Of a stretch of 64,000 bases of DNA, positions 1 through 64,000 are shown piece after piece; the stretch's first letter is position 1; each line of letters opens with the position of its first letter. The position numbers and the translations under genes are program-made. The notes under the pieces are model-generated. The model ran no database searches, was not told the origin of the DNA, and was given only the letters and a program-made list of their open reading frames with translations. Source of the stretch: Kitasatospora albolonga (lineage in GTDB: Bacteria > Actinomycetota > Actinomycetes > Streptomycetales > Streptomycetaceae); the NCBI GenBank assembly GCA_002082585.1, contig CP020563.1, positions 7,682,001 to 7,746,000 of the forward strand, read 5' to 3'.

Positions 1-2354
1 GGCGGTACGGGCTCCGGGGCGGTTGGTGCGGTTTCCGAGCCGGCCGGTGTGGTCTCCGGGGCGGTGGGTGCGGTCTCCCGGTCCGTCGGTACGGGCTCCG
101 GATCGGTCGTTACGGGCCCCGAGCCCGCCGCCCCGGTCTCCCGGTCCGTCGGTACGGGCTCCGGACCGGTCGTTACGGGCTCCGGGCCCGCCGCCCCGGC
201 CCCCGAGCCGCCCCGTACCGTCTCCGGCGCGGTGAGCGGGCCCACCGTCCGGTCCTCGCCGCTTCGGGCGGTGTGGTCCAGCAGTTCCAGCGGCTGCCCC
301 GCCCCGTCGAACAGGCGGGTCAGTTCCCGCTGGATCGCCGTCGCGGCGGCCCGGGCCGGGACCGTGGCGTCGCAGTGCACCCGGAGGGGCTCGCCCAGCG
401 GTTCGCGGCTGGTGCGCGGCTCTCCGGGACTGGTGGCCGCCGCTTCCTGAGAGGCGGAGGCCGGGGCCGGATCGTGCGGGGGGAGCCGGTCCAGGAAGGA
501 CCCGGCAGGGGGCAGGGCGACCGCTTCGCCCGCCTGGAGCTGCCGTACCGCCTCGGACAGGTCCTCCAGCAGCACTCTCCAGGACCGGGTGTCGGCGACC
601 AGTCCGTGCACCACGACCAGCAGGCCCGAGGGCCGGGGGCGGCGGTCGAGCACGGCGATCCGCAAGGGGCGTCCGCCGACGGGGTCCGTACCGGCGCGCA
701 TCCGGTCCACGGCCTTCCCCAGCAGCCGCGCTTCGTCCGCCGGGTCCCGGCCGGTGAGGTCCAGCACGCCGACCGGGACGGCACCGGCGATTCCGCCCCT
801 GCGCTGGGACCACCGGCCCTCGCTCTCCGCGAAGCGGAGGCGCAGCGCGTCGTGGTGCTGGAGCAGCCGCAGCACCGCTCTGCGGACGGCGGCGGGGTCG
901 AGGACGCCGGGTGCCACCAGCGGCAGGGCGCGGGCGTGGCCCTTCAACTCCTCGGTGTGCTGCCGGAGAAGGCGCTGCTGGACGGCGAGCAGCGGGCCGT
1001 CGGCCGGTGGCACCCCACCCGCCTCGGGCGCGCGGGACGCCGACGGCCCGACGGTGCGCAGGGCGAGCAGCGCGCGCCGGTCCACCCGGCCCGCGGTGCG
1101 CGGGATACGGGGCACCGGGACCCAGGTCGCGGGCAGCAGGGATTCCGGGAGCACCCCGGCGACGGCCCCGGGCAGCTCCTGTGCGGCCGTGCCGGGTGCG
1201 GGGACGTAGTAGGCCGTCATACGGGCGCCGAGCCTGCGCAGGTCGGCCGGGTCCGGGTAGCCGATCCTGGCGAGCATCCGCCTGACCCGCTCGGTGTCCA
1301 CCGGAACCCGTAACTCCTCGTCCGCCTCGGCCCGGTCGAGATGCCCGAGCCTGACCTCCCACCGCGTGGGCGCCTCGTAGTTGTGGTAGCCCCGCTCGGC
1401 GGCGTGCACATAGACGCCCACGTCGTTGATCATGCAGTTGGAGCTGCAGAAACCGGTGTCGGTCGGCTGCGCCCACAGGGACGAGCGCTGCCGCAGATAG
1501 GCGCGGATGCCCTCCTTGGTCACCTCCGAGTAGCGGAAGAAGTCCACGACGTCCACGGAGTCCACGGCGGCGCCGAGGTCACCGGACGCCTGGTGGTAGA
1601 CGCGGCGGCCGACCCGTAACTTCTCCTCGATCTCCGCCACGTCGTAGACGCCGTGCTCATGGAACCAGGACAGCCGCTCGTCCATGATCTGGCCCCGGGA
1701 GAGACCGGTGACGATGCTCGGGATGCCGCGCTCGTGCGCCAGCGTCGTGCTCAGGTCGAGCAGGGAGCGGAAGCAGCCGTTGCAGACGCTCTTGTGCTCC
1801 TGGAGCGAGCGGAGGAACACCGTGCGCTGGTCGGCCCGGGTGGCGGTGACGTGCTCGATGCCCAGCTCCGACGTGACGTCCTCGACGTTGCGCAGGGCCG
1901 TGCGGGAGATGAAGCCGTTGTCGAAGGTGAAGGTCATCACCCGCAGCCCCAGTTCCACCAGCCGGTACAGCACATAGGTGCTGTCCTTGCCGCCGCTGAA
2001 CAGCAGCAGGCAGTCGATGTCCGACCCGCGGGCCCGGGCCGCCCCGCGCAGCCGGGGAGCCAGCTCCTCCGGCTGCCGGAAGTACACCTGTATCTCCTCC
2101 CGGTGGGCGTCGAGACGGGCGCACAGCGAGCAGACGCCCCCGGTGTCGAAGGCCAGCCCGGGGAACGCGTCGCCGATGCCGCAGTTCACGCAGCGGAGCT
2201 CCGCCGGGGCCGGGCCGTCCGGGTCCTCGGCGCCGTGGAGCACCACCGCGCAGTCGGTGGCGTGCGGCTGCTGGCGTACGGCTTCCTCCACCTGCCGCGT
2301 GACCAGGCGGGCCCGGTCGGCGTCGAGGGCGCTGTCGCGTGTGTCGGAGCCCAT
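1..2354 (-). CDS. PP-loop nucleotide hydrolase/amidotransferase fused to NRPS fragments (partial)
   Basis: Starts with ATG at 2354, one base after the stop of the A-T gene, and stays open to the left edge (about 784 residues seen). Residues 55-78 hold a CxxC...CxxC zinc knuckle, residues 119-125 an FSGGKDS PP-loop, and later cysteine pairs lie at C191/C194 and C303/C307. The zinc knuckle plus PP-loop resembles N-acetyl-sugar amidotransferases (WbpG/PseA, amide to amidine); the CxxC arrangement also recalls TtuA/Ncs6 and CtaC-type sulfur transferases. Residues about 365-435 look like the C-terminal subdomain of an adenylation domain, with the A10 motif as AGRVDR (Lys replaced by Arg). Residues about 455-615 look like the N-lobe of an epimerization/condensation domain whose HHxxxDG reads HGLVADT. 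A Pro/Thr/Gly-rich repetitive tail follows. The exact reaction (amidine or thioamide formation) is inference. Confidence 0.75.
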   Translation of the reverse strand, partial: MGSDTRDSALDADRARLVTRQVEEAVRQQPHATDCAVVLHGAEDPDGPAPAELRCVNCGIGDAFPGLAFDTGGVCSLCARLDAHREEIQVYFRQPEELAPRLRGAARARGSDIDCLLLFSGGKDSTYVLYRLVELGLRVMTFTFDNGFISRTALRNVEDVTSELGIEHVTATRADQRTVFLRSLQEHKSVCNGCFRSLLDLSTTLAHERGIPSIVTGLSRGQIMDERLSWFHEHGVYDVAEIEEKLRVGRRVYHQASGDLGAAVDSVDVVDFFRYSEVTKEGIRAYLRQRSSLWAQPTDTGFCSSNCMINDVGVYVHAAERGYHNYEAPTRWEVRLGHLDRAEADEELRVPVDTERVRRMLARIGYPDPADLRRLGARMTAYYVPAPGTAAQELPGAVAGVLPESLLPATWVPVPRIPRTAGRVDRRALLALRTVGPSASRAPEAGGVPPADGPLLAVQQRLLRQHTEELKGHARALPLVAPGVLDPAAVRRAVLRLLQHHDALRLRFAESEGRWSQRRGGIAGAVPVGVLDLTGRDPADEARLLGKAVDRMRAGTDPVGGRPLRIAVLDRRPRPSGLLVVVHGLVADTRSWRVLLEDLSEAVRQLQAGEAVALPPAGSFLDRLPPHDPAPASASQEAAATSPGEPRTSREPLGEPLRVHCDATVPARAAATAIQRELTRLFDGAGQPLELLDHTARSGEDRTVGPLTAPETVRGGSGAGAAGPEPVTTGPEPVPTDRETGAAGSGPVTTDPEPVPTDRETAPTAPETTPAGSETAPTAPEPVP
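72..197. repeat. Two 63-bp tandem repeats inside the PP-loop/NRPS fusion gene
   Basis: Copies at 72-134 and 135-197 differ at only a few bases. The unit is 21 codons, so it keeps the minus-strand frame and encodes a Pro/Thr/Glu-rich tail (PEPVPTDRET and similar). Further degenerate copies continue to the window edge. This looks like an expanding flexible linker. Confidence 0.85.
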
Positions 2355-2355
2355 G

Positions 2356-4170
2356 TCAGTCCTTCAGCAGGTCGTCGGATGCGGTGTCGAGCAGTGCTTC
2401 CTCGACGACGCCGGCCAGCGCCTCGATGGTCGGGTTGCGCAGGAACGTCAGGAGCGGGAGTGAGACGCCGAACTCCTCCTCGATGCGGGAGAGCACGCTG
2501 ATGACGGCGAGGGAACCACCGCCCGACTGCTGGAAGGTGCGGCGCACATCGACGGCGGGGGCCGGGAGGACCGCGGACCAGATGTCGGCGACGGCCCGCT
2601 CGGTGGCGTTGCGCGGGCCGACGGTGTGCTCGTCCGGTGCCGCCGCCGGGGCGGGCGGCCGGAGCGCCGCCCGGTCGATCTTGCCGCTGATGGTGCGGGG
2701 GATGCCGTCCGTGGCCACGATCCCCACCGGGACGGCCGCCGCCGGGAGCCGCTCGGCCAGACGGGCGCGTACGGCGTCGGTGTCGACGCCCACGGCGGGC
2801 TCGACGAACGCGTGCAGCAGGGGCGGGCCGTCCCCCGGCTCGCCGAGCACCACCGCGGCCTCGGTGACACCGGGGCACTCGCGCAGGGCGCTCTCCACCT
2901 CCTCCAGCTCCACGCGGACCCCGCCGACCTTCACCTGGTGGTCCCTGCGCCCCAGGAACTCCAGGGCCCCGTCGGGCAGGAGCCGCCCGAAGTCCCCGGT
3001 GCGGTACAGGAGTCCGTCCGCGCCCTCCCGCAGCCGGTCGGGTACGAAGGCGCGTGCCGTGGCCTCCGGCTGCCGGTGGTACCTGAGGGCGAGGTGCGGG
3101 GTCCGCAGGTGGATCTCCCCGACGTGGCCGTCGGGGACCGGGGCGCCGCCCTCGTCGAGGAGCAGCACCTCGGTCTCCGGCAGGGGGCGTCCGACGGGGA
3201 CCGAGGCACGGTCGGTGTCGGACCGGGTGACGACGTGGAAGGTCTTCGTCATCGTCGCCTCCGTGGGTCCGTACAGGTTGAGCAGGGTGACGCGGTCCCC
3301 GAAGCGGTCGAACCAGCGGGCGGCGTCCGCCGGGGGCAGCCGCTCGCCGGAGAGCGCCACGCACCGCAGCGACGCGAAGCCGAGCCCGCCGGTGACGGCG
3401 GCCGTGAGCAGCGGCCGGAAGACGGAGGGCACGCAGTGGATCAGCGTGATCCGCTCCCGGTCGATCCACCGTGCCAGCGCGGACGGGTCGGAGCGGATGC
3501 CGGCCGGGGGCGCGCACAGGGTGCCGCCCACGCTCAGCGGGAGGAGGACATCGCGCAGTACGGCGTCGAAGCCGGGGGAGACGAGCTGGCCCACGCGCCA
3601 GTCGGGACCGGCGCCGAGCAGTCCGGCCTGCCAGCGGATGTAGTGGTCGAGGCTGCTGAGCCGCCCGAGTATGCCCTTGGGGCGGCCGGTGGAGCCGGAG
3701 GTGTGGAACAGGTGGCTGGGGTCGTCGGGCGCGGCGGTGCGGGCCGGGTAGCTGTCCCGGGCGGCGCTCTTGGCGGCGCCGAGGCCGACCCGTACGGTGT
3801 CCGGCGCGGCGTCGAGCGGCCCGTCAGCCCGGCGGTCGCCGTCGGCACCGACGAGGGCGTGGGTGGGCCGGGCGTCCGCGAGCACCGCCGCCAGCCGCAG
3901 GGGCGGCGCGGACAGGTCCAGCGGTGCCAGGACGGCACCGAGACGCAGTACGCCCACCATCGCGGCGGCGAGTTCCGCCCGGTCGTCGGTGAGCACCGCG
4001 ACGACCGAACCGGCCCCGGCGCCCGCCCGGTGCAGTGCGGCGGCGACACCGTCGGCCAGGCCGTCCAGTTCGGCGTAGCTGAGGCGGGAGTCCGGGGTCT
4101 CCACCGCGACGCGGTCGGGGAAGAGCTCGATCGTGCGCCCCACGATCGAGGGGATCGCTTCGAAAGCCAT
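2356..4170 (-). CDS. Stand-alone NRPS loading protein, adenylation-thiolation (A-T)
   Basis: 604 residues from ATG at 4170, with AGGA six bases upstream. An adenylation domain (about 1-500, [10 protein letters not shown] and LYGPTEAT motifs, A10 lysine in SGKIDR) is followed by a carrier domain with Ser in SGGGSL near residue 548. The specificity residues I read by alignment to GrsA (235/236/239/278/299/301/322/330/331) are D-A-R-H-A-S-L-M-T, which I cannot match to a substrate. Having no condensation domain, it most likely activates the starter unit and passes it to the N-terminal C domain of the 10261-16677 NRPS. It lies in the same minus-strand run as the PP-loop fusion and the asparagine-synthetase-like gene, so the carrier-bound starter could be the substrate of those enzymes (inference). 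Confidence 0.88.
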   Translation of the reverse strand: MAFEAIPSIVGRTIELFPDRVAVETPDSRLSYAELDGLADGVAAALHRAGAGAGSVVAVLTDDRAELAAAMVGVLRLGAVLAPLDLSAPPLRLAAVLADARPTHALVGADGDRRADGPLDAAPDTVRVGLGAAKSAARDSYPARTAAPDDPSHLFHTSGSTGRPKGILGRLSSLDHYIRWQAGLLGAGPDWRVGQLVSPGFDAVLRDVLLPLSVGGTLCAPPAGIRSDPSALARWIDRERITLIHCVPSVFRPLLTAAVTGGLGFASLRCVALSGERLPPADAARWFDRFGDRVTLLNLYGPTEATMTKTFHVVTRSDTDRASVPVGRPLPETEVLLLDEGGAPVPDGHVGEIHLRTPHLALRYHRQPEATARAFVPDRLREGADGLLYRTGDFGRLLPDGALEFLGRRDHQVKVGGVRVELEEVESALRECPGVTEAAVVLGEPGDGPPLLHAFVEPAVGVDTDAVRARLAERLPAAAVPVGIVATDGIPRTISGKIDRAALRPPAPAAAPDEHTVGPRNATERAVADIWSAVLPAPAVDVRRTFQQSGGGSLAVISVLSRIEEEFGVSLPLLTFLRNPTIEALAGVVEEALLDTASDDLLKD

Positions 4171-4223
4171 GGCTGGTCCTAGTCTGCGGGGGAGGGGGCG
4201 GGGGCGGGGGAGGGGGCCGGGGG

Positions 4224-6083
4224 TCACACGTGCCCGGGAAGGGAGAACGTGTCGAGGAGGATGCCGAAGGTGAGGACGACGAGCAGGAGGTCGTCGTCGA
4301 GGTGCGGGTGGAGGTCGAACCCGTCGCCCAGGTAGCGCGCTCTGAGGTGTTCCACCACGGCCGGGTCGAAGTAGCCCTGCCGGGCGATCCGCGCGGGTGA
4401 CAGCAGGTCGTTGACCCACTCGGTGTTCTGCCGGAGCAGGCCGGGGCTGCCCGGGGCGCGGAAGCCGTACTTCTCCCGGTGGGCGATCTCCGGCGGTACG
4501 AGCCCCTGGGCGGCCTGCCGGACGATCAGCTTCTCGCCCCCGGGACCGACCTTGAGCCGGGTGGGCACGGTGAGGGCGAAGTCGAGCACCCGGCGGTCGA
4601 GGAAGGGGTACCGGGCCTCCACCGAGTGCGCGAGGGCCATCCGGTCCCCGTGGTCGGTCAGCAGATGGTCGGAGAGCCGCAGGGTGAAGTCCAGGTAGGA
4701 GCGCTGGTGCAGCCGCGGCCTGCCGATGATCCGCGCCCTGTCCACCACCGGGTGCGCCAGACAGTCGAACTCGTGGTGCGCCGACCGGAGTCCGGGCGCG
4801 TACAGCTCGCGGACCCGGCCGCGCCAGGCGTGGTGGCGGCGCTCGTAGAACAGGTCGCGGTCGCCCCAGAGCCGGGCGCGCAGATCCTCCTCCAGGGCGT
4901 CGAGCAGCGGGTCCCCGGAACGGTCCCGTCCGCGTCCGCCCGCGTCGAACCGGTACCCGAGGTAGCCGCCGAACAGCTCGTCGGCGCCCTCACCGCTCAG
5001 GACCGCCTTGACGCCGTGGGCGCGGGCGAGCGCGGACAGCGCCATGGAGCAGGTGTTGTAGGTCTCCTTCACGGGGCACTCGCTGTGCGCGACCATGCGC
5101 TCCAGCCCGTCCATGAGGTCGCGTTCGGTGAAGGGCGCCTCGTGGTGCCGGGAGCCGATCTTCGCCGCCGCCAGGCGCTGGTACCGCGACTCGTCCACCG
5201 GGCTCCCGGGGAAGGTGACCGAGAAGGAGTGCGGACGCGGCGCCGACCTGGCCGCGAGCGCGCCGATCAGGGACGAGTCGAGCCCGCCGCTGAGGTAGAA
5301 GCCCACGTCGACATCGGCCTGCATCCGGCGGTGCACGGCGTCGGCGAGCAACTCCCGCAGGCGTTCGGCGTAGTACTGGTCCGGTTCGTGCTGTTCGTCG
5401 GTACGGGGGTAGTCCAGGTCCCAGTAGCGGCTCTCCCGGACGCCGTCCTCGTCCACCACCAGACAGCACCCGTTCCGCAGGCTGCTGACGCCCCGGAACA
5501 TCGTGCGCGGGCTGACCAGGCCGGGAAAGGTGAGGACCTGGTCGAGCCCGGTCAGATCCACCTCTCTCGGCACCCCGGGGTGGTGGAGCAGGGCCTTGAT
5601 CTCCGAGCCGAAGACGAGATGCCGGCCGGTGTCCGCGTAGTAGAGCGGGGCGATCCCGGCATGGTCGCGGGCGAGCAGGAGCCGACGCGCCCCCCGGTCG
5701 TGGATGGCGAGGGCGAACTGTCCGTTGACCCGGTCCAGCAGCCCCGCCCCCTCGTCCTCGTAGAGGTGGACCAGCACTTCCACATCGCAGGACGTACGGA
5801 AACGGTGTCCGCGCGACTCCAGTTCGGCGCGCAGTTCCCGGTGGTTGAAGATCTCCCCGTTGCACACCATGGCGACATCGCCGTCCTCGCTGTACATCGG
5901 CTGCGCGCCGCCGTCGAGGTCGACGATGCTCAGCCTGCGGAAACCCAGCGCCGCACCGTCGCGGATCACGCTGCCCGCCGCGTCGGGGCCCCGGTGCACC
6001 AGGGCCGCCGTCATACGGTCGAGCACCGCGGCGTCCGTGGCCGGTCCGTTCCCCAGGGCCATCGACCCGGCGATTCCGCACAT
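4224..6083 (-). CDS. Asparagine synthetase (glutamine-hydrolysing) family protein
   Basis: 619 residues, normal for AsnB. The start is fixed by the N-terminal MCGIAG, where Cys2 is the glutaminase nucleophile after Met removal. The class II glutaminase domain covers about 1-210, and an ATP-pyrophosphatase synthetase domain carries SGGLDSS near residue 264. Both active sites look intact. In primary metabolism the enzyme amidates aspartate; in peptide clusters relatives form amides or lactams on biosynthetic intermediates. It sits 53 bp upstream of the A-T gene and 15 bp after the TE-containing NRPS, in one minus-strand operon, so it is most likely a pathway enzyme that amidates a building block or the released acid. 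The substrate cannot be told from sequence. Confidence 0.9.
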   Translation of the reverse strand: MCGIAGSMALGNGPATDAAVLDRMTAALVHRGPDAAGSVIRDGAALGFRRLSIVDLDGGAQPMYSEDGDVAMVCNGEIFNHRELRAELESRGHRFRTSCDVEVLVHLYEDEGAGLLDRVNGQFALAIHDRGARRLLLARDHAGIAPLYYADTGRHLVFGSEIKALLHHPGVPREVDLTGLDQVLTFPGLVSPRTMFRGVSSLRNGCCLVVDEDGVRESRYWDLDYPRTDEQHEPDQYYAERLRELLADAVHRRMQADVDVGFYLSGGLDSSLIGALAARSAPRPHSFSVTFPGSPVDESRYQRLAAAKIGSRHHEAPFTERDLMDGLERMVAHSECPVKETYNTCSMALSALARAHGVKAVLSGEGADELFGGYLGYRFDAGGRGRDRSGDPLLDALEEDLRARLWGDRDLFYERRHHAWRGRVRELYAPGLRSAHHEFDCLAHPVVDRARIIGRPRLHQRSYLDFTLRLSDHLLTDHGDRMALAHSVEARYPFLDRRVLDFALTVPTRLKVGPGGEKLIVRQAAQGLVPPEIAHREKYGFRAPGSPGLLRQNTEWVNDLLSPARIARQGYFDPAVVEHLRARYLGDGFDLHPHLDDDLLLVVLTFGILLDTFSLPGHV

Positions 6084-6098
6084 CGGGGCTTCTCCTCT

Positions 6099-9000
6099 TC
6101 AGACGGCGGGTTCGAGGGGCAGGGAGCGCAGGGCGTCCCGCAGGGCGGGCCCGATCACGGCGAGCGCGTCGGGGCGCATCATGCGCAGATGCTCACCGGC
6201 CACCGGGACGGTCCGGATCTCCCCGGTGACGTACGGGCGCCACAGCTCCGCCGCCCCCGCGCCCCGGCCGTCGGGCGAGGACTCGAAGAGCAGCAGCGAA
6301 CCGTCGAACACCCCTGTCCCCGCGCCGGGTCCGTCGAGCAGACGCATCGTGTTCTCCGTGACGGCCAGCAGCGCGTCGATCAGCTCCCCCGCCAGCCCGG
6401 CGGGCGGGTCCCCGCCGTCGAAGGCCACGGCGCGCACGTCCGGCGGCGGTCCGGCGGCGGCCTCCCGGGGCCCGTCGGCGGGCCAGGCGTCGATGGCGGC
6501 CAGCAGCGCCACCTCGTGCCCCGCCTCACGCAGCCGTACGGCGACGGCGTGCGCGGCGGTGCCGCCGAAGGACCAGCCGGTCAGCAGGTACGGCCCCTTC
6601 GGCTGGCCGTCGGTGATGAGGGCGCAGTAGTCGGACACGAGCGCGTCGAAGCTCTCCGCGAGCCCGCCCCGCCCGTCGAGACCACGGGCCTGGACGGCGT
6701 ACACCGGATGCTCCGCCGGTACGTGGGGGAGCAGCCCGGTGTAGCTCCACCCCAGCCCGCTGCCGGGGTGGAGGCACCACAGCGGGCTGCCGCCGCCCCC
6801 GGCGCGCAGCCGTACCAGCGGGTCGAGCGGTCCGCGCGCACTCGGCTGCTCCCGCAGGAGTCCGGCCACCGTCGGCTCCAGGAAGACCTGCTGCATCGAT
6901 ACGTCGACACCGGCGGCCTGCCGGGCCGCGCCGATCAGCCGGGGCACCAGGAGGGAGTGGCCGCCCAGTTCGAAGAAGTTGTCCTCGACGCCGACCTCCC
7001 GCACCCCCAGCACCTCGGCGAAGACCCCGCACAGCGCCGTCTCGGCGGGAGTGCGCGGGGCGCGGCGGTGCCCGGCGGGCGGGGCGCCGGACTCCGGCAG
7101 CGGGAGCGCGGCCCGGTCGAGTTTGCCGTTGCCGGTGAGCGGCAGCCGGCCGACCGCCAGGACGGCGGAGGGCACCATGGCCGAGGGCAGGCGCCGGGCC
7201 AGGGACGTACGCAGACCGGCGAGGTCCAGTTCCTCGGGCGGGCCCTCCTCGGGGACGACGTACCCGATGATCCGGCGGTCGCCGGGGGCGGCCTCGTGCA
7301 CCAGCGCCGCACTCCGCGCGACCCGGGGGTGGGCCAGCAACGCGGCCTCGACCTCGCCGAGTTCGATCCGGTGCCCCCTGATCTTGACCTGGCCGTCCGC
7401 CCGCCCGGTGAACTCCAGCCCGCCCGTCGGCAGCAGCCGCACCAGATCGCCCGTCCGGTACATACGCGACCCGGCCGGCCCGTACGGGTCCGCCACGAAG
7501 CGCTCCGACGTCGGGCCGGGCCGCCCCAGATACCCGCGGGCGACCCCGGTGCCCGCGACGTACAGCTCACCCACCACCCCCCGGGGAACGGGACCGAGCG
7601 CGGAGTCCAGCACATACAGCCGGGCACCGGGACACGGCCCGCCGATCGGCACGGGCCCGGCGGGGACCGGCACCCCGAGGGGAAGCCGGGCCTCGGCGCA
7701 GTTGACGGTCGCCTCGGTCGGTCCGTAACTGTTGAAGATCACCGCGTCCGGGTGCCGCTCCCGCCAGCGCTCCATGGCCTCGCCCCGCAGGGGCTCCCCG
7801 CCGACGAGGAGGCACGCGGTGGGGGAGAGGTCGTACGGCAGTGACTCCAGCAGATCCAGATGGCTGGGGGTGATCTCCAGCAGCGCGGGGCGGGGCGTCC
7901 TGCTGTGGTCCGGGGCGGTCAGGTCGGTGAGGTGCAGACAGCCACCGCTGACCAGGGGGAGGTAGACGGCGGAGACGGTCAGGTCGAAGGAGACCGAGGA
8001 ATGGATCAGGCTGATGCCCGACACCCCCGGGTAGGTGACCCGGCCCCGGCGCAGATAGGCGCCGAGCGCACCGTGCTCCACGACGACCCCCTTGGGGCGG
8101 CCGGTGGAGCCGGAGGTGTGGATCACGTAGGCGGGGTGGCCGGGGAGCAGCGGCCGGACACGGTCGGCGTCGGTCAGGTTCGCGGCGTCCGGGTCGGGGT
8201 CGGTCATGGCTGTGGCTGTGGCTGTGGGGTCGGTGGCGGTCGGGACGGTGCCGTTCGGGGCGGTCGGGACCGCGCCAGTCGGGTCGGCTTGGGCCGTGTC
8301 AGGAGCGGTCGTTCGCGAAGTGGCTGTTCCCGGAGCGGCCGGGTCCGGTACGGCAGCGTCCGGTGAGGCCGGGGCCGTACCCGGGGCGCCGAGCCGGTGG
8401 AGGTCGGCCGGGGTGAGCAGGGGGACACCCGTCATGCCGATCCGCCCGGCGAGTCCGGCGTCCCCGATCAGCAGCCGGGGTGCGGCCTCCTCCAGCACCG
8501 AGGCGATCCGCGCGGGCGGCAGATCGGTGTCCACCGGGACGTAGGCGGCACCGGCCTTGAGCACCGCGAGCATCGCCGCGAAGGCGTCCACGGACCGTGG
8601 CAGCACGACGGCGACCAGATCCTCCGGCCCGACCCCCCGCCCGGCCAGCGCACGGGCCAGCCGGTTCGTCCGCCGGTTCAGCTCCCCGTAGTCCAGGGCC
8701 GTACTGCCCTCCACCACGGCGGGCGCGTCCGGCGTGCGGGCGGCCTGCTCCTCGAAGAGGCCGGGCATCATGGCGGCGCCGTCCCCCGGCGGCACCGGGG
8801 CGCCGGTACCCCAGGCGAGCAGCTCCGCCCGCTCGTCCGGCGTGAGCAGGGGGAGGCGGCTGATCCGCAGGTCGGGGTCGGCCGCCGCGGCCTCCAGCAG
8901 CCGGGTCCACCAGGTGACAAACCCGGCGGCGGCCGGGGCGTCGAACAGGTCGAGGGCGTAGTCCAGGCTGCCGTACAGGCCCGCCGGGGCGGACTCCGTG

Positions 9001-10172
9001 CCCGGTGCCCGCTCCCGCAGGTGCAGGGACAGGTCGAACTTGGCGCTGCCGCTGTCCACCGGCTCCTCGACGGCGGTCAGACCGGGCAGCCGCAGGGTCT
9101 GCTCGGGCCCGTCCTCCAGGACCAGCATCACCTGGAACAGCGGGTTCCAGGCGGCGGACCGCTCGGGGCGGAGCACCTCCACGAGCCGTTCGAACGGCAG
9201 GTCCTGGTGGGCGTAGGCGTCCAGGTCCACTTCGCGTACGCGCCCGAGGAGTTCGCGGAAGGTCGGATCGCCGCCCGCGTCGGTACGGAGCACCAGCGTG
9301 TTGACGCACATGCCGATGAGGCCGTCCAGCGCCTCGTCGGTCCGTCCGGCGACCGCCGTGCCGACGGGGATGTCACCGCCCGCGCCCAGCCGGGTCAGCA
9401 GGGCGACCACCCCGGCCTGGAGGACCATGAACAGGCTCGCCTTCTCCTGCCGGGCCAGCGCCAGCAGGCGGCGGTGGGCGTCCGGAGGGAGCGAGACCGG
9501 TGCCGTACCGCCCCGATGGGAGGCCACGGGCGGCCGGGGCCGGTCGGCGGGGAGGGCCAGACAGTCCGGGAGACCGTCCAACTGGCGCTTCCAGTAGGCG
9601 AGTTGCTCTCCGGCCAGACTGTTCGGGTCGTCCTCCGCGGCCAGGAGCTCGTTCTGCCACAGCGTGTAGTCGGCGTACTGCACCGGCAGCGGGTCCCAGT
9701 GCGGTGCGCGGCCCGCCCGCCGGGCCGTGTAGGCGGCGGCCAGCTCGTCCAGCAACGGAGCGAGCGACCAGCCGTCCGCGGCGATGTGGTGCAGCAGGAC
9801 GAGCAGCACGTGCTCCCGTTCGCCCAGCCGGAACAGGTGCGCGCGCAACGGGAGTTCCGCGGTGAGATCGAAGACGTGCCCGGCCGCCGCGCGCAGCGCC
9901 TCGCGGAGCTCCGCCTCGCCGGTCACGGCCACCGGCAGCGGCGGCCGGGCGGATTCCGCGTCGAGCACCACCTGATGGGGCGTGCCGTCGGCCTCGGGGA
10001 AGACGGTACGGAGGCTCTCGTGGCGCTCCACCACATCGGCGACCGCCTCGCGGAGCGCCCGGCCGTCCAGCTCCCCGTGCAGGCGGTACGCCAGCGGAAT
10101 ACGGTAACCGGCGCCGCCGTCCAGCTGGTTGAGGAACCAGATGCGGGACTGCGCGAACGACAAGGGGATCAC
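6099..10172 (-). CDS. Terminal NRPS, C-A-T-TE
   Basis: 1357 residues from GTG at 10172, behind GGGAGAA. The condensation domain has an intact HHIAADG near residue 126. The adenylation domain has [10 protein letters not shown] near 685, FDLTVS near 727 and the A10 lysine in GNGKLDR. The carrier has LGGHSL near 1068, and a type I thioesterase has GWSFGG near 1198 with a likely catalytic His in GEHLRM near 1325. The specificity residues read are D-L-S-E-L-V-S-V-N; Glu at 278 could pair with a basic side chain such as a guanidine, but this is inference. A low-complexity insert lies at about residues 595-665. The TE marks this as the last module, releasing the peptide by hydrolysis or cyclisation. 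Confidence 0.93.
8180..8390. repeat. Low-complexity insert inside an adenylation domain
   Basis: About 70 codons of short imperfect repeats, including runs of GTGGCT hexamers, encode an Ala/Thr/Pro/Asp-rich stretch. It lies between the A2 and A3 core motifs of the C-A-T-TE protein, where other adenylation domains have a short loop. The frame is preserved, so it is probably a tolerated surface loop grown by replication slippage. Confidence 0.75.
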
Positions 10173-10260
10173 GGGTTCTCCCTGGGGTGGTCGGGCCGTT
10201 GCTCCCCGGGGAGATCAGGCCGTACGGGAGCGGGGGCGCGGTGCGCGGCCCGGCCGCCGG

Positions 10261-13200
10261 TCACCGGTCACCGCCCGGCCGGGGCATGCGGCGCAGCGCG
10301 GGCCGCCGGGGCCGGGGCGCCTTCTCCAGCCGCTCCGCCAGCGCCGCGACCGTCGGAGCCTCGAACAGGGCGCGCACCTCCATCTCCACGGCCAGGGCCG
10401 CCCGGACCCGGCCCGCCAGCCGGGTCGCCAGCAGGGAGTGGCCGCCGAGGTCGAAGAAGGAGTCGTCGACGCCGACCCGGTCGAGGCCCAGCACCTCGGC
10501 GAAGAGGCCGCAGAGGGCCTTCTCGCGCTCCGTCCGGGGCGCCCGCCCGGAGACCGGCCGGGAGAAGTCCGGCGCCGGGAGCCTGCTGTGGTGCACCTTG
10601 CCGCTCACGGTCAGCGGCAGGGCTTCCATCATCACCACGGCGGACGGCACCATGAAGTCCGGCAGCACCCGGGCGGCGTGGGCCCGCAGCGCGGCCCCGT
10701 CGGTACGGGCGCCCGGTGCCGGGACGACGTAGGCGGCCAGCCGCTTCCCGCCGGTCGCGTCCTCCCGTACGGCGACGGCCACCTGGGCCACGTCGTCGTG
10801 CCGCCCGAGCACCGACTCGATCTCGGCCGGTTCGATCCGGTAGCCGCGCACCTTGACCTGCGCGTCCGTACGGCCCGCGTAGGCGAGCAGGCCGTCGCGG
10901 GTCCACTTCACCAGGTCTCCGGTGCGGTACATGCGCCGTCCCGTCCCGTCGAACGGGTCGGCGACGAAACGCTGGGCGGTCAGCCCCGGCCGGGCCCAGT
11001 AGCCGCGCGCGAGCACGTCCCCGGCGATGTACAGCTCCCCGGTCACCCCGGGCGGCACCGGCCGCAGCCGCCGGTCCAGGACGTACATCCGGGCGTTGGC
11101 GATGGGCGCGCCGACCGGCGCGGTGAAGGACCGCCACCGCTCCAGCGCCGGGGGCAGGGTGAACGTGGTGACGAGGTGGGTCTCGGTGGGGCCGTAGAGG
11201 TTGTGCAGCCGGCGCCCGGGCCGGGCCGCGACGAACTCCCGCACCCCCGGCGTCAGCCGCAGCACCTCACCGCCCTGGCTGAGGTCCCGGAGCGCGGGCA
11301 GCTCCAGCCCCTGTTCCAGGGCCGCCTCGCAGATCGCCTCCACCATCACGTTGGGCGCGCACACGTCCTCCACCCGGTGCTCGTCGAGCCAGCGGACGAA
11401 CGCCGCCGCGTCCCGCCGTACCTCGTCGTCCGGCACCACCAGCGTTCTGCCGGAGGTCAGCGTCTCGATGATCTCCCAGGCGGACACGTCGAAGCTGAAC
11501 GCGGAGAACTGGGCGACGGGACCCCGACGGCCTCCCGTCTCCCCGGCGGCGAGCCACTCGGCGTGGCACAGCACCAGGTTGACCAGCGGCCCGGCCGTCA
11601 TCACCACGCCCTTGGGTGTGCCGGTGGAGCCCGAGGTGTGGATCACGTACACCGGACTGTCCCGGACCAGCGGCGCGGTGCGCTCCCCGTCGGACAGGTT
11701 CTCCGCAGGCTGCGCGGCCAGCGCCGAGGCCACGGCCGGATCGTCCAGGAGGAGGCGCTCGGGTCCGCCCGGCGGCAGCCCCGCGGCCGTCGCGGCGGTG
11801 CCCACCACGACGGCCGGGCGTACGTCGTCGAGGAGGAAGGCGATCCGTTCGGCCGGGTACTGCGGGTCCAGCGGCATGTAGGCGGCGCCCGCCTTGAGCG
11901 TCGCCCACACCGCGACGGGCAGGTCGACCGAGCGCGGGACCGCCAGGGCCACCACCGACTCCGGGCCGATGCCGCGCGCCGTCAGCAGCCGGGCCAGCCG
12001 GTTGGCCCGGCGGTTCAGCCCGGCGTAGGACAGCGTGCCGTCGGGGGCGGTCACGGCGGGGTGCTCCGGTGTCCGGGCCGCCCGTGCCTCGAACAGATCG
12101 GGCAGCGACACGTCGGGGACGGGCCTGCGGGTGTCGTTCCAGTGCCGGAGGACCTGCTCCTGTTCGCCCGGAGCCCACAGCCCGTACCGGCTCACCGGCA
12201 GGGCCGGGTCGTGCGCCACCCCCTCCAGCAGCCGCAGCAGACGGCCGGCCAGCCGCTCGACGGTGTCGCGGTCGAACAGGTCCGCGTTGTACTGCACCGT
12301 CCCGGAGATCCCCCCGGCGGTGCGGCCGTCCCGGTCCCGGTCGTCGAACTCGAAGGCCAGGTCGAACGGGGAGGTGTGCGTCTCCACCGGTTCCGCGCGG
12401 ACCTCGACGCCCGGCAGGGCCAGTTCGCCTGCGCGGGTGTTCCGCAGCGCCAGCACCACCTGGAAGAGCGGGTGCCAGGCCGGGGAACGGCCGGGGGCGA
12501 GCTCCTCCACCAGCAGTTCGAACGGCACGTCCTGGTGCGCGTAGGCACGCAGGCACATCTCCCGCACCCGGCCGAGGAGTTCGGTGAACGGGGGGTCGCC
12601 GGAGAGATCGGTACGGAGCACGAGGGTGTTCGCGAAGAAGCCGACCAGATCCTCCAGCGCGTCGTCGGTGCGCCCGGCCACCGGGGCGCCGACGGGCACG
12701 TCGTCCCCCGCACCGAGCCGGGAGAGCAGGACGGCCAGCGCCGCCTGGAGGACCATGAAGGTGCTCGCGCCGTGGGCGCGGGCGAGCTTGTCCAGCGCCC
12801 CGCGCAGCTCCTCCGGCACGTTCAGGGGCACCGACCCGCCCCGGTGGGAGGGGGTGGCAGGGCGGGGCCGGTCCGTCGGCAGCGGTGTCTCCTGCGGCAG
12901 GCCGTCCAGGGCGTTCCGCCAGTGGCCGAGCTGCGCCGCCAGGGCGCTGTCCGGGTCGTCCCGCCTGCCCAGCGCCGCGCGTTGCCACAGGGCGAAGTCG
13001 GCGTACTGCAACGGCAGCGGCTCCCACCGGGGAGCCCCGCCCGCATGCCGCGCGGCGTACGCGGTGGACAGATCGCGCAGCAGCAGCCGTTCCGACCAGG
13101 CGTCGCCCGCGATGTGGTGGGCCACCAGCAGCAGTACGTGCTCGTCGGCGGCGGACGTGAACAGCCGGGCGCGCAGCGGGATGTCCGACACCAGGTCGAA

Positions 13201-16200
13201 GGGCTCGCGGGCCGCGCGCTCCAGCACACCGGGCAGCTCCCCGGCCGCTACGGCTTCCGCGGGCAGCGCCGGAGCCACGGAGCCGACGGGCAGCACCTGC
13301 TGGTACGGCTGCCCGTCCACGGTGGGGAAGACCGTGCGCAGCGCCTCGTGCCGGTCGAGCACGTCCGTGAGCGCCGCCCGCAGCGCCGGGATGTCCGGAC
13401 GCCCCGTCAGGCGCAGGGCGACCGGATGGTTGTAGGTGGCGCCCGGTCCCTCCAGCTGCCGCAGGAACCACAGCCGCGTCTGGGCGTACGACAGGGGAAT
13501 CCGGCCGGGCCGCACCCCCGGGGCCGGTTCGCTCCGGGCCCGCCCCGTCCCGTTAAGCAGCTTCGCCAGTCCGGCGGCCGTCGGCGCCTCGTAGACCGCG
13601 CGGATGCCCAGCTCCCGGCCGAGGACGGTCCGGATGCGGTTGAGCAGCCGGGTCGCCGCCAGGGAGTGGCCGCCCAGCGCGAAGAAGCTGTCGTCCACGC
13701 CCACTTCGGGCAGTCCGAGCACCTCCGCGAAGACGGCGCACAGGCTCTCCTCGACGGGGGTGGCGGGCGGCCTCCCCCCGTCGGCCGGGACGAACGAGGG
13801 CTCCGGCAGCTCCGCCCGTACGTCGACCTTCCCCTCCGCCGTGACGGGCAGCGACTCCAAAGGGACCACGGCGGCGGGCACCAGATGCGCGGGCAGGAAC
13901 CCGGCCGCCTGCCGCCGCACCGCCGCCGGGTCCACGGCCGCGCCGGGCGAGGCAACGACGTACGCGGCCAGATACCGCTCGCCGCGCCCGTCCTCACACA
14001 TCCGCACCAGAGCCTGTCCGACACCGTCGCAGCGGGCCAGCGCCGCCTGCACCTCGCCCGGTTCGATGCGCACCCCCCGCACCTTGACCTGGTCGTCCGC
14101 CCGTCCGGCGAACAGCAGGTCGCCCTCCGGTGACCAGCGGGCCAGGTCTCCCGTCCGGTACATCCGCGCCCCCGGCGGACCGAAGGGGTCCGCGACGAAC
14201 CGTGCCGCCGTCTGACCGGGGCGGCCGAGATAGCCGCGCGCCAGCGAGGCGCCGGAGACGTACAGTTCGCCGACCGCTCCGGCGGGCAGCAGCCGCAGCG
14301 CACGGTCCAGCACATACGCCCTGCTGCCCGGCACCGGGCGCCCGATCGGCGGTGCTTCCCCCGGCTGCCCGGGCAGGCACACCTTCCGGGTCACCTCGAC
14401 CGTGGTCTCGGTCGGACCGTACGCGTTGTGCAACGGGATGCCCGCGGCGGCGCAGCGGTCCACGAGATCACCGGCGAGCGCGTCACCGCCGGCCGTCACC
14501 AGGCGCAGGTCCGGCAGCTCCTCCGGCCGCAGGGCGCGCAGGGTCGTGGGGGCGAGGTGCGCCACCGTCACCCGGTGCCGAGCCAGGAGGCGCTGGATCG
14601 ACTCGGTGTCCAGGCGTTCGTCGTCGTCTGCCAGCACCACCGCCGACCCGGCGGCGAGCGAGACGAGCAGCTCCAGGACGGAAGCGTCGAAGGTGAGCGA
14701 GGCGGCGGCCAGCACCCGGTCGTGCGGCGTCAGCCCGTAGGCGGGGACGGAGTGCCGTACGAAGGCGGCGACGGCGCGGTGTTCGACGACCACGCCCTTG
14801 GGGCGCCCCGTCGAGCCCGATGTGTGCAGGATGTACGCCGGGTGGGCGGGCAGCAGGGGCGACAGCCGGTCCGCGTCGGTCACCTCCGTGTCCGGCCTCC
14901 CGGCCGTGTCCGCCACCACCGCGGGGTCGTCCAGGGCGAGCAGGGCCCCCTCGGGCCGGGCGGCCGACAGCCGTCCGGTGAACTCGGCCGTGGTGAGGGT
15001 CAGTACGGGCCGGGTGTCGCGCAGCAGGCGGGCGATGCGGTCGTCGGGGTGGGCCGGGTCGACCGGCATGTAGGCGGCACCCGTCCTGAGCACGGCCAGG
15101 ACGGCCACCACGGTCTGCGGCGACCGGGGGAGCAGCAGCGCCACATGGCTGCCCGGTCCGGCGCCGTGGCTGATCAGGACCCGGGCCAGCCGGTTCACCC
15201 GCGCCGCCAGCTCCCCGTAGGACATCTGCCCGTCGCCGGCGATCACCGCGGGGGCGTCCGGAGCGCGCGCCGCGCCGACCGCGGGCAGCGGGGGCAGCGC
15301 CGTCTCCGGAACGGGCCGCACGGGCTCGTTCCAGGTACGCAGGACCCGGTCCCCGACGCTGCGGTCCAGCAGACCGGCGCGCCCGACGGGCGTGTCGGGC
15401 GACGCGCCGACGACCCATTCCAGCGCCTCGTGCAGCAGCGACACACAGGACGCGTGCCCCTGCTCGTCGTACAGCTCGGGGTCCGCGTCGACCGCGAACT
15501 GGATACTGCGGTCGGAAGAGACGTCCCACACCGCGACGGACAGATCCTCGAACGGACCGGTGGACAGATTGCGGGCGGTCACGGGCGCCCCGGCGAAGCC
15601 GATACGGTAGTCGAACGGCATGACGTTGACGGAGACCGACCACGGGGACTCGCCGGGCCGCAGCCCGGCGTCGCTCAGCAGGTCCTCGTACCGGTAGCGC
15701 TGGTGGCGTACGGCCTCCAGGGCGCGCACCGCGCACTGCTCCACCAGGCTCCGTACCGGCATGCCCGGGTCCACGCGGACGCGCAGCGGCACGACGTTGG
15801 CCGTCACCCCGGGTACGTACAGCTCCGCGCCGGGCGCACGCCCCGGTACGGCGAACCCGAGCAGCACGTCCGTCTCCCCGGTGGCGCGGCTCACGCCCAG
15901 GGCCGTCGCCGCCACGACGAGCCCCGCCAGCCCGGAGCCGAGGGCGCTCGCGGCGGTGCGGAGCCGGTCCGCCTCACCGGACGGCAGGTTGCGCAGATCG
16001 CGGCGGACGTCCCGGGCGGGACCGCGCGGCGGCCGTCCGCTGAGGCTGACCCCCCGGGGGCGGTCGGCGAGCACACTCCGCCAGTGCTCGCGGTCCGCCC
16101 GGAACGCCGCCGAACCCCGGTAGGCGGCATCGGCGTCGAGGAGGACCCGGATCGGCTCGAACGGGCGGCCGAGGCCGTCGGCGCCCTCGGCGAGCCTTGT

Positions 16201-16677
16201 GTAGAGGTCCGCGACCCGGCCCGCTACCAGGGGGAAGCTGAAGCCGTCGCTGACGAGGTGATGGCATCCCTGGTACCAGTGGTAGCGGTCGTCGGCCACC
16301 CGGAAGAGGGCGTAGCGGGCGAGCGGGCCGGTCAGCGGGTCGCGCGGGGCGCGGAGGTCGGCCCGCATCCACTCCAGGGCGGCGCCCCGCGGGTCCTTCT
16401 CGCCCCGGACGTCGAGGTGGAGCGGGATGTGCCGGACGGCCGGGTCGACGGCCGGGGCCGGCACCCCGTCGTCCTCCGAGAAGCGCAGCCGCAGCGTCTG
16501 CGCCTCCTGGACGGTCCGCCGCAGCGCCTCGTCGAACAGCGCGGCATCGAGCGGACCGGCGATGTCCAGGTACTCACCCACGTTGAGGATCGGGCTGCCC
16601 GGGTCGAAGCGCTGGGCGAACCACAGGCCCCGCTGGCCCGGCATCAGGCCGACGGGCTCCGGACGGCGTTCTGACAT
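10261..16677 (-). CDS. Bimodular NRPS, C-A-T-C-A-T
   Basis: 2138 residues from ATG at 16677 (MSERRPEP), stop TGA at 10261-10263. Domains by approximate residue: C1 with HHLVSDG near 140, A1 with FDASVLEL near 660, T1 with LGGHSL near 1000, C2 with HHIAGDA near 1184, A2 with FDVSAWE near 1733, T2 with LGGHSL near 2080. All catalytic His, Lys and Ser positions are present. The codes I read are D-A-L-H-V-A-A-V-E for A1 and D-V-W-C-L-Q-L-L-V for A2; neither matches a specificity I know, and neither is the classical proline code. The N-terminal C domain implies an upstream donor, most simply the stand-alone A-T protein; the free C-terminal carrier would hand over to the C-A-T-TE protein. No epimerization or methylation domain is embedded. 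Confidence 0.93.
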
Positions 16678-16830
16678 CTCACACCCCAAATCAGGCGGCG
16701 TCGGCGGCCGTGGTCGACGGCCGTGACGGTGCGGGGGCCGGTGCGGCTTCCGTGCGGCGGCGGTCACCGGTGCACAGGCCGTGGGCCCGCCGGGGCGGGC
16801 GTTCGGCCCGCCCCGGTTCACAAGGGCTCT

Positions 16831-18006
16831 TCACCCCAGGTAGGAGTCGAGTCCGCCCCGGCGGCGGACGTCCAGCGTGGCGCAGTGGAAGGAGCCCCCG
16901 AAGCTGTTGAAGTGGCGGAAGCTGCACAGCACGGGCGTGAAGCCCCAGTTCTTCAGCGCGGTGATCATCGGCTCGTCCTGGCGTTCCACCACCACGCGCT
17001 GTTCGTCCAGCATGAGGACGTTCATGTTGATCCACTTGCTGGTCAGATAGAGCGGGTGGGAGTCGGGGATCACCGGCTCCGGTGCGCGCAGCACGTCCCA
17101 GCCCCGGAAGAGGTCCGGTACCCGCCGCACCCGGCCGGGGTGGACGAGCAGTTTCCCGGGGGCCAGCGGCATCAGGGTCGCGTCGATGTGCATGGGGTGC
17201 GCGTCGTCGAACTCCAGGACGTGGACCCGGTAGCGGTCGCCGAGGTGGCGGCGCAGCCACTCGATGCCGAAGGCGTTGGTGACGTTGCTCCGCTGCGCGA
17301 TGATGTCCCGGCCGCAGCGGATGAAGTCGGCCGCGTCGAAGGTCGGTTCGAACTCGGTGACGACCAGACGGGCCGGTTCGCCGTCGCCCGGATCGGTCCA
17401 CTCGTGGTCGTAGAGCTCGTCACGCAGCTCCGGCTTCGGCCCGGAGCTCCACTTCGCGCCGCCGTGGAAGTACTCCTTGAGCAGGGGCCGGTAGGCGAGC
17501 GTCTCGTGGTGGCGCGAGCGCCAGGCCATGGGGCACTCGATGATCTCGTCGCCCACCACGAGCAGCGCGTCCCGGGGCATGGCCGCGTACATTCCGGTGC
17601 TGGCCCACTCACCGGTGGAGTAGGGGCGGTGCTGCGGTATCGGCTCCGGACGGCGTACGGTCACGCCTTCCGCTTCGAGTATCCGGGTGAACTCCTCCAG
17701 TTCCGCCCGGGCGGCCCGGATCAGTTCCGCAGGGAACGGGCGGCCGGCGTTGCGGCGGAACGTCTCGTGCTGTCCGGCGGGAAGAACGGGTTCCATCGAG
17801 AAGTGCCAGGCCGGGAAAGCCGCGCCGTCGACGATGCCGACGATGACTTCCTCGAGCGGGTCCCACTCCGTGTAGGAGGAGACCGGGCCCGCATCGCGCT
17901 GAACTTCCTGGGTCTGCCGGTGCTGGGTGGCTAATCGGTCTTTCGCCGGTGCAGGATCGTCCCATTCCACTTGATGTCCCTCGTCCAGGAGGTGCACGGA
18001 ATTCAT
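16831..18006 (-). CDS. Arginine amidinotransferase (StrB/AGAT-like)
   Basis: 391 residues from ATG at 18006. Homology starts at SYTEWDPLEEVIVG near residue 42, the usual N-terminus of StrB1-type amidinotransferases. The catalytic set is visible: EFEPTFDAADFIRCG (Asp region), HPMHIDATLMPL (His/Asp) and the nucleophilic Cys in GGSFHCATLD near the C-terminus. These enzymes move the amidino group from L-arginine to an amine, giving a guanidine and ornithine. Codon 25 is TTA (17934-17932). No start codon lies between it and the conserved domain, so the TTA is a true part of the gene. It is the first gene of the minus-strand arm, 400 bp from the divergent methyltransferase. The acceptor amine is unknown. 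Confidence 0.9.
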   Translation of the reverse strand: MNSVHLLDEGHQVEWDDPAPAKDRLATQHRQTQEVQRDAGPVSSYTEWDPLEEVIVGIVDGAAFPAWHFSMEPVLPAGQHETFRRNAGRPFPAELIRAARAELEEFTRILEAEGVTVRRPEPIPQHRPYSTGEWASTGMYAAMPRDALLVVGDEIIECPMAWRSRHHETLAYRPLLKEYFHGGAKWSSGPKPELRDELYDHEWTDPGDGEPARLVVTEFEPTFDAADFIRCGRDIIAQRSNVTNAFGIEWLRRHLGDRYRVHVLEFDDAHPMHIDATLMPLAPGKLLVHPGRVRRVPDLFRGWDVLRAPEPVIPDSHPLYLTSKWINMNVLMLDEQRVVVERQDEPMITALKNWGFTPVLCSFRHFNSFGGSFHCATLDVRRRGGLDSYLG

Positions 18007-18127
18007 CGACCTGAAGCGGAAGTCCGGCGGGGAGGCGGGAACGGCAGGCTGAGCCACTGCCGAAAAGGGGCTGGTCAACCCCTGGATGCCCACAGTCTCC
18101 CCGTCTGACCACTGCGGATACGTGACA

Positions 18128-18165
18128 GTTGACGACGATGCCCTGCCCCTGACATCTTCGTCAAC
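18128..18165. promoter_or_regulatory. 13-bp inverted repeat with facing TTGACG boxes in the divergent region
   Basis: GTTGACGACGATG (18128-18140) and CATCTTCGTCAAC (18153-18165) are inverted copies with 12 of 13 matches and a 12-bp spacer. Each arm contains TTGACG, which could be a -35 box for either direction, but the -10 candidates are poor. The repeat lies in the 400-bp gap 18007-18406 between the two arms and is the only clear symmetric element I find there. It is a good candidate operator for a shared cluster regulator, which is not encoded in this window. Confidence 0.5.
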
Positions 18166-18406
18166 CCTGCGACCGTTGTCGTGTACAGCGCTTGCTGTGA
18201 CGGCCCGGAACGGGGAGCATTGCGCCGTAGCGGGAATCCTGTGCCTCGGGACAATGGGCCCGAGCCCCGCCCGAAAGATCACGCGCCACCGGCCCGGTTC
18301 ACGATCTTTTCCACCGGCCGGGCGAACCACCGAAAAACGATCAACAACTCTCAAGATCCTATTGGCTCGTGGACCTGCGCGACTCAAAACATGGGGGGAA
18401 GTCGGT

Positions 18407-19405
18407 ATGACTACCGGTGACGCCGAAACGTCGGTGGCCCGTATCTTCAATTCGGCGGTGGCCGCCTCGGCGGTGGGCGCGGCGTGGGAGATCGGGGCGT
18501 TGGACGAGTTATCCGACCACGGCATTCTCGACGTCAACAAGTTCGCATCCGAAAAACAGCTCGACTTCACGGCGGCTCTCGCTCTGTTCAGGGCGTTGGC
18601 CGCCGTCGGCATAGTGGAACGCGATGACGCGAAGGTCGTTCCGGCGGCCCTTTTCGCCGAGACCTACCGCACCCGCTCCTTCTTCCACTGGCTCTCCCGG
18701 GGCAGCGCCGACCTGTTCCGGCGCATGCCGGAGGTCCTGGCCACCGAGAACCGGGCGGGGGACTTCCACCGGCGGGACAGCGCGGCCATCGCATACGCCT
18801 GCCGGGAGATCAGCACCTTCTGCTACGACCCCTGGTTCCGGGAGGCGGTCGACGGGCTCGACTTCGAGGTCACCGCCGTCGCGGACCTGGGATGCGGCAG
18901 CGGAACACGCGTCCTGGAGCTCCTCCGCCGCTTCCCCGGGGCCAGCGGCCTGGGCGTCGACATCGCCCGCCCCGCCCTGGCGGCGGCGGCCGAAGCGGCC
19001 ACCGAGGCGGAACTGGCCGACCGCGTCCTCTTCGTGGAGGCGGACGTGCTCGCGATGGAGCCCCGCGCGGAGTTCCAGGAGGTGGAGCTCCTCACGTCCT
19101 TCATGATGGGACACGACTTCTGGCCCCGGCAGAACTGCGTCACCACCCTGCGGCGGCTGCGCGGACTGTTCCCGGCCACCCGCCGGTTCCTGCTCGGTGA
19201 CGCCACCCGCACGGTGGGCCTTCCCGACGGCGAACTCCCGGTGTTCACCCTGGGCTTCGAGGTCGCCCACGACCTCATGGGCACCTTCATCCCCACCGTC
19301 GCCGACTGGGAATCCGTCTTCGAGGAGGGCGGCTGGCGCCTGCGCCGCAAGCACGCGATCGACCTGGCGGTCGGAGAAGTGATCTTCGAACTGGAACAGC
19401 TCTGA
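18407..19405 (+). CDS. SAM-dependent C-methyltransferase (LmbW-like)
   Basis: 332 residues from ATG at 18407, with GGGGGGAAG just upstream. The N-terminal half is a helical dimerisation/wHTH-like region as in O-/C-methyltransferases. The SAM motif I is VADLGCGSG near residue 165, followed by the acidic GVDIARPAL motif. In 4-alkylproline pathways the homologous C-methyltransferase adds the carbon that extends a two-carbon side chain to three. Its position as first gene of a run containing the other five pathway enzymes supports that role. Codon 35 is TTA (18509-18511), so translation probably needs the bldA tRNA. Confidence 0.82.
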   Translation: MTTGDAETSVARIFNSAVAASAVGAAWEIGALDELSDHGILDVNKFASEKQLDFTAALALFRALAAVGIVERDDAKVVPAALFAETYRTRSFFHWLSRGSADLFRRMPEVLATENRAGDFHRRDSAAIAYACREISTFCYDPWFREAVDGLDFEVTAVADLGCGSGTRVLELLRRFPGASGLGVDIARPALAAAAEAATEAELADRVLFVEADVLAMEPRAEFQEVELLTSFMMGHDFWPRQNCVTTLRRLRGLFPATRRFLLGDATRTVGLPDGELPVFTLGFEVAHDLMGTFIPTVADWESVFEEGGWRLRRKHAIDLAVGEVIFELEQL

Positions 19406-19407
19406 CC

Positions 19408-19521
19408 GGAGCGGTGCTCACCACGGCCATCCCCCCTGGAACGGTGCCACCACGGCCACCCCCCCCCGGAACGGTGCCACCACGGCCCCCCCCTGGAACG
19501 GTGCTCACCCGGCCACCCGCA
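19408..19521. repeat. Four ~30-bp tandem repeats upstream of the dioxygenase gene
   Basis: Units start at 19408, 19438, 19468 and 19495 and share GGAacGGTGCyCACC followed by CGGCC and a C-rich run. Spacings are 30, 30 and 27 bp, all multiples of three. The stretch is open in the frame of the next gene from a GTG at 19414 and would encode PPGTVPPRP repeats. A strong AAGGAG directly before ATG 19543 argues that it is normally untranslated. Confidence 0.8.
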
Positions 19522-19542
19522 CCGGACCGCCGAAGGAGAATC

Positions 19543-20034
19543 ATGAAGGCTCAGCCGACTCCGCCCGCTCCCGCTCTCCCGCACACGTACCTGCACCACA
19601 TCGCGGTGCAGACGACCGACCTCGACAACTGCGCCACCTGGTACCGCGACTTCCTCGGCTGCCGCCGCACCTGGGCGACGGACCGGTTCTCCGCCCTGAC
19701 GGTGAGCCGCCTCCCGGGCATCGTGCGCATGGCCGAACTGGCCCGCGGGGACACCCGTTTCCACCTCTTCGAACGTACGGCCACCGGCGAGGGCCGGCCC
19801 CGCCCGCACGAGACGCAGTTCCAGCATGTCTGCATGGCCGTCGACTCCCCGGACGCCCTGCGCCGCTGGCGCGACCACTGGTGGGAACTGGCCCGGTCCG
19901 GCCGGTACGTGTTCGCCCTGCCGGACCCGCCCACCGACGTCGTCATGGACGACGACGGGGTGGAGAGCTTCTACTGCCTCGACGTCAACGGCCTGGAGTT
20001 CGAGTTCACCCACGTCCCGGCGGCCACCCCGTGA
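19543..20034 (+). CDS. Vicinal-oxygen-chelate protein, probable L-DOPA 2,3-dioxygenase (LmbB1-like)
   Basis: 163 residues, the usual size of the LmbB1 family. ATG at 19543 is preceded by AAGGAG. Likely metal ligands of the VOC fold are visible: His19 in LHHIAVQTTD, a second His in QFQHVCMAVD and a C-terminal Glu in LEFEFTH. The known family member cleaves the ring of L-DOPA extradiol-fashion, and the product cyclises to a pyrroline. Its stop overlaps the GTG start of the tyrosine hydroxylase gene (GTGA), so the two are translationally coupled and catalyse consecutive steps. By itself a VOC fold would be ambiguous; the neighbours make the assignment firm. Confidence 0.85.
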   Translation: MKAQPTPPAPALPHTYLHHIAVQTTDLDNCATWYRDFLGCRRTWATDRFSALTVSRLPGIVRMAELARGDTRFHLFERTATGEGRPRPHETQFQHVCMAVDSPDALRRWRDHWWELARSGRYVFALPDPPTDVVMDDDGVESFYCLDVNGLEFEFTHVPAATP

Positions 20035-20981
20035 CCCCCGGCGCCGCCGCGGCCCTCGCCCTCCCCACCACCGGGAGCTGGGACTTCAGCGACTACCCCT
20101 ACGGCCTGGAACCGCTGACCCTCCCGCACCCGGGGGAGCCGTACGCCACCGGCGGATGCGTGGGGCCCGCCGATGTGACCCGGGTGTGCCAGGCCCTCCA
20201 CACCCGCGCGGACGAGGGGTTCGAGATCACCCGGCCCGCCGTCGGGCATACGCCGGAGCGGCTGTTCTGGTTCCGCTGGATCACCGGCCACCAGATCTCC
20301 TTCGTCATCTGGCGGCTGCTCGCCGACGCCCTGGCCCGGCTCTCCGCCGGAGAGGGCGACCGGGAGGAGCTGTCGGCGGAGATCACCCAGCACGTCCGCG
20401 GGTACTGCGGCATGCTGCTCTACACCGGTTCCTGCGACCGTGCCGTCTACAACGGCACCATCCGGCCGAGCATGTACCGCCTGCACAGTACCTTCACCGG
20501 CACCTGGGCCCCCGACTACCCGCCCGTACGCAGCCTGTTCCGGGGGCGGAAGGTGCCGCCCGTCGCGGCCTCGCAGGCGGACGCGCTGGTGCGGGAGGTG
20601 CGGCTCAGCAGCCAGATCCACCTCGGCGTGGCCTCGAAACTCGTCACCGGAGGGCGCTCCCTGCTCCAGCGGACCGTCGCCGAACGGGACACCGCCCAGC
20701 CACGCATGTGGGGCGCCGTCTTCGACTGCTACTTCCTGACCCTGCGCGCCCCGGTCTCCTCCTCCGAGGTCGCCTCCCAGCTCCTGCGCCGGCAGAAGGC
20801 CGTCGCCATGGACCTGGCCGCCAACGGCCTCTACCCCGCCGCAGGCGCCGACGAGATCCCCGAGGAACTGCGGCAGCCGGACGTCCTCGCCTGCGAGGAG
20901 GACCTGACCGACGCCCTCTTCCGGATCGCCCGCCTGGCCGCCGGACTGCCCCTCGACCGCGCCCGGGCGGCGGCCCGGTGA
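20031..20981 (+). CDS. Heme-dependent L-tyrosine 3-hydroxylase (LmbB2/Orf13-like)
   Basis: 316 residues from GTG at 20031, overlapping the previous stop by GTGA. It matches my knowledge of the LmbB2/SibU/HrmE-type tyrosine hydroxylase family in overall sequence (WFRWITGHQ, the YCGMLLYTG region and the HSTFTGTWAPDY segment). The enzyme makes L-DOPA from L-tyrosine with a heme cofactor, the first step to 4-alkyl-L-proline units. It ends in another GTGA overlap with the F420 reductase gene. No membrane segment or signal peptide is visible, so it is cytosolic. Confidence 0.83.
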   Translation: MTPGAAAALALPTTGSWDFSDYPYGLEPLTLPHPGEPYATGGCVGPADVTRVCQALHTRADEGFEITRPAVGHTPERLFWFRWITGHQISFVIWRLLADALARLSAGEGDREELSAEITQHVRGYCGMLLYTGSCDRAVYNGTIRPSMYRLHSTFTGTWAPDYPPVRSLFRGRKVPPVAASQADALVREVRLSSQIHLGVASKLVTGGRSLLQRTVAERDTAQPRMWGAVFDCYFLTLRAPVSSSEVASQLLRRQKAVAMDLAANGLYPAAGADEIPEELRQPDVLACEEDLTDALFRIARLAAGLPLDRARAAAR

Positions 20982-21880
20982 GCGGGCTGCGGCACGGCGT
21001 GGTCCTGCTGCCCGAGCACCCATGGGCCCGGGCCCGCGAACTCTGGTCCCGGGCCGAGGAGTTCGGCTTCGACCACGCGTGGACCTACGACCACCTCTCC
21101 TGGCGCACCCTGCGCGGCGGACCGTGGTTCGGGACGGTGCCCACCCTCACGGCGGCGGCGACGGCGACCTCCCGCATCCGCCTGGGCACCCTGGTGACCG
21201 GCCCGGCCTTCCGGCATCCGGTGACGTTCGCGAAGGAGCTGACGACGCTCGACGACATCTCGCGCGGCCGGATCGTCTGCGGGCTGGGCGCCGGAGCGGG
21301 CGGCCACGACGAGGAGGTGCTCGGCGCCAAGCCGCCGTCACCCGTACAACGCGCCGAACGGTTCGAGGAGTTCGTCGAGCTGACCGACCTGCTGCTGCGG
21401 TCCCCGGTGACGGACTACCCGGGCAGGTACTTCACCGCCGTCGACGCGCACACCGTTCCCGGGTGCGTGCAGCGGCCCCGCGTCCCGTTCGCCGTCGCCG
21501 CCACCGGCCCCCGGGGCCTGCGGCTGGCGGCCCGGTACGCCGACATCTGGGTGACGGCCGGACGGCCCGGCTGGGGCGAACCCGCCCGCTACGACCGTGC
21601 CGTCCCCCGCCTGGCCGGGCAGCTGCGTGCCCTGGAGGAGGCGTGCGCCGCCGCCGGACGCGACCCGGCCACGGTGCGCCGCCTGGTGGTGACCGGGGCC
21701 ATGATCCGCGGCGTCTCCGACTCGGCCTCCGCCTACCAGGACGCCTGCGGACTGTTCGAGGCCGCGGGCTTCACCGACGTCGTCAGCCACTGGCCGAGGG
21801 ACGGCTTCCCTTACCAGGGCCGGATCGAGGTCCTGGAGGACATCGCCCGCACCGTGCTCACCCCCGGAGGCGCCCCGTGA
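20978..21880 (+). CDS. Luciferase-like F420-dependent reductase (LmbY-like)
   Basis: 300 residues from GTG at 20978. It has the LLM-class pattern: HAWTYDHLSW, a TLTAAATATSRIRLGTLVT core strand-helix segment and GRIVCGLGAG. In the lincomycin and tomaymycin pathways the LmbY homologue uses reduced F420 to saturate a double bond of the alkylproline precursor. Its presence therefore argues for a propyl, propylidene or propenyl side chain rather than the fully unsaturated anthramycin type. Coupled by GTGA overlaps to both neighbours. Confidence 0.83.
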   Translation: MSGLRHGVVLLPEHPWARARELWSRAEEFGFDHAWTYDHLSWRTLRGGPWFGTVPTLTAAATATSRIRLGTLVTGPAFRHPVTFAKELTTLDDISRGRIVCGLGAGAGGHDEEVLGAKPPSPVQRAERFEEFVELTDLLLRSPVTDYPGRYFTAVDAHTVPGCVQRPRVPFAVAATGPRGLRLAARYADIWVTAGRPGWGEPARYDRAVPRLAGQLRALEEACAAAGRDPATVRRLVVTGAMIRGVSDSASAYQDACGLFEAAGFTDVVSHWPRDGFPYQGRIEVLEDIARTVLTPGGAP

Positions 21881-22743
21881 TCCGCTACGAGGTGGTCGAC
21901 ATGTTCACCGACCGCCCCTTCGCAGGCAGCACCCTGGCGGTCGTCCCGGACGCCGACGGCCTGTCCACCGAGGCCATGGGCGCGATCGCCGCCGAGCTCA
22001 ACGCCGCGGAGACGGCGTTCGTCCTCCCGGCCACGGCACCGGACGCCACCTACCGGGTCCGGGTGTTCACCCCCACCGCGGAATCCCCCGGAGGAGGCCA
22101 CTCCTGCGTCGGTACGGCGGCGACCCTCGTACGGACCGGTGCCGTACCGGCCGGGCGCGTCGTCCAGGAGTGCGGACCCGCCCGGCACGTCCTGACCGCA
22201 CAGGCCGACCGCGCGACGCTCACCCTCACCGGACCCGCTCCGGGCTCCGGCCTTGACCCGGCACCGCTGCTCGCGGCGGTCGGACTCGCCGCCGGGGACG
22301 CGTACGGCGGAAGCCCCCGCACCGAGGGCTTCGGAACCCCCTTCGCCTTCCTGCCGGTACGGGAGACGGCCCTCGCCCGCGCGGAGCCCGACCCGGCCCG
22401 GATGGCCGCCGCCGCACTCCCCGCCCTCTGCCTCCTCACCTGGGACGGCCCCCGGCGCACCGCCCGCACCCGCCTCTTCGCCCCCGGCTTCGGCATCACC
22501 GAGGACCCCGCGTGCGCCCCGGTGGCCGCCGCCCTCGGGCTGTGGCTGGCCCGGACCGGCCGGCTGCCCGCCGAACCGGGCAGCCACGCCTACACCCTCC
22601 GGCAGGGCGCCGAGGCGGGCAGGCCCGCCCTGCTGACGTGCACGCTCACCGTGCCGGACGGCTCCCCTCCGCACGCCGCCGTGACCGGCCGCGTGACGGC
22701 GGTCGCCCACGGCCGGATCACCACCCCGCACCCCGTCCGCTGA
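21877..22743 (+). CDS. PhzF-family isomerase (LmbX-like)
   Basis: 288 residues from GTG at 21877. PhzF/diaminopimelate-epimerase-type fold with an N-terminal EVVDMFTDRPFAGSTLAVV, a GGGHSCVGTA motif and a C-terminal GITEDPACAPVAAALG motif. In alkylproline pathways this enzyme shifts double bonds in the pyrroline intermediate after C-C cleavage. The Glu in NAAETAFVLP corresponds to the general acid/base position of PhzF. Last of the overlapping genes; 39 bp separate it from the gamma-glutamyltransferase-like gene. Confidence 0.83.
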   Translation: MIRYEVVDMFTDRPFAGSTLAVVPDADGLSTEAMGAIAAELNAAETAFVLPATAPDATYRVRVFTPTAESPGGGHSCVGTAATLVRTGAVPAGRVVQECGPARHVLTAQADRATLTLTGPAPGSGLDPAPLLAAVGLAAGDAYGGSPRTEGFGTPFAFLPVRETALARAEPDPARMAAAALPALCLLTWDGPRRTARTRLFAPGFGITEDPACAPVAAALGLWLARTGRLPAEPGSHAYTLRQGAEAGRPALLTCTLTVPDGSPPHAAVTGRVTAVAHGRITTPHPVR

Positions 22744-22782
22744 CTCTCCCGACTCCCCTGACTCCCCCGGGAAGGACCCCCT

Positions 22783-24576
22783 GTGCTGCTCCGCCCCGAA
22801 CTGCACGGCACACACGGCGCCGTCTCCTCCACCCACTGGCTCGCCTCGGCGGCGGGAATGGCGATGCTCGACCGGGGCGGCAACGCCTTCGACGCCGCGA
22901 CGGCCGCCGCCTTCGTCATCCAGGTCGTCGAACCCCACCTCAACGGCCCCGGCGGGGACGCCCCGATCCTCGTCCACGACGCGGCGGACGGCCGGGTGGA
23001 GGTCATCTGCGGACAGGGCCCGATGCCCGCCGCCGCCACCCTTGACGCCTTCCGGCAGCGCGGGCTGGACACCGTCCCCGGCTCGGGACTGCTGGCGGCG
23101 TGCGTGCCGGGCGCGTTCGGCGCGTGGATGACGCTTCTGCGCGACCGGGGGCGCCTCCGGGTCGAGGACGTACTCCTGCCCGCCATCGGGTACGCCGAGG
23201 ACGGGTATCCGCTGCTGCCCAGGGCCGCCGAGATGATCGGCGTGATGGCTCCGCTGTTCCGCGACGAGTGGACTGAGTCCGGCCGCACCTATCTGGACCA
23301 CGGCACCGCACCCGCCGCCGGGTCCCGGATGCGCAACCCCGCCCTGGGGCGGACGTTCCGGCGCATCCTCGCCGAGGCCCGGGCCGCCGGACCCGGCCGC
23401 GAGGCCCAGGCCGAGGCCGCGCGGGCGGCCTTCTACCAGGGGTTCGTCGCCGAGGCCGTGGACCGGTACCTGGCCACCGGTGAGGCCGTCGACGCCACGG
23501 GCCGCAGGAACGGCGGCCTGCTCACCGGGGAGGACCTGGCCGGGTGGCGGCCGCCCGTGGAGACACCCGCGTCGTTCGACTACCGGGGCCACCTGGTGCA
23601 CAAGGCCGGACCGTGGTCGCAGGGCCCGGTCTTCCTCCAGCAACTGGCGCTCCTGGAGGGCTTCGACCTGACGGCCATGGGGTACGGCAGCGCCGACCAT
23701 CTGCACACCGTCGTCGAGGCGGCGAAGCTCGCCTACGCCGACCGGGAAGCCTGGTACGGCGACCCGGCCCACGCCGACGTACCCCTGGCCGCCCTGCTCG
23801 ACCGGGACTACGCGGCGAAGCGCCGCGAGCTCATCGGGCCCGCCGCGTCCGGGGCGCTGCGTCCGGGATCGCCCGACGGCCGCCGCCCGTACGTCCCCGA
23901 ATGCCTCGACCGCTCCGGAGCGCCCACCGGCCCGGACTGGCTCTCCCAGCTGCACAACGGCATCCCCACCGTGCTGCTGCGGACCGCGGCCAAGGGGGAC
24001 ACCACCTGTGTCACCGCCACCGACCGGGAGGGCAACATGGTCGTCTCGACGCCCAGCGGCGGCTGGCTGAAAAGCTCCCCCGTGGTGCCGGGTCTCGGCT
24101 TCCCGCTCGGCACCCGGGGACAGATGGCCTGGCTGGCCGAGGGGCACCCCAACGTCCTCGCGCCCGGCAAGCGCCCGCGCACCACGCTCAGCCCCACCCT
24201 CGTACTGAAGGAGGGCCGCCCCTACCTCGCCTTCGGCACCCCGGGCGGGGACCAGCAGGACCAGTGGACGCTGCACTTCCTCCTCAACCACATCGACTTC
24301 GGCATGGCACCGCAGCGGGCCACGGAGGCGACCACGTTCCACACCGACCACGTCCCCACCTCGTTCACGCCACGCCAGTCGCGCCCGCTCACCCTGGTGG
24401 CCGAGCAGGGTTTCGACCGGGCCGTGCTGGAGGAGCTGGGCCACCGGGGCCACGAGGTCCGCGAGGTCCCGGCGCAGACCCTCGGCAAGGTGTGCGCGAC
24501 GGGCGTGGACGGCGACGGAGGCGTGGTCGCCGCGGCCAGTCCGCGCGGGGGCCAGGCGTACGCCGTCGTCCGGTGA
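22783..24576 (+). CDS. Gamma-glutamyltransferase homologue (LmbA-like C-C hydrolase)
   Basis: 597 residues from GTG at 22783. N-terminal-nucleophile fold of the GGT family; the predicted autoprocessing nucleophile is Thr407 in GDTTCVTATDREGN. The substrate-binding PSGGW loop and a GTPGGDQQ segment follow. LmbA homologues do not act on glutathione but cleave an oxalyl-type C-C bond of the ring-opened DOPA product. There is no signal peptide, unlike secreted GGTs, which fits an intracellular pathway role. It completes the six-enzyme cassette 18407-24576. Confidence 0.85.
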   Translation: MLLRPELHGTHGAVSSTHWLASAAGMAMLDRGGNAFDAATAAAFVIQVVEPHLNGPGGDAPILVHDAADGRVEVICGQGPMPAAATLDAFRQRGLDTVPGSGLLAACVPGAFGAWMTLLRDRGRLRVEDVLLPAIGYAEDGYPLLPRAAEMIGVMAPLFRDEWTESGRTYLDHGTAPAAGSRMRNPALGRTFRRILAEARAAGPGREAQAEAARAAFYQGFVAEAVDRYLATGEAVDATGRRNGGLLTGEDLAGWRPPVETPASFDYRGHLVHKAGPWSQGPVFLQQLALLEGFDLTAMGYGSADHLHTVVEAAKLAYADREAWYGDPAHADVPLAALLDRDYAAKRRELIGPAASGALRPGSPDGRRPYVPECLDRSGAPTGPDWLSQLHNGIPTVLLRTAAKGDTTCVTATDREGNMVVSTPSGGWLKSSPVVPGLGFPLGTRGQMAWLAEGHPNVLAPGKRPRTTLSPTLVLKEGRPYLAFGTPGGDQQDQWTLHFLLNHIDFGMAPQRATEATTFHTDHVPTSFTPRQSRPLTLVAEQGFDRAVLEELGHRGHEVREVPAQTLGKVCATGVDGDGGVVAAASPRGGQAYAVVR

Positions 24577-24678
24577 GCGGCGGAGGGGGTCGGCCCTCTG
24601 CACCCCGCCGCCCGTGCCCCCGTAACTCCGTACGCCGTATCCCCTACGAAGCGACAGACCACCGAAAGCAGGTAGACG

Positions 24679-25716
24679 ATGCGACTGCCCCCGGCACGCG
24701 GGCCCGTCAGCGACCGGCTGATCGGCACGCTGCCCACTCCGCCCTCCCGCGCCCACCCCGCCCCCGGCCCCCTGCCGGACCGGGACGCGAGCGGCGCGGC
24801 GGCCGACGAGGACCTGCAACTGGCGCTCCACGTCTGCTACGAGCTCCACTACCGGGGCTGGGAGGGCGTGCCCGATGAGTGGGAGTGGGACCCCGGGCTG
24901 CTGGCCTTCCGGGCGTCCCTGGAGCGGTGGTTCGAGGCGGACCTGCGTACCGGCGTCGCCGCACCCCTGCTCAACGGCGCGGACACCGGCCCCGGCACCA
25001 TCGGCATCGCCGAGGCGCTGAAGCGGCTCACCGAGCAGGAGTACGGGCCGCCCCTCGCCGCTCACCTGCAACGCGACGCCGACGCCGAGGAGTTCCGGGA
25101 GTTCGTCATCCACCGGTCGGTGTACCAGCTCAAGGAGGGCGACCCGCACGTCTGGGCCGTCCCCCGGATCGCCGGGCCCGCCAAGGCGGCCCTGGTGGAG
25201 ATCCTGGCCGACGAGTACGGCGGCGGCAGAGCGGAGCGCATGCACGCGGAGCTGTTCCGCCGGACCATGCGCGGACTGGGCCTGGCGGACACCTACGGCC
25301 ACTACCTCGCCCGCGTGCCCGCCGTCACCCTGGCCACCTCCAACGCCATCTCGCTGTTCGGGCTGCACCGTCGGCTCAGGGGCGCGCTCGTCGGCCACCT
25401 GGCGGCCTTCGAGATGACCTCGTCCCTGCCCAACCGCCGCTACGGCAACGGGCTCCGGCGGATCGGCGGCACCCCCGCCGACACCGACTTCTACGACGAG
25501 CACGTCACCGCGGACGCGGTGCACGAGCAGATCGCCGCCCACGACGTGTGCGGGGCCCTGGTACGGGCCGAGCCCGCGCTCACCGAGGACGTCCTGTTCG
25601 GTGCCGCCTGCGCGCTGGCCCTGGACGCGCGGATGGCCGAGCATCTGCTGGGCCATTGGCGGCAGGGCGTCTCCTCCCTGCTCACCGGGGGCCGGCCCCG
25701 TATGTCGGAGGTCTGA
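24679..25716 (+). CDS. Heme-oxygenase-like diiron oxidase (HDO family)
   Basis: 345 residues from ATG at 24679. Iron ligands of the HDO fold can be read in order: Glu179 (DEYGGGR), His189 (RMHAELF), Glu245 (AFEMTSS), His275, Asp279 and His282 (EHVTADAVH). Characterised HDOs oxidise amino-acid nitrogens or cleave C-C bonds: BelK/HrmI on lysine, the SznF middle domain on a guanidine, BesC, UndA. Because this cluster also encodes an amidinotransferase, N-oxygenation of a guanidine or amine is an attractive but unproven role. A 100-bp gap from the GGT-like gene could carry its own promoter. Confidence 0.8.
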   Translation: MRLPPARGPVSDRLIGTLPTPPSRAHPAPGPLPDRDASGAAADEDLQLALHVCYELHYRGWEGVPDEWEWDPGLLAFRASLERWFEADLRTGVAAPLLNGADTGPGTIGIAEALKRLTEQEYGPPLAAHLQRDADAEEFREFVIHRSVYQLKEGDPHVWAVPRIAGPAKAALVEILADEYGGGRAERMHAELFRRTMRGLGLADTYGHYLARVPAVTLATSNAISLFGLHRRLRGALVGHLAAFEMTSSLPNRRYGNGLRRIGGTPADTDFYDEHVTADAVHEQIAAHDVCGALVRAEPALTEDVLFGAACALALDARMAEHLLGHWRQGVSSLLTGGRPRMSEV

Positions 25717-25720
25717 GGCC

Positions 25721-26257
25721 ATGACGTGCCGGAGGTCCGAGGCCATGCCCCCGTTCCGCTCCCGCCCTACGACGCCTGCTGACGTCCCCTGCCGCAGTCC
25801 GGACCCTGGCCCGGGTCCGGGTCCGGGCCCTGCCCTCGACTCCGGCCCGAGCCTCGACCTGGCCCCTGGCCCCGACTCTGGCCCGAGCCCCGGCCTTGAC
25901 CCTGGCCCCGACCCCGGCCTTGACCCCGACTCCGGCCTCGACCCTGCTTCCGACCCCGCCCCCGACCCTGGCCCGAGCCCCGCCCCCGGCCCTGGCCCCG
26001 GCCCTGGCCCGAGCCTCGGCCCCGCGGAGGCCCTGCCCGCCGCCACCGTGACCGTCTACCCCGACGGGCCTCTGCTGGTGCGCGGTGACGCCGAGATCCG
26101 CCTGCCCGGCGGGGAGGTGCTCGCCGCACCGGGGCGTACGGTGGCGCTCTGCCGCTGCGGGCAGTCCGCCCTTCTCCCGTTCTGCGACGGGACACACAAG
26201 GCGGGTGGTTTCCGGGCCCCGACGCCGACGCCCCGGTCTCCGGCAGACCCCGCGTGA
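25721..26257 (+). CDS. CDGSH iron-sulfur protein with Pro/Gly/Asp-rich N-terminal region
   Basis: 178 residues if started at ATG 25721, 170 from ATG 25745; both ATGs follow an identical GGAGGTCYGAGGCC, so a 24-bp unit carrying the ribosome site and start has been duplicated. The C-terminal 75 residues hold a single CDGSH motif, CRCGQSALLPFCDGTHK, whose three Cys and one His bind a [2Fe-2S] cluster. About 80 residues before it are low-complexity P/G/D/S repeats. It starts five bases after the HDO stop. A role as electron donor to the diiron oxidase is inference from this coupling. Confidence 0.8.
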   Translation: MTCRRSEAMPPFRSRPTTPADVPCRSPDPGPGPGPGPALDSGPSLDLAPGPDSGPSPGLDPGPDPGLDPDSGLDPASDPAPDPGPSPAPGPGPGPGPSLGPAEALPAATVTVYPDGPLLVRGDAEIRLPGGEVLAAPGRTVALCRCGQSALLPFCDGTHKAGGFRAPTPTPRSPADPA

Positions 26258-26286
26258 ACCTCCGCCGCTGTGCGAGGATTGCCCGC

Positions 26287-27567
26287 ATGACGTTGCTGCC
26301 AGGGCGTCGCGAGACGCGTCAACCAAGCCGTCTGGGACGGAAGTTCACGTTACTGTGGTCGGCGTCGTGGGTGTCCTCCGTCGGTGACGGGATGCGGGAG
26401 GCGGCCCTTCCCCTCCTCGCGGTCTCGGTCTCCGCCTCACCCAGCGCCGTCGCGGTGGTCGCAGCCGCCGGAACTCTCCCGTGGCTGCTGGTGTCGCCCT
26501 TCAGCGGAGCCCTCGCGGACCGGCTCAACCCCCGGTGGCTGATGATGTCCACCGACACGCTGCGGGCGGTGGTGGTGGCCGGGTTCGCCGCGTGGACGCT
26601 CGTCGGAAGCCCCCCGCTCCTCGCCCTCGCACTGGTCGCGTTCGCGCTCGGCTGCGGTGAGACCCTCTTCGACAACGCGGCGATGTCGATGATGCGGGAC
26701 GTGGTCCCCGCCGACCGGCTCGACCTCGCCAACGGCCGTCTCCAGGGCAGCCAGATCGTGGGCGGCCACTTCGTGGGACCGCTGCTCGGTTCGGCGCTGT
26801 TCGCGGTGGCCGCCGGACTGCCCTTTGTCGTGGACGGGCTCACCTTCGTCCTCGCCGCGGTGCTCCTCGCCGCCATGGGCCGCTCCGGCCGCCCGGCGCC
26901 CGCGGAGGGCAGGCAGCCGATACTGACCGAGATCGGGGACGGCGCCCGCTGGCTCTGGAACCACCGGGGGCTCCGTCTGCTCGCCGTGGTCTGCACGGTC
27001 GCCACCCTGGCCTTCTACCTCGGTGTGACGCTGCTCGTCCTGCTGGTCACCCGGCATCTGGATGCGCCCCCGCTCCTGTACGGCGTGGTGCTCGCGGCCG
27101 GTGCCGTCGGCGGTCTCCTGGCCGGTTTCGGAGCCGGGCGGATCAGCGCCCGGCTGGGGCTGCGTTCCTGTATCGGCCTGGCCCTGGGCTCCATGGCGGT
27201 GGCGCTGTTCGTGATGGGCCTGAGCACCTCGGTGGTCCTGGTGGCGGCGATGTACGCGGTCGCCAGCTTCGGTGTTGTCACCTGGAACGTGCAGGTGGTG
27301 ACGCTCCGGCAACGGGTCGTGCCCCGGGAGCTCTTCGGCCGCGTCAACAGCAGCTATCTGCTGGTCAGCCGACTGGGCATGCTGGTCGGGGTCACCCTCG
27401 CCGGATGGATCGGGACCGCCCTCGACGTCCGGGCCCCCCTCTTCCTCGGCGGCGCCCTCCTGCTGCTCAGCCTCGCCGCCGTTCCCCGTCTGGCCGGTCT
27501 CGAACCGGCCCCGCCCTCACCGGACGGCACGCCCGGCGACCGCTCCCGGGAGAAGACCGGCCACTGA
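26287..27567 (+). CDS. MFS exporter (MFS_3/EntS type)
   Basis: 426 residues from ATG 26287 (an in-frame GTG at 26254 is possible). About ten to twelve hydrophobic helices, with the loop FSGALADRLNPR after helix 2, mark the major facilitator superfamily; FDNAAMSMMRDVVPADRLDLANGR is typical of the EntS-like subgroup. It is the last plus-strand gene of the cluster and the only transporter in it within this window, so it probably exports the peptide and gives self-protection. It converges with the gnd pseudogene. Confidence 0.88.
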   Translation: MTLLPGRRETRQPSRLGRKFTLLWSASWVSSVGDGMREAALPLLAVSVSASPSAVAVVAAAGTLPWLLVSPFSGALADRLNPRWLMMSTDTLRAVVVAGFAAWTLVGSPPLLALALVAFALGCGETLFDNAAMSMMRDVVPADRLDLANGRLQGSQIVGGHFVGPLLGSALFAVAAGLPFVVDGLTFVLAAVLLAAMGRSGRPAPAEGRQPILTEIGDGARWLWNHRGLRLLAVVCTVATLAFYLGVTLLVLLVTRHLDAPPLLYGVVLAAGAVGGLLAGFGAGRISARLGLRSCIGLALGSMAVALFVMGLSTSVVLVAAMYAVASFGVVTWNVQVVTLRQRVVPRELFGRVNSSYLLVSRLGMLVGVTLAGWIGTALDVRAPLFLGGALLLLSLAAVPRLAGLEPAPPSPDGTPGDRSREKTGH

Positions 27568-27611
27568 CCCCGCCGCCCCGCATCACCCTTTACGGGCGGG
27601 CGGATGCCCCG

Positions 27612-29050
27612 TCAGCTCTCCACCTCGTTCTTCTCGCCGCCCCAGAGGGTGTGGAAGGTCCCGTCGCGGTCGGTGCGGTGGTAGGTGTGCGCGCCGAAGT
27701 AGTCGCGCTGGCCCTGGGTGAGGGCGGCGGGGAGGCGTTCGGCGCGCAGGGAGTCGTAGTAGGCGAGGGTGGCCGCGAAGGCGGGGGTGGGAACGCCCTG
27801 GGTGACGGCGGTGGCGATGACGGTGCGCCAGTCGTCCTGCGCGGCGGCGATCTCCTCGGCGAAGCTCTTTCGGAGAGCAGGACCGGCAACCCGGGCCGGG
27901 CCTCGTAGGCGCTGGTGATCCTGTCGAGGAACGCGGCCCGGATGATGCACCCGCCGCGCCAGATCGAGGCGACCCTGCCGAGGTCGATGTCCCAGTCGTA
28001 CCGCTCGCTGCCGGCCGAGATCTGGTGGAAGCCCTGGGTGTAGGCGACGATCTTCGAGGCGTACAGCGCCTGCTCGACCCGGTCGGAGAAGGCCGCCGCC
28101 TCGTCCTCACCGAGCCTGTGGGCGGTCGGTCCGGCCAGGTGGCGTGAGGCTTCGCGGAGGTCGGCGTGGCCGGAGACGGAGCGGGCGAAGACGGCCTCGG
28201 CGATGCCGGAGACGGGAACGCCCAGGTCGAGGGCGATCTGCACGGTCCAGCGGCCGGTGCCCTTCTGCTCCGCCCGGTCGAGCACGACATCCACGAAGGG
28301 CTCGCCGGTCGCCGCGTCGACGTGCGAGAGCACTTCCGCGGTGATCTCGATCAGGTAGGAGTCCAGGCGCCCGGAGTTCCAGGACCGGAAGACGTCCGCG
28401 ATCCGCGCGGGGGAGTACCCGGCCACATCGCGGAGCAGCTGGTACGCCTCGGCGATGAGCTGCATGTCCGCGTACTCGATGCCGTTGTGCACCATCTTCA
28501 CGAAGTGCCCGGCGCCGTCCGGCCCGATGTGTGTGACGCACGGGGCGCCGTCCTCGGCCTTCGCGGCGATCCTCTCCAGCATCGGGCCCAGGGAGGCGTA
28601 GGACTCCGCCGAGCCGCCCGGCATGATGCTCGGGCCGTGCAGCGCGCCCTCCTCGCCGCCGGAGATGCCCGCACCGACGAAGTGGATACCGCGTTCGCGC
28701 AGCTCCTTCTCCCGGCGGCGGGTGTCCTCGAAGTGGGCGTTCCCGCCGTCGATGATGACGTCCCCGTCCTCCAGCAGCGGAGCGAACTCCTGGATCACCG
28801 CGTCCGTGGGGTCACCGGCCTTCACCATGATCACCAGACGCCGGGGCCGCTCCAGGGCCGCGACGAACTCCTCGGGGGTGTGCGCCGCGACGAAGGTGCC
28901 CTCGTCACCGAACTCCTTCACCAGCGCGTCGGTCCGCGAGGCGGTGCGGTTGTGCACGGCGACGGTGAAGCCGTTGCGGGCGAAGTTACGGGCCAGGTTG
29001 CGGCCCATCACCGCGAGCCCGGTGACGCCGATCTGGGCAGTGCCGCTCAT
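27612..29050 (-). pseudogene. gnd: 6-phosphogluconate dehydrogenase, frameshifted
   Basis: From ATG 29050 the frame encodes a normal N-terminus (Rossmann GLAVMGRN, GAGISGGEEGA substrate motif) to [10 protein letters not shown] near residue 393. It then runs into a Pro/Ser/Thr-rich nonsense tail. The expected C-terminus ([13 protein letters not shown] to [13 protein letters not shown]) continues in another frame and ends with TGA at 27614-27612. Comparing frames, one base is missing near 27869 (GAAAG where GACAAG would restore LLSDKSFAEE). Everything else is undamaged, so the change is either very recent or an assembly error. The enzyme would oxidise 6-phosphogluconate to ribulose-5-phosphate with NADPH formation. 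Confidence 0.88.
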
Positions 29051-29149
29051 CTGTGTGCTCCTGCGGTTCCGGGGGCGGTCGTGGGGTGTCGCTGTGGGGT
29101 ACGGGACCGCGGGCGGCGGCGTTCACGCACCTGCGCGCGGACGGTCCGC

Positions 29150-29779
29150 TCAGGGGGAGGACCGGGAATCGCGCCCGGCGGGCGAACCCTTCGACGGCGA
29201 ACCGTCACCGGAGGAACCAGGTGAGGGAGAACCAGGGGAGGGAGAGCCAGGGGAGGGCGAACCGTCAGCGAGTGAACCATCAGTGAACGAACCATCCGGC
29301 AGCGAACCGTCGAGGAGCGACTCGTCGTCCCCGTCCTCGGGGATCACATGCATGGCGGCCTCCTCCGCCGACGCCGCCGCGCCGTCGATCCCCACGTCAC
29401 TGGCGGTGAGCGTGGCCGGAACGCGGCCGTCCGCCTGCTGGGTCAACCGTCCGGCCCGGGCGACGCCGACCTCGCCGTTCCAGAGCTCGCCGTCCCCGCC
29501 CGCCAGATCGCCCACCCCGTCCCCGGTGAATCCGGGGCTCTCGGGAACCTCCCTGCTCAGCCGGGTGTCGAGGGATTCACCCGTGACGGTCTCGGGAGCC
29601 GTCGTGCCGAGGCCCTCCACCACCCAGGGCCGGTCCGGCGGCGAGTAGCCCTCGTCGAGGGGATCGCCGGTGCCGGAGGGGTCCAGCAGCGTGTCCTCGG
29701 CGCCGAGCTGTTCCCCGGGGTCGGAAGCCTCCGGCTCCTGGGGCTGGTAGACGTCGTCCCCCCACTCGGTGTCGCTCAT
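29150..29779 (-). CDS. DUF5709 protein with C-terminal PSPGS repeats
   Basis: 209 residues from ATG 29779, behind GAGGAAAGGA. It has the acidic DUF5709 pattern: DDVYQPQEPE, EDTLLDPSGTGDPLDEGYSPPDRPW, GELWNGEVG and the near-invariant ASDVGIDGAAASAEEAAMH. It is hydrophilic with no signal peptide; function unknown. After the conserved end there are about 55 extra residues of LPDGS/FTDGS/LADGS and PSPGS repeats, encoded by GGGGAG-type short repeats around 29215-29310, which the family normally lacks as far as I know. Confidence 0.8.
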   Translation of the reverse strand: MSDTEWGDDVYQPQEPEASDPGEQLGAEDTLLDPSGTGDPLDEGYSPPDRPWVVEGLGTTAPETVTGESLDTRLSREVPESPGFTGDGVGDLAGGDGELWNGEVGVARAGRLTQQADGRVPATLTASDVGIDGAAASAEEAAMHVIPEDGDDESLLDGSLPDGSFTDGSLADGSPSPGSPSPGSPSPGSSGDGSPSKGSPAGRDSRSSP

Positions 29780-30165
29780 GAGCGCGTCCTTTCCTCGGGA
29801 GAACCACTGTCCCCTGTACGCAATTCCACTCCGGTCCTGCTCCGGCCGCAAAGGGAAGATCGGATTCCGGGCGTCTGCCCACGGTGCGCCGGGCGCCTCC
29901 GTACGAGGTCGCGGCCCGTGCCGTACGGGCTCCGGAAGCCGGAAACACAGGGTGCTCGCACCGTCCAGCGGGCCCGTGCACAGGACCGTACGGAAGGCAC
30001 TCCCGACGGTCCGCCTCATCCCGCGCGGCCCGGGGCCTCCCGCTCCCTTCCGTACGCGACCCTCCACTTACCGTCACACGCGACTGATCGCATCGCGCGC
30101 CACACGGCCTGCGCCATGAGGCCATGCGAGGGCCCGGAGCCCCGGCGGCTTCCCGCCCCGTCCCG
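29780..30165. other. Intergenic region without recognisable gene
   Basis: 386 bp between the DUF5709 start and the end of the next minus-strand gene. It must hold the DUF5709 promoter. I find no convincing -35/-10 pair, hairpin terminator or conserved short frame; long frames here lack homology and sit in all readings of GC-rich DNA. Confidence 0.5.
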
Positions 30166-30693
30166 TCAGAGCTGCGGCAGCCGGTCCGCCGCCGTGGGGG
30201 AGCGCCGCTCGTGGAGCCAGAAGAGGTAGACGCGCAGGTGGGCGGCCAACTCCCCGTCGATATAGGCCGCGTAGTCGTCCGCCGCAGCGGCCGTACCCTG
30301 CCCCGACTGCGCGTCGTCGGCCTCCCACGCGGAGCGCCGAGCGGTCAGGTACTCCTTGACCCGGGCGCGGTCGCGCCACCACTCCCGTACGGTCTCCGGC
30401 GTCCAGTGGTCGTCGCCGTCGCAGGCATAGGCCCTGAACACCTCGGCCTCCGCCGCGTCGACCAGTTGTCCCAGCTCCTGTGCCGTACGCGGCTGCCGGT
30501 ACACGTACTCGGTGAAGTGCTCGCCCTCGTAGAGAACCGACTCCGGAGCGTGTATCCGGCCCGTCCCGCAATTGTCCGTACCGGCTCCGCAGAACGGACC
30601 GGGCACGTTGAGCCACAGCCGGTCCGCCCACTTGCCCCCGAACAGTGTGCGCTCCTCACCGAGCAGAGGCAGCGGATCGAAGTAGGTTTCCAT
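30166..30693 (-). CDS. Hypothetical protein
   Basis: 175 residues from ATG 30693, acidic and soluble, with many Trp/Tyr. I do not recognise the family. A Cys pair (FCGAGTDNCG) lies near residue 35, and a charged helical part follows. It is 51 bp downstream of the lipoprotein gene in the same direction, so the two are probably co-transcribed. Confidence 0.6.
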   Translation of the reverse strand: METYFDPLPLLGEERTLFGGKWADRLWLNVPGPFCGAGTDNCGTGRIHAPESVLYEGEHFTEYVYRQPRTAQELGQLVDAAEAEVFRAYACDGDDHWTPETVREWWRDRARVKEYLTARRSAWEADDAQSGQGTAAAADDYAAYIDGELAAHLRVYLFWLHERRSPTAADRLPQL

Positions 30694-30744
30694 GGGCAGA
30701 GGTGAGCCGCCTGCCGGGAGCGTCGCGGTGCTGTGCCGGGCACG

Positions 30745-31779
30745 TCAGTACGGCGGGAGCCGCAGCGTCCCCGTGCCGTCGCGTACGTCGTGCACGATGC
30801 GGATCTCCCCCACCGGGTTGCCGCGCCCGTCCGTGGTCACCAGGACCGCGTCGTCACTGTTGACACAGCGGCCCCGCTCGTCCGGCTCCGGGCAGAAGAG
30901 CAGATAGCCGGTCTGCCGGTCGACCCGGCCCGGCTCCAGGCGCCACACCCACTGGTAGGTGCTCACCACCACGTCCGGGTAGGTGGCGCGCAACTCGTCC
31001 GCCACCGCCTTCTGGACCGTCCTGCCGAACTCCTGGCTCTGCTTGAACGGACGGACGACCCGGGCGCGGCCCGCCGTGTCGACCTGCCCGGCCTCGATCT
31101 CGTACGCGGCCGAGTGGTGGGTGCGCCGGGTGAGCGAGGCGATCAGATCGCCCCGGGTCAGGCGCATCAGGGTGGGCCAGGAGTCCTTGCCCCGGCTGCG
31201 CTCGGCGGCGAGGGCGGGGGAGACCACGTTCACGTGCGCGGCCTTCGCCTCCGCCAACGGGCTGCCGGGCCCGCTCGCCGCGACCCAGCGCTGGACGCAG
31301 CCCCCGATCTCGGCGAGCACCTTCTCCACGGTGGCGTTGGTCAGTTCGGCCACCACGTAGGGCGACGACGTCCCGGAGGGGCCGAGGGCGATGACCTCGT
31401 AGCCGCACCCGGCGAAGGCGTCCCGCAGCGTGCGGAACGCCGCCGCGTCCGCCCGGCCGCGCGCCACCGCCTCCTTCAGCACCCCGGCGCACTCCTTGCC
31501 GTCGCAGGTGTTCTTCTCCGCGTCGATGCGCAGCCGGACCACCGCGTCCCGGTCGTCCGCCACCGCGAAGGTGATCTCGGAGCCTCCCGTGCCGGGGAAG
31601 AGCGTGCGGGCCCCGACCGCCTTGATCTGCCCGAGGAGGTGCTTCTCGGCCAGTTCCTCCGCCGCCCGGCGGTCGTCCTCGGTGCTGAGCACCCCGCAGG
31701 CCCCGAGGAGTACGGCCAGCGAACCCGCCAGTACGCAGGTGACGGCGGCTCTCAACCGCCTGCGACGCGATCCGGCCAT
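30745..31779 (-). CDS. Secreted lipoprotein of unknown function
   Basis: 344 residues from ATG 31779. Arg-rich n-region, hydrophobic stretch and lipobox LLGAC (Cys about residue 28) mark a lipid-anchored exported protein. The mature part is soluble, with scattered cysteines (CDGKECAG, FAGCGYE, IGGCVQR) that may pair after export. I recognise no enzymatic motif; similar lipoproteins are widespread in Streptomyces. Probably forms an operon with the downstream hypothetical gene. Confidence 0.7.
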   Translation of the reverse strand: MAGSRRRRLRAAVTCVLAGSLAVLLGACGVLSTEDDRRAAEELAEKHLLGQIKAVGARTLFPGTGGSEITFAVADDRDAVVRLRIDAEKNTCDGKECAGVLKEAVARGRADAAAFRTLRDAFAGCGYEVIALGPSGTSSPYVVAELTNATVEKVLAEIGGCVQRWVAASGPGSPLAEAKAAHVNVVSPALAAERSRGKDSWPTLMRLTRGDLIASLTRRTHHSAAYEIEAGQVDTAGRARVVRPFKQSQEFGRTVQKAVADELRATYPDVVVSTYQWVWRLEPGRVDRQTGYLLFCPEPDERGRCVNSDDAVLVTTDGRGNPVGEIRIVHDVRDGTGTLRLPPY

Positions 31780-31940
31780 GGCCTGCTCCTCCGGGTGGTC
31801 CTGCCCTGTGTTCCTGTGACAGTAGGACCGGACCCCCGGGGGCCGGATGAGTACGCCTACTCAATCCCGGTACGGGGTTCCTCCGCATCCGGTGCGGAAC
31901 GGCCGCCGCCCACCTCCTTCCGTTCCTTCCGTCATTGGCA

Positions 31941-31998
31941 TGGACCTGCCTATCGAACTCCGCTACAGTCCGGGACGACACATCTGAGAGCGCTCTCA
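31941..31998 (+). promoter_or_regulatory. Candidate promoter and 14-bp palindromic operator of the S1 protease
   Basis: TGGACC (31941-31946) and TACAGT (31964-31969) with a 17-bp spacer form a plausible sigma-70-type promoter. TGAGAGCGCTCTCA (31985-31998), a perfect palindrome with the CG-centred symmetry of LacI-family operators, lies just downstream, where bound repressor would block transcription. The protease start is 79 bp further on. Confidence 0.65.
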
Positions 31999-32076
31999 AC
32001 GGCACGATCCGGATGCGCTCCCGGACACCTCCCGTTCCACCCCCACATCGCTGGAACAACAGGAAGGGTCACTCCC

Positions 32077-33231
32077 TTGAGACACGCAACCGTGCTGCGG
32101 ACCGGTCTGTCCGCACTCCTGGTCCTCGGTGCCTGGGCCGCCGTCGGCCCGTCGTCCGCCACCGCCGCCCCGGCCTCCGGTTCCGCCTCCGCCGAACTCC
32201 CCGCCTCCCCGGCCCTGCTCTCCGCCATGCAGCGCGACCTCGGTCTGACCGAGAGCCAGGCCCGTACACGGCTGGCCGAGGAGAAGGCGGCCACCGCCCT
32301 GGAGCCGAAGGCCCAGCGCGCCGCCGGCTCCGCCTACGGCGGGTCGTGGTTCGACGCGTCGACCGGCAGGCTGACCGTGGCGGTCACGGACGCGGGCAAG
32401 GCCGCCGCCGTACGGGCCGCGGGCGCCGACACCCGGATCGTCGAGCACTCGGCGGCCCGGCTCGACGCCACCATGAAGCGCATCGACGCCCTGACCGCAC
32501 CGGCCGGTGTGGCCAGTTGGCGCGTCGACCCCGCGAGCAGCCGCGTCGTCGTGAACGTCGTCGACTCCGCTCAGGGTGACAACGATGTCCGCGCCTTCGT
32601 CGCCAAGGCGCGCAAGGCGGGCCCCGTCACGGTCGAGCGGACGGCCGAGGCCCCGCAGACCTTCGCGGCGGGCACCGTCGGCGGCGACCCGTACTACACG
32701 GGCAACGTCCGCTGCTCGATCGGCTTCTCGGTGCACGGCGGCTTCGTCACCGCCGGGCACTGCGGGCGCGCCGGACAGCAGGTCCGCGGCTGGGACAACA
32801 CCTACATCGGCAACTTCCAGGGCTCGTCCTTCCCCGGAGACGACTACGCCTGGGTGAACGTCGGCAGCGGCTGGTGGACCGTCCCGGTCGTCCTCGGCTG
32901 GGGCACTGTCCCGGACCAGCTGGTCCGGGGCTCGAACGAGGCCCCGATCGGCGCCTCCATCTGCCGTTCCGGCTCCACCACCCGCTGGCACTGCGGGCGG
33001 GTCCTCGCCAAGAACGAGACCGTCAACTACAGCCAGGGCGCCGTGCACCAGATGACCAAGACCAGCGTCTGCGCCCAGGGCGGCGACTCCGGCGGCTCGT
33101 TCATCAGCGGCGACCAGGCCCAGGGCGTCACCTCGGGCGGCTGGGGCAACTGCTCCAGCGGCGGTGAGACCTGGTACCAGCCGGTCAACGAGATCCTCAA
33201 CCGGTACGGGCTGAGGCTCCACACCGCCTGA
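32077..33231 (+). CDS. Secreted S1 family serine protease (streptogrisin/alpha-lytic type)
   Basis: 384 residues from a TTG at 32077, chosen because AGGAAGG lies eight bases upstream and the signal peptide starts here. Signal peptide about 1-35, then a pro-region of the alpha-lytic protease type to about residue 205. The mature chymotrypsin-like domain has the triad His in TAGHC (about 228), Asp in DDYAW and Ser in GDSGGS (about 337), and three disulfide-type Cys pairs as in streptogrisins. It would be secreted, fold with its pro-region and self-cleave. A LacI-type operator shared with neighbouring carbohydrate genes lies upstream. Confidence 0.9.
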   Translation: MRHATVLRTGLSALLVLGAWAAVGPSSATAAPASGSASAELPASPALLSAMQRDLGLTESQARTRLAEEKAATALEPKAQRAAGSAYGGSWFDASTGRLTVAVTDAGKAAAVRAAGADTRIVEHSAARLDATMKRIDALTAPAGVASWRVDPASSRVVVNVVDSAQGDNDVRAFVAKARKAGPVTVERTAEAPQTFAAGTVGGDPYYTGNVRCSIGFSVHGGFVTAGHCGRAGQQVRGWDNTYIGNFQGSSFPGDDYAWVNVGSGWWTVPVVLGWGTVPDQLVRGSNEAPIGASICRSGSTTRWHCGRVLAKNETVNYSQGAVHQMTKTSVCAQGGDSGGSFISGDQAQGVTSGGWGNCSSGGETWYQPVNEILNRYGLRLHTA

Positions 33232-33236
33232 GCCGG

Positions 33237-33270
33237 GGTGGCCGCCCGCCCGGCGGGGCGGGCGGCCACC
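33237..33270 (+). terminator. Hairpin terminator of the protease gene
   Basis: A perfect 14-bp stem (GGTGGCCGCCCGCC / GGCGGGCGGCCACC) with a six-base loop begins five bases after the stop codon. No T-tract follows, as is common in Streptomyces. Confidence 0.8.
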
Positions 33271-33444
33271 GCCGACGGACGGTGAAGCGCATGTGCCGAG
33301 CGGCCCTGCCTGCGAGCGGGGCCGCTTTCGCGTGTCGACGCCGCCGACCGTCCTTCCCGCTCTCCCCTCCCGGGCGATCCGGCACCCGTCGCGCATCCGG
33401 CCGTTCCCCCAACGCCCTTTGCGTGGCGCATCGTTCACAAGCTA

Positions 33445-33499
33445 TTGACACCCTCTCAGCCTCGGCGCAACACTGACACCGCCTTGGAGAGCGCTCTCC
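33445..33499 (+). promoter_or_regulatory. Promoter and 14-bp palindromic operator of the DUF1996 gene
   Basis: TTGACA at 33445-33450 and AACACT at 33469-33474 (18-bp spacer) form the best -35 match in the region. GGAGAGCGCTCTCC at 33486-33499 is a perfect palindrome placed at about the transcription start, as expected for repression. This lies in the 414-bp gap 33232-33645; the rest of the gap holds the upstream terminator and an untranslated leader of about 150 bp. Confidence 0.7.
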
Positions 33500-33645
33500 C
33501 GTCCAGTTTCCGTGCCTTCCGGCCTCGCGGACGAGCTTCGTGCGCGCAGGGGGAGCGGTGTCTCTTCGCGGCTGTACCGACCCGGCTCAACTCTCCCCCC
33601 ACCGTGCACCGATGTGCATGGACGCAGAGCGGCATGGAGGTCCGC

Positions 33646-34764
33646 ATGGCGACAAGATTCAGCAGAACGACCCTGGTGTCCGCGCTGATCGTGGCCACCG
33701 CCCTGGCCCTGGTGGCCCTGGGGCTGACCGCGATCACGAACGCCGGGGCCACCGCCCCCGGCGCCACCGCCCGGTCCACGGCCGACGGGCCCGCCGCGGC
33801 GTCCCACGTCACGCAGGGGCACCGGATGGCGGCGGCCGAGCCCGTCGCCTTCGGGGACGACCCCGACGGTGACGGGTACATCCCGGCGAATCCGCCGGTC
33901 ACCGGTGTGGAACCGTCCCAGGAGATACCGCCGCACCGCTACTTCCACGAGTTCCAGGCGAACTGTTCGGTCACCCACACCGCCCCCGACGACCCGATCG
34001 TCTACCCCGGCCGGGCCGGGGCGTCGCACGACCACACGTTCATGGGGAACGACACCACGAACGCGAGCAGCACCACTGCGTCGCTGAGTGCGGGCGGGAC
34101 CGCCTGCCTGGCGCCGGGCGACCTGTCCGCGTACTGGATGCCGACCCTCTACAGCGGGAACGAGGAGATCCGCCCGATCGGACCGCAGGTCATCTACTAC
34201 AAGGCCGGAGTCACCGACTACCGCACGGTCCGGCCCTTCCCCAAGGGGCTGCGGTTCGTCGTCGGCAGTCCGACCCAGACGGCCGGGGAGTTCCGCGACC
34301 ACCCCGGCATGGTCGAGGGGTACGAGTGCGGTGAGAGCTACCACAACTACGACTTCCCGGCCGTCTGCCCCACCAGCCCGGACACTCAGCTCAACCTCCG
34401 TATGCAGGCGCCCAGTTGCTGGGACGGGAAGTATCTGGACACCCCCGACCACAAGGCCCACATGGCCTATCCGGTCGTGATGGGGGCCAACCAGGACGTC
34501 TGCCCGGCGAGCCACCCGGTCGCCCTGCCGATGATCGAGTTCAAGATGGCGTGGCCGGTCAACGGGGACATGTCGCAGGTGAGGCTGGCCAGCGGGACCG
34601 GCTACTCCTTCCACTACGACTTCTTCAACGCCTGGGACGACGCCACGCTCAAGGCCCTGGTCGACCACTGCGTCGTCGGCGGTCTCCAGTGCAACGCCCG
34701 GGGCTACGACGAGAACAACCCGGGCAGGGGCGCCGCCCTGGACGAGAACTACGAACTGCCCTGA
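33646..34764 (+). CDS. Secreted DUF1996 protein
   Basis: 372 residues. ATG 33646 is chosen over 33634 because GGAGG lies six bases before it. One N-terminal hydrophobic segment (TTLVSALIVATALALVALG) is a signal peptide or anchor. The DUF1996 domain (about 85-355) shows its hallmarks: HDHTFMGN, SAYWMPTLY, VGSPTQTA, conserved cysteines and a C-terminal FHYDFFNAW. The biochemical role is unknown to me; fungal and bacterial members are secreted and often lie with carbohydrate-active enzymes. It shares its operator type with the next gene, a glycoside hydrolase. Confidence 0.85.
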   Translation: MATRFSRTTLVSALIVATALALVALGLTAITNAGATAPGATARSTADGPAAASHVTQGHRMAAAEPVAFGDDPDGDGYIPANPPVTGVEPSQEIPPHRYFHEFQANCSVTHTAPDDPIVYPGRAGASHDHTFMGNDTTNASSTTASLSAGGTACLAPGDLSAYWMPTLYSGNEEIRPIGPQVIYYKAGVTDYRTVRPFPKGLRFVVGSPTQTAGEFRDHPGMVEGYECGESYHNYDFPAVCPTSPDTQLNLRMQAPSCWDGKYLDTPDHKAHMAYPVVMGANQDVCPASHPVALPMIEFKMAWPVNGDMSQVRLASGTGYSFHYDFFNAWDDATLKALVDHCVVGGLQCNARGYDENNPGRGAALDENYELP

Positions 34765-34810
34765 CCCGGCTGGCCGGTTGATCGACCGGCTGACCGACAG
34801 GAGTGGAAGT

Positions 34811-34850
34811 GCTCTCCCCTCAGGGGTGAACCCTGCCCTGAAGGGAGAGC
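34811..34850 (+). terminator. Hairpin after the DUF1996 gene, overlapping the next operator
   Basis: GCTCTCCCCTCAGGG (34811-34825) pairs with CCCTGAAGGGAGAGC (34836-34850) with one mismatch and a ten-base loop. The right arm is also the left half of the palindromic operator at 34843-34858, so terminator and operator share sequence. Confidence 0.7.
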
Positions 34851-34858
34851 GCTCTCCC
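34843..34858. promoter_or_regulatory. 16-bp palindromic operator before the glycoside hydrolase gene
   Basis: GGGAGAGCGCTCTCCC is a perfect palindrome, 98 bp upstream of the glycoside hydrolase start. Same core as the elements at 31985, 33486 and 45050. I see no convincing -35/-10 pair beside it. Confidence 0.75.
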
Positions 34859-34955
34859 ACTCCATCGGAACCCCGGCCCCCACCGAACCCCTCCCCACCG
34901 AACCCCTCCCCACTGAATCCCCCACCCGCACACACCCCCGAGGAGCCCTTCCCCC

Positions 34956-36725
<1,770 letters not shown>

Positions 36726-36800
36726 CCCCGCTGCCGCCCCGGTTGGCGACGGCGAGACCTGCCGCACCGTTCTCTCCCCGCTGCCGGTGCGGCGGGACGG

Positions 36801-36843
36801 TCCTCGGCGGCCACGGACACCGAATGTCCGTGGCCGCCGAGGA
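36801..36843. terminator. Bidirectional hairpin between convergent genes
   Basis: A perfect 19-bp stem (arms 36801-36819 and 36825-36843) with loop CCGAA lies between the plus-strand glycoside hydrolase (ends 36725) and the minus-strand lipoprotein (ends 36866), serving both. Confidence 0.85.
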
Positions 36844-36865
36844 CTTCCTCCGCCTGAGGTTTTCG

Positions 36866-37561
36866 TCATTTCAGGGTGACGAGGTAACCGGGCTCGGCTC
36901 CGTCGATGGTGTCGATGGCTGTACCGGAGGTGAACCAGGCGGTGCTGGGCTTGTCCCCGACGGGGATCTGGAAGACGCCGTGGGTCGGGCCCTTGCTGCC
37001 CGGGTTGACACCGAAAGTGGCCACCGTGCTGGTCTTGTCGTTCCAGAACTGGGCGTAGTCGAGCGCGTACTCGTCGTCGGTCTGCGTCTGGGTGTAGCGG
37101 GTGTCGCCGACATTCAGGCTGACGTTGCCGCTCGTGTTCCAGGAGTCCTGCTTCTTGCCGATGTTCTCGACGTCGATGGCCATGACGCAGAACTGCTTGC
37201 CAGGCTCCGGAGCCGGGGCCGACGCAGAAGCGCCGACCGAGTCGGCGGCCTTCGCCATCACCGCGGGGTCAAGGGGCTTTCCGCAGGTCACATCGGTGAC
37301 GGTGAACCGCCATCGGCTCGGGTCGTCCGTGGTGTTCGAGGCGATCACGGTCACGTCGAAAGCCTCGCCCTGGGCAGGGGAGCCGAGGATCTCGGCTCCG
37401 GGAGGCGCCCCTTGAGTGGCGTCGGAGGACGGTTCCGCGGCAACGGGGGTGACGTCGCCCACCGAGGATGTCGCGGCCGATGGGGCGCCGGTGGAACAGG
37501 CGGCGGCCGCGAGAAGACCGGCGGTGAGTACGCCGCAGGAGAGACTGCGCGAGCGGTACAT
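36866..37561 (-). CDS. DUF4352-like lipoprotein
   Basis: 231 residues from ATG 37561. Signal with lipobox AAAAC (Cys about 22), a Ser/Ala/Pro-rich linker, then an Ig-like beta domain of the DUF4352 type (FDVTVIASNTTDD, FCVMAIDVENIGKK, GDTRYTQTQTDDEYALD, KGPTHGVFQIPVGDKP). These are exposed lipid-anchored proteins of unknown, perhaps ligand-binding, function. It is monocistronic between a convergent hydrolase and a same-strand beta-glucosidase that is nearly 200 bp away. Confidence 0.75.
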   Translation of the reverse strand: MYRSRSLSCGVLTAGLLAAAACSTGAPSAATSSVGDVTPVAAEPSSDATQGAPPGAEILGSPAQGEAFDVTVIASNTTDDPSRWRFTVTDVTCGKPLDPAVMAKAADSVGASASAPAPEPGKQFCVMAIDVENIGKKQDSWNTSGNVSLNVGDTRYTQTQTDDEYALDYAQFWNDKTSTVATFGVNPGSKGPTHGVFQIPVGDKPSTAWFTSGTAIDTIDGAEPGYLVTLK

Positions 37562-37762
37562 ATGTCCATGGTGCCCGCCGACCCGGCCTGCCGCCTGTCA
37601 AGCGGCGGCCCGGCCCGAAGCACGCGGTTCCGGCCCCGGTGCCGACCGCTGCGGATTCCCCGTGCCGGCCGCCGCCCCGGGGCCCACCCGGGTCCGCGAA
37701 CGCCTCCGGCCGCGGTGGCGAACCACCACGGCCGGGGGCCTGCGGGCGGGGGAGCGGGGGGC

Positions 37763-39121
37763 TCAGGCGACCAGCCCCGCGTGGTGCTCCGCGTGTTCCC
37801 GGATCAGCTCCGCGTACCGCCGCCCGCTGCTTTTGACCGTACGGCGCTGGGTCGCGTAGTCCACGTGCACCAGGCCGAACCGTTTGTCGTAGCCGTACGC
37901 CCACTCGAAGTTGTCCAGCAGCGACCAGGCGAAGTACCCGGCCAGCGGTGCCCCCTTGGCCACCGCGCGGGCGCAGGCGGCGAGGTGCTCCTCCAGGTAC
38001 CGGACGCGCTCCGGGTCGTGGACCGAGCCGTCGGCCGCGACGGTGTCCCGGTAGGCCGAGCCGTTCTCGGTGACGTAGACGCGCTCGACGCCGTACTCCT
38101 CGGTCAGCCGCAGCAGCAGCTGCTCCAGCCCGTCCGCGTACACCTCCCAGTCCATGTACGTGTGGCGTCCGCCGGTCGCCGGGACCTGTGTGAACCCCGG
38201 AGCGGGGTCCGTCGGGTCGGCGGTGACGAACTGCCGGAAGTAGTAGTTCAGTCCCAGCCAGTCCAGCGGGGCCGCGATCGTCTCCAGGTCGCCGGGGCGG
38301 ACCGGCAGCTCGACCCCGTACAGCTCGACCATGTCCTGCGGGTAGCCGCGTCCCAGGACCGGGTCCAGCCACCAGCGGTTGATGTGGCCGTCGGCGCGGC
38401 GGGCGGCGGCGAGGTCGGCCTCGCTCGTGGTCGCCGGTTCGATCGGGCTGAGGTTGTTCACGATGCCGATCCGGGCGTCCGAGGAGGCGGCCCGGATGGC
38501 CTGCACGGCGAGGCCGTGGCCCAGGTGCAGGTGGTACGAGGCGCGGACGGCGGCCGTGAGGTCGGTGAGGCCCGGGGCCATCCGGCCCTCCAGATGTCCG
38601 ATCCACGCCGAGCAGAGCGGCTCGTTGAGCGTCGCCCAGTCCTTGACCCGGTCGCCCAGGCGCTCGACGACATGAGAGGCGTACGCGGCGAAGTGCTCGG
38701 AGGTCTCCCGTACGGTCCAGCCGCCCCGGTCCTGGAGCACCTGCGGCAGGTCCCAGTGGTAGAGCGTGGCGAACGGGGTGATCCCGGCCTCCAGGAGCCC
38801 GTCCACCAGCCGGTCGTAGAAGTCCAGGCCCGCCTTGTTGACCGGCCCGTCGCCGCCCGGCACGACCCGGGGCCAGGCGATCGAGAACCGGTAGGCGTCC
38901 GCGCCGACCTGCTTGATCAGGCCGATGTCCTCGCCGGTCCGGTGGTAGTGGTCGCAGGCGGTGTCACCGGTGTCGCCGCCGTCCACCTTGCCGGGGGTGT
39001 GCGAGAACGTGTCCCAGATGGACGGCGAGCGGCCGTCCTCGGTGACGGCTCCCTCGATCTGGTACGCGGCGGTGGCGACGCCCCAGGTGAAGTCGGCCGG
39101 GAAGGCGTTGAGCTCGGTCAC
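37763..39121 (-). CDS. GH1 beta-glucosidase
   Basis: 452 residues from GTG 39121 with AAAGG upstream, the normal GH1 length. Catalytic Glu pair: acid/base in TLNEPLC (near 167) and nucleophile in YVTENGSAY (near 353). The start [18 protein letters not shown] is the GH1 signature. No signal peptide, so it cleaves imported beta-glucosides inside the cell. It is the last gene of the binding protein-permease-permease operon, which supplies its substrate. Confidence 0.93.
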
Positions 39122-39177
39122 GTGCAGCCTTTCTGCGGGGGGCACTCGACGTACGGAAGTCACTTGACGTGCGGAGG

Positions 39178-40077
39178 TCACTTGACGGCTCCCGCGGTGA
39201 GTCCGGCGACCAGGTAGCGCTGGAGGAGCAGGAAGCCGACGACGATGGGGATGCTGACGACGAGCGAGGCGGCCATGACCTGGTTCCAGTAGACGTCGTT
39301 CTGCGTGGCGTATCCCTGGAGGCCGACGGAGAGGGTGCGGGTCGCGTCGTTGGTCATGACGGAGGCGAAGAGGACTTCTCCCCAGGCCGTCATGAACGAG
39401 TAGACGGAGACGGCGACGATCCCCGGCACGGCGGCCGGTACGACGACCCGGAAGAGGGCACCCACCGGTCCGCAGCCGTCCACCAGGGCGGCCTCGTCGA
39501 GATCCCTGGGGATGGAGTCGAAGTACCCGATCAGCATCCAGATGGAGAACGGCAGCGAGAACGTCAGATAGGTGAGGATGAGGCCGCCGCGTGAACCATA
39601 GAGGGCGACGCCGGTGGAGCTGCCGATGTTGACGAAGATGAGGAACAGGGGGAGCAGGAAGAGGATGCCCGGGAACATCTGTGTGGAGAGCACCGTGACG
39701 GTGAAGACCCGCTTGCCCCGGAACCGGTAGCGGCTCACTGCGTAGGCGGAGAACACCGCGATCGTCACCGAGAGCACGGTCGCCGAACTCGCCACGATCA
39801 GCGAGTTGACGAAGTACTTGGCGAGCGGAACGGTCTTCCAGATGTCGAAGTAGGGCTGGACCGTCAGCGTGGACGGAATCCACTGGAACTTCCCCGACAC
39901 GTCCTGGAGCGGCTTCAGCGAGCTGCTGACCATCACATAGACCGGCAGCAGGACGAAGCAGGCGAGCAGCGTGAGGACGATGCGGCGGGTCCAGAGGAAG
40001 GACTGCGGCGCGGCCATGGGGGAGCGGGGCCGGGACCCGGAGCGGGCGGCGCCCGGGGTCCGCGTGAGGCTAGACAT
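39178..40077 (-). CDS. Carbohydrate ABC transporter permease (MalG type)
   Basis: 299 residues, six hydrophobic segments, with the EAA loop [20 protein letters not shown] that docks on the ATPase. Its start overlaps the stop of the MalF-type gene by 8 bp. Partner permease of a CUT1 sugar importer. No ATPase gene is present nearby; Streptomyces often use the shared MsiK ATPase for such importers. Confidence 0.92.
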
Positions 40078-41080
40078 CGGCGCCCTTCCTTCCGCGCGAG
40101 GTGAGGATCAGATAGACGGCCGTCACCAGCAGCAGGAAGAGCAGCAGCAGGACGGACATCGCCGAGCCGGTGCCGAAGTTCCAGGTGACGAACGAGGACT
40201 GGTAGATGTGGATCGAGATGAGGTCCGCGTTCTCCGGCGCCGATCTGCCGAACAGGACGTACGGCGTGTTGAAGTCGTTGAACGTCCAGAGGAAGAGCAC
40301 CAGGACCAGCACCTGGTTGACCGGGCGCAGCGAGGGCAGGGTGATCCGGCGGATCTGCTGCCAGATCCCGGCGCCGTCGATCGAGGCGGCTTCGTACAGT
40401 TCACGCGGGATGTTCTGAAGGCCCGCCATCAGCATGAGGAAGGCGAACGGCCAGCCCTTCCACACCGAGACGATGATCAGCGTGTAGATGCTGTTGTCGC
40501 CGATCAGCCAGAACGACGGCTCGTCGATGATGCCGAGCTGTTCGTGCAGCACGTGGTTGATCAGGCCGTTGTCCCGCTGGAACATGAACGCCCAGGTGAT
40601 GACGGCGGCGTAGACCGGCAGGGCGTACGGCACGAGGAAGACCGCCCGCAGGATGCCCCGGCCCCGGAAGCTCTCCTGGAGGAGGATCGCCGCCGTCGTC
40701 CCCAGCAGCCAGGCGAACCCGACCGAGAAGAACGTGAAGACGCAGGTCACGAAGAAGGAGTGGAGCAGGGCCTCACCGATCGGCGCGTCGAAGTCGACGG
40801 CGATGCGGTAGTTGTCGAGGCCGGTCCAGGGCGCCGCGCCCCAGTTGTTGATGAAGAACTGTGTGAGCTGACGGAAGCTCATCACGATCCCGATGATCAT
40901 CGGAATGATGTGGATGAGGAGTTCCAGCAGGACGGCGGGCAGGAGCAGAAGGTAGGGCAGTCCGCCTCGGCGGACCCGGTCGGGGATGCGCGGCAGTCTC
41001 CTGCGCGCACCCCCGGTGCCCCGGCTCGTACCCTTGGCGGCCGACGTGTCGGCCCGGGGTTCGGTGACGGTGGCGGTCAT
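40070..41080 (-). CDS. Carbohydrate ABC transporter permease (MalF type)
   Basis: 336 residues from ATG 41080 with a polar 35-residue N-terminus, then hydrophobic segments and the EAA motif YEAASIDGAGIWQQIRRITLP. Forms the membrane channel with the MalG-type subunit. Starts 11 bp after the binding-protein gene. Confidence 0.92.
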   Translation of the reverse strand: MTATVTEPRADTSAAKGTSRGTGGARRRLPRIPDRVRRGGLPYLLLLPAVLLELLIHIIPMIIGIVMSFRQLTQFFINNWGAAPWTGLDNYRIAVDFDAPIGEALLHSFFVTCVFTFFSVGFAWLLGTTAAILLQESFRGRGILRAVFLVPYALPVYAAVITWAFMFQRDNGLINHVLHEQLGIIDEPSFWLIGDNSIYTLIIVSVWKGWPFAFLMLMAGLQNIPRELYEAASIDGAGIWQQIRRITLPSLRPVNQVLVLVLFLWTFNDFNTPYVLFGRSAPENADLISIHIYQSSFVTWNFGTGSAMSVLLLLFLLLVTAVYLILTSRGRKGADV

Positions 41081-41091
41081 GGGTCAGGGCC

Positions 41092-42402
41092 TCACTGCTG
41101 CATCGTCTGCTGGGCCTTTTCGAGGCGTGCCCGGACGGACTCCTCCGTCACCGGGCGCCCGGCGGCGGCGTCCGCCCACAGCTCCTTGACCGCGGTGCCC
41201 ACGGCCGTCTCGAACTGCGACTCGTTGGGGACCTGGGGGAGCGGGGCGGCGCTGGTGGCGAGGGTGTCGCGCAGCACCTTCAGGTCGGGGGCGCCGAACG
41301 CCGCGTCCGCCTGGGCGGCCTTGACCGGCGGGATCGACCCGTAGGTCTTGTTGAGGTGCTTCTGCTGCTCGTCGCCGGTCATGAACTTCACGAACTTCTT
41401 CGCGCCGTCGATGTTCTTGGTGTTCTTGAACACCGCGATGTTGATGCCCGCGGCCATGGAGTTGACCTGCTTGCCCGTACCCGGGGTGCCGGAGGGGACC
41501 GGCACCGGGGCCGCGCCCCAGTCCTCCGGCTTCATGCCCTGGGCGGCGAAGGTGGAGGCCGCCGCCTGCCACAGCACCATCGCCGTCTTCCCCTTGGCGA
41601 AGTCGGTGAGCGACTGGTTCTGGGCGTACTCCGCGTTGCCCGGAGCGATGATCTTGTCCTTGGCCATGAAGTCGATGTACTGCTTCACGGCGGCGACGGC
41701 ACCGTCCGAAGTGAAGGTCGCCCTGCCGTCCTTGTCGAAGAAGTCGGCGCCGTGCTGCTGGCCGAGGACGAAGGTCTGGTGGATGTTGTTGGAGACGTTG
41801 CCGCCCTCGGCGCCCAGCCCCCACTTGCCGCCCTTGGATATCTTCTGTCCGGCCGCGACGAGTTCGTCCCAGGTGGCCGGGGGCTTCTCGATGCCCGCGT
41901 CGGCGAACATCTTCTTGTTGTAGTAGAGGGCGTACGCCAGCGAGTACAGCGGTACGGCGGCGGGCGGCTCGCCCTCCTTGCCGGCCGAGGCGACCGCCGA
42001 GTCGACGAAGCGGTCCCGGCCGCCGATCTCCTCGAAGTTCTTCTCGTCCCACGGCAGGAGCGCGCCGGTCGCCTGGAGCGAGGCCGACCAGGTGTTGCCG
42101 ATGTTGAGCACGTCCGGGCCCTGACCGGACGCGGTGGCGGCGAGGATGCGGTTCAGCAGGTCGGCCCACGGCACGACCTCCAGCTTCACCTTGATCCCGG
42201 TCTCCTTCTCGAACTTCTTCAGCTCAGGGGTGAGGATCTCCTTGTCGGCCTCGATGCTGGGGCCCTGGTTGGAGGCCCAGTACGTGAGGGTCTTCGGGGA
42301 CTCGTTGGACCCCGTGCCGGTCGATCCGCCGCCGCATCCGGTGGCGGCCGCGGCGATGGCGAGGGCGAGGGTGACGGCGCTTGCGGCTCTGACGTGACGC
42401 AT
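41092..42402 (-). CDS. Sugar ABC transporter substrate-binding lipoprotein
   Basis: 436 residues. ATG 42402 (MRHVRAAS) fits the signal peptide and lies after AAAGGGG, so the longer frame from 42456 is rejected. Lipobox AATGC gives a lipid-anchored extracellular protein. Family 1 solute-binding fold (TLTYWASNQGPS, LEVVPWADLLNRILAATASGQGPDV, AAGINIAVFKN). First gene of the importer operon, divergent from the ROK regulator. The GH1 enzyme at the operon end suggests cellobiose or another beta-glucoside as ligand. Confidence 0.92.
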   Translation of the reverse strand: MRHVRAASAVTLALAIAAAATGCGGGSTGTGSNESPKTLTYWASNQGPSIEADKEILTPELKKFEKETGIKVKLEVVPWADLLNRILAATASGQGPDVLNIGNTWSASLQATGALLPWDEKNFEEIGGRDRFVDSAVASAGKEGEPPAAVPLYSLAYALYYNKKMFADAGIEKPPATWDELVAAGQKISKGGKWGLGAEGGNVSNNIHQTFVLGQQHGADFFDKDGRATFTSDGAVAAVKQYIDFMAKDKIIAPGNAEYAQNQSLTDFAKGKTAMVLWQAAASTFAAQGMKPEDWGAAPVPVPSGTPGTGKQVNSMAAGINIAVFKNTKNIDGAKKFVKFMTGDEQQKHLNKTYGSIPPVKAAQADAAFGAPDLKVLRDTLATSAAPLPQVPNESQFETAVGTAVKELWADAAAGRPVTEESVRARLEKAQQTMQQ

Positions 42403-42458
42403 GTGAGGTGGCCCCTTTCCGGGGGTGGCTGCGTTCGGGAACCGAACGGCCTCCATGA

Positions 42459-42503
42459 CTTAATTTATGCCGTGATTTAAGAGGTGAGGGAAGGTCGCGT
42501 CAA
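42459..42503 (-). promoter_or_regulatory. Importer promoter overlapped by a probable ROK operator
   Basis: On the minus strand TTGACG (42503-42498) and TTAAAT (42480-42475) are 17 bp apart, a good promoter for the importer operon. The -10 box is inside the right arm of the A/T-rich inverted repeat CTTAAT-n10-ATTTAAG (42459-42481), so a bound regulator would cover -10 to about +9. The divergent ROK gene at 42544 is the obvious regulator. A second inverted repeat, CGTTCGG-GAA-CCGAACG, lies at 42432-42448. Confidence 0.7.
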
Positions 42504-42543
42504 GGTCTGGGACCGGGTATGTTCCTGAACGGGAAGGAGCACC

Positions 42544-43890
42544 ATGGCCGAGCGCAACAGACGAACCGTGCGTGACCTGCGGCGGGGCAACCGGGCGAGG
42601 GTATTGCAACGGTTGTATTTCGACGGTCCGCTGAGCCGTCAGGAGCTCGGACCGGCCACCGGGCTGAGTTCGGGTTCCATCAGCAACGTCGTCGCGGAGC
42701 TCTCCGCCGAGGGCCTCCTCCAGGAGGCGGGCATCGTCGACTCCGACGGCGGCCGCCCCCGCACCCTGCTGAGGGTCGCCCCGGACGGCGGGCTGCTGGT
42801 CGGCATCGACATCGGGGAGACCCGGGTCCGCGTCGAGCTGTTCGACCTCTCCCTCACCGAACTGGCCCGCACCGAAAGGCTGCTGGCCCAGCACGGCTAC
42901 GACGTCGACCGCATCGTCGCCCACGTCCGTACGGGCGTCGCCGATGTCCTGCGCGACGCCGGGGCCGACCCGCACCGGCTGCTCGGCATCGGCATCGGGG
43001 TCCCCGGCATCATCGAGCGCGAAGGGCCGGAAGGGCCCGACGGACGGCGCACCGCGGTCGTCCACGGCCAGACCATCGGCTGGCACGCGGTCCCCTTCGA
43101 GCAACTGCTCCGCGAGGCCGTCGACGTGCCCCCCGAGGTGCCCCTCTTCATCGACAACGGCGCCAAGACACTCGGCCGGGCCGAGATGTGGTTCGGCGGC
43201 GGGCGGGGCGCGGGCACCGCCGCCGTCGCGCTCATCGGCTCCGGGGTGGGCGCCTGCGTCGACCACGGCGACATCCTCGCCGAGGACCGTACGAGCCTCG
43301 CCCTCGAATGGGGCCACACCACCGTCCAGTTGCGCGGCCGCCGGTGCCGCTGCGGCTCCATCGGCTGTCTGGAGGCGTACGCCGGCGCGGAGGCGCTGCG
43401 CGAACGCTGGCGCGAGGCGGGCGGCCCGCTCCCCGAGGACGCCGACGACGAGACCGCCCTCGCCGCCCTCCTCGCCGCCGCCTACCCCCCGCCCGGCGGC
43501 CCCGCCCCCGACGGGACCGCGCTCTCCCTCCTCGACGAGACCGCCGAATGCCTCGGCGCGGCCCTCGCGGACCTGGTCAACCTCTTCCTGCCCGAACGCG
43601 TCCTGCTGGGCGGCTGGGCGGGCCTACTGCTCGGCCCCCACCTGCTTCCCGAGATCCGCCGGTACGCGGACGAGTACGCCCTGCGCCACGCGGCGGCCCG
43701 CACCACCATCGAGATGGGCCGCCTCGGCCCGGACGCGGTCACGGTCGGCGCCGCCACGCTCCCGCTGGCCGACTTCCTCACCCGGGGCGGCAGCCGCCCG
43801 GCCCCCGGCACCCGCCCGGAGAGCCATGGCGCGCCCGCGCGGACGGCGACGGAGACGGTACGCAACCGGAGCCGTACGACGGCGAGTTGA
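42544..43890 (+). CDS. ROK family transcriptional regulator
   Basis: 448 residues from ATG 42544 after GGGAAGGAG. N-terminal winged helix (LSRQELGPATGLSSGSISNVVAEL), then a ROK sugar-kinase-like domain with GIDIGETRVRVELF and the zinc motif CRCGSIGCLEAY. Regulators of this type bind sugar or sugar phosphate and control adjacent uptake operons. Divergent from the beta-glucoside importer. The C-terminal 25 residues are low-complexity. Confidence 0.92.
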   Translation: MAERNRRTVRDLRRGNRARVLQRLYFDGPLSRQELGPATGLSSGSISNVVAELSAEGLLQEAGIVDSDGGRPRTLLRVAPDGGLLVGIDIGETRVRVELFDLSLTELARTERLLAQHGYDVDRIVAHVRTGVADVLRDAGADPHRLLGIGIGVPGIIEREGPEGPDGRRTAVVHGQTIGWHAVPFEQLLREAVDVPPEVPLFIDNGAKTLGRAEMWFGGGRGAGTAAVALIGSGVGACVDHGDILAEDRTSLALEWGHTTVQLRGRRCRCGSIGCLEAYAGAEALRERWREAGGPLPEDADDETALAALLAAAYPPPGGPAPDGTALSLLDETAECLGAALADLVNLFLPERVLLGGWAGLLLGPHLLPEIRRYADEYALRHAAARTTIEMGRLGPDAVTVGAATLPLADFLTRGGSRPAPGTRPESHGAPARTATETVRNRSRTTAS

Positions 43891-43925
43891 CGGCTCCACC
43901 CCGGGCAGGGAGCGGAAGGGGGCTC

Positions 43926-45029
43926 CTACGCCGACGCCCGTACCACCAGTTCCGGTTCGAAGATGACCGAGGTGGCGGGGGAGCCGGGGCGGGCCAGCCG
44001 GTCCAGGAGGAGGCGGGTCATCTCGGCGGCCATCGCTTCCACCGGCTGGCGGACCGTGGTCAGCGGCGGCCGGCACGCCAGGGCCGCGCTGCTGTCGTCG
44101 AAGCCGACCACCGCCACGTCCTCCGGCACCCGGCGCCCGTGCTCCCGCAGCACATGGCAGGCCCCCATCGCCATGAGGTCGTTGGCGGCGAAGACCCCGT
44201 CCAGATCCGGATGCTCCGCCAGCAGCCGCCCCATCGCCGCCTCGCCGCTCTCCTGGGTGAACCGCCCCTCGGCGATGGGGACGTACGGGTGCCCGTGGCG
44301 CTCCATCGTGTCCCGGAAACCGGCCAGCCGGGCCTGGCCCGCCGGTACGTCCAGCGGCCCGCTGATCGTCGCGATCCGGCGGCGGCCTACCGCCAGCAGG
44401 TGCTCCGCCGCGAGCCGGGCGCCGTCCTGGTGGGCGAGGTCGACGTAACTGATCCGGACGGGGCGCGCGGGGCGCGCGTAGAGCACCGCCGCGAGTCCCG
44501 CCTCCGTGAGCAGGCCGGGCAGCGGGTCCTCGGCGTGCGTGGAGACGATGAGCGCCCCGTCCGCACTGCCCTGCCGCAGATACGCCACCACCTCGTCGCG
44601 GGCCCGCGCGGTCTCCGCGAACATCAGCACCGGATGCATCCCGCGCGGCCTCAGGTAGTCGACCACTCCGGTGACCACCCGGCCGAAGAACGGGTCGGCG
44701 AACACCTGCGCGGTGAAGGAGGAGCCCGGGCCCCCGGGCGCGCCCCCGAACCTTTGAGGGACGGAGTCCTCCTGGCCCGCCTCCGCCTCGGTGCCCGCCC
44801 CCGACACCACCAGGGCCACGGCGTCGGCGCGCCGGGTCACCAGGGAGCGGGCCGCCCGGTTCGGCGCGTAGCCCGTGACGGAGACCGCCTGCCGTACGAC
44901 CTCCTGGATGGCCGGATCGACGTTCCGTACGCCGTTGACGACCCGGGAGACGGTGGCGCGCGAGACTCCGGCCGCGCGCGCCACGTCCTCCAGGGTGGGT
45001 GTGCCTGCCGACCGCCGGTCATCCGTCAT
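43926..45029 (-). CDS. LacI family transcriptional regulator
   Basis: 367 residues from ATG 45029. Helix-turn-helix and hinge at residues 13-60 (LEDVARAAGVSRATVSRVVNG, YAPNRAARSLV), then a periplasmic-binding-type effector domain ending GFDDSSAALACRPPLTTVRQP. Insertion of about 25 residues (AGTEAEAGQED to GGPGSSFTA) after the first strand is unusual. A perfect 16-bp palindrome lies 21 bp before its start, so it is probably autorepressed and is the likely regulator of the three secreted-protein genes with the same palindrome. Confidence 0.92.
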   Translation of the reverse strand: MTDDRRSAGTPTLEDVARAAGVSRATVSRVVNGVRNVDPAIQEVVRQAVSVTGYAPNRAARSLVTRRADAVALVVSGAGTEAEAGQEDSVPQRFGGAPGGPGSSFTAQVFADPFFGRVVTGVVDYLRPRGMHPVLMFAETARARDEVVAYLRQGSADGALIVSTHAEDPLPGLLTEAGLAAVLYARPARPVRISYVDLAHQDGARLAAEHLLAVGRRRIATISGPLDVPAGQARLAGFRDTMERHGHPYVPIAEGRFTQESGEAAMGRLLAEHPDLDGVFAANDLMAMGACHVLREHGRRVPEDVAVVGFDDSSAALACRPPLTTVRQPVEAMAAEMTRLLLDRLARPGSPATSVIFEPELVVRASA

Positions 45030-45049
45030 GAGCGCCTTTATAGCACCGG

Positions 45050-45065
45050 TGGAGAGCGCTCTCCA
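45050..45065. promoter_or_regulatory. 16-bp palindromic operator before the LacI gene
   Basis: TGGAGAGCGCTCTCCA is a perfect palindrome with the same 12-bp GAGAGCGCTCTC core as the sites at 31985, 33486 and 34843. It resembles, but is not identical to, the Streptomyces CebR box TGGGAGCGCTCCCA. Confidence 0.85.
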
Positions 45066-45143
45066 TGGGTCGGCGGGAGTTCGGGGTGATCGTGACCGCC
45101 GGCGGACTGCCGAGCCGCCTGCCGCCTGTGATCTGATGGCTCC

Positions 45144-45455
45144 ATGCGACCCGAACACTGTGTGACCAGGAATCACATCGAGGTGTTCCACAAGGGTCTG
45201 CTGCCGTCGGGAGCCGACCGGATCAGGCTCTGGATGGTGCTGTGCGGCTCGTTCCTGCCGATCCTCGTGTGGACCGGCATCGCGTGCTTCGCGTACTTCG
45301 TCTACAACCCGGTCGTGGCGATGGTCATCGGTGGGCTTTTCGCGTTGTTCCTCACCGTGGGGTTCGGCCTGCGCCGCAGGGCGAGGCACTCGGTCCGCTG
45401 CAGCGCGTACGGGGCATTGGGCGGTGTGTTCGACAAGTCCCTGGACGCGTTCTGA
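45144..45455 (+). CDS. Small membrane protein
   Basis: 103 residues from ATG 45144. Two hydrophobic helices (about 28-52 and 55-75) separated by a short loop, then a basic RRRAR segment, giving both termini inside. I do not recognise a family. Divergent from the LacI gene. Confidence 0.55.
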   Translation: MRPEHCVTRNHIEVFHKGLLPSGADRIRLWMVLCGSFLPILVWTGIACFAYFVYNPVVAMVIGGLFALFLTVGFGLRRRARHSVRCSAYGALGGVFDKSLDAF

Positions 45456-45613
45456 GCCGTCGCGGACGGATCTGCCGCCGGGGGCCCGAACCGCCCTGGG
45501 GCAAGGCCCGTTGACCGCCCCGGCGCAAGGCCCGTTCGGGCGGTACCGAATCGGGCCACAGGGGCGGAATCCAGCCACAGAACCGGTGTCGGCGGCCGAC
45601 TATCGCCTTTCCC

Positions 45614-48159
<2,546 letters not shown>

Positions 48160-48414
48160 GATGTCCCGTCCGGGGCCCCACGTCGTCGTCCTTGAGACGT
48201 CAATGTCGCGTACTGCCCCAGTAGTACGGACGGAGGATCAAGGTCCTCCCCTCGACGGTAGCCCCCCTGCACCCGGCCGTCAGAAGTTGTGCGCCGGCGG
48301 ATACGGTGAGCCGCGGAGCCGGTACACCCGGTCGCCGGACGACCGCCGCACTCCGGCGCCGCTCAGGCGGCCGCGGCGGGTCTCCGGTGACAGCGGCGAG
48401 TGAGGAGCGGGTGC

Positions 48415-49113
48415 ATGGACCTGGCGCAGACGGCGTCGGTGGGCGGTTTCTTCGCGCTGCGGACCGCTCCGGTGCCCGGCGGCGCCCACCGGCCGCTGGC
48501 GGAGCTGTACGCGGGCGGGACCGCGCCCCTGACTGCCCGGGTCGACAGGGTCGCGGCGCGGCTGGCCGCCCCCGAGCGCCGTGTCGCCGCCTCCATCGCC
48601 CACCTCGGCCTCGCCGCCCGCCTCTGGTCGATCGCGCTGGGCCCGGCCGCGCTCTTCGGGCGCATCCCCGTCCTCGTACCGGACGCCCTGCACTGGGACC
48701 CGCTCCACACCTCGCCGGACGATCTGTGGCTCGCGGACCCCGGCGAGCTGCCCGGGACGGCCGGGGCCATCCGGGAGCAGGTCCAGTACGGCCACCTGGT
48801 GCCGCTGGCCGAGGCCGTCCGCCGCGACGGGAACATCTCCCCGCAGCTGCTCCGGGGCAACGCCGGGTCCGCGCTCGCCGGGGCCGTACGCGAGCTGGTC
48901 GCCTGGTCGCGCGGGAACGGGCGGCCGGATGTGGCGCGGCGGGCCCGCGCGCTGGCGGCCGAGCTGTTCGACCACCCCGACCTGCGCTCCACCGGCTCCC
49001 CGCACGGCCCGGAGTTCCGGCGGCGCAGCTGCTGTCTGTACTGGCGCTGTCCGGGCGGCGGGCTCTGCGGCGACTGCGTCTTCGACCGCGCCCCGGGACC
49101 GGCCGCCGGGTAG
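48415..49113 (+). CDS. FhuF-like (2Fe-2S)-binding protein
   Basis: 232 residues from ATG 48415 behind GAGGAG. The C-terminal CCLYWRCPGGGLCGDC supplies the Cys-Cys...Cys-x2-Cys ligands of the FhuF-type [2Fe-2S] cluster. FhuF proteins reduce ferric iron from imported siderophores in the cytosol. No siderophore gene is adjacent. Confidence 0.75.
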   Translation: MDLAQTASVGGFFALRTAPVPGGAHRPLAELYAGGTAPLTARVDRVAARLAAPERRVAASIAHLGLAARLWSIALGPAALFGRIPVLVPDALHWDPLHTSPDDLWLADPGELPGTAGAIREQVQYGHLVPLAEAVRRDGNISPQLLRGNAGSALAGAVRELVAWSRGNGRPDVARRARALAAELFDHPDLRSTGSPHGPEFRRRSCCLYWRCPGGGLCGDCVFDRAPGPAAG

Positions 49114-49165
49114 TCGGCAGCCGCGCCCGGCCACGGACCACCCGGCTGGGAGGACGCGGGGAGGG

Positions 49166-49528
49166 TCAGGACGGCAGCGGCGCGTCTATGGCCTCGTCGA
49201 CGTTCTGGAGGACGGGGATCGCGCTGTCGAGGCCGATCATCCCGATCAGCCGCCGGACGAACGAGGAGGGCGCGGCGAGCCGCAGCCGGCCGCCCAGCGC
49301 GGTCTGCCCCTGGAGCAGCACGTTGACCGTGGTGGAGTCGGCGAAGCCCACGCCCGAGAGGTCCACGACCACGGGACCGGTGCCCTCCCCGGCCGCTGCT
49401 TCCAGAGCCCGGCCGAGCGGCGGGACGCTGTCGATATCGAGGTCACCCGAGACGGTGAGGACCAGAGCGCCCCGTTCCTGACGGGTGATGACGCTGACTG
49501 CTCTGTCTTCGCTGGGCGGTGGTTGCAC
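49166..49528 (-). CDS. STAS-domain anti-sigma-factor antagonist
   Basis: 120 residues from GTG 49528 (GAGG eight bases upstream; longer starts to 49663 are possible). STAS fold with DLSGVGFADSTTVNVLLQ, whose Ser in DST is the usual phosphorylation site of RsbV/SpoIIAA-like antagonists. Such proteins bind HATPase-type anti-sigma kinases; a candidate partner is at 51591 and phosphatases at 50353 and 54251. Confidence 0.85.
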   Translation of the reverse strand: MQPPPSEDRAVSVITRQERGALVLTVSGDLDIDSVPPLGRALEAAAGEGTGPVVVDLSGVGFADSTTVNVLLQGQTALGGRLRLAAPSSFVRRLIGMIGLDSAIPVLQNVDEAIDAPLPS

Positions 49529-49750
49529 GGAAGGCACCTCGGGCGGTTCGGTCGGACGACGGACGCCGATGTGCCGGACGGGTCGGCATCTTCCGTCCCT
49601 GCTCACGGCGGGGTACGACCGTAACGATAGAAGGAACAGTTGCCATTTGACAACATTCTCCATTGGGTAACAATCTGATCCGCAACGGTTGGAGGACCAG
49701 CCGTCGGCGGTGACCCGCCCGGGACAAGCGGAAGCAGGGGCTGGATGAGG

Positions 49751-50266
49751 CTAGGCGCTGTCGGCGACATCATCGCGGAGCAGGGGGCCCGCCGCACCCG
49801 ATTCCGGCGAGAGCCGCTCCGAAGCCGCCGCGTGGAAGGCCGCCAGGCCCTCCGCGAGCGCGGCCACGGCGGCCGGTTCCATCCGTTCCAGTACGGCACT
49901 CACCTCGCGGGCCCGCAGTGCCCGGTACTCTTCGAGGAGGGCCCGGCCACGCAGACTCAGCCGCAGCTCCACCTCGCGTCGGCTCGTCGGGCTCGGCGCC
50001 CGCTGGACGAGACCCATCGCCTCCATGCGGTCGCACAGCCGGCTCACCGACGGCGGCCGCGAGCCCAGCGCCTCGCCGAGCGAGCGCAGATTGGTGCCCT
50101 CCTGCTTCTCGATCACGAGCAGGGCCCGGAGCTGGGAGGGCGATACGGTTCCCGAAGCGGCTGCTTCCTGGCCACGGCCCCAGAGCACTTCCAGCAGCTC
50201 CGAGGCCGCGGAGGCGTCGGCGGACACCTCTGCCCGGGTGCGCGGGCGGCGTGCGGTGTGGGGCAT
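49751..50266 (-). CDS. MarR family transcriptional regulator
   Basis: 171 residues from ATG 50266. Winged helix (SQLRALLVIEKQEGTNLRSLGEAL, PPSVSRLCDRMEAMGLVQR, then the SRREVELRLS wing). Divergent from the SpoIIE-like phosphatase gene with 86 bp between starts, so it probably controls itself and that gene. Confidence 0.88.
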   Translation of the reverse strand: MPHTARRPRTRAEVSADASAASELLEVLWGRGQEAAASGTVSPSQLRALLVIEKQEGTNLRSLGEALGSRPPSVSRLCDRMEAMGLVQRAPSPTSRREVELRLSLRGRALLEEYRALRAREVSAVLERMEPAAVAALAEGLAAFHAAASERLSPESGAAGPLLRDDVADSA

Positions 50267-50352
50267 CTGTCCACTGTGTCATCCGCCGACCCCGCTTGTC
50301 AGCCCGCCTCCGCCCCCTACCACGTCGCAGGACGAAGAATGCACGAGAGACC

Positions 50353-51534
50353 GTGAACAGAAGACCGGACATCGAGACGGCCGTCAGGGCCGCCGCTCCG
50401 CACGCGCTGCTGGAAACGCTGCGCACCCTGCTCGCCGACGCCTACGGAGCGCTGGCGGTGGAGCTGCATCTGGCCGACTACGGTCTGCGAGTCCTCAAGC
50501 GCCTCGGGCCGCCCGACGGCGAGGAGGAGCCGCTCTCCCTGCACAACAGCGCGGAGGGCCGGGCCTTCGGCAGCCAGGAGCCCCGTGAGCAGCAGGTCAG
50601 GCACGGCGACGCGGTCGACCACTACCTCCCGGTGACCGTACGCGGTGAACGCCTCGGCATCCTCACCGTACGGCTGCCCGCCGAGCGGTCGGCCCCGGAC
50701 CTGGTGGGCGAGCTGACGCATGTGGCCGACCTGCTGGGCCACGAGATCCTGGTCGCCGAACGGGACACCGACGTCTACCAGCGCGCCCGGCGCACCACCC
50801 GGCTCACCCTGGCCGCCGAGATGCAGTGGCAGCTGCTGCCCGCCCGGGCCTGCACCGCCGCCGAGTTCGCCATCGGCGCCCAGCTGGAGCCCGCGTACTC
50901 CATACACGGCGACAACTTCGACTGGGCGGCGGACGCCGACGAGCTGACCCTCGCGGTGACCAACGGCATGGGCGAGGGCATACAGGCGTCCCTGCTCACC
51001 AATCTCGCGGTGAACGCCCTGCGCAACGCCCGCCGGGCCGGTATCGGCATCGCGGACCAGGCGGCCCTGGCCGACCAGGCGCTGTACGACCAGCACCGGG
51101 GTGCCTCCCATGTCTCGACCCTGCTGCTCCGCTTCGAGCTGGCGACCGGCCGGGTCGGCGTCGTCGACGCCGGATCGCCCCAGCTGTGGATTCAGCGGGG
51201 CCGCACCGTCCGGCGCATGGAGCTGGAGGCCCAGCTTCCGCTCGGCATGTTCGAGGAGTCGCACTACACGGTCCAGGAGTTCCACGTGGAGCCCGGCGAC
51301 CGGCTGCTGCTGCTCAGCGACGGCGTCTACGAGGCGGTGTCCCCGGCGGGGGAGGCGTACGGGGACCGGGCGCTGGCCCGGGCCATCCAGTCGACGCGGC
51401 TGCTCCCGGCGGCCACCGTCCCGCGCGCGATCCTCGGCGAACTGGCCGAATACCGCGTCACGGAGACGCTCGACGACGCGCTGGTGGTCTGCCTGGACTG
51501 GTTCGGCCGCCAGGACGACGACGGCGGCAGCTGA
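50353..51534 (+). CDS. SpoIIE-type PP2C phosphatase-like protein with GAF-like N-terminus
   Basis: 393 residues from GTG 50353. A GAF-like sensor covers about 10-145 and an SpoIIE domain about 160-385. Metal-binding motifs are partly altered: GDNFDW and LSDGVYEA with the final DDALVV are present, but the central D(x)MGHG motif reads TNGMGEG, so one aspartate is asparagine. It may be a weak phosphatase or a sensor. Divergent from MarR; faces the anti-sigma-type kinase gene. Confidence 0.82.
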   Translation: MNRRPDIETAVRAAAPHALLETLRTLLADAYGALAVELHLADYGLRVLKRLGPPDGEEEPLSLHNSAEGRAFGSQEPREQQVRHGDAVDHYLPVTVRGERLGILTVRLPAERSAPDLVGELTHVADLLGHEILVAERDTDVYQRARRTTRLTLAAEMQWQLLPARACTAAEFAIGAQLEPAYSIHGDNFDWAADADELTLAVTNGMGEGIQASLLTNLAVNALRNARRAGIGIADQAALADQALYDQHRGASHVSTLLLRFELATGRVGVVDAGSPQLWIQRGRTVRRMELEAQLPLGMFEESHYTVQEFHVEPGDRLLLLSDGVYEAVSPAGEAYGDRALARAIQSTRLLPAATVPRAILGELAEYRVTETLDDALVVCLDWFGRQDDDGGS

Positions 51535-51545
51535 TCCGGGCACGC

Positions 51546-51579
51546 CGATGGCCCCGCGCACACGTGCACGGGGCCATCG
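51546..51579. terminator. Bidirectional hairpin terminator
   Basis: CGATGGCCCCG (51546-51556) and CGGGGCCATCG (51569-51579) form an 11-bp perfect stem between the convergent phosphatase and ATP-binding protein genes. Confidence 0.8.
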
Positions 51580-51590
51580 CCGTATCCACG

Positions 51591-52067
51591 TCAGGTGGAG
51601 AGCTGGAACTCCGCGCGGATGCGCTTGCCCACCGGCACCCGCTCAGCCGTCAGCCGGTCGCACAGGGCCACGACGATCTCCATGCCGTGCCCGCCCAGCC
51701 GGGAGGGGTCGGGGCCGTACAGCACGGGCATCGCCGTACTGCTGTCATACACCGTGACGCTGATGAGCTGCGCGTTCCCCTCCAGCTCCAGGAGGTACGG
51801 GCCGTGGCTGTAGCGGTCGGCGTTGGTGACCAGCTCGCTCACGGCCAGCATCAGATCGCTGCGCGTGTGCTCACCGATCGGCGCCAGGCACTCCACCGCG
51901 AGCCGGGTGAGGAAACGGTCCGCCAGGGCACGCGCGAGCGCGATGCAGCCCGGTTCGCCGTCGAAGACCTCGGCGCTGAGCAGCACCTCGGTGGACCGCG
52001 GGCCCTGACTGGGGTCCACCGGCGGCGAACCGGGGTCTTCCGGTGGTGAGGTGACCTCTTTGTTCAT
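51591..52067 (-). CDS. ATP-binding protein, RsbW-like anti-sigma/serine kinase family
   Basis: 158 residues from ATG 52067 after GGAG. HATPase_c fold: N box LAVSELVTNADRYS and G box RLGGHGMEIV. Streptomyces have many such kinases that either sequester sigma factors or phosphorylate STAS antagonists. Last gene of the minus-strand signalling run that starts with the sigma factor. Confidence 0.85.
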   Translation of the reverse strand: MNKEVTSPPEDPGSPPVDPSQGPRSTEVLLSAEVFDGEPGCIALARALADRFLTRLAVECLAPIGEHTRSDLMLAVSELVTNADRYSHGPYLLELEGNAQLISVTVYDSSTAMPVLYGPDPSRLGGHGMEIVVALCDRLTAERVPVGKRIRAEFQLST

Positions 52068-52164
52068 GTGCTCCAGCCAGGCGCCGCAGTGAGGTCGGAG
52101 ACCCTGTTTCCGCCATTCGTCTACCCGCGTCGAAGGTTCCCACTCCAGGCAGTCCGGACCGATC

Positions 52165-52608
52165 CTACGCACGTCCGGGCAGCCGCACCACGGTCACGAA
52201 GAATTCATCGATCTGGCGCACCGCCGCGATGAACTGGTCCAGGTCCACCGGCTTGGTCACATACGCGTTGGCGTGCAGCTTGTAGCTGCGCAGGATGTCC
52301 TCCTCGGCCGAGGAGGTGGTGAGCACGACCACGGGGATGAGCGACAGCTCGGGGTCGCCCTTGATCTGCTCCAGCACCTGCCGGCCGTCGTACTTGGGCA
52401 GGTTCAGGTCGAGGAGCACCAGGTCGGGGCGGGGGGCGTCGGCGTACTCGCCGCGCCGGTAGAGGAAGTCCAGCGCCTCCTGGCCGTCGCGCACGACGTG
52501 CAGGGTGTTGCGGATCTTGTTGTCCTCGAACGCCTCACGGGTCATGAGCTCGTCGCCGGGATCATCCTCGACCAGGAGGACCTCGATGGGCTGTACGGGG
52601 CTGTTCAC
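52165..52608 (-). CDS. Single-domain response regulator (Rcp1/CheY-like)
   Basis: 147 residues from GTG 52608, overlapping the kinase stop by GTGA. Receiver domain with acidic EDDPGD, phospho-acceptor Asp in LLDLNLPKYDG, Thr in LTTSS and Lys in TKPVD. No output domain, typical of partners of phytochrome-type histidine kinases. Phosphorylated most likely by the overlapping kinase. Confidence 0.9.
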   Translation of the reverse strand: MNSPVQPIEVLLVEDDPGDELMTREAFEDNKIRNTLHVVRDGQEALDFLYRRGEYADAPRPDLVLLDLNLPKYDGRQVLEQIKGDPELSLIPVVVLTTSSAEEDILRSYKLHANAYVTKPVDLDQFIAAVRQIDEFFVTVVRLPGRA

Positions 52609-54254
52609 GAAGGGTCTCCCGGCTGGCTGGCGGTCAGGGCCGGAGCGAGGAGCTCCGCCGTGGTGTGCTGAGGCGCCTCGGGCGCGGCAGGCAGGGTGAA
52701 GTGTATGCGGGTGCCCTCGCCCGGATCGGCGTCCAGCCAGATCCGGCCACCGTGGAACTCGATGATCTTCCGGCAGAGGGCCAGGCCGATGCCCGTCCCC
52801 TCGTACTCGTCGCGCGCGTGCAGCCGCTGGAAGATCACGAACACCTTGTCCTTGAACTCGGGCGCGATCCCGATCCCGTTGTCCGAGACGGTCAGATGCC
52901 AGCTCTCGTCCTCGCGTACGCACGCGACGGTGATCCGGCACTCCACGTCCGCGCGGCGGAACTTGACCGCGTTGCCGATGAGGTTCTGCCAGACCATCGT
53001 GAGCGCCGTGCCGTCCCCGACGAGCTCGGGCAGTGTGTCCGGCCGCTCGACCACGGCCCCGGACTCCTCGACCGCCAGCGTCAGATTGCCGAGCGCACGG
53101 TCCAGCGACCGGCCCAGATCGACCGGTTTCCAGCCCTCGTGGACCCGGCCCACCCGCGAGAAGGTCAGCAGGTCGTTGATGAGCACCTGCATCCGCTTGG
53201 CCCCGTCCACCGCGAAGGCGATGTACTGCTTGCCCCGGTCGTCCAGCTCGTTGCCGTACCGCTTCTCCAGGAGCTGGCAGAAGGAGGCGACCTTGCGCAG
53301 CGGCTCCTGGAGGTCGTGGGAGGCGACGTACGCGAACTGTTCCAGCTCGGAGTTGGAGCGGCGCAGCTCCTCCGTCTGCTCGGCGAGCAGGGTCTCACGG
53401 CCCTGCGCCCCGTCCAGCTCGTCGACCAGCCGCCGCCGCATGTCCTCGACCGCCCCGGCCACCGCCTGGACGTCGGAGGGCCCCTTGACCTCGATCCGCT
53501 GGCCGAAGGCCCCCGACCGTACGCGCTCCGAGGCCACCCGCAGCCGGTTCAGCGGAACGCCCACCACCCGGTGGAGCAGCGTGCTGAGCGCCACCACGGT
53601 CAGGACGAAGACGACCACCAGCGCGACGAGCACCTGGTCGCGGGTGGTGCGGGCGTCGTTCAGCTCGGCCCGTGCGGTGTCCCGGGCCTCGGCGAGACGG
53701 TCCTGCTGGGTGCCGTAGGCCCGCCGCAGCTCGTCGAAGTCCGCCTTGCTGCTCTGGAGCTGTGCCGCCGTACCGGACTCGTTCGGCCCCTGCTCGCGGA
53801 CGATCCGCAGCAGCGGCTCCGCTTTGTTCTTCCGCCACTGCCGGGCGGCCGTCTCGATGGCGTCGAGGTCCTCGGCGAACTGCTTCTGCCCGCCGACCAG
53901 CTGCCGGGCCCGGGCCAGCCGTTCCCGTTCGGCCACCTTGCCCGCCTCATAGGGTTCGAGGAACGAGTCGTCGCCCGTCAGGGCGAAACCGCGGACCCCG
54001 GTCTCCTGGTCCAGCAGCGCGTTCTGGAGCTGGAAGGAGGCCGACCGGGCGGGCTGTATTCGGTCGACCAGCTCGGTGGTGCGGTCGGACATCCGGGCCA
54101 GCACGAGCCCGCCGATCACCAGGCAGGCGCAGACGACCACGACGAAACCGCCGAGGATCAGATGCACCCAGTTCTGCACCGAGAGCCGGGCGGCCAGGCC
54201 GGCGCGCCGGGCGCCCGCCGTCGCTCCCGTACCCGTGGACTGTCGCGTGTTCAT
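52605..54254 (-). CDS. Membrane histidine kinase, CHASE3-HAMP-HisKA-HATPase
   Basis: 549 residues from ATG 54254. TM1 about 29-53, CHASE3 sensor about 60-195 (RSASFQLQNALLDQETGVRGFALTG), TM2 about 205-225, HAMP, phospho-accepting His in ASHDLQEPLRKV near 308, HATPase with NLIGNAVKF and DNGIGI. It overlaps the upstream receiver-phosphatase gene (ATGA) and the downstream response regulator gene (GTGA), so the three proteins are made as a unit. Confidence 0.92.
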   Translation of the reverse strand: MNTRQSTGTGATAGARRAGLAARLSVQNWVHLILGGFVVVVCACLVIGGLVLARMSDRTTELVDRIQPARSASFQLQNALLDQETGVRGFALTGDDSFLEPYEAGKVAERERLARARQLVGGQKQFAEDLDAIETAARQWRKNKAEPLLRIVREQGPNESGTAAQLQSSKADFDELRRAYGTQQDRLAEARDTARAELNDARTTRDQVLVALVVVFVLTVVALSTLLHRVVGVPLNRLRVASERVRSGAFGQRIEVKGPSDVQAVAGAVEDMRRRLVDELDGAQGRETLLAEQTEELRRSNSELEQFAYVASHDLQEPLRKVASFCQLLEKRYGNELDDRGKQYIAFAVDGAKRMQVLINDLLTFSRVGRVHEGWKPVDLGRSLDRALGNLTLAVEESGAVVERPDTLPELVGDGTALTMVWQNLIGNAVKFRRADVECRITVACVREDESWHLTVSDNGIGIAPEFKDKVFVIFQRLHARDEYEGTGIGLALCRKIIEFHGGRIWLDADPGEGTRIHFTLPAAPEAPQHTTAELLAPALTASQPGDPS

Positions 54255-55555
54255 GAAAGTTCCGATCCCCAGCCCAGATGCAGGACGGCCACATCGTCCG
54301 CAAGGCCGCCGTAGGGGGCGGCTCCCTCGGCGGCTCCCGCCACCAGCGCGTCGACGAACCGGCGGCCCGGCAGCTGCCCGTGGGCCCGCGCCATCTCCAG
54401 CAGCCCGTCCTCGCCGAGACGGCTCTCCGGGCCGTTGCGCCCCTCGAAGAGGCCGTCGGTGAAGAGGACGAGACCGTCCCCGGGCTCCAGCGGCAGGTCG
54501 ACCGTCTGCCACCGGCCCATTCCGGGCAGCAGCCCGAGCGCCATACCGCCCTCCGGCTCCACCCAGTGCACCTTCTCGCCCCGGCGCAGCAGCAGGCCGG
54601 GGTGGCCCGCCCGCACGATCTGCGCGCTGCGCCCGTCGGGCGCGAAGGCCAGGGAGGTGACGGTGGCGAAGACATGCGAGTCCGAGCGCTCGGCGACCAG
54701 GATCTCCTCCAGCAGCTCGATCTGCTCCAGGTGGGAGGTCCCGCACAGCACGGCGGTACGCCACGCCACCCGCAGGCAGACCCCGAGCGCGGCCTCCGCC
54801 GCACCGTGCCCCGAGACATCGCCGATCACCGCGTGGACCGTGCCGTCGGAGGTCTGCACGACATCGTAGAAGTCACCGCTCAGCAGCCCGTGGACGCGCC
54901 CCGGCTCGTACCGGGCGCGAGCCCGGAACCGGTCGTCGCGCAGCAGCGGGACGGGGAGCAGACCGCGCTCCAGGCGGGCGTTCTCCTGGGCGATCAGCTG
55001 ATTGGAGCGCAGCGCCGCCGCCGCCCGTTCCACTTCCTTGCGCTGGAGGGCGTAGCGGATCGCCCGCGAGAGCACCTCGGGGTCCAGCCTGCCCTTGACC
55101 AGGTAGTCCTGGGCGCCCTGGGCGACCGCCCGCAGCCCCGTGCCCGACTCCTCCAGGCCGGTGAGGACGACGATCGCGGCGTCGCTGTCGGACTCCAGGA
55201 TCTGGCGTACGGCGTCCAGGCCGTGGACGTCCGGGAGGTGCAGGTCCAGCAGGACACAGACCGGGGTGGCGCAGGTGTTGAGGAAGGCGCGGGCCTCGGC
55301 GAGCGTCTTGCGCCAGGTGAGGGCGGAGTCCAGCTCGCTGTCGGTGAGCATCTCCTCGACCAGCAGCGCGTCACCCGCGTCGTCCTCCACCAGGAGGATC
55401 GTGGCGTCGACGTTCCACAGCAGGGCGCTGGGGGAGGAGTCCCCGGTGGCCTCCTGCTGTGCGGGGATGCCGGCGGTGCCCACAGGTTTCAGAGACATGC
55501 CCATGGGTGTCTCGGCCAACCCCTCCACCCCCTCGGACGACCGGGTTCGGACCAT
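54251..55555 (-). CDS. Response regulator with PP2C/SpoIIE phosphatase output
   Basis: 434 residues from ATG 55555 (a shorter start at MGMSLKP near 55504 is possible). Receiver about 50-170 with Asp in LLDLHLPDVHG and Lys in YLVKG; coiled linker; SpoIIE domain about 200-430 with intact LLSGDFYD, GDVSGHG, FTDGLFEGRN and ADDVAV. It is RsbU/RssB-like: phosphorylation by the overlapping kinase would switch a phosphatase that acts on a STAS protein and frees a sigma factor. Confidence 0.9.
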   Translation of the reverse strand: MVRTRSSEGVEGLAETPMGMSLKPVGTAGIPAQQEATGDSSPSALLWNVDATILLVEDDAGDALLVEEMLTDSELDSALTWRKTLAEARAFLNTCATPVCVLLDLHLPDVHGLDAVRQILESDSDAAIVVLTGLEESGTGLRAVAQGAQDYLVKGRLDPEVLSRAIRYALQRKEVERAAAALRSNQLIAQENARLERGLLPVPLLRDDRFRARARYEPGRVHGLLSGDFYDVVQTSDGTVHAVIGDVSGHGAAEAALGVCLRVAWRTAVLCGTSHLEQIELLEEILVAERSDSHVFATVTSLAFAPDGRSAQIVRAGHPGLLLRRGEKVHWVEPEGGMALGLLPGMGRWQTVDLPLEPGDGLVLFTDGLFEGRNGPESRLGEDGLLEMARAHGQLPGRRFVDALVAGAAEGAAPYGGLADDVAVLHLGWGSELS

Positions 55556-55708
55556 CCGGCCGATCGTCGGGAAGCATATGTGATCGGCGGCCCCGGCAGA
55601 TGCCGCAGGGCGCCGCCCGGACAGGAGCGGCCGGGCACCCTCCCGGGTGCCCGACCGGACGAACGGCGGGGCGCGGAGCCCTTGGTTCGGTTCAGGGGGT
55701 GCGGGGGC

Positions 55709-56605
55709 TCACGCCTCCACGCTCATCCCCTTGCGCAACTGCTTCACGATCCGGGTCAGCAGCCGCGACACATGCATCTGGGAGACGCCCAGCTCCGCAC
55801 CGATCTGCGCCTGCGTCATCTCGGCCCCGAACCGCATCTGCACGATCCGGCGCTCCCGGTCGTCCAGCTGCTCCAGCAGCGGTGCCAGGGTGTGCAGGTT
55901 CTCGACGGTCTCCATGGCCGGGTCGTTCTCGCCGAGCACATCGGCGTACGCGCGCTGCTCCTTGCCCGACTCGCTGTCGGCCGAGGGGGTGTCGAGGGAG
56001 CCAGCGGAGTAGCCGTTGGCGGCCACGAGCCCCTCGATGATCTCCTCCTCGGGCAGGTCGAGGTGGGCGGCGAGCTCCTTGACCGTGGGGTCGCGGTCCA
56101 GCTCGGCGGAGAGCTGCTCCTTCGCCTTGGCGAGGTCGACCCGCAGCTCCTGGAGGCGGCGCGGTACGTGCACGGACCAGGTGGTGTCGCGGAAGAAGCG
56201 CTTGATCTCGCCCACGATGTAGGGGACGGCGAAGGTGGCGAACTCGACCTCGCGGGAGAGGTCGAAGCGGTCGATCGCCTTGATCAGCCCGATCGTGCCG
56301 ACCTGGATGATGTCCTCGGTGTCGTCGCCGCCCCGGTTGCGGAACCGGGACGCGGCGAAACGGACCAGCGAGAGGTTCATCTCGATCAGGGTGTTGCGCG
56401 CGTACTGGTACTCGTGGGTGCCCTCCTCCAGAACCTGGAGGCGGTCGAAGAAGACCTTGGACAGGGCCCGCGCGTCCTTGGGGGCGACCTTCCCGGCGTC
56501 CTCGACCCAGGGCAGTTCCTCGGCGCCGACGTCGGTCCGCGCGCCTGTGAGCTCGTCGCCCATCGGCGCCGTCGCTCCGGTGGCTCGCACAGACATCGCC
56601 GTCAT
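55709..56605 (-). CDS. RNA polymerase sigma factor, SigB/SigF/SigG subfamily
   Basis: 298 residues from ATG 56605 with GGAGGG seven bases upstream. Regions 2-4 are complete: EDIIQVGTIGLIKAIDRFD, EFATFAVPYIVGEIKRFFRD, PRRLQELR and the C-terminal helix-turn-helix TQAQIGAELGVSQMHVSRLL. Group 3 stress or sporulation sigma factor. Adjacent anti-sigma-type kinase, STAS and phosphatase genes suggest partner-switch control. Confidence 0.92.
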   Translation of the reverse strand: MTAMSVRATGATAPMGDELTGARTDVGAEELPWVEDAGKVAPKDARALSKVFFDRLQVLEEGTHEYQYARNTLIEMNLSLVRFAASRFRNRGGDDTEDIIQVGTIGLIKAIDRFDLSREVEFATFAVPYIVGEIKRFFRDTTWSVHVPRRLQELRVDLAKAKEQLSAELDRDPTVKELAAHLDLPEEEIIEGLVAANGYSAGSLDTPSADSESGKEQRAYADVLGENDPAMETVENLHTLAPLLEQLDDRERRIVQMRFGAEMTQAQIGAELGVSQMHVSRLLTRIVKQLRKGMSVEA

Positions 56606-56910
56606 GGTGTCACCCTCCCTGTCACCCAATGTGTCGGACGGTCGCCTTCCCGGTCATTCCGAAGTCATGCCTGCCTTCCGCAAAACTTCTTGAGATTCCC
56701 CCGGAACTTCTTGAGGCCCCCCGGACCCGGGCCCCGCGCCCGCCCGAAAGGACCCCGGGCGGACCCCGGGACGGACCTGGACGGACCCCGGGACGGACCC
56801 GAGCGGAGCAGCCTCGCGCGCATGGCAAACTTGAGCGGGGTGTTTCGGCCTGCGGTGATCCACGATCCGCGGCGAGAAGACGCGAGAAGATGGATGACAG
56901 AGGAACGGCC
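56606..56910. other. Divergent intergenic region with 22-bp direct repeats
   Basis: 305 bp between the sigma factor and the SDR gene. GGACCCCGGGACGGACC recurs at 56761 and 56783 in two 22-bp tandem units. AACTTCTTGAG occurs at about 56684 and 56705. I find no clear promoter or hairpin; both promoters must be here. Confidence 0.6.
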
Positions 56911-58395
56911 ATGACGGTGACAGAGGACAGCCCGGAGCTCGCTCCCGGAACCGACGAGTTCGGTCCCGGTATCGACCCGGAGCGGCTGGCCGTCTGCCTG
57001 AGCGTGCTCGACGAGCTCGACCGGATCGAGGTCGACCACCCGGACGCCATCGCCGTCCGCCGCGCCACCGCCGGGATCTACCGGACCGTGAAGCAGCGCC
57101 GCCGCCAGGAGCGCCGGGCCGCCAAGACCGCCCATGACCGCGCCGTCACCGAGGCGACCGCGACCGGCTCGGCCGAGCGCATCGACGACGAGACCCAGGG
57201 CGTCCTGCCCTCCTCCTCCACCGTCGGCGAGATCGCCGGGATACTCCAGCGCCCCCGGTCCTGCTACATCTGCAAGACCCGGTACGTCGAGGTGGACGCG
57301 TTCTACCACCAGCTCTGCCAGCCCTGCGCCGCGGAGAACCGCGCCCGCCGCGACGCCCGCACCGACCTCACCGGGCGCCGGGCGCTGCTCACCGGCGGCC
57401 GGGCGAAGATCGGCATGTACATCGCGCTGCGGCTGCTGCGCGACGGCGCCCACACCACCATCACCACCCGCTTCCCCAACGACGCGATCCGCCGCTTCAA
57501 GGCGATGGAGGACAGCGCCGACTGGATTCACCGGCTGAAGATCGTCGGCATCGACCTCCGCGACCCGGCCCAGGTCGTCGCGCTGGCCGACTCCGTCGCC
57601 GCCGAGGGCCCGCTCGACATCCTGATCAACAACGCGGCCCAGACGGTACGCCGGTCCCCGCAGGCGTACAGCGAGCTCGTGGCCGCCGAGTCCGCCCCGC
57701 TGCCCCCGGGCGCGCTGCCCGCCGCCGAGGTCATCGGCACCTTCAACAGCGGTACGGTCGACCGCGTCGCCGCCCTGCCCGCCGCCCGCAAGGAGGGCCT
57801 CAGCGCCCAGGAGGTCACGGACCTGGCGCTGGTCACCGGCTCCGCATCCCCGGCCCGGATCGCCGCGGGCACCGCGATCGACGCGGGCGGCCTCGTCCCG
57901 GACCTGCACGACACCAACAGCTGGGTCCAGACGGTGGAGGACGTCGAGCCGATCGAGCTCCTCGAGGTCCAGCTCTGCAACTCCACCGCCCCCTTCATCC
58001 TGATCAGCCGGCTCCGCCCGGCCATGGCCGCGACGGCCGCCAAGCACTCCTATGTCGTCAACGTCTCCGCGATGGAGGGCGTCTTCAGCCGGGGCTACAA
58101 GGGAGCGGGTCACCCGCACACCAACATGGCCAAGGCCGCGCTCAACATGCTCACGCGCACCAGCGCCCAGGAGATGTTCGAGAAGGACGGCATCCTGATG
58201 ACGGCCGTGGACACCGGCTGGATCACCGACGAGCGCCCGCACCCGGACAAGATGCGCCTCGCCGAGGAGGGCTTCCACGCCCCGCTCGACCTCGTCGACG
58301 GCGCGGCCCGGGTCTATGACCCGATCGTGCGCGGCGAGGGCGGCGAAGCGCTCTACGGCTGCTTCCTCAAGGACTACGCCCCCGCGAACTGGTAG
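56911..58395 (+). CDS. SDR family oxidoreductase with N-terminal zinc ribbon
   Basis: 494 residues from ATG 56911 (AGAGGA upstream; ATG 56890 also possible). Residues 1-105 are charged helices, then a CYICKTRY...CQPC zinc knuckle near 110-135, then a Rossmann domain with GGRAKIGMYIALRLL, NNAAQ and a SAMEG...GYKG...K pattern replacing the usual Ser-Tyr-Lys. The cofactor loop is GGRAKIG rather than TGxxxGIG. Substrate unknown; the fusion is conserved in actinomycetes as far as I recall. Confidence 0.75.
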   Translation: MTVTEDSPELAPGTDEFGPGIDPERLAVCLSVLDELDRIEVDHPDAIAVRRATAGIYRTVKQRRRQERRAAKTAHDRAVTEATATGSAERIDDETQGVLPSSSTVGEIAGILQRPRSCYICKTRYVEVDAFYHQLCQPCAAENRARRDARTDLTGRRALLTGGRAKIGMYIALRLLRDGAHTTITTRFPNDAIRRFKAMEDSADWIHRLKIVGIDLRDPAQVVALADSVAAEGPLDILINNAAQTVRRSPQAYSELVAAESAPLPPGALPAAEVIGTFNSGTVDRVAALPAARKEGLSAQEVTDLALVTGSASPARIAAGTAIDAGGLVPDLHDTNSWVQTVEDVEPIELLEVQLCNSTAPFILISRLRPAMAATAAKHSYVVNVSAMEGVFSRGYKGAGHPHTNMAKAALNMLTRTSAQEMFEKDGILMTAVDTGWITDERPHPDKMRLAEEGFHAPLDLVDGAARVYDPIVRGEGGEALYGCFLKDYAPANW

Positions 58396-58456
58396 ACGGA
58401 GCGAACGGGCCCCGGCCGGCCCAACCGGAACCGCACCTTCCGTGCGGTGGCCGCAG

Positions 58457-58486
58457 ACCCGGCCCAGGATGGTTCCTGGGCCGGGT
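58457..58486 (+). terminator. Intrinsic terminator of the SDR gene
   Basis: A perfect 13-bp stem (ACCCGGCCCAGGA / TCCTGGGCCGGGT) with loop TGGT, followed by TTTT. It lies in the 373-bp gap 58396-58768; the rest of that gap shows no clear gene and should hold the promoter of the small gene at 58769. Confidence 0.9.
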
Positions 58487-58768
58487 TTTCGCTGTCCGAA
58501 GTGGCCGAAAGTGACCCACTGCACACGTTCTATCGAGCGTGGAGCCGCTCATTTGGTTACTCTGAGGCGAACGGACGCCATCGAGGAGCCCACGAAGGTT
58601 CCCCGACCGTCCCGGGACAGGTCTGCAACCCGACCGCCGTCCCGCCCCGACACGGCGCCACCGCGACCGACATATCCCCATCCCTGCCCCGCCCGGGGTG
58701 GTCGGTCTCCGGCACCGAAGCCGGAGCGCCGGCGACGCCCTGGGCGACGCGACACAGAGGAGTGCGCG

Positions 58769-58945
58769 GTGACGACACCAGAACTGACGATGCGAGAGAA
58801 GCGCCCCGCCGAACGGTACGGGGAGCGGACCGCCCGGCCCCAGAAGCTCCGGAACATCGAGGTGTGGGCCAGGTCCGCACCGATCCGGCTGGCCGGTTAC
58901 GAGGACGACCTCGCCGAGCCGCACATCCTGCCCGGCATCGACTGA
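58769..58945 (+). CDS. Orphan 58-residue protein
   Basis: GTG 58769 is preceded by GAGGAG, and codon use looks coding. The protein is polar and charged (MREKRPAERYGERTARPQ at 8-25) with a defined C-terminus (RLAGYEDDLAEPHILPGID). No hydrophobic helix, no Cys. I do not recognise the family. It is transcribed alone between the SDR terminator and a convergent gene. A regulatory microprotein or a peptide precursor are both possible; there is no maturation enzyme nearby. Confidence 0.55.
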   Translation: MTTPELTMREKRPAERYGERTARPQKLRNIEVWARSAPIRLAGYEDDLAEPHILPGID

Positions 58946-58976
58946 CCGCTTCCGCGGGCCCCTTCCGCAGGCCGCT

Positions 58977-60431
58977 TCAGCGCTGTTCACGGCCCGTGTC
59001 CCGGCCCTCCCGCCCCGGTGGGAGCGGCCGGGACACGGGCCGCATGAATTCCCGGACACAGGTGCGGTCCCACCAGTTGCCGGTGGCCCGCAGCTCCCGC
59101 AGATCCGTGAACCGGTAGTGGAACACCCGGGCGCGCACGTGGACGGGAGGGCCGTCCGGGAACGGGTTGTGCGCCAGCAGCCGGAGCGTGTCCCGGTCGC
59201 CGCGCAGCAGCCGCTCGGTGAACGGGCCGAACCAGGAGCGCGCGTACGCGGGGGAGAGCGCCGCGAACCACATCATCCAGTCGAGCCGCAGGTGGTACGG
59301 GGCGAAGAGGCGCGGCAGCCGCCGCACATCGCCCGGTTTGCCGCGGAAACCGTACTCCCGCCACTCCGCGCCCTCGTCCGCGACCGGATCGGCCGTGCCC
59401 TCCACCACCACTTCCAGCCGCATTCTGCTGATGGAGCCGAAGGCACCGTAGGTGTTGACGAGGTGCAAGGGGTCGAAGGAGCGGTTCATCACCTGACGGC
59501 GGGAGAGCAGATTGCGCGCCGGGCGGTAGCTGAGGACCAGCACCAGGGCCGTCACCGCGATGACGGCCACCTCGTACCAGAGCGGCGGTGCCGCCAGGTC
59601 GGGCGGCCGCCCGGCGAGCGGGGTCCAGTCGATCACCGAGAGCGCCAGTGCGATGGTCAGCCAGTTCAGCCAGGCGAAGTTCCCCGACGCGACGAGCCAG
59701 AGCTGGGTGAGGACCATCAGGCCCGCCGCGCAGCTCGCCACCGGCTGCGGGGTGAACAGCAGGAACGGGACCAGCAGCTGGGTGACGTGGTTGGCGGCCG
59801 CCTCGGCCCGGTGCACCGGCCGGGGCAGCCGGTGGAAGAACCAGCTCAGCGGCCCCGGCATCGGCTGGGTCTCGTGGTGGAAGTCCAGACAGGTCAGCCG
59901 CCGCCAGCAGGCGTCCCCGCGCAGCTTGATGAGCCCGGCGCCGAACTCCACCCGGAACAGCAGCCACCGCAGCAGCCAGAGCACGAGCACGGGCGGCGCG
60001 GTGTCCCCCGTACCGAGGAAGACGGCGAGGAACCCCGTCTCCAGCAGGAGCGACTCCCAGCCGAACCCGTACCAGACCTGCCCGACCTGGACGATCGACA
60101 GGTACAGCACCCAGGGCAGCGCCCACAGCAGCATCCCGCCCCAGAGCGGAAGGAGGCCGTCCAGCCCGGCGATCAGGGCCACCGAGACCGCGCAGCCGCT
60201 CCAGGCGACGGCGGCGAAGAGCCGGTCGGAGTAGTGCAGCCGGAACAGCCCCGGCGCCGCCCTCCAGGGGGTGCGCCGGAGCAGTTCCGGTACGGGCAGG
60301 ATGCCGCGCTCGCCGATCAGCGCCCGGAACTGGAGCGCGGCGGAGAGGAAGGCGACCAGGTAGATCACGGCCAGCGTCCGCTGGAAGACCAGCCTGCTCA
60401 GCCAGTAGCCGTCTGCGGAGAACCACTCCAT
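58977..60431 (-). CDS. Lipase maturation factor family membrane protein
   Basis: 484 residues from ATG 60431. Several transmembrane helices in the first 330 residues, with the conserved FRVEFGAGLIKLRGDACW and LDFHHETQPMPGPLSWFFH signature of the LMF1 family, then a soluble beta-rich C-terminal domain. Eukaryotic LMF1 helps lipases fold; the bacterial role is unknown. Last gene of the YndJ-DUF1990-LMF run. Confidence 0.87.
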   Translation of the reverse strand: MEWFSADGYWLSRLVFQRTLAVIYLVAFLSAALQFRALIGERGILPVPELLRRTPWRAAPGLFRLHYSDRLFAAVAWSGCAVSVALIAGLDGLLPLWGGMLLWALPWVLYLSIVQVGQVWYGFGWESLLLETGFLAVFLGTGDTAPPVLVLWLLRWLLFRVEFGAGLIKLRGDACWRRLTCLDFHHETQPMPGPLSWFFHRLPRPVHRAEAAANHVTQLLVPFLLFTPQPVASCAAGLMVLTQLWLVASGNFAWLNWLTIALALSVIDWTPLAGRPPDLAAPPLWYEVAVIAVTALVLVLSYRPARNLLSRRQVMNRSFDPLHLVNTYGAFGSISRMRLEVVVEGTADPVADEGAEWREYGFRGKPGDVRRLPRLFAPYHLRLDWMMWFAALSPAYARSWFGPFTERLLRGDRDTLRLLAHNPFPDGPPVHVRARVFHYRFTDLRELRATGNWWDRTCVREFMRPVSRPLPPGREGRDTGREQR

Positions 60432-60460
60432 CTCTGCCAGTATCGGCCCGTGGGCGGGGT

Positions 60461-60973
60461 TCAGCCCGCCGCGACGAGCCGGCGCAGCGTCCGCCCCAGC
60501 CGACGCGCGTACCAGAGCTGCACGGGCGGTACGAGCGGTCCCGCGAGCCGGGCGTACCAGGCGGCGGGGCGGGAGAACGCCATGACGGTGAACCAGACCG
60601 TGCCGTCGTCCGCCAGCTCCACCACGAAGCACTCCTCGCCGTTCTCCGGGTGCCCGGTCAGGGTGCCGTAGCCGAACCCGGTGCGGCCCTCCTCCCCGTA
60701 CGCCGTCCAGATCACCTCGCACGGCGCGGTCAGCCGTACCGGTCCCGCGCCGAGCGACACCCGGACGCTCGCCCCGGGCTCCGCGCGCGGGGCCGAGGCG
60801 TCGATCCGGGCTCCCGAGGCCCGGTGCATCCGCCACTCGGTCACGGCCGCCCCCGCCACCGCGAAGTCGTCGGCGCCCCGGCCCACCCGGGTGCGGTGGT
60901 GCAGGTGGTGGTAGCCCCGGGGGAGCGGGCCGAGCCGGGTGGCGCCGGTCTCGGGGTAGGTGAGCGTGCTCAT
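60461..60973 (-). CDS. DUF1990 protein
   Basis: 170 residues from ATG 60973. START/Bet v1-like beta-rich domain of the DUF1990 family (HHLHHRTRVGRGADDFAVAG, GFGYGTLTGHPENGEECFVV, AFSRPAAWYARLAGP). Function unknown, possibly lipid binding. Starts with an ATGA overlap with the YndJ gene. Confidence 0.82.
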   Translation of the reverse strand: MSTLTYPETGATRLGPLPRGYHHLHHRTRVGRGADDFAVAGAAVTEWRMHRASGARIDASAPRAEPGASVRVSLGAGPVRLTAPCEVIWTAYGEEGRTGFGYGTLTGHPENGEECFVVELADDGTVWFTVMAFSRPAAWYARLAGPLVPPVQLWYARRLGRTLRRLVAAG

Positions 60974-61806
60974 GCGGTCCTGCTTTCCGAAGGGTGGCGG
61001 TCACGGATGCGCTGCCAGGCGAGGAGCGAGCAGAGGGCGAAGCCCAGCGCGTTGCCCAGGCCATGGGTGGCGGCCATCCAGGTCAGGGTGGGGTGGGGCA
61101 GTCCGGTGGCCTCGCCGATCGCCCAGCTCAGGGCGAGGAGCATGGTGGCCACCAGGACGGCGGCGGAGGTGAGCAGCAGCAGTCGGGTCGTCCTGTCCCG
61201 GCCCCGCTCGCGCCCCAGGCGCCAGGTGAGCAGGCCGACGGTCCACATGCCCGCCGTCAGGACCGCGGCCCCGGCCAGTTCGGCCCAGTCGCCGATGAAG
61301 TAGCCGACGAGGACGAGCAGGGTGCCCAGTGGCACGCTGAGTGCGGCGAACCGGCCCGCGCGGCTTTCGGAGACCCGGCAGACGAGCCCGGCGACCAGGG
61401 CGGCGGCGAAACCGGCGAAATGGAAGTGCGGCACGGTCAGGGCGAGGATCTCCAGGTCGAAGCCGAACAGCTCGTGGCCCGCGCGCTCCGCGACCAGGGC
61501 GAGCGCCGCGACGGCCGGGGTGACGAGCGCGGTGAGCAGCGCGACCTGGCCGGGGGAGAGGTCCCGGCTCCGGATCAGGCGGCGCGGGGCGTGCAGGGCG
61601 AGAAGGACGGTGCCCAGCGCGTAGCAGAGGGCGAACGCGGTGGCGGCGGGGGAGCGCGGCAGCCAGAGGGCGACCGCGCCGGGCACCGCGAAGAGGGGCC
61701 AGAGCCTGCCGATACGGTCCAGCTCCGGCAGCCCGGTCAGCCGCAGCCCCGCCGGGACGACGACGAGCATGCCCACCATCACGATCACGTTGACCAGTAC
61801 GGTCAT
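60970..61806 (-). CDS. YndJ-family membrane protein
   Basis: 278 residues from ATG 61806 (MTVLVNV), preferred over 61836 because that codon lies inside the operator palindrome. About eight transmembrane helices; conserved His/Phe segment VPHFHFAGFAAALV. Role unknown. First gene of a three-gene operon behind a TetR-type palindrome. Confidence 0.78.
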   Translation of the reverse strand: MTVLVNVIVMVGMLVVVPAGLRLTGLPELDRIGRLWPLFAVPGAVALWLPRSPAATAFALCYALGTVLLALHAPRRLIRSRDLSPGQVALLTALVTPAVAALALVAERAGHELFGFDLEILALTVPHFHFAGFAAALVAGLVCRVSESRAGRFAALSVPLGTLLVLVGYFIGDWAELAGAAVLTAGMWTVGLLTWRLGRERGRDRTTRLLLLTSAAVLVATMLLALSWAIGEATGLPHPTLTWMAATHGLGNALGFALCSLLAWQRIRDRHPSESRTA

Positions 61807-61822
61807 GGCCCCACCCCCGGCT

Positions 61823-61877
61823 TTGAACGCGTTCAACTCCTGGGGTGAGCGTAGAGGTTTTCTTGAACGTGTTCAAG
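61823..61877. promoter_or_regulatory. Two TTGAAC-n2-GTTCAA operators
   Basis: TTGAACGCGTTCAA (61823-61836) is perfect; CTTGAAC-GT-GTTCAAG (61862-61877) has seven-base arms. Centres are 40 bp apart, nearly four helix turns, upstream of the YndJ operon. This form is typical of TetR-family regulators, but no such gene is in the window. Confidence 0.7.
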
Positions 61878-61977
61878 ACGGGTGCTCGTGGCCCCCGTGT
61901 CCGCTTGCGGCTCGGCGTCCGGTGCGGCACAGATGGTGACGATCCATCCGTTCGTCATGGACAGTCAGGAGAGCTCC

Positions 61978-63126
61978 GTGCGCTCACCCAGACGTTTCCG
62001 GCGCGCCGCGCTCGCCGCACTCTCCGCCGGGGTCCTGCTCGCCGCCGCCGGGTGCGACAGCCCCGCCGACCGCACCACCAAGGGCACGACGGGCACCGCG
62101 GAGGCCGAGGACGTCCTCCTTCAGCCGCTCGCCGCCCCGGGCCCCGGACCGTTCACCAAGTCGACGGTCCGGGAGGCGCCCTCGCCGTCCCCCACCCCTT
62201 CACCGGAGGGGTCGGAGAGTCCGGAGGAGGGCGGCGCGTCCGCCACCCGTACGGTCCATCGGGTCTCGGGCGCCGTCCCCGGGCTCTACGGCGGCACCCG
62301 GTCCGAGGCGTCCTGCGACGTCGAGCAGCAGATCCGGCTGCTGACCGCCGACCGGGACAAGGCCCGCGCCTTCGCCGGGGAGGCGGACATCGAGGCCGTA
62401 CAGATCCCGGGCTACCTGAAGGCGCTCACCCCGGTGGTCCTGCGCGCCGACACTCAGGTCACCAGCCACGGCTACAGCGCCGGAAAGGCCACCGCCTTCC
62501 AGGCCGTGCTCCAGGCGGGCACCGCCGTCCTCGCCGACAGCCGGGGGCTGCCGAGGGTCCGCTGCGCCTGCGGCAATCCGCTGGACCCGCCGGTGGTCGC
62601 GAAGGGGCAGGTGGCCCACCGGGGCGAGCGCTGGCCCGGTTACGACCCCGCCCGCATCCTGGCGGTCGGGCCGAGCGTCCAGCCGGTCACCGGTCTGGTC
62701 ATCGTGGACGCCGCCGACAACACCTGGATCGAGCGGACCGTCGGCGACGGCGGCGGACGCGACCGGACCCCGGACGACCCGCCGCCGTACGAACCGAGCG
62801 ACGACCTGCTCTTCCCGTCACCGGCCCGTCCCTCCGAGGAGGCGTCCCCCGAATCCACCCCGTCGGCCTCCGCCCCCTCCGAACCGGAGGAGCCCCGGTG
62901 CCCGGAGTCCCCGGACGACCCGGCCGGGCTGCCGCCCGGCTGCCCGCCGCCCATGGACCCCGACCCCGGCACCGAGGCGCCGGACGACTTCGACGGCATG
63001 CCGACCGACGAGCCCTGGGAGCTGGAGGAGGACGGGCCCGACCCGGTCCCCGAGCCGACCCAGATCTTCCCCGGCGAGCCCGACGAGCCGATGGACTCCG
63101 AGATCCCCGAGCCGTTCGCGGGCTGA
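61978..63126 (+). CDS. DUF6777-like secreted lipoprotein
   Basis: 382 residues from GTG 61978 (AGGAG upstream; ATG 61957 possible). Lipobox AAAGC near residue 27. Mature domain about 70-260 with SGAVPGLYGGTRSEASCD and CACGNPLDPP (conserved cysteines), then a 120-residue Pro/Glu/Asp/Ser-rich tail, probably a cell-wall spacer. Function unknown. Confidence 0.75.
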   Translation: MRSPRRFRRAALAALSAGVLLAAAGCDSPADRTTKGTTGTAEAEDVLLQPLAAPGPGPFTKSTVREAPSPSPTPSPEGSESPEEGGASATRTVHRVSGAVPGLYGGTRSEASCDVEQQIRLLTADRDKARAFAGEADIEAVQIPGYLKALTPVVLRADTQVTSHGYSAGKATAFQAVLQAGTAVLADSRGLPRVRCACGNPLDPPVVAKGQVAHRGERWPGYDPARILAVGPSVQPVTGLVIVDAADNTWIERTVGDGGGRDRTPDDPPPYEPSDDLLFPSPARPSEEASPESTPSASAPSEPEEPRCPESPDDPAGLPPGCPPPMDPDPGTEAPDDFDGMPTDEPWELEEDGPDPVPEPTQIFPGEPDEPMDSEIPEPFAG

Positions 63127-63145
63127 CCGGCCCACCCCCCTCAGC

Positions 63146-63176
63146 CCGTGCGGCGACCGCTCCGGCCGCCGCACGG
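63146..63176 (+). terminator. Hairpin terminator after the DUF6777 gene
   Basis: CCGTGCGGCG and CGCCGCACGG form a ten-base perfect stem 20 bp after the stop codon. Confidence 0.75.
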
Positions 63177-63217
63177 ATCACTCGAAGAATCGGACAAATG
63201 GTGGCAGAGTGGCCCAC

Positions 63218-64000
63218 ATGGATGATCGGGTAGCGGGTGCCCTGTCACTCCCGGACGACTGGCCCGCCCACCCGGACCTCAGCCTCGCCCTGAACCGTAT
63301 GGGCAGCTTCGACTGGGATCTGGACACCGGCCTCATGCACATGGACCAGCCCGCCCTCGACGTGTTCGACCTGACCGCCGAGGAGTACGACGACCGGCCT
63401 GCCTCGCTCGCGCAGCGCGTACCGACCGACGAGGCCGTACGCCTGGACGGGATGGTCTCGCAGGCGCTCAAGAGCGGGCGCGCCAACTACGGCGCCTACT
63501 TCCGCATCCAGCGCCGCGACGGAACCCTGCGCTGGACCCACACCCAGGGCTTCGTCCGCCGCGACGAGACCGGCCGGCCCCGCCGCATCATCGGGATCGT
63601 CCGCGACGCCACCCAGGAGCTCGCCGACTCCTCCGCCCGCCAGGAGCTGGACCTCGACCGCCGCCAGCGCACCAGCCTGGTGGAGGGCACCACGGCGGCC
63701 CTGGCCCACGCCCGTACGGTCAAGGACGTCATCGCCGTCCTCAAGAACTCCCAGGGCCTCGCCCACCTGGGCGCCACCAGCCTCGTCATGGGCCTGCTGG
63801 AGTCCGGCCGCATCCACCTGGTGGCCGACGGACCCGAGGGCGCGTACGTCCCCGGCACCCGGTTCACCCGGGTGGACGAGCAGTACCCGATGAGCGAGGT
63901 CGTCCGCACGCTCACCCCGCGCTTCATCGAGTCCGCCGAGGACTTCGCCGACTCCTACCCGATCCTCTGGCCCAGCATCAGCCACCTCGGGATCACCTCG
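63218..64000 (+). CDS. PAS-GAF sensor protein, probable SpoIIE phosphatase (partial)
   Basis: ATG 63218, 261 residues to the right edge. PAS domain about 22-145 (FDWDLDTGLMHM, YFRIQRRDGTLRWTHTQGFVRRDETG, IIGIVRDAT) followed by a GAF-like segment. In Streptomyces this architecture usually ends in a SpoIIE phosphatase domain, which would lie outside the window. Confidence 0.78.
   Translation, partial: MDDRVAGALSLPDDWPAHPDLSLALNRMGSFDWDLDTGLMHMDQPALDVFDLTAEEYDDRPASLAQRVPTDEAVRLDGMVSQALKSGRANYGAYFRIQRRDGTLRWTHTQGFVRRDETGRPRRIIGIVRDATQELADSSARQELDLDRRQRTSLVEGTTAALAHARTVKDVIAVLKNSQGLAHLGATSLVMGLLESGRIHLVADGPEGAYVPGTRFTRVDEQYPMSEVVRTLTPRFIESAEDFADSYPILWPSISHLGITS

What the first reader, a model, noticed from the sequence alone, without database searches (positions are those of the whole stretch)
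1..27567. Peptide cluster joining a 4-alkylproline cassette to amidino and amido transfer chemistry
One contiguous locus carries a full L-tyrosine-to-4-alkyl-L-proline pathway, four adenylation domains with a terminal TE, an arginine amidinotransferase, an asparagine-synthetase-like enzyme, a PP-loop amidotransferase/thiolase-like fusion and a diiron N-oxygenase-type enzyme. Known alkylproline products (lincosamides, pyrrolobenzodiazepines, hormaomycin) do not use this set as far as I know. It lacks the reductase release and anthranilate genes of pyrrolobenzodiazepines and the sugar genes of lincomycin. A new tetrapeptide-like metabolite is likely.
Basis: partly seen in the sequence, partly recalled or inferred. 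Interest (0 to 1): 0.9.

Follow-up and report, generated by a model that had tools for sequence, protein, structure and literature searches.

The report
Alkylproline peptide cluster, probable sulfur module
A Streptomyces gene cluster joins a tyrosine-to-4-alkylproline pathway to a peptide assembly line carrying a detachable set of enzymes that probably replaces an oxygen of an aspartate-derived unit by sulfur, a chemistry hardly known in such peptides.

Summary
The observation largely holds. The cluster runs from the MFS gene (ends at 27567) past the window's left edge to about -2206 (Asp racemase, acyl-CoA dehydrogenase). Five genomes, this one included, carry it in the same order (one over three contigs); no characterised match was found. 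Corrections: the diiron oxygenase/CDGSH pair is an optional extra, shared only with the closest relative. The "PP-loop amidotransferase/thiolase fusion" is a PP-loop ATPase inserted into the C-terminal subdomain of an adenylation domain, followed by a truncated condensation domain. It has Fe-S-type cysteines in the TtcA/TtuA arrangement reported for CtaC, the closthioamide thioamide synthetase; three annotated sugar amidotransferases lack that set. With an AsnB-like enzyme, an A-PCP protein of near-fixed code (DxRH in 18 of 18 aligned) and, in most actinobacterial loci, an aspartate racemase it forms a recurrent quartet. Three further genomes have the alkylproline NRPS core without it. Best reading: a peptide with tyrosine-derived 4-alkylproline (module 2) and a PCP-bound Asp-derived unit that is amidated, then converted by sulfur insertion. 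Sulfur versus nitrogen chemistry, the carboxylate used and the product remain inferred.

The parts
1..2354 (-). PP-loop (AANH) protein, 887 aa, continues to window -309: split A-domain C-terminal subdomain (about residues 12-45 and 370-433) with inserted Fe-S-type PP-loop domain (50-369), then truncated condensation domain (454-621)
2356..4170 (-). A-PCP protein of the quartet; pocket code DARHASLMT(K)
4224..6083 (-). asparagine-synthetase-like glutamine-dependent amidotransferase
6099..10172 (-). NRPS C-A3-PCP-TE
10261..16677 (-). NRPS C(EntF/MxcG-like)-A1-PCP-C-A2-PCP; A2 code DVWC(L/I)QLLV constant in 8 core NRPSs, proposed 4-alkylproline module
16831..18006 (-). arginine amidinotransferase (AGAT/SxtG/HsvA type)
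18407..19405 (+). SAM methyltransferase, proposed LmbW/Apd3-like (start codon uncertain)
19543..20034 (+). L-DOPA 2,3-dioxygenase (LmbB1/Apd1-like)
20031..20981 (+). heme-dependent L-tyrosine 3-hydroxylase (LmbB2/Apd2-like)
20978..21880 (+). luciferase-like (F420-type) reductase, proposed LmbY/Apd6-like
21877..22743 (+). PhzF-family isomerase (LmbX/Apd5-like)
22783..24576 (+). gamma-glutamyltransferase homologue (LmbA/Apd4-like)
24679..25716 (+). haem-oxygenase-like diiron enzyme; optional extra, shared with 1 of 7 other core clusters
25601..26257 (+). frame of a CDGSH iron-sulfur protein (98 aa in the closest relative, so the true start is further right); optional extra
26371..27567 (+). MFS exporter, right end of the conserved cluster

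Best explanation
A nonribosomal peptide cluster. Shown by sequence: a tyrosine-to-4-alkylproline cassette, a tri-modular NRPS with TE, an amidinotransferase, an exporter, and a detachable 'quartet' (Asp racemase, AsnB-like amidotransferase, A-PCP, PP-loop protein) plus an acyl-CoA dehydrogenase. Inferred: the racemase supplies D-Asp; the A-PCP protein loads it, probably through the side-chain carboxylate; the AsnB-like enzyme turns the free carboxylate of the PCP-bound residue into a carboxamide; the Fe-S PP-loop protein, docked by its vestigial A-subdomain/C-domain parts, adenylates that amide and replaces O by S (thioamide), as CtaC does on PCP-bound substrates. The EntF-like first C domain passes this unit to residue 1 (A1), A2 adds 4-alkylproline, A3 the last residue, and TE releases. 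The amidinotransferase adds a guanidine to a building block or to the product. The HDO/CDGSH pair may add a further oxidation in this lineage.
Confidence: 0.5

Rival explanations
1. The PP-loop protein is an amidating enzyme: ammonia released by the AsnB-like glutaminase converts a PCP-bound amide to an amidine, as WbuX-type enzymes do on sugars. The product is an amidine peptide.
Against: Score far below the WbuX cut-off; no HisH/HisF2 partners beside it, unlike the sugar enzymes in L043 and L046; Fe-S-type cysteines of sulfur-inserting enzymes are conserved, and three sugar enzymes lack the set.
Confidence: 0.2
2. The PP-loop protein converts the AsnB-made amide into a nitrile, or does another AMP-forming step; or the AsnB enzyme only makes Asn.
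Against: Conserved Fe-S-type cysteines; lasting pairing of AsnS with the A-PCP and PP-loop genes would be odd for plain Asn supply.
Confidence: 0.2
3. Two neighbouring clusters: an alkylproline NRPS cluster and an unrelated quartet that happen to lie side by side.
For: The core occurs without the quartet in 3 relatives, and the quartet without alkylproline genes in the fetched flanks of the other actinobacterial loci.
Against: Same juncture and order in the window's genome, Embleya scabrispora, G020 and NRRL WC-3742, with identities down to about 58%; Streptomyces sp. 13-12-16 fits, though on three contigs.
Confidence: 0.1

Closest known systems
Alkylproline (APD) clusters: lincomycin, hormaomycin, anthramycin and other pyrrolobenzodiazepines
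   Same: Tyrosine hydroxylase, DOPA dioxygenase, gamma-GT, PhzF, luciferase-like reductase and methyltransferase set (PMC4780272 passages, PMC5519988 passages)
   Different: Tri-modular NRPS ending in TE, amidinotransferase, and an Asp racemase/AsnB/A-PCP/PP-loop quartet
Closthioamide CtaC (AANH thioamide synthetase)
   Same: PP-loop plus three-cysteine Fe-S motif, works beside carrier proteins (PMC6772006, text parts 1 and 2 of 3 read)
   Different: Here the domain is inserted in an adenylation-domain subdomain, followed by a truncated C domain, and paired with AsnB-like and racemase genes; closthioamide uses an NRPS-independent thiotemplated pathway
N-acetyl sugar amidotransferases (WbuX/WbpG family)
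   Same: Best overall fold and profile match, N-terminal zinc-finger cysteines
   Different: No HisH/HisF2 partners, Fe-S-type cysteines present, thiotemplated context
Interrupted adenylation domains (methyltransferase insertions; recalled)
   Same: A tailoring domain inserted between A8 and A10 of the A-domain C-terminal subdomain
   Different: The insert is a PP-loop ATPase; in actinobacteria the piece has split off as its own gene
Microcystin McyF/McyB iso-aspartate system (codes recalled)
   Same: Asp racemase (McyF is among the structure matches) with a DARH-type A domain
   Different: No PP-loop or AsnB partner recalled there

Membership tests
Alkylproline (APD) biosynthetic cluster | Tyrosine hydroxylase LmbB2-type and DOPA dioxygenase LmbB1-type | tested here: met
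   7kqr E 9.5e-83; 6on1 E 4.2e-55
Alkylproline (APD) biosynthetic cluster | gamma-GT, PhzF, luciferase-like F420 reductase and methyltransferase homologues in one cassette | tested here: met
   Families and order; direct comparison with the Lmb/Hrm proteins was not possible
Alkylproline (APD) biosynthetic cluster | A domain that loads the alkylproline | tested here: inconclusive
   A2 code DVWC(L/I)QLLV in 8 core NRPSs; G256, with a different NRPS, has DVMTVQCMA. A2 keeps V236 and V331 of the modular Pro pattern VQ(Y/F)IAHVV (PMC3874040); assignment inferred
Pyrrolobenzodiazepine cluster | Reductase release domain | tested here: not met
   Terminal domain is TE
CtaC-type NRP thioamide synthetase | PP-loop motif plus three Fe-S cysteines in the TtcA/CtaC arrangement | tested here: met
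   C191, C194, C307 invariant in 22 aligned sequences; spacing compared with published CtaC numbers only, not with its sequence; Fe-S binding itself not tested
CtaC-type NRP thioamide synthetase | Carrier-protein context | tested here: met
   A-PCP gene adjacent; same-chain A-PP-loop-PCP in L028 and L043, with flaws in L027 and L051
CtaC-type NRP thioamide synthetase | Sulfur insertion activity | not testable with these tools
   Needs biochemistry
N-acetyl sugar amidotransferase (WbuX) | Score above the family cut-off | tested here: not met
   90 against 203.2 bits
N-acetyl sugar amidotransferase (WbuX) | HisH/HisF2 partner genes | tested here: not met
   None among the genes from -2206 to 27567 (Pfam; amidinotransferase, tyrosine hydroxylase)
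Interrupted adenylation domain | Foreign domain inside the A-domain C-terminal subdomain | tested here: met
   Model residues 12..433 align to A-subdomains of 3vnr and 5n9x around the PP-loop; A core, PP-loop, A-subdomain end and PCP in one chain in L028 and L043
AGAT-type amidinotransferase | Homology to AGAT/SxtG with the catalytic Cys region | tested here: met
   E 5.4e-128; GSFHCATLDV shared with SxtG and HsvA; that this Cys is the catalytic one is recalled
Aspartate racemase | Two catalytic cysteine motifs | tested here: met
   PCNTAH and CTELP kept against 3s7z and, for both cysteines, 1jfl

The most novel reading that the evidence does not exclude
A previously undescribed NRPS tailoring module: an adenylation domain interrupted by an Fe-S PP-loop thioamide synthetase (split off as its own gene in actinobacteria), working with an Asp racemase and an AsnB-like enzyme on side-chain-loaded D-Asp, so that a free carboxylate becomes an amide and then a thioamide on the carrier protein. 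In this family it is plugged into an alkylproline peptide assembly line, giving the first thioamidated alkylproline peptides.
Probability: 0.35. Interest if true: 0.85.

Novelty: new variant of a known kind. Interest (0 to 1): 0.7.

Why it matters
Thioamides in nonribosomal peptides were called exceedingly rare, with closthioamide the only bacterial case known in 2019 (PMC6772006). A recurrent quartet in actinobacteria with a defined carrier protein, a near-fixed A-domain code and natural with/without pairs makes the amide-to-thioamide logic testable in tractable Streptomyces, and points to a kind of domain insertion in NRPS adenylation domains that I did not find described. It also widens the set of alkylproline clusters beyond lincosamides, PBDs and hormaomycin.

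Tried and rejected
Amidine as first idea: I first read the PP-loop domain as WbuX-like amidine chemistry and moved to sulfur insertion after the cysteine comparison. Finding CtaC itself in the family of L027's genome: 11 genomes searched, 5 with a match; no candidate that the scripts extracted fitted CtaC's published residue numbers, and L053 and L054 were not extracted. Confirming the DARH/DPRH codes in print: nothing. Assigning the guanidino residue to A1 or A3: A3 turns hydrophobic in G031, whose fetched stretch lacks the amidinotransferase, but WC-3742 has Lys at that pocket position despite having it, so left open. An A-domain pocket query to the PDB and a plasmid search did not settle the specificity. 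Papers: searches gave none or one; others gave listings in which no title or abstract start describes this locus (CC-licensed PMC texts only; searches timed out). Of two Embleya papers I saw only term searches: PMC5813959 and PMC13152386 hold none of the words alkylproline, lincomycin, hormaomycin or thioamide. MIBiG was not available.
Full report
Check of the observation. The window is G000:C1:7682001-7746000 of an 8.03 Mb single-contig genome. Taking the left flank and re-calling genes with a codon model trained on the clear genes gives, on the minus strand: amidinotransferase 16831-18006; NRPS C-A-PCP-C-A-PCP 10261-16677; NRPS C-A-PCP-TE 6099-10172; AsnB-like 4224-6083; A-PCP 2356-4170; PP-loop protein -309..2354; Asp/Glu racemase -1055..-306; acyl-CoA dehydrogenase -2206..-1052. 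On the plus strand: methyltransferase, DOPA dioxygenase, tyrosine hydroxylase, luciferase-like reductase, PhzF, gamma-GT, HDO, CDGSH, MFS. The tyrosine hydroxylase matches the solved enzyme 7kqr at E 9.5e-83, the dioxygenase 6on1 at 4.2e-55, and the amidinotransferase SxtG at 5.4e-128.

The locus is one unit. A scan of named genomes with the PP-loop protein gave 19 loci. Extending two of them showed the same order in Embleya scabrispora DSM 41855 and Streptomyces sp. NRRL WC-3742: MFS, gamma-GT, PhzF, reductase, tyrosine hydroxylase, dioxygenase, methyltransferase, amidinotransferase, two NRPS genes, AsnB-like, A-PCP, PP-loop, then racemase and acyl-CoA dehydrogenase. An unnamed family member, G020, repeats it. 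WC-3742 has two extra genes between MFS and gamma-GT. Streptomyces sp. 13-12-16, the closest relative, has all these genes on three contigs: A-PCP to dehydrogenase (L012), AsnB-like and NRPS genes (G003:C912), and NRPS end to MFS (G003:C102). That makes five genomes with core plus quartet.

The HDO/CDGSH pair. It lies between gamma-GT and MFS in the window and, at 89 and 91% identity, in Streptomyces sp. 13-12-16. tblastn finds neither gene in the fetched stretches of Embleya, WC-3742, G020, G376, G369 and G031 (the G369 stretch stops about 1 kb before its contig end and shows no MFS either). HDO homologues occur in 79 of 101 genomes of the genus searched, two of them in this genome, and Embleya has an HDO/CDGSH pair elsewhere. 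So the pair is an optional extra of this lineage. Whether it acts on the product cannot be told from sequence.

Sulfur or nitrogen. Twenty of 20 aligned homologues keep SGGKDS, four zinc-finger-type cysteines and C191, C194, C303, C307. With two plasmid-borne homologues added, C191, C194 and C307 are invariant in 22; Roseovarius lacks C303. Three annotated N-acetyl sugar amidotransferases, taken as comparators (two beside HisH/HisF-type genes; the third beside an asnB gene), lack the set; one has a single Cys at one of the four columns. In PMC6772006 (text parts 1 and 2 of 3 read) CtaC is an Fe-S AANH enzyme that installs thioamides on carrier-bound peptides, loses activity or has it lowered when D77, S78, C154, C157 or C284 are changed, and has relatives near NRPS genes, the majority in anaerobes. 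I therefore prefer thioamide chemistry, while the best fold match still pulls toward amidine.

The quartet. An AsnB-like gene lies in the same locus as the PP-loop gene in 18 of 19 loci; in the nineteenth, L012, the contig ends first, and the gene is on a second contig. In L029 the relative is only 33% identical. Of the 18 quartet A domains aligned, 16 of 16 actinobacterial ones begin DARH and end MT, Massilia has DARHCALMV and L028 DPRHMALLA; the window's other three A domains begin DALH, DVW- and DLSE. L027 (split frames) was not in that alignment. The racemase was found in 14 of 21 loci examined; misses are L020, L024 and L025 (the last two on 7 kb contigs), L028, L029, L030 and L043, so outside actinobacteria only L027 has it. 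Its best structure matches are aspartate racemases (3s7z, 1jfl). From memory, DARH/DPRH codes belong to A domains that load acidic residues through the side-chain carboxylate (McyB, McyE, ACV synthetase); two searches did not find these strings, so this is a lead only. Elsewhere the quartet stands with P450, reductase, FAD and acyltransferase genes or with genes annotated as for beta-tyrosine chemistry on a Streptomyces plasmid.

Natural with/without pairs. Of 394 genomes of the family, this one included, 7 have a close PP-loop relative and 25 a close tyrosine hydroxylase. I opened five of the hydroxylase loci whose genomes are not among the 7. G376 and G369 have the core at about 76-93% identity (the lowest value is a tblastn hit to the over-long methyltransferase frame) with no AsnB-like, racemase or dehydrogenase match; their only matches to the PP-loop and A-PCP proteins are at 32-34%, the level of general NRPS domains. 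G031 has the core with neither quartet nor amidinotransferase in 35 kb. G256 and G344 have different NRPS genes. The quartet is therefore an add-on. The A2 code is DVWC(L/I)QLLV in the 8 core NRPSs read, including G031; A1 and A3 vary (A3 of G369 was not readable; G256 differs at A2 too). A2 is thus the best candidate for the alkylproline; it keeps V236 and V331 of the modular proline pattern VQ(Y/F)IAHVV quoted in PMC3874040 (passages). The first C domain is EntF/MxcG-like, as expected for taking a unit from a separate carrier protein; what it accepts in quartet-less relatives is unknown.

Verdict. The locus is real and orthologous in several genomes, and as far as I could search it is uncharacterised (paper searches; term searches in two Embleya papers). 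The new point is the add-on quartet with an interrupted A domain carrying a CtaC-like enzyme. Product structure, regiochemistry and the position of the guanidine are not settled.

Noticed in passing
window 24679-26257: HDO plus CDGSH pair between gamma-GT and MFS, shared with Streptomyces sp. 13-12-16 but not found in six other core clusters; HDO homologues are widespread in the genus (79 of 101 genomes), and an HDO/CDGSH pair stands apart from the cluster in Embleya (L041).
   Followed up: partly
L009:13668-15670 (window about -4332..-2330): DyP peroxidase next to an encapsulin shell gene, directly left of the cluster.
   Followed up: no
L042:1-40933 (Streptomyces sp. NBC_01216 plasmid): Quartet beside genes annotated as tyrosine 2,3-aminomutase, 4-hydroxyphenylacetate 3-hydroxylase, SgcJ family protein and a free condensation enzyme: another apparently uncharacterised product type.
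   Followed up: partly
L015, L016, L017, L020, L026: A second group of quartet-like clusters (no racemase found in L020); in L017 the NRPS ends in a reductase, with a fatty acid desaturase and ABC exporter nearby, suggesting aldehyde or alcohol release.
   Followed up: partly
L043:17421-25469 and L044: Two roseobacter plasmids share the interrupted-A NRPS region; many flanking genes bear identical protein accessions, although the plasmids are typed differently.
   Followed up: no
L051: B12-binding domain fused to an A domain interrupted by a PP-loop with a degenerate motif (SGGRGA).
   Followed up: partly
L047:7707-8855: PP-loop protein with the four Fe-S-type cysteines beside acyl carrier protein and ketosynthase genes on a Streptomyces plasmid: possible thiotemplated sulfur enzyme outside NRPS.
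   Followed up: no
L074:673-879, G376:C1:722882-723088, G369:C12:553229-553435: A 68-aa MbtH-like gene (by eye) lies between NRPS and amidinotransferase in these relatives; tblastn found no counterpart in window coordinates -35999..64000, so it seems lost here.
   Followed up: partly
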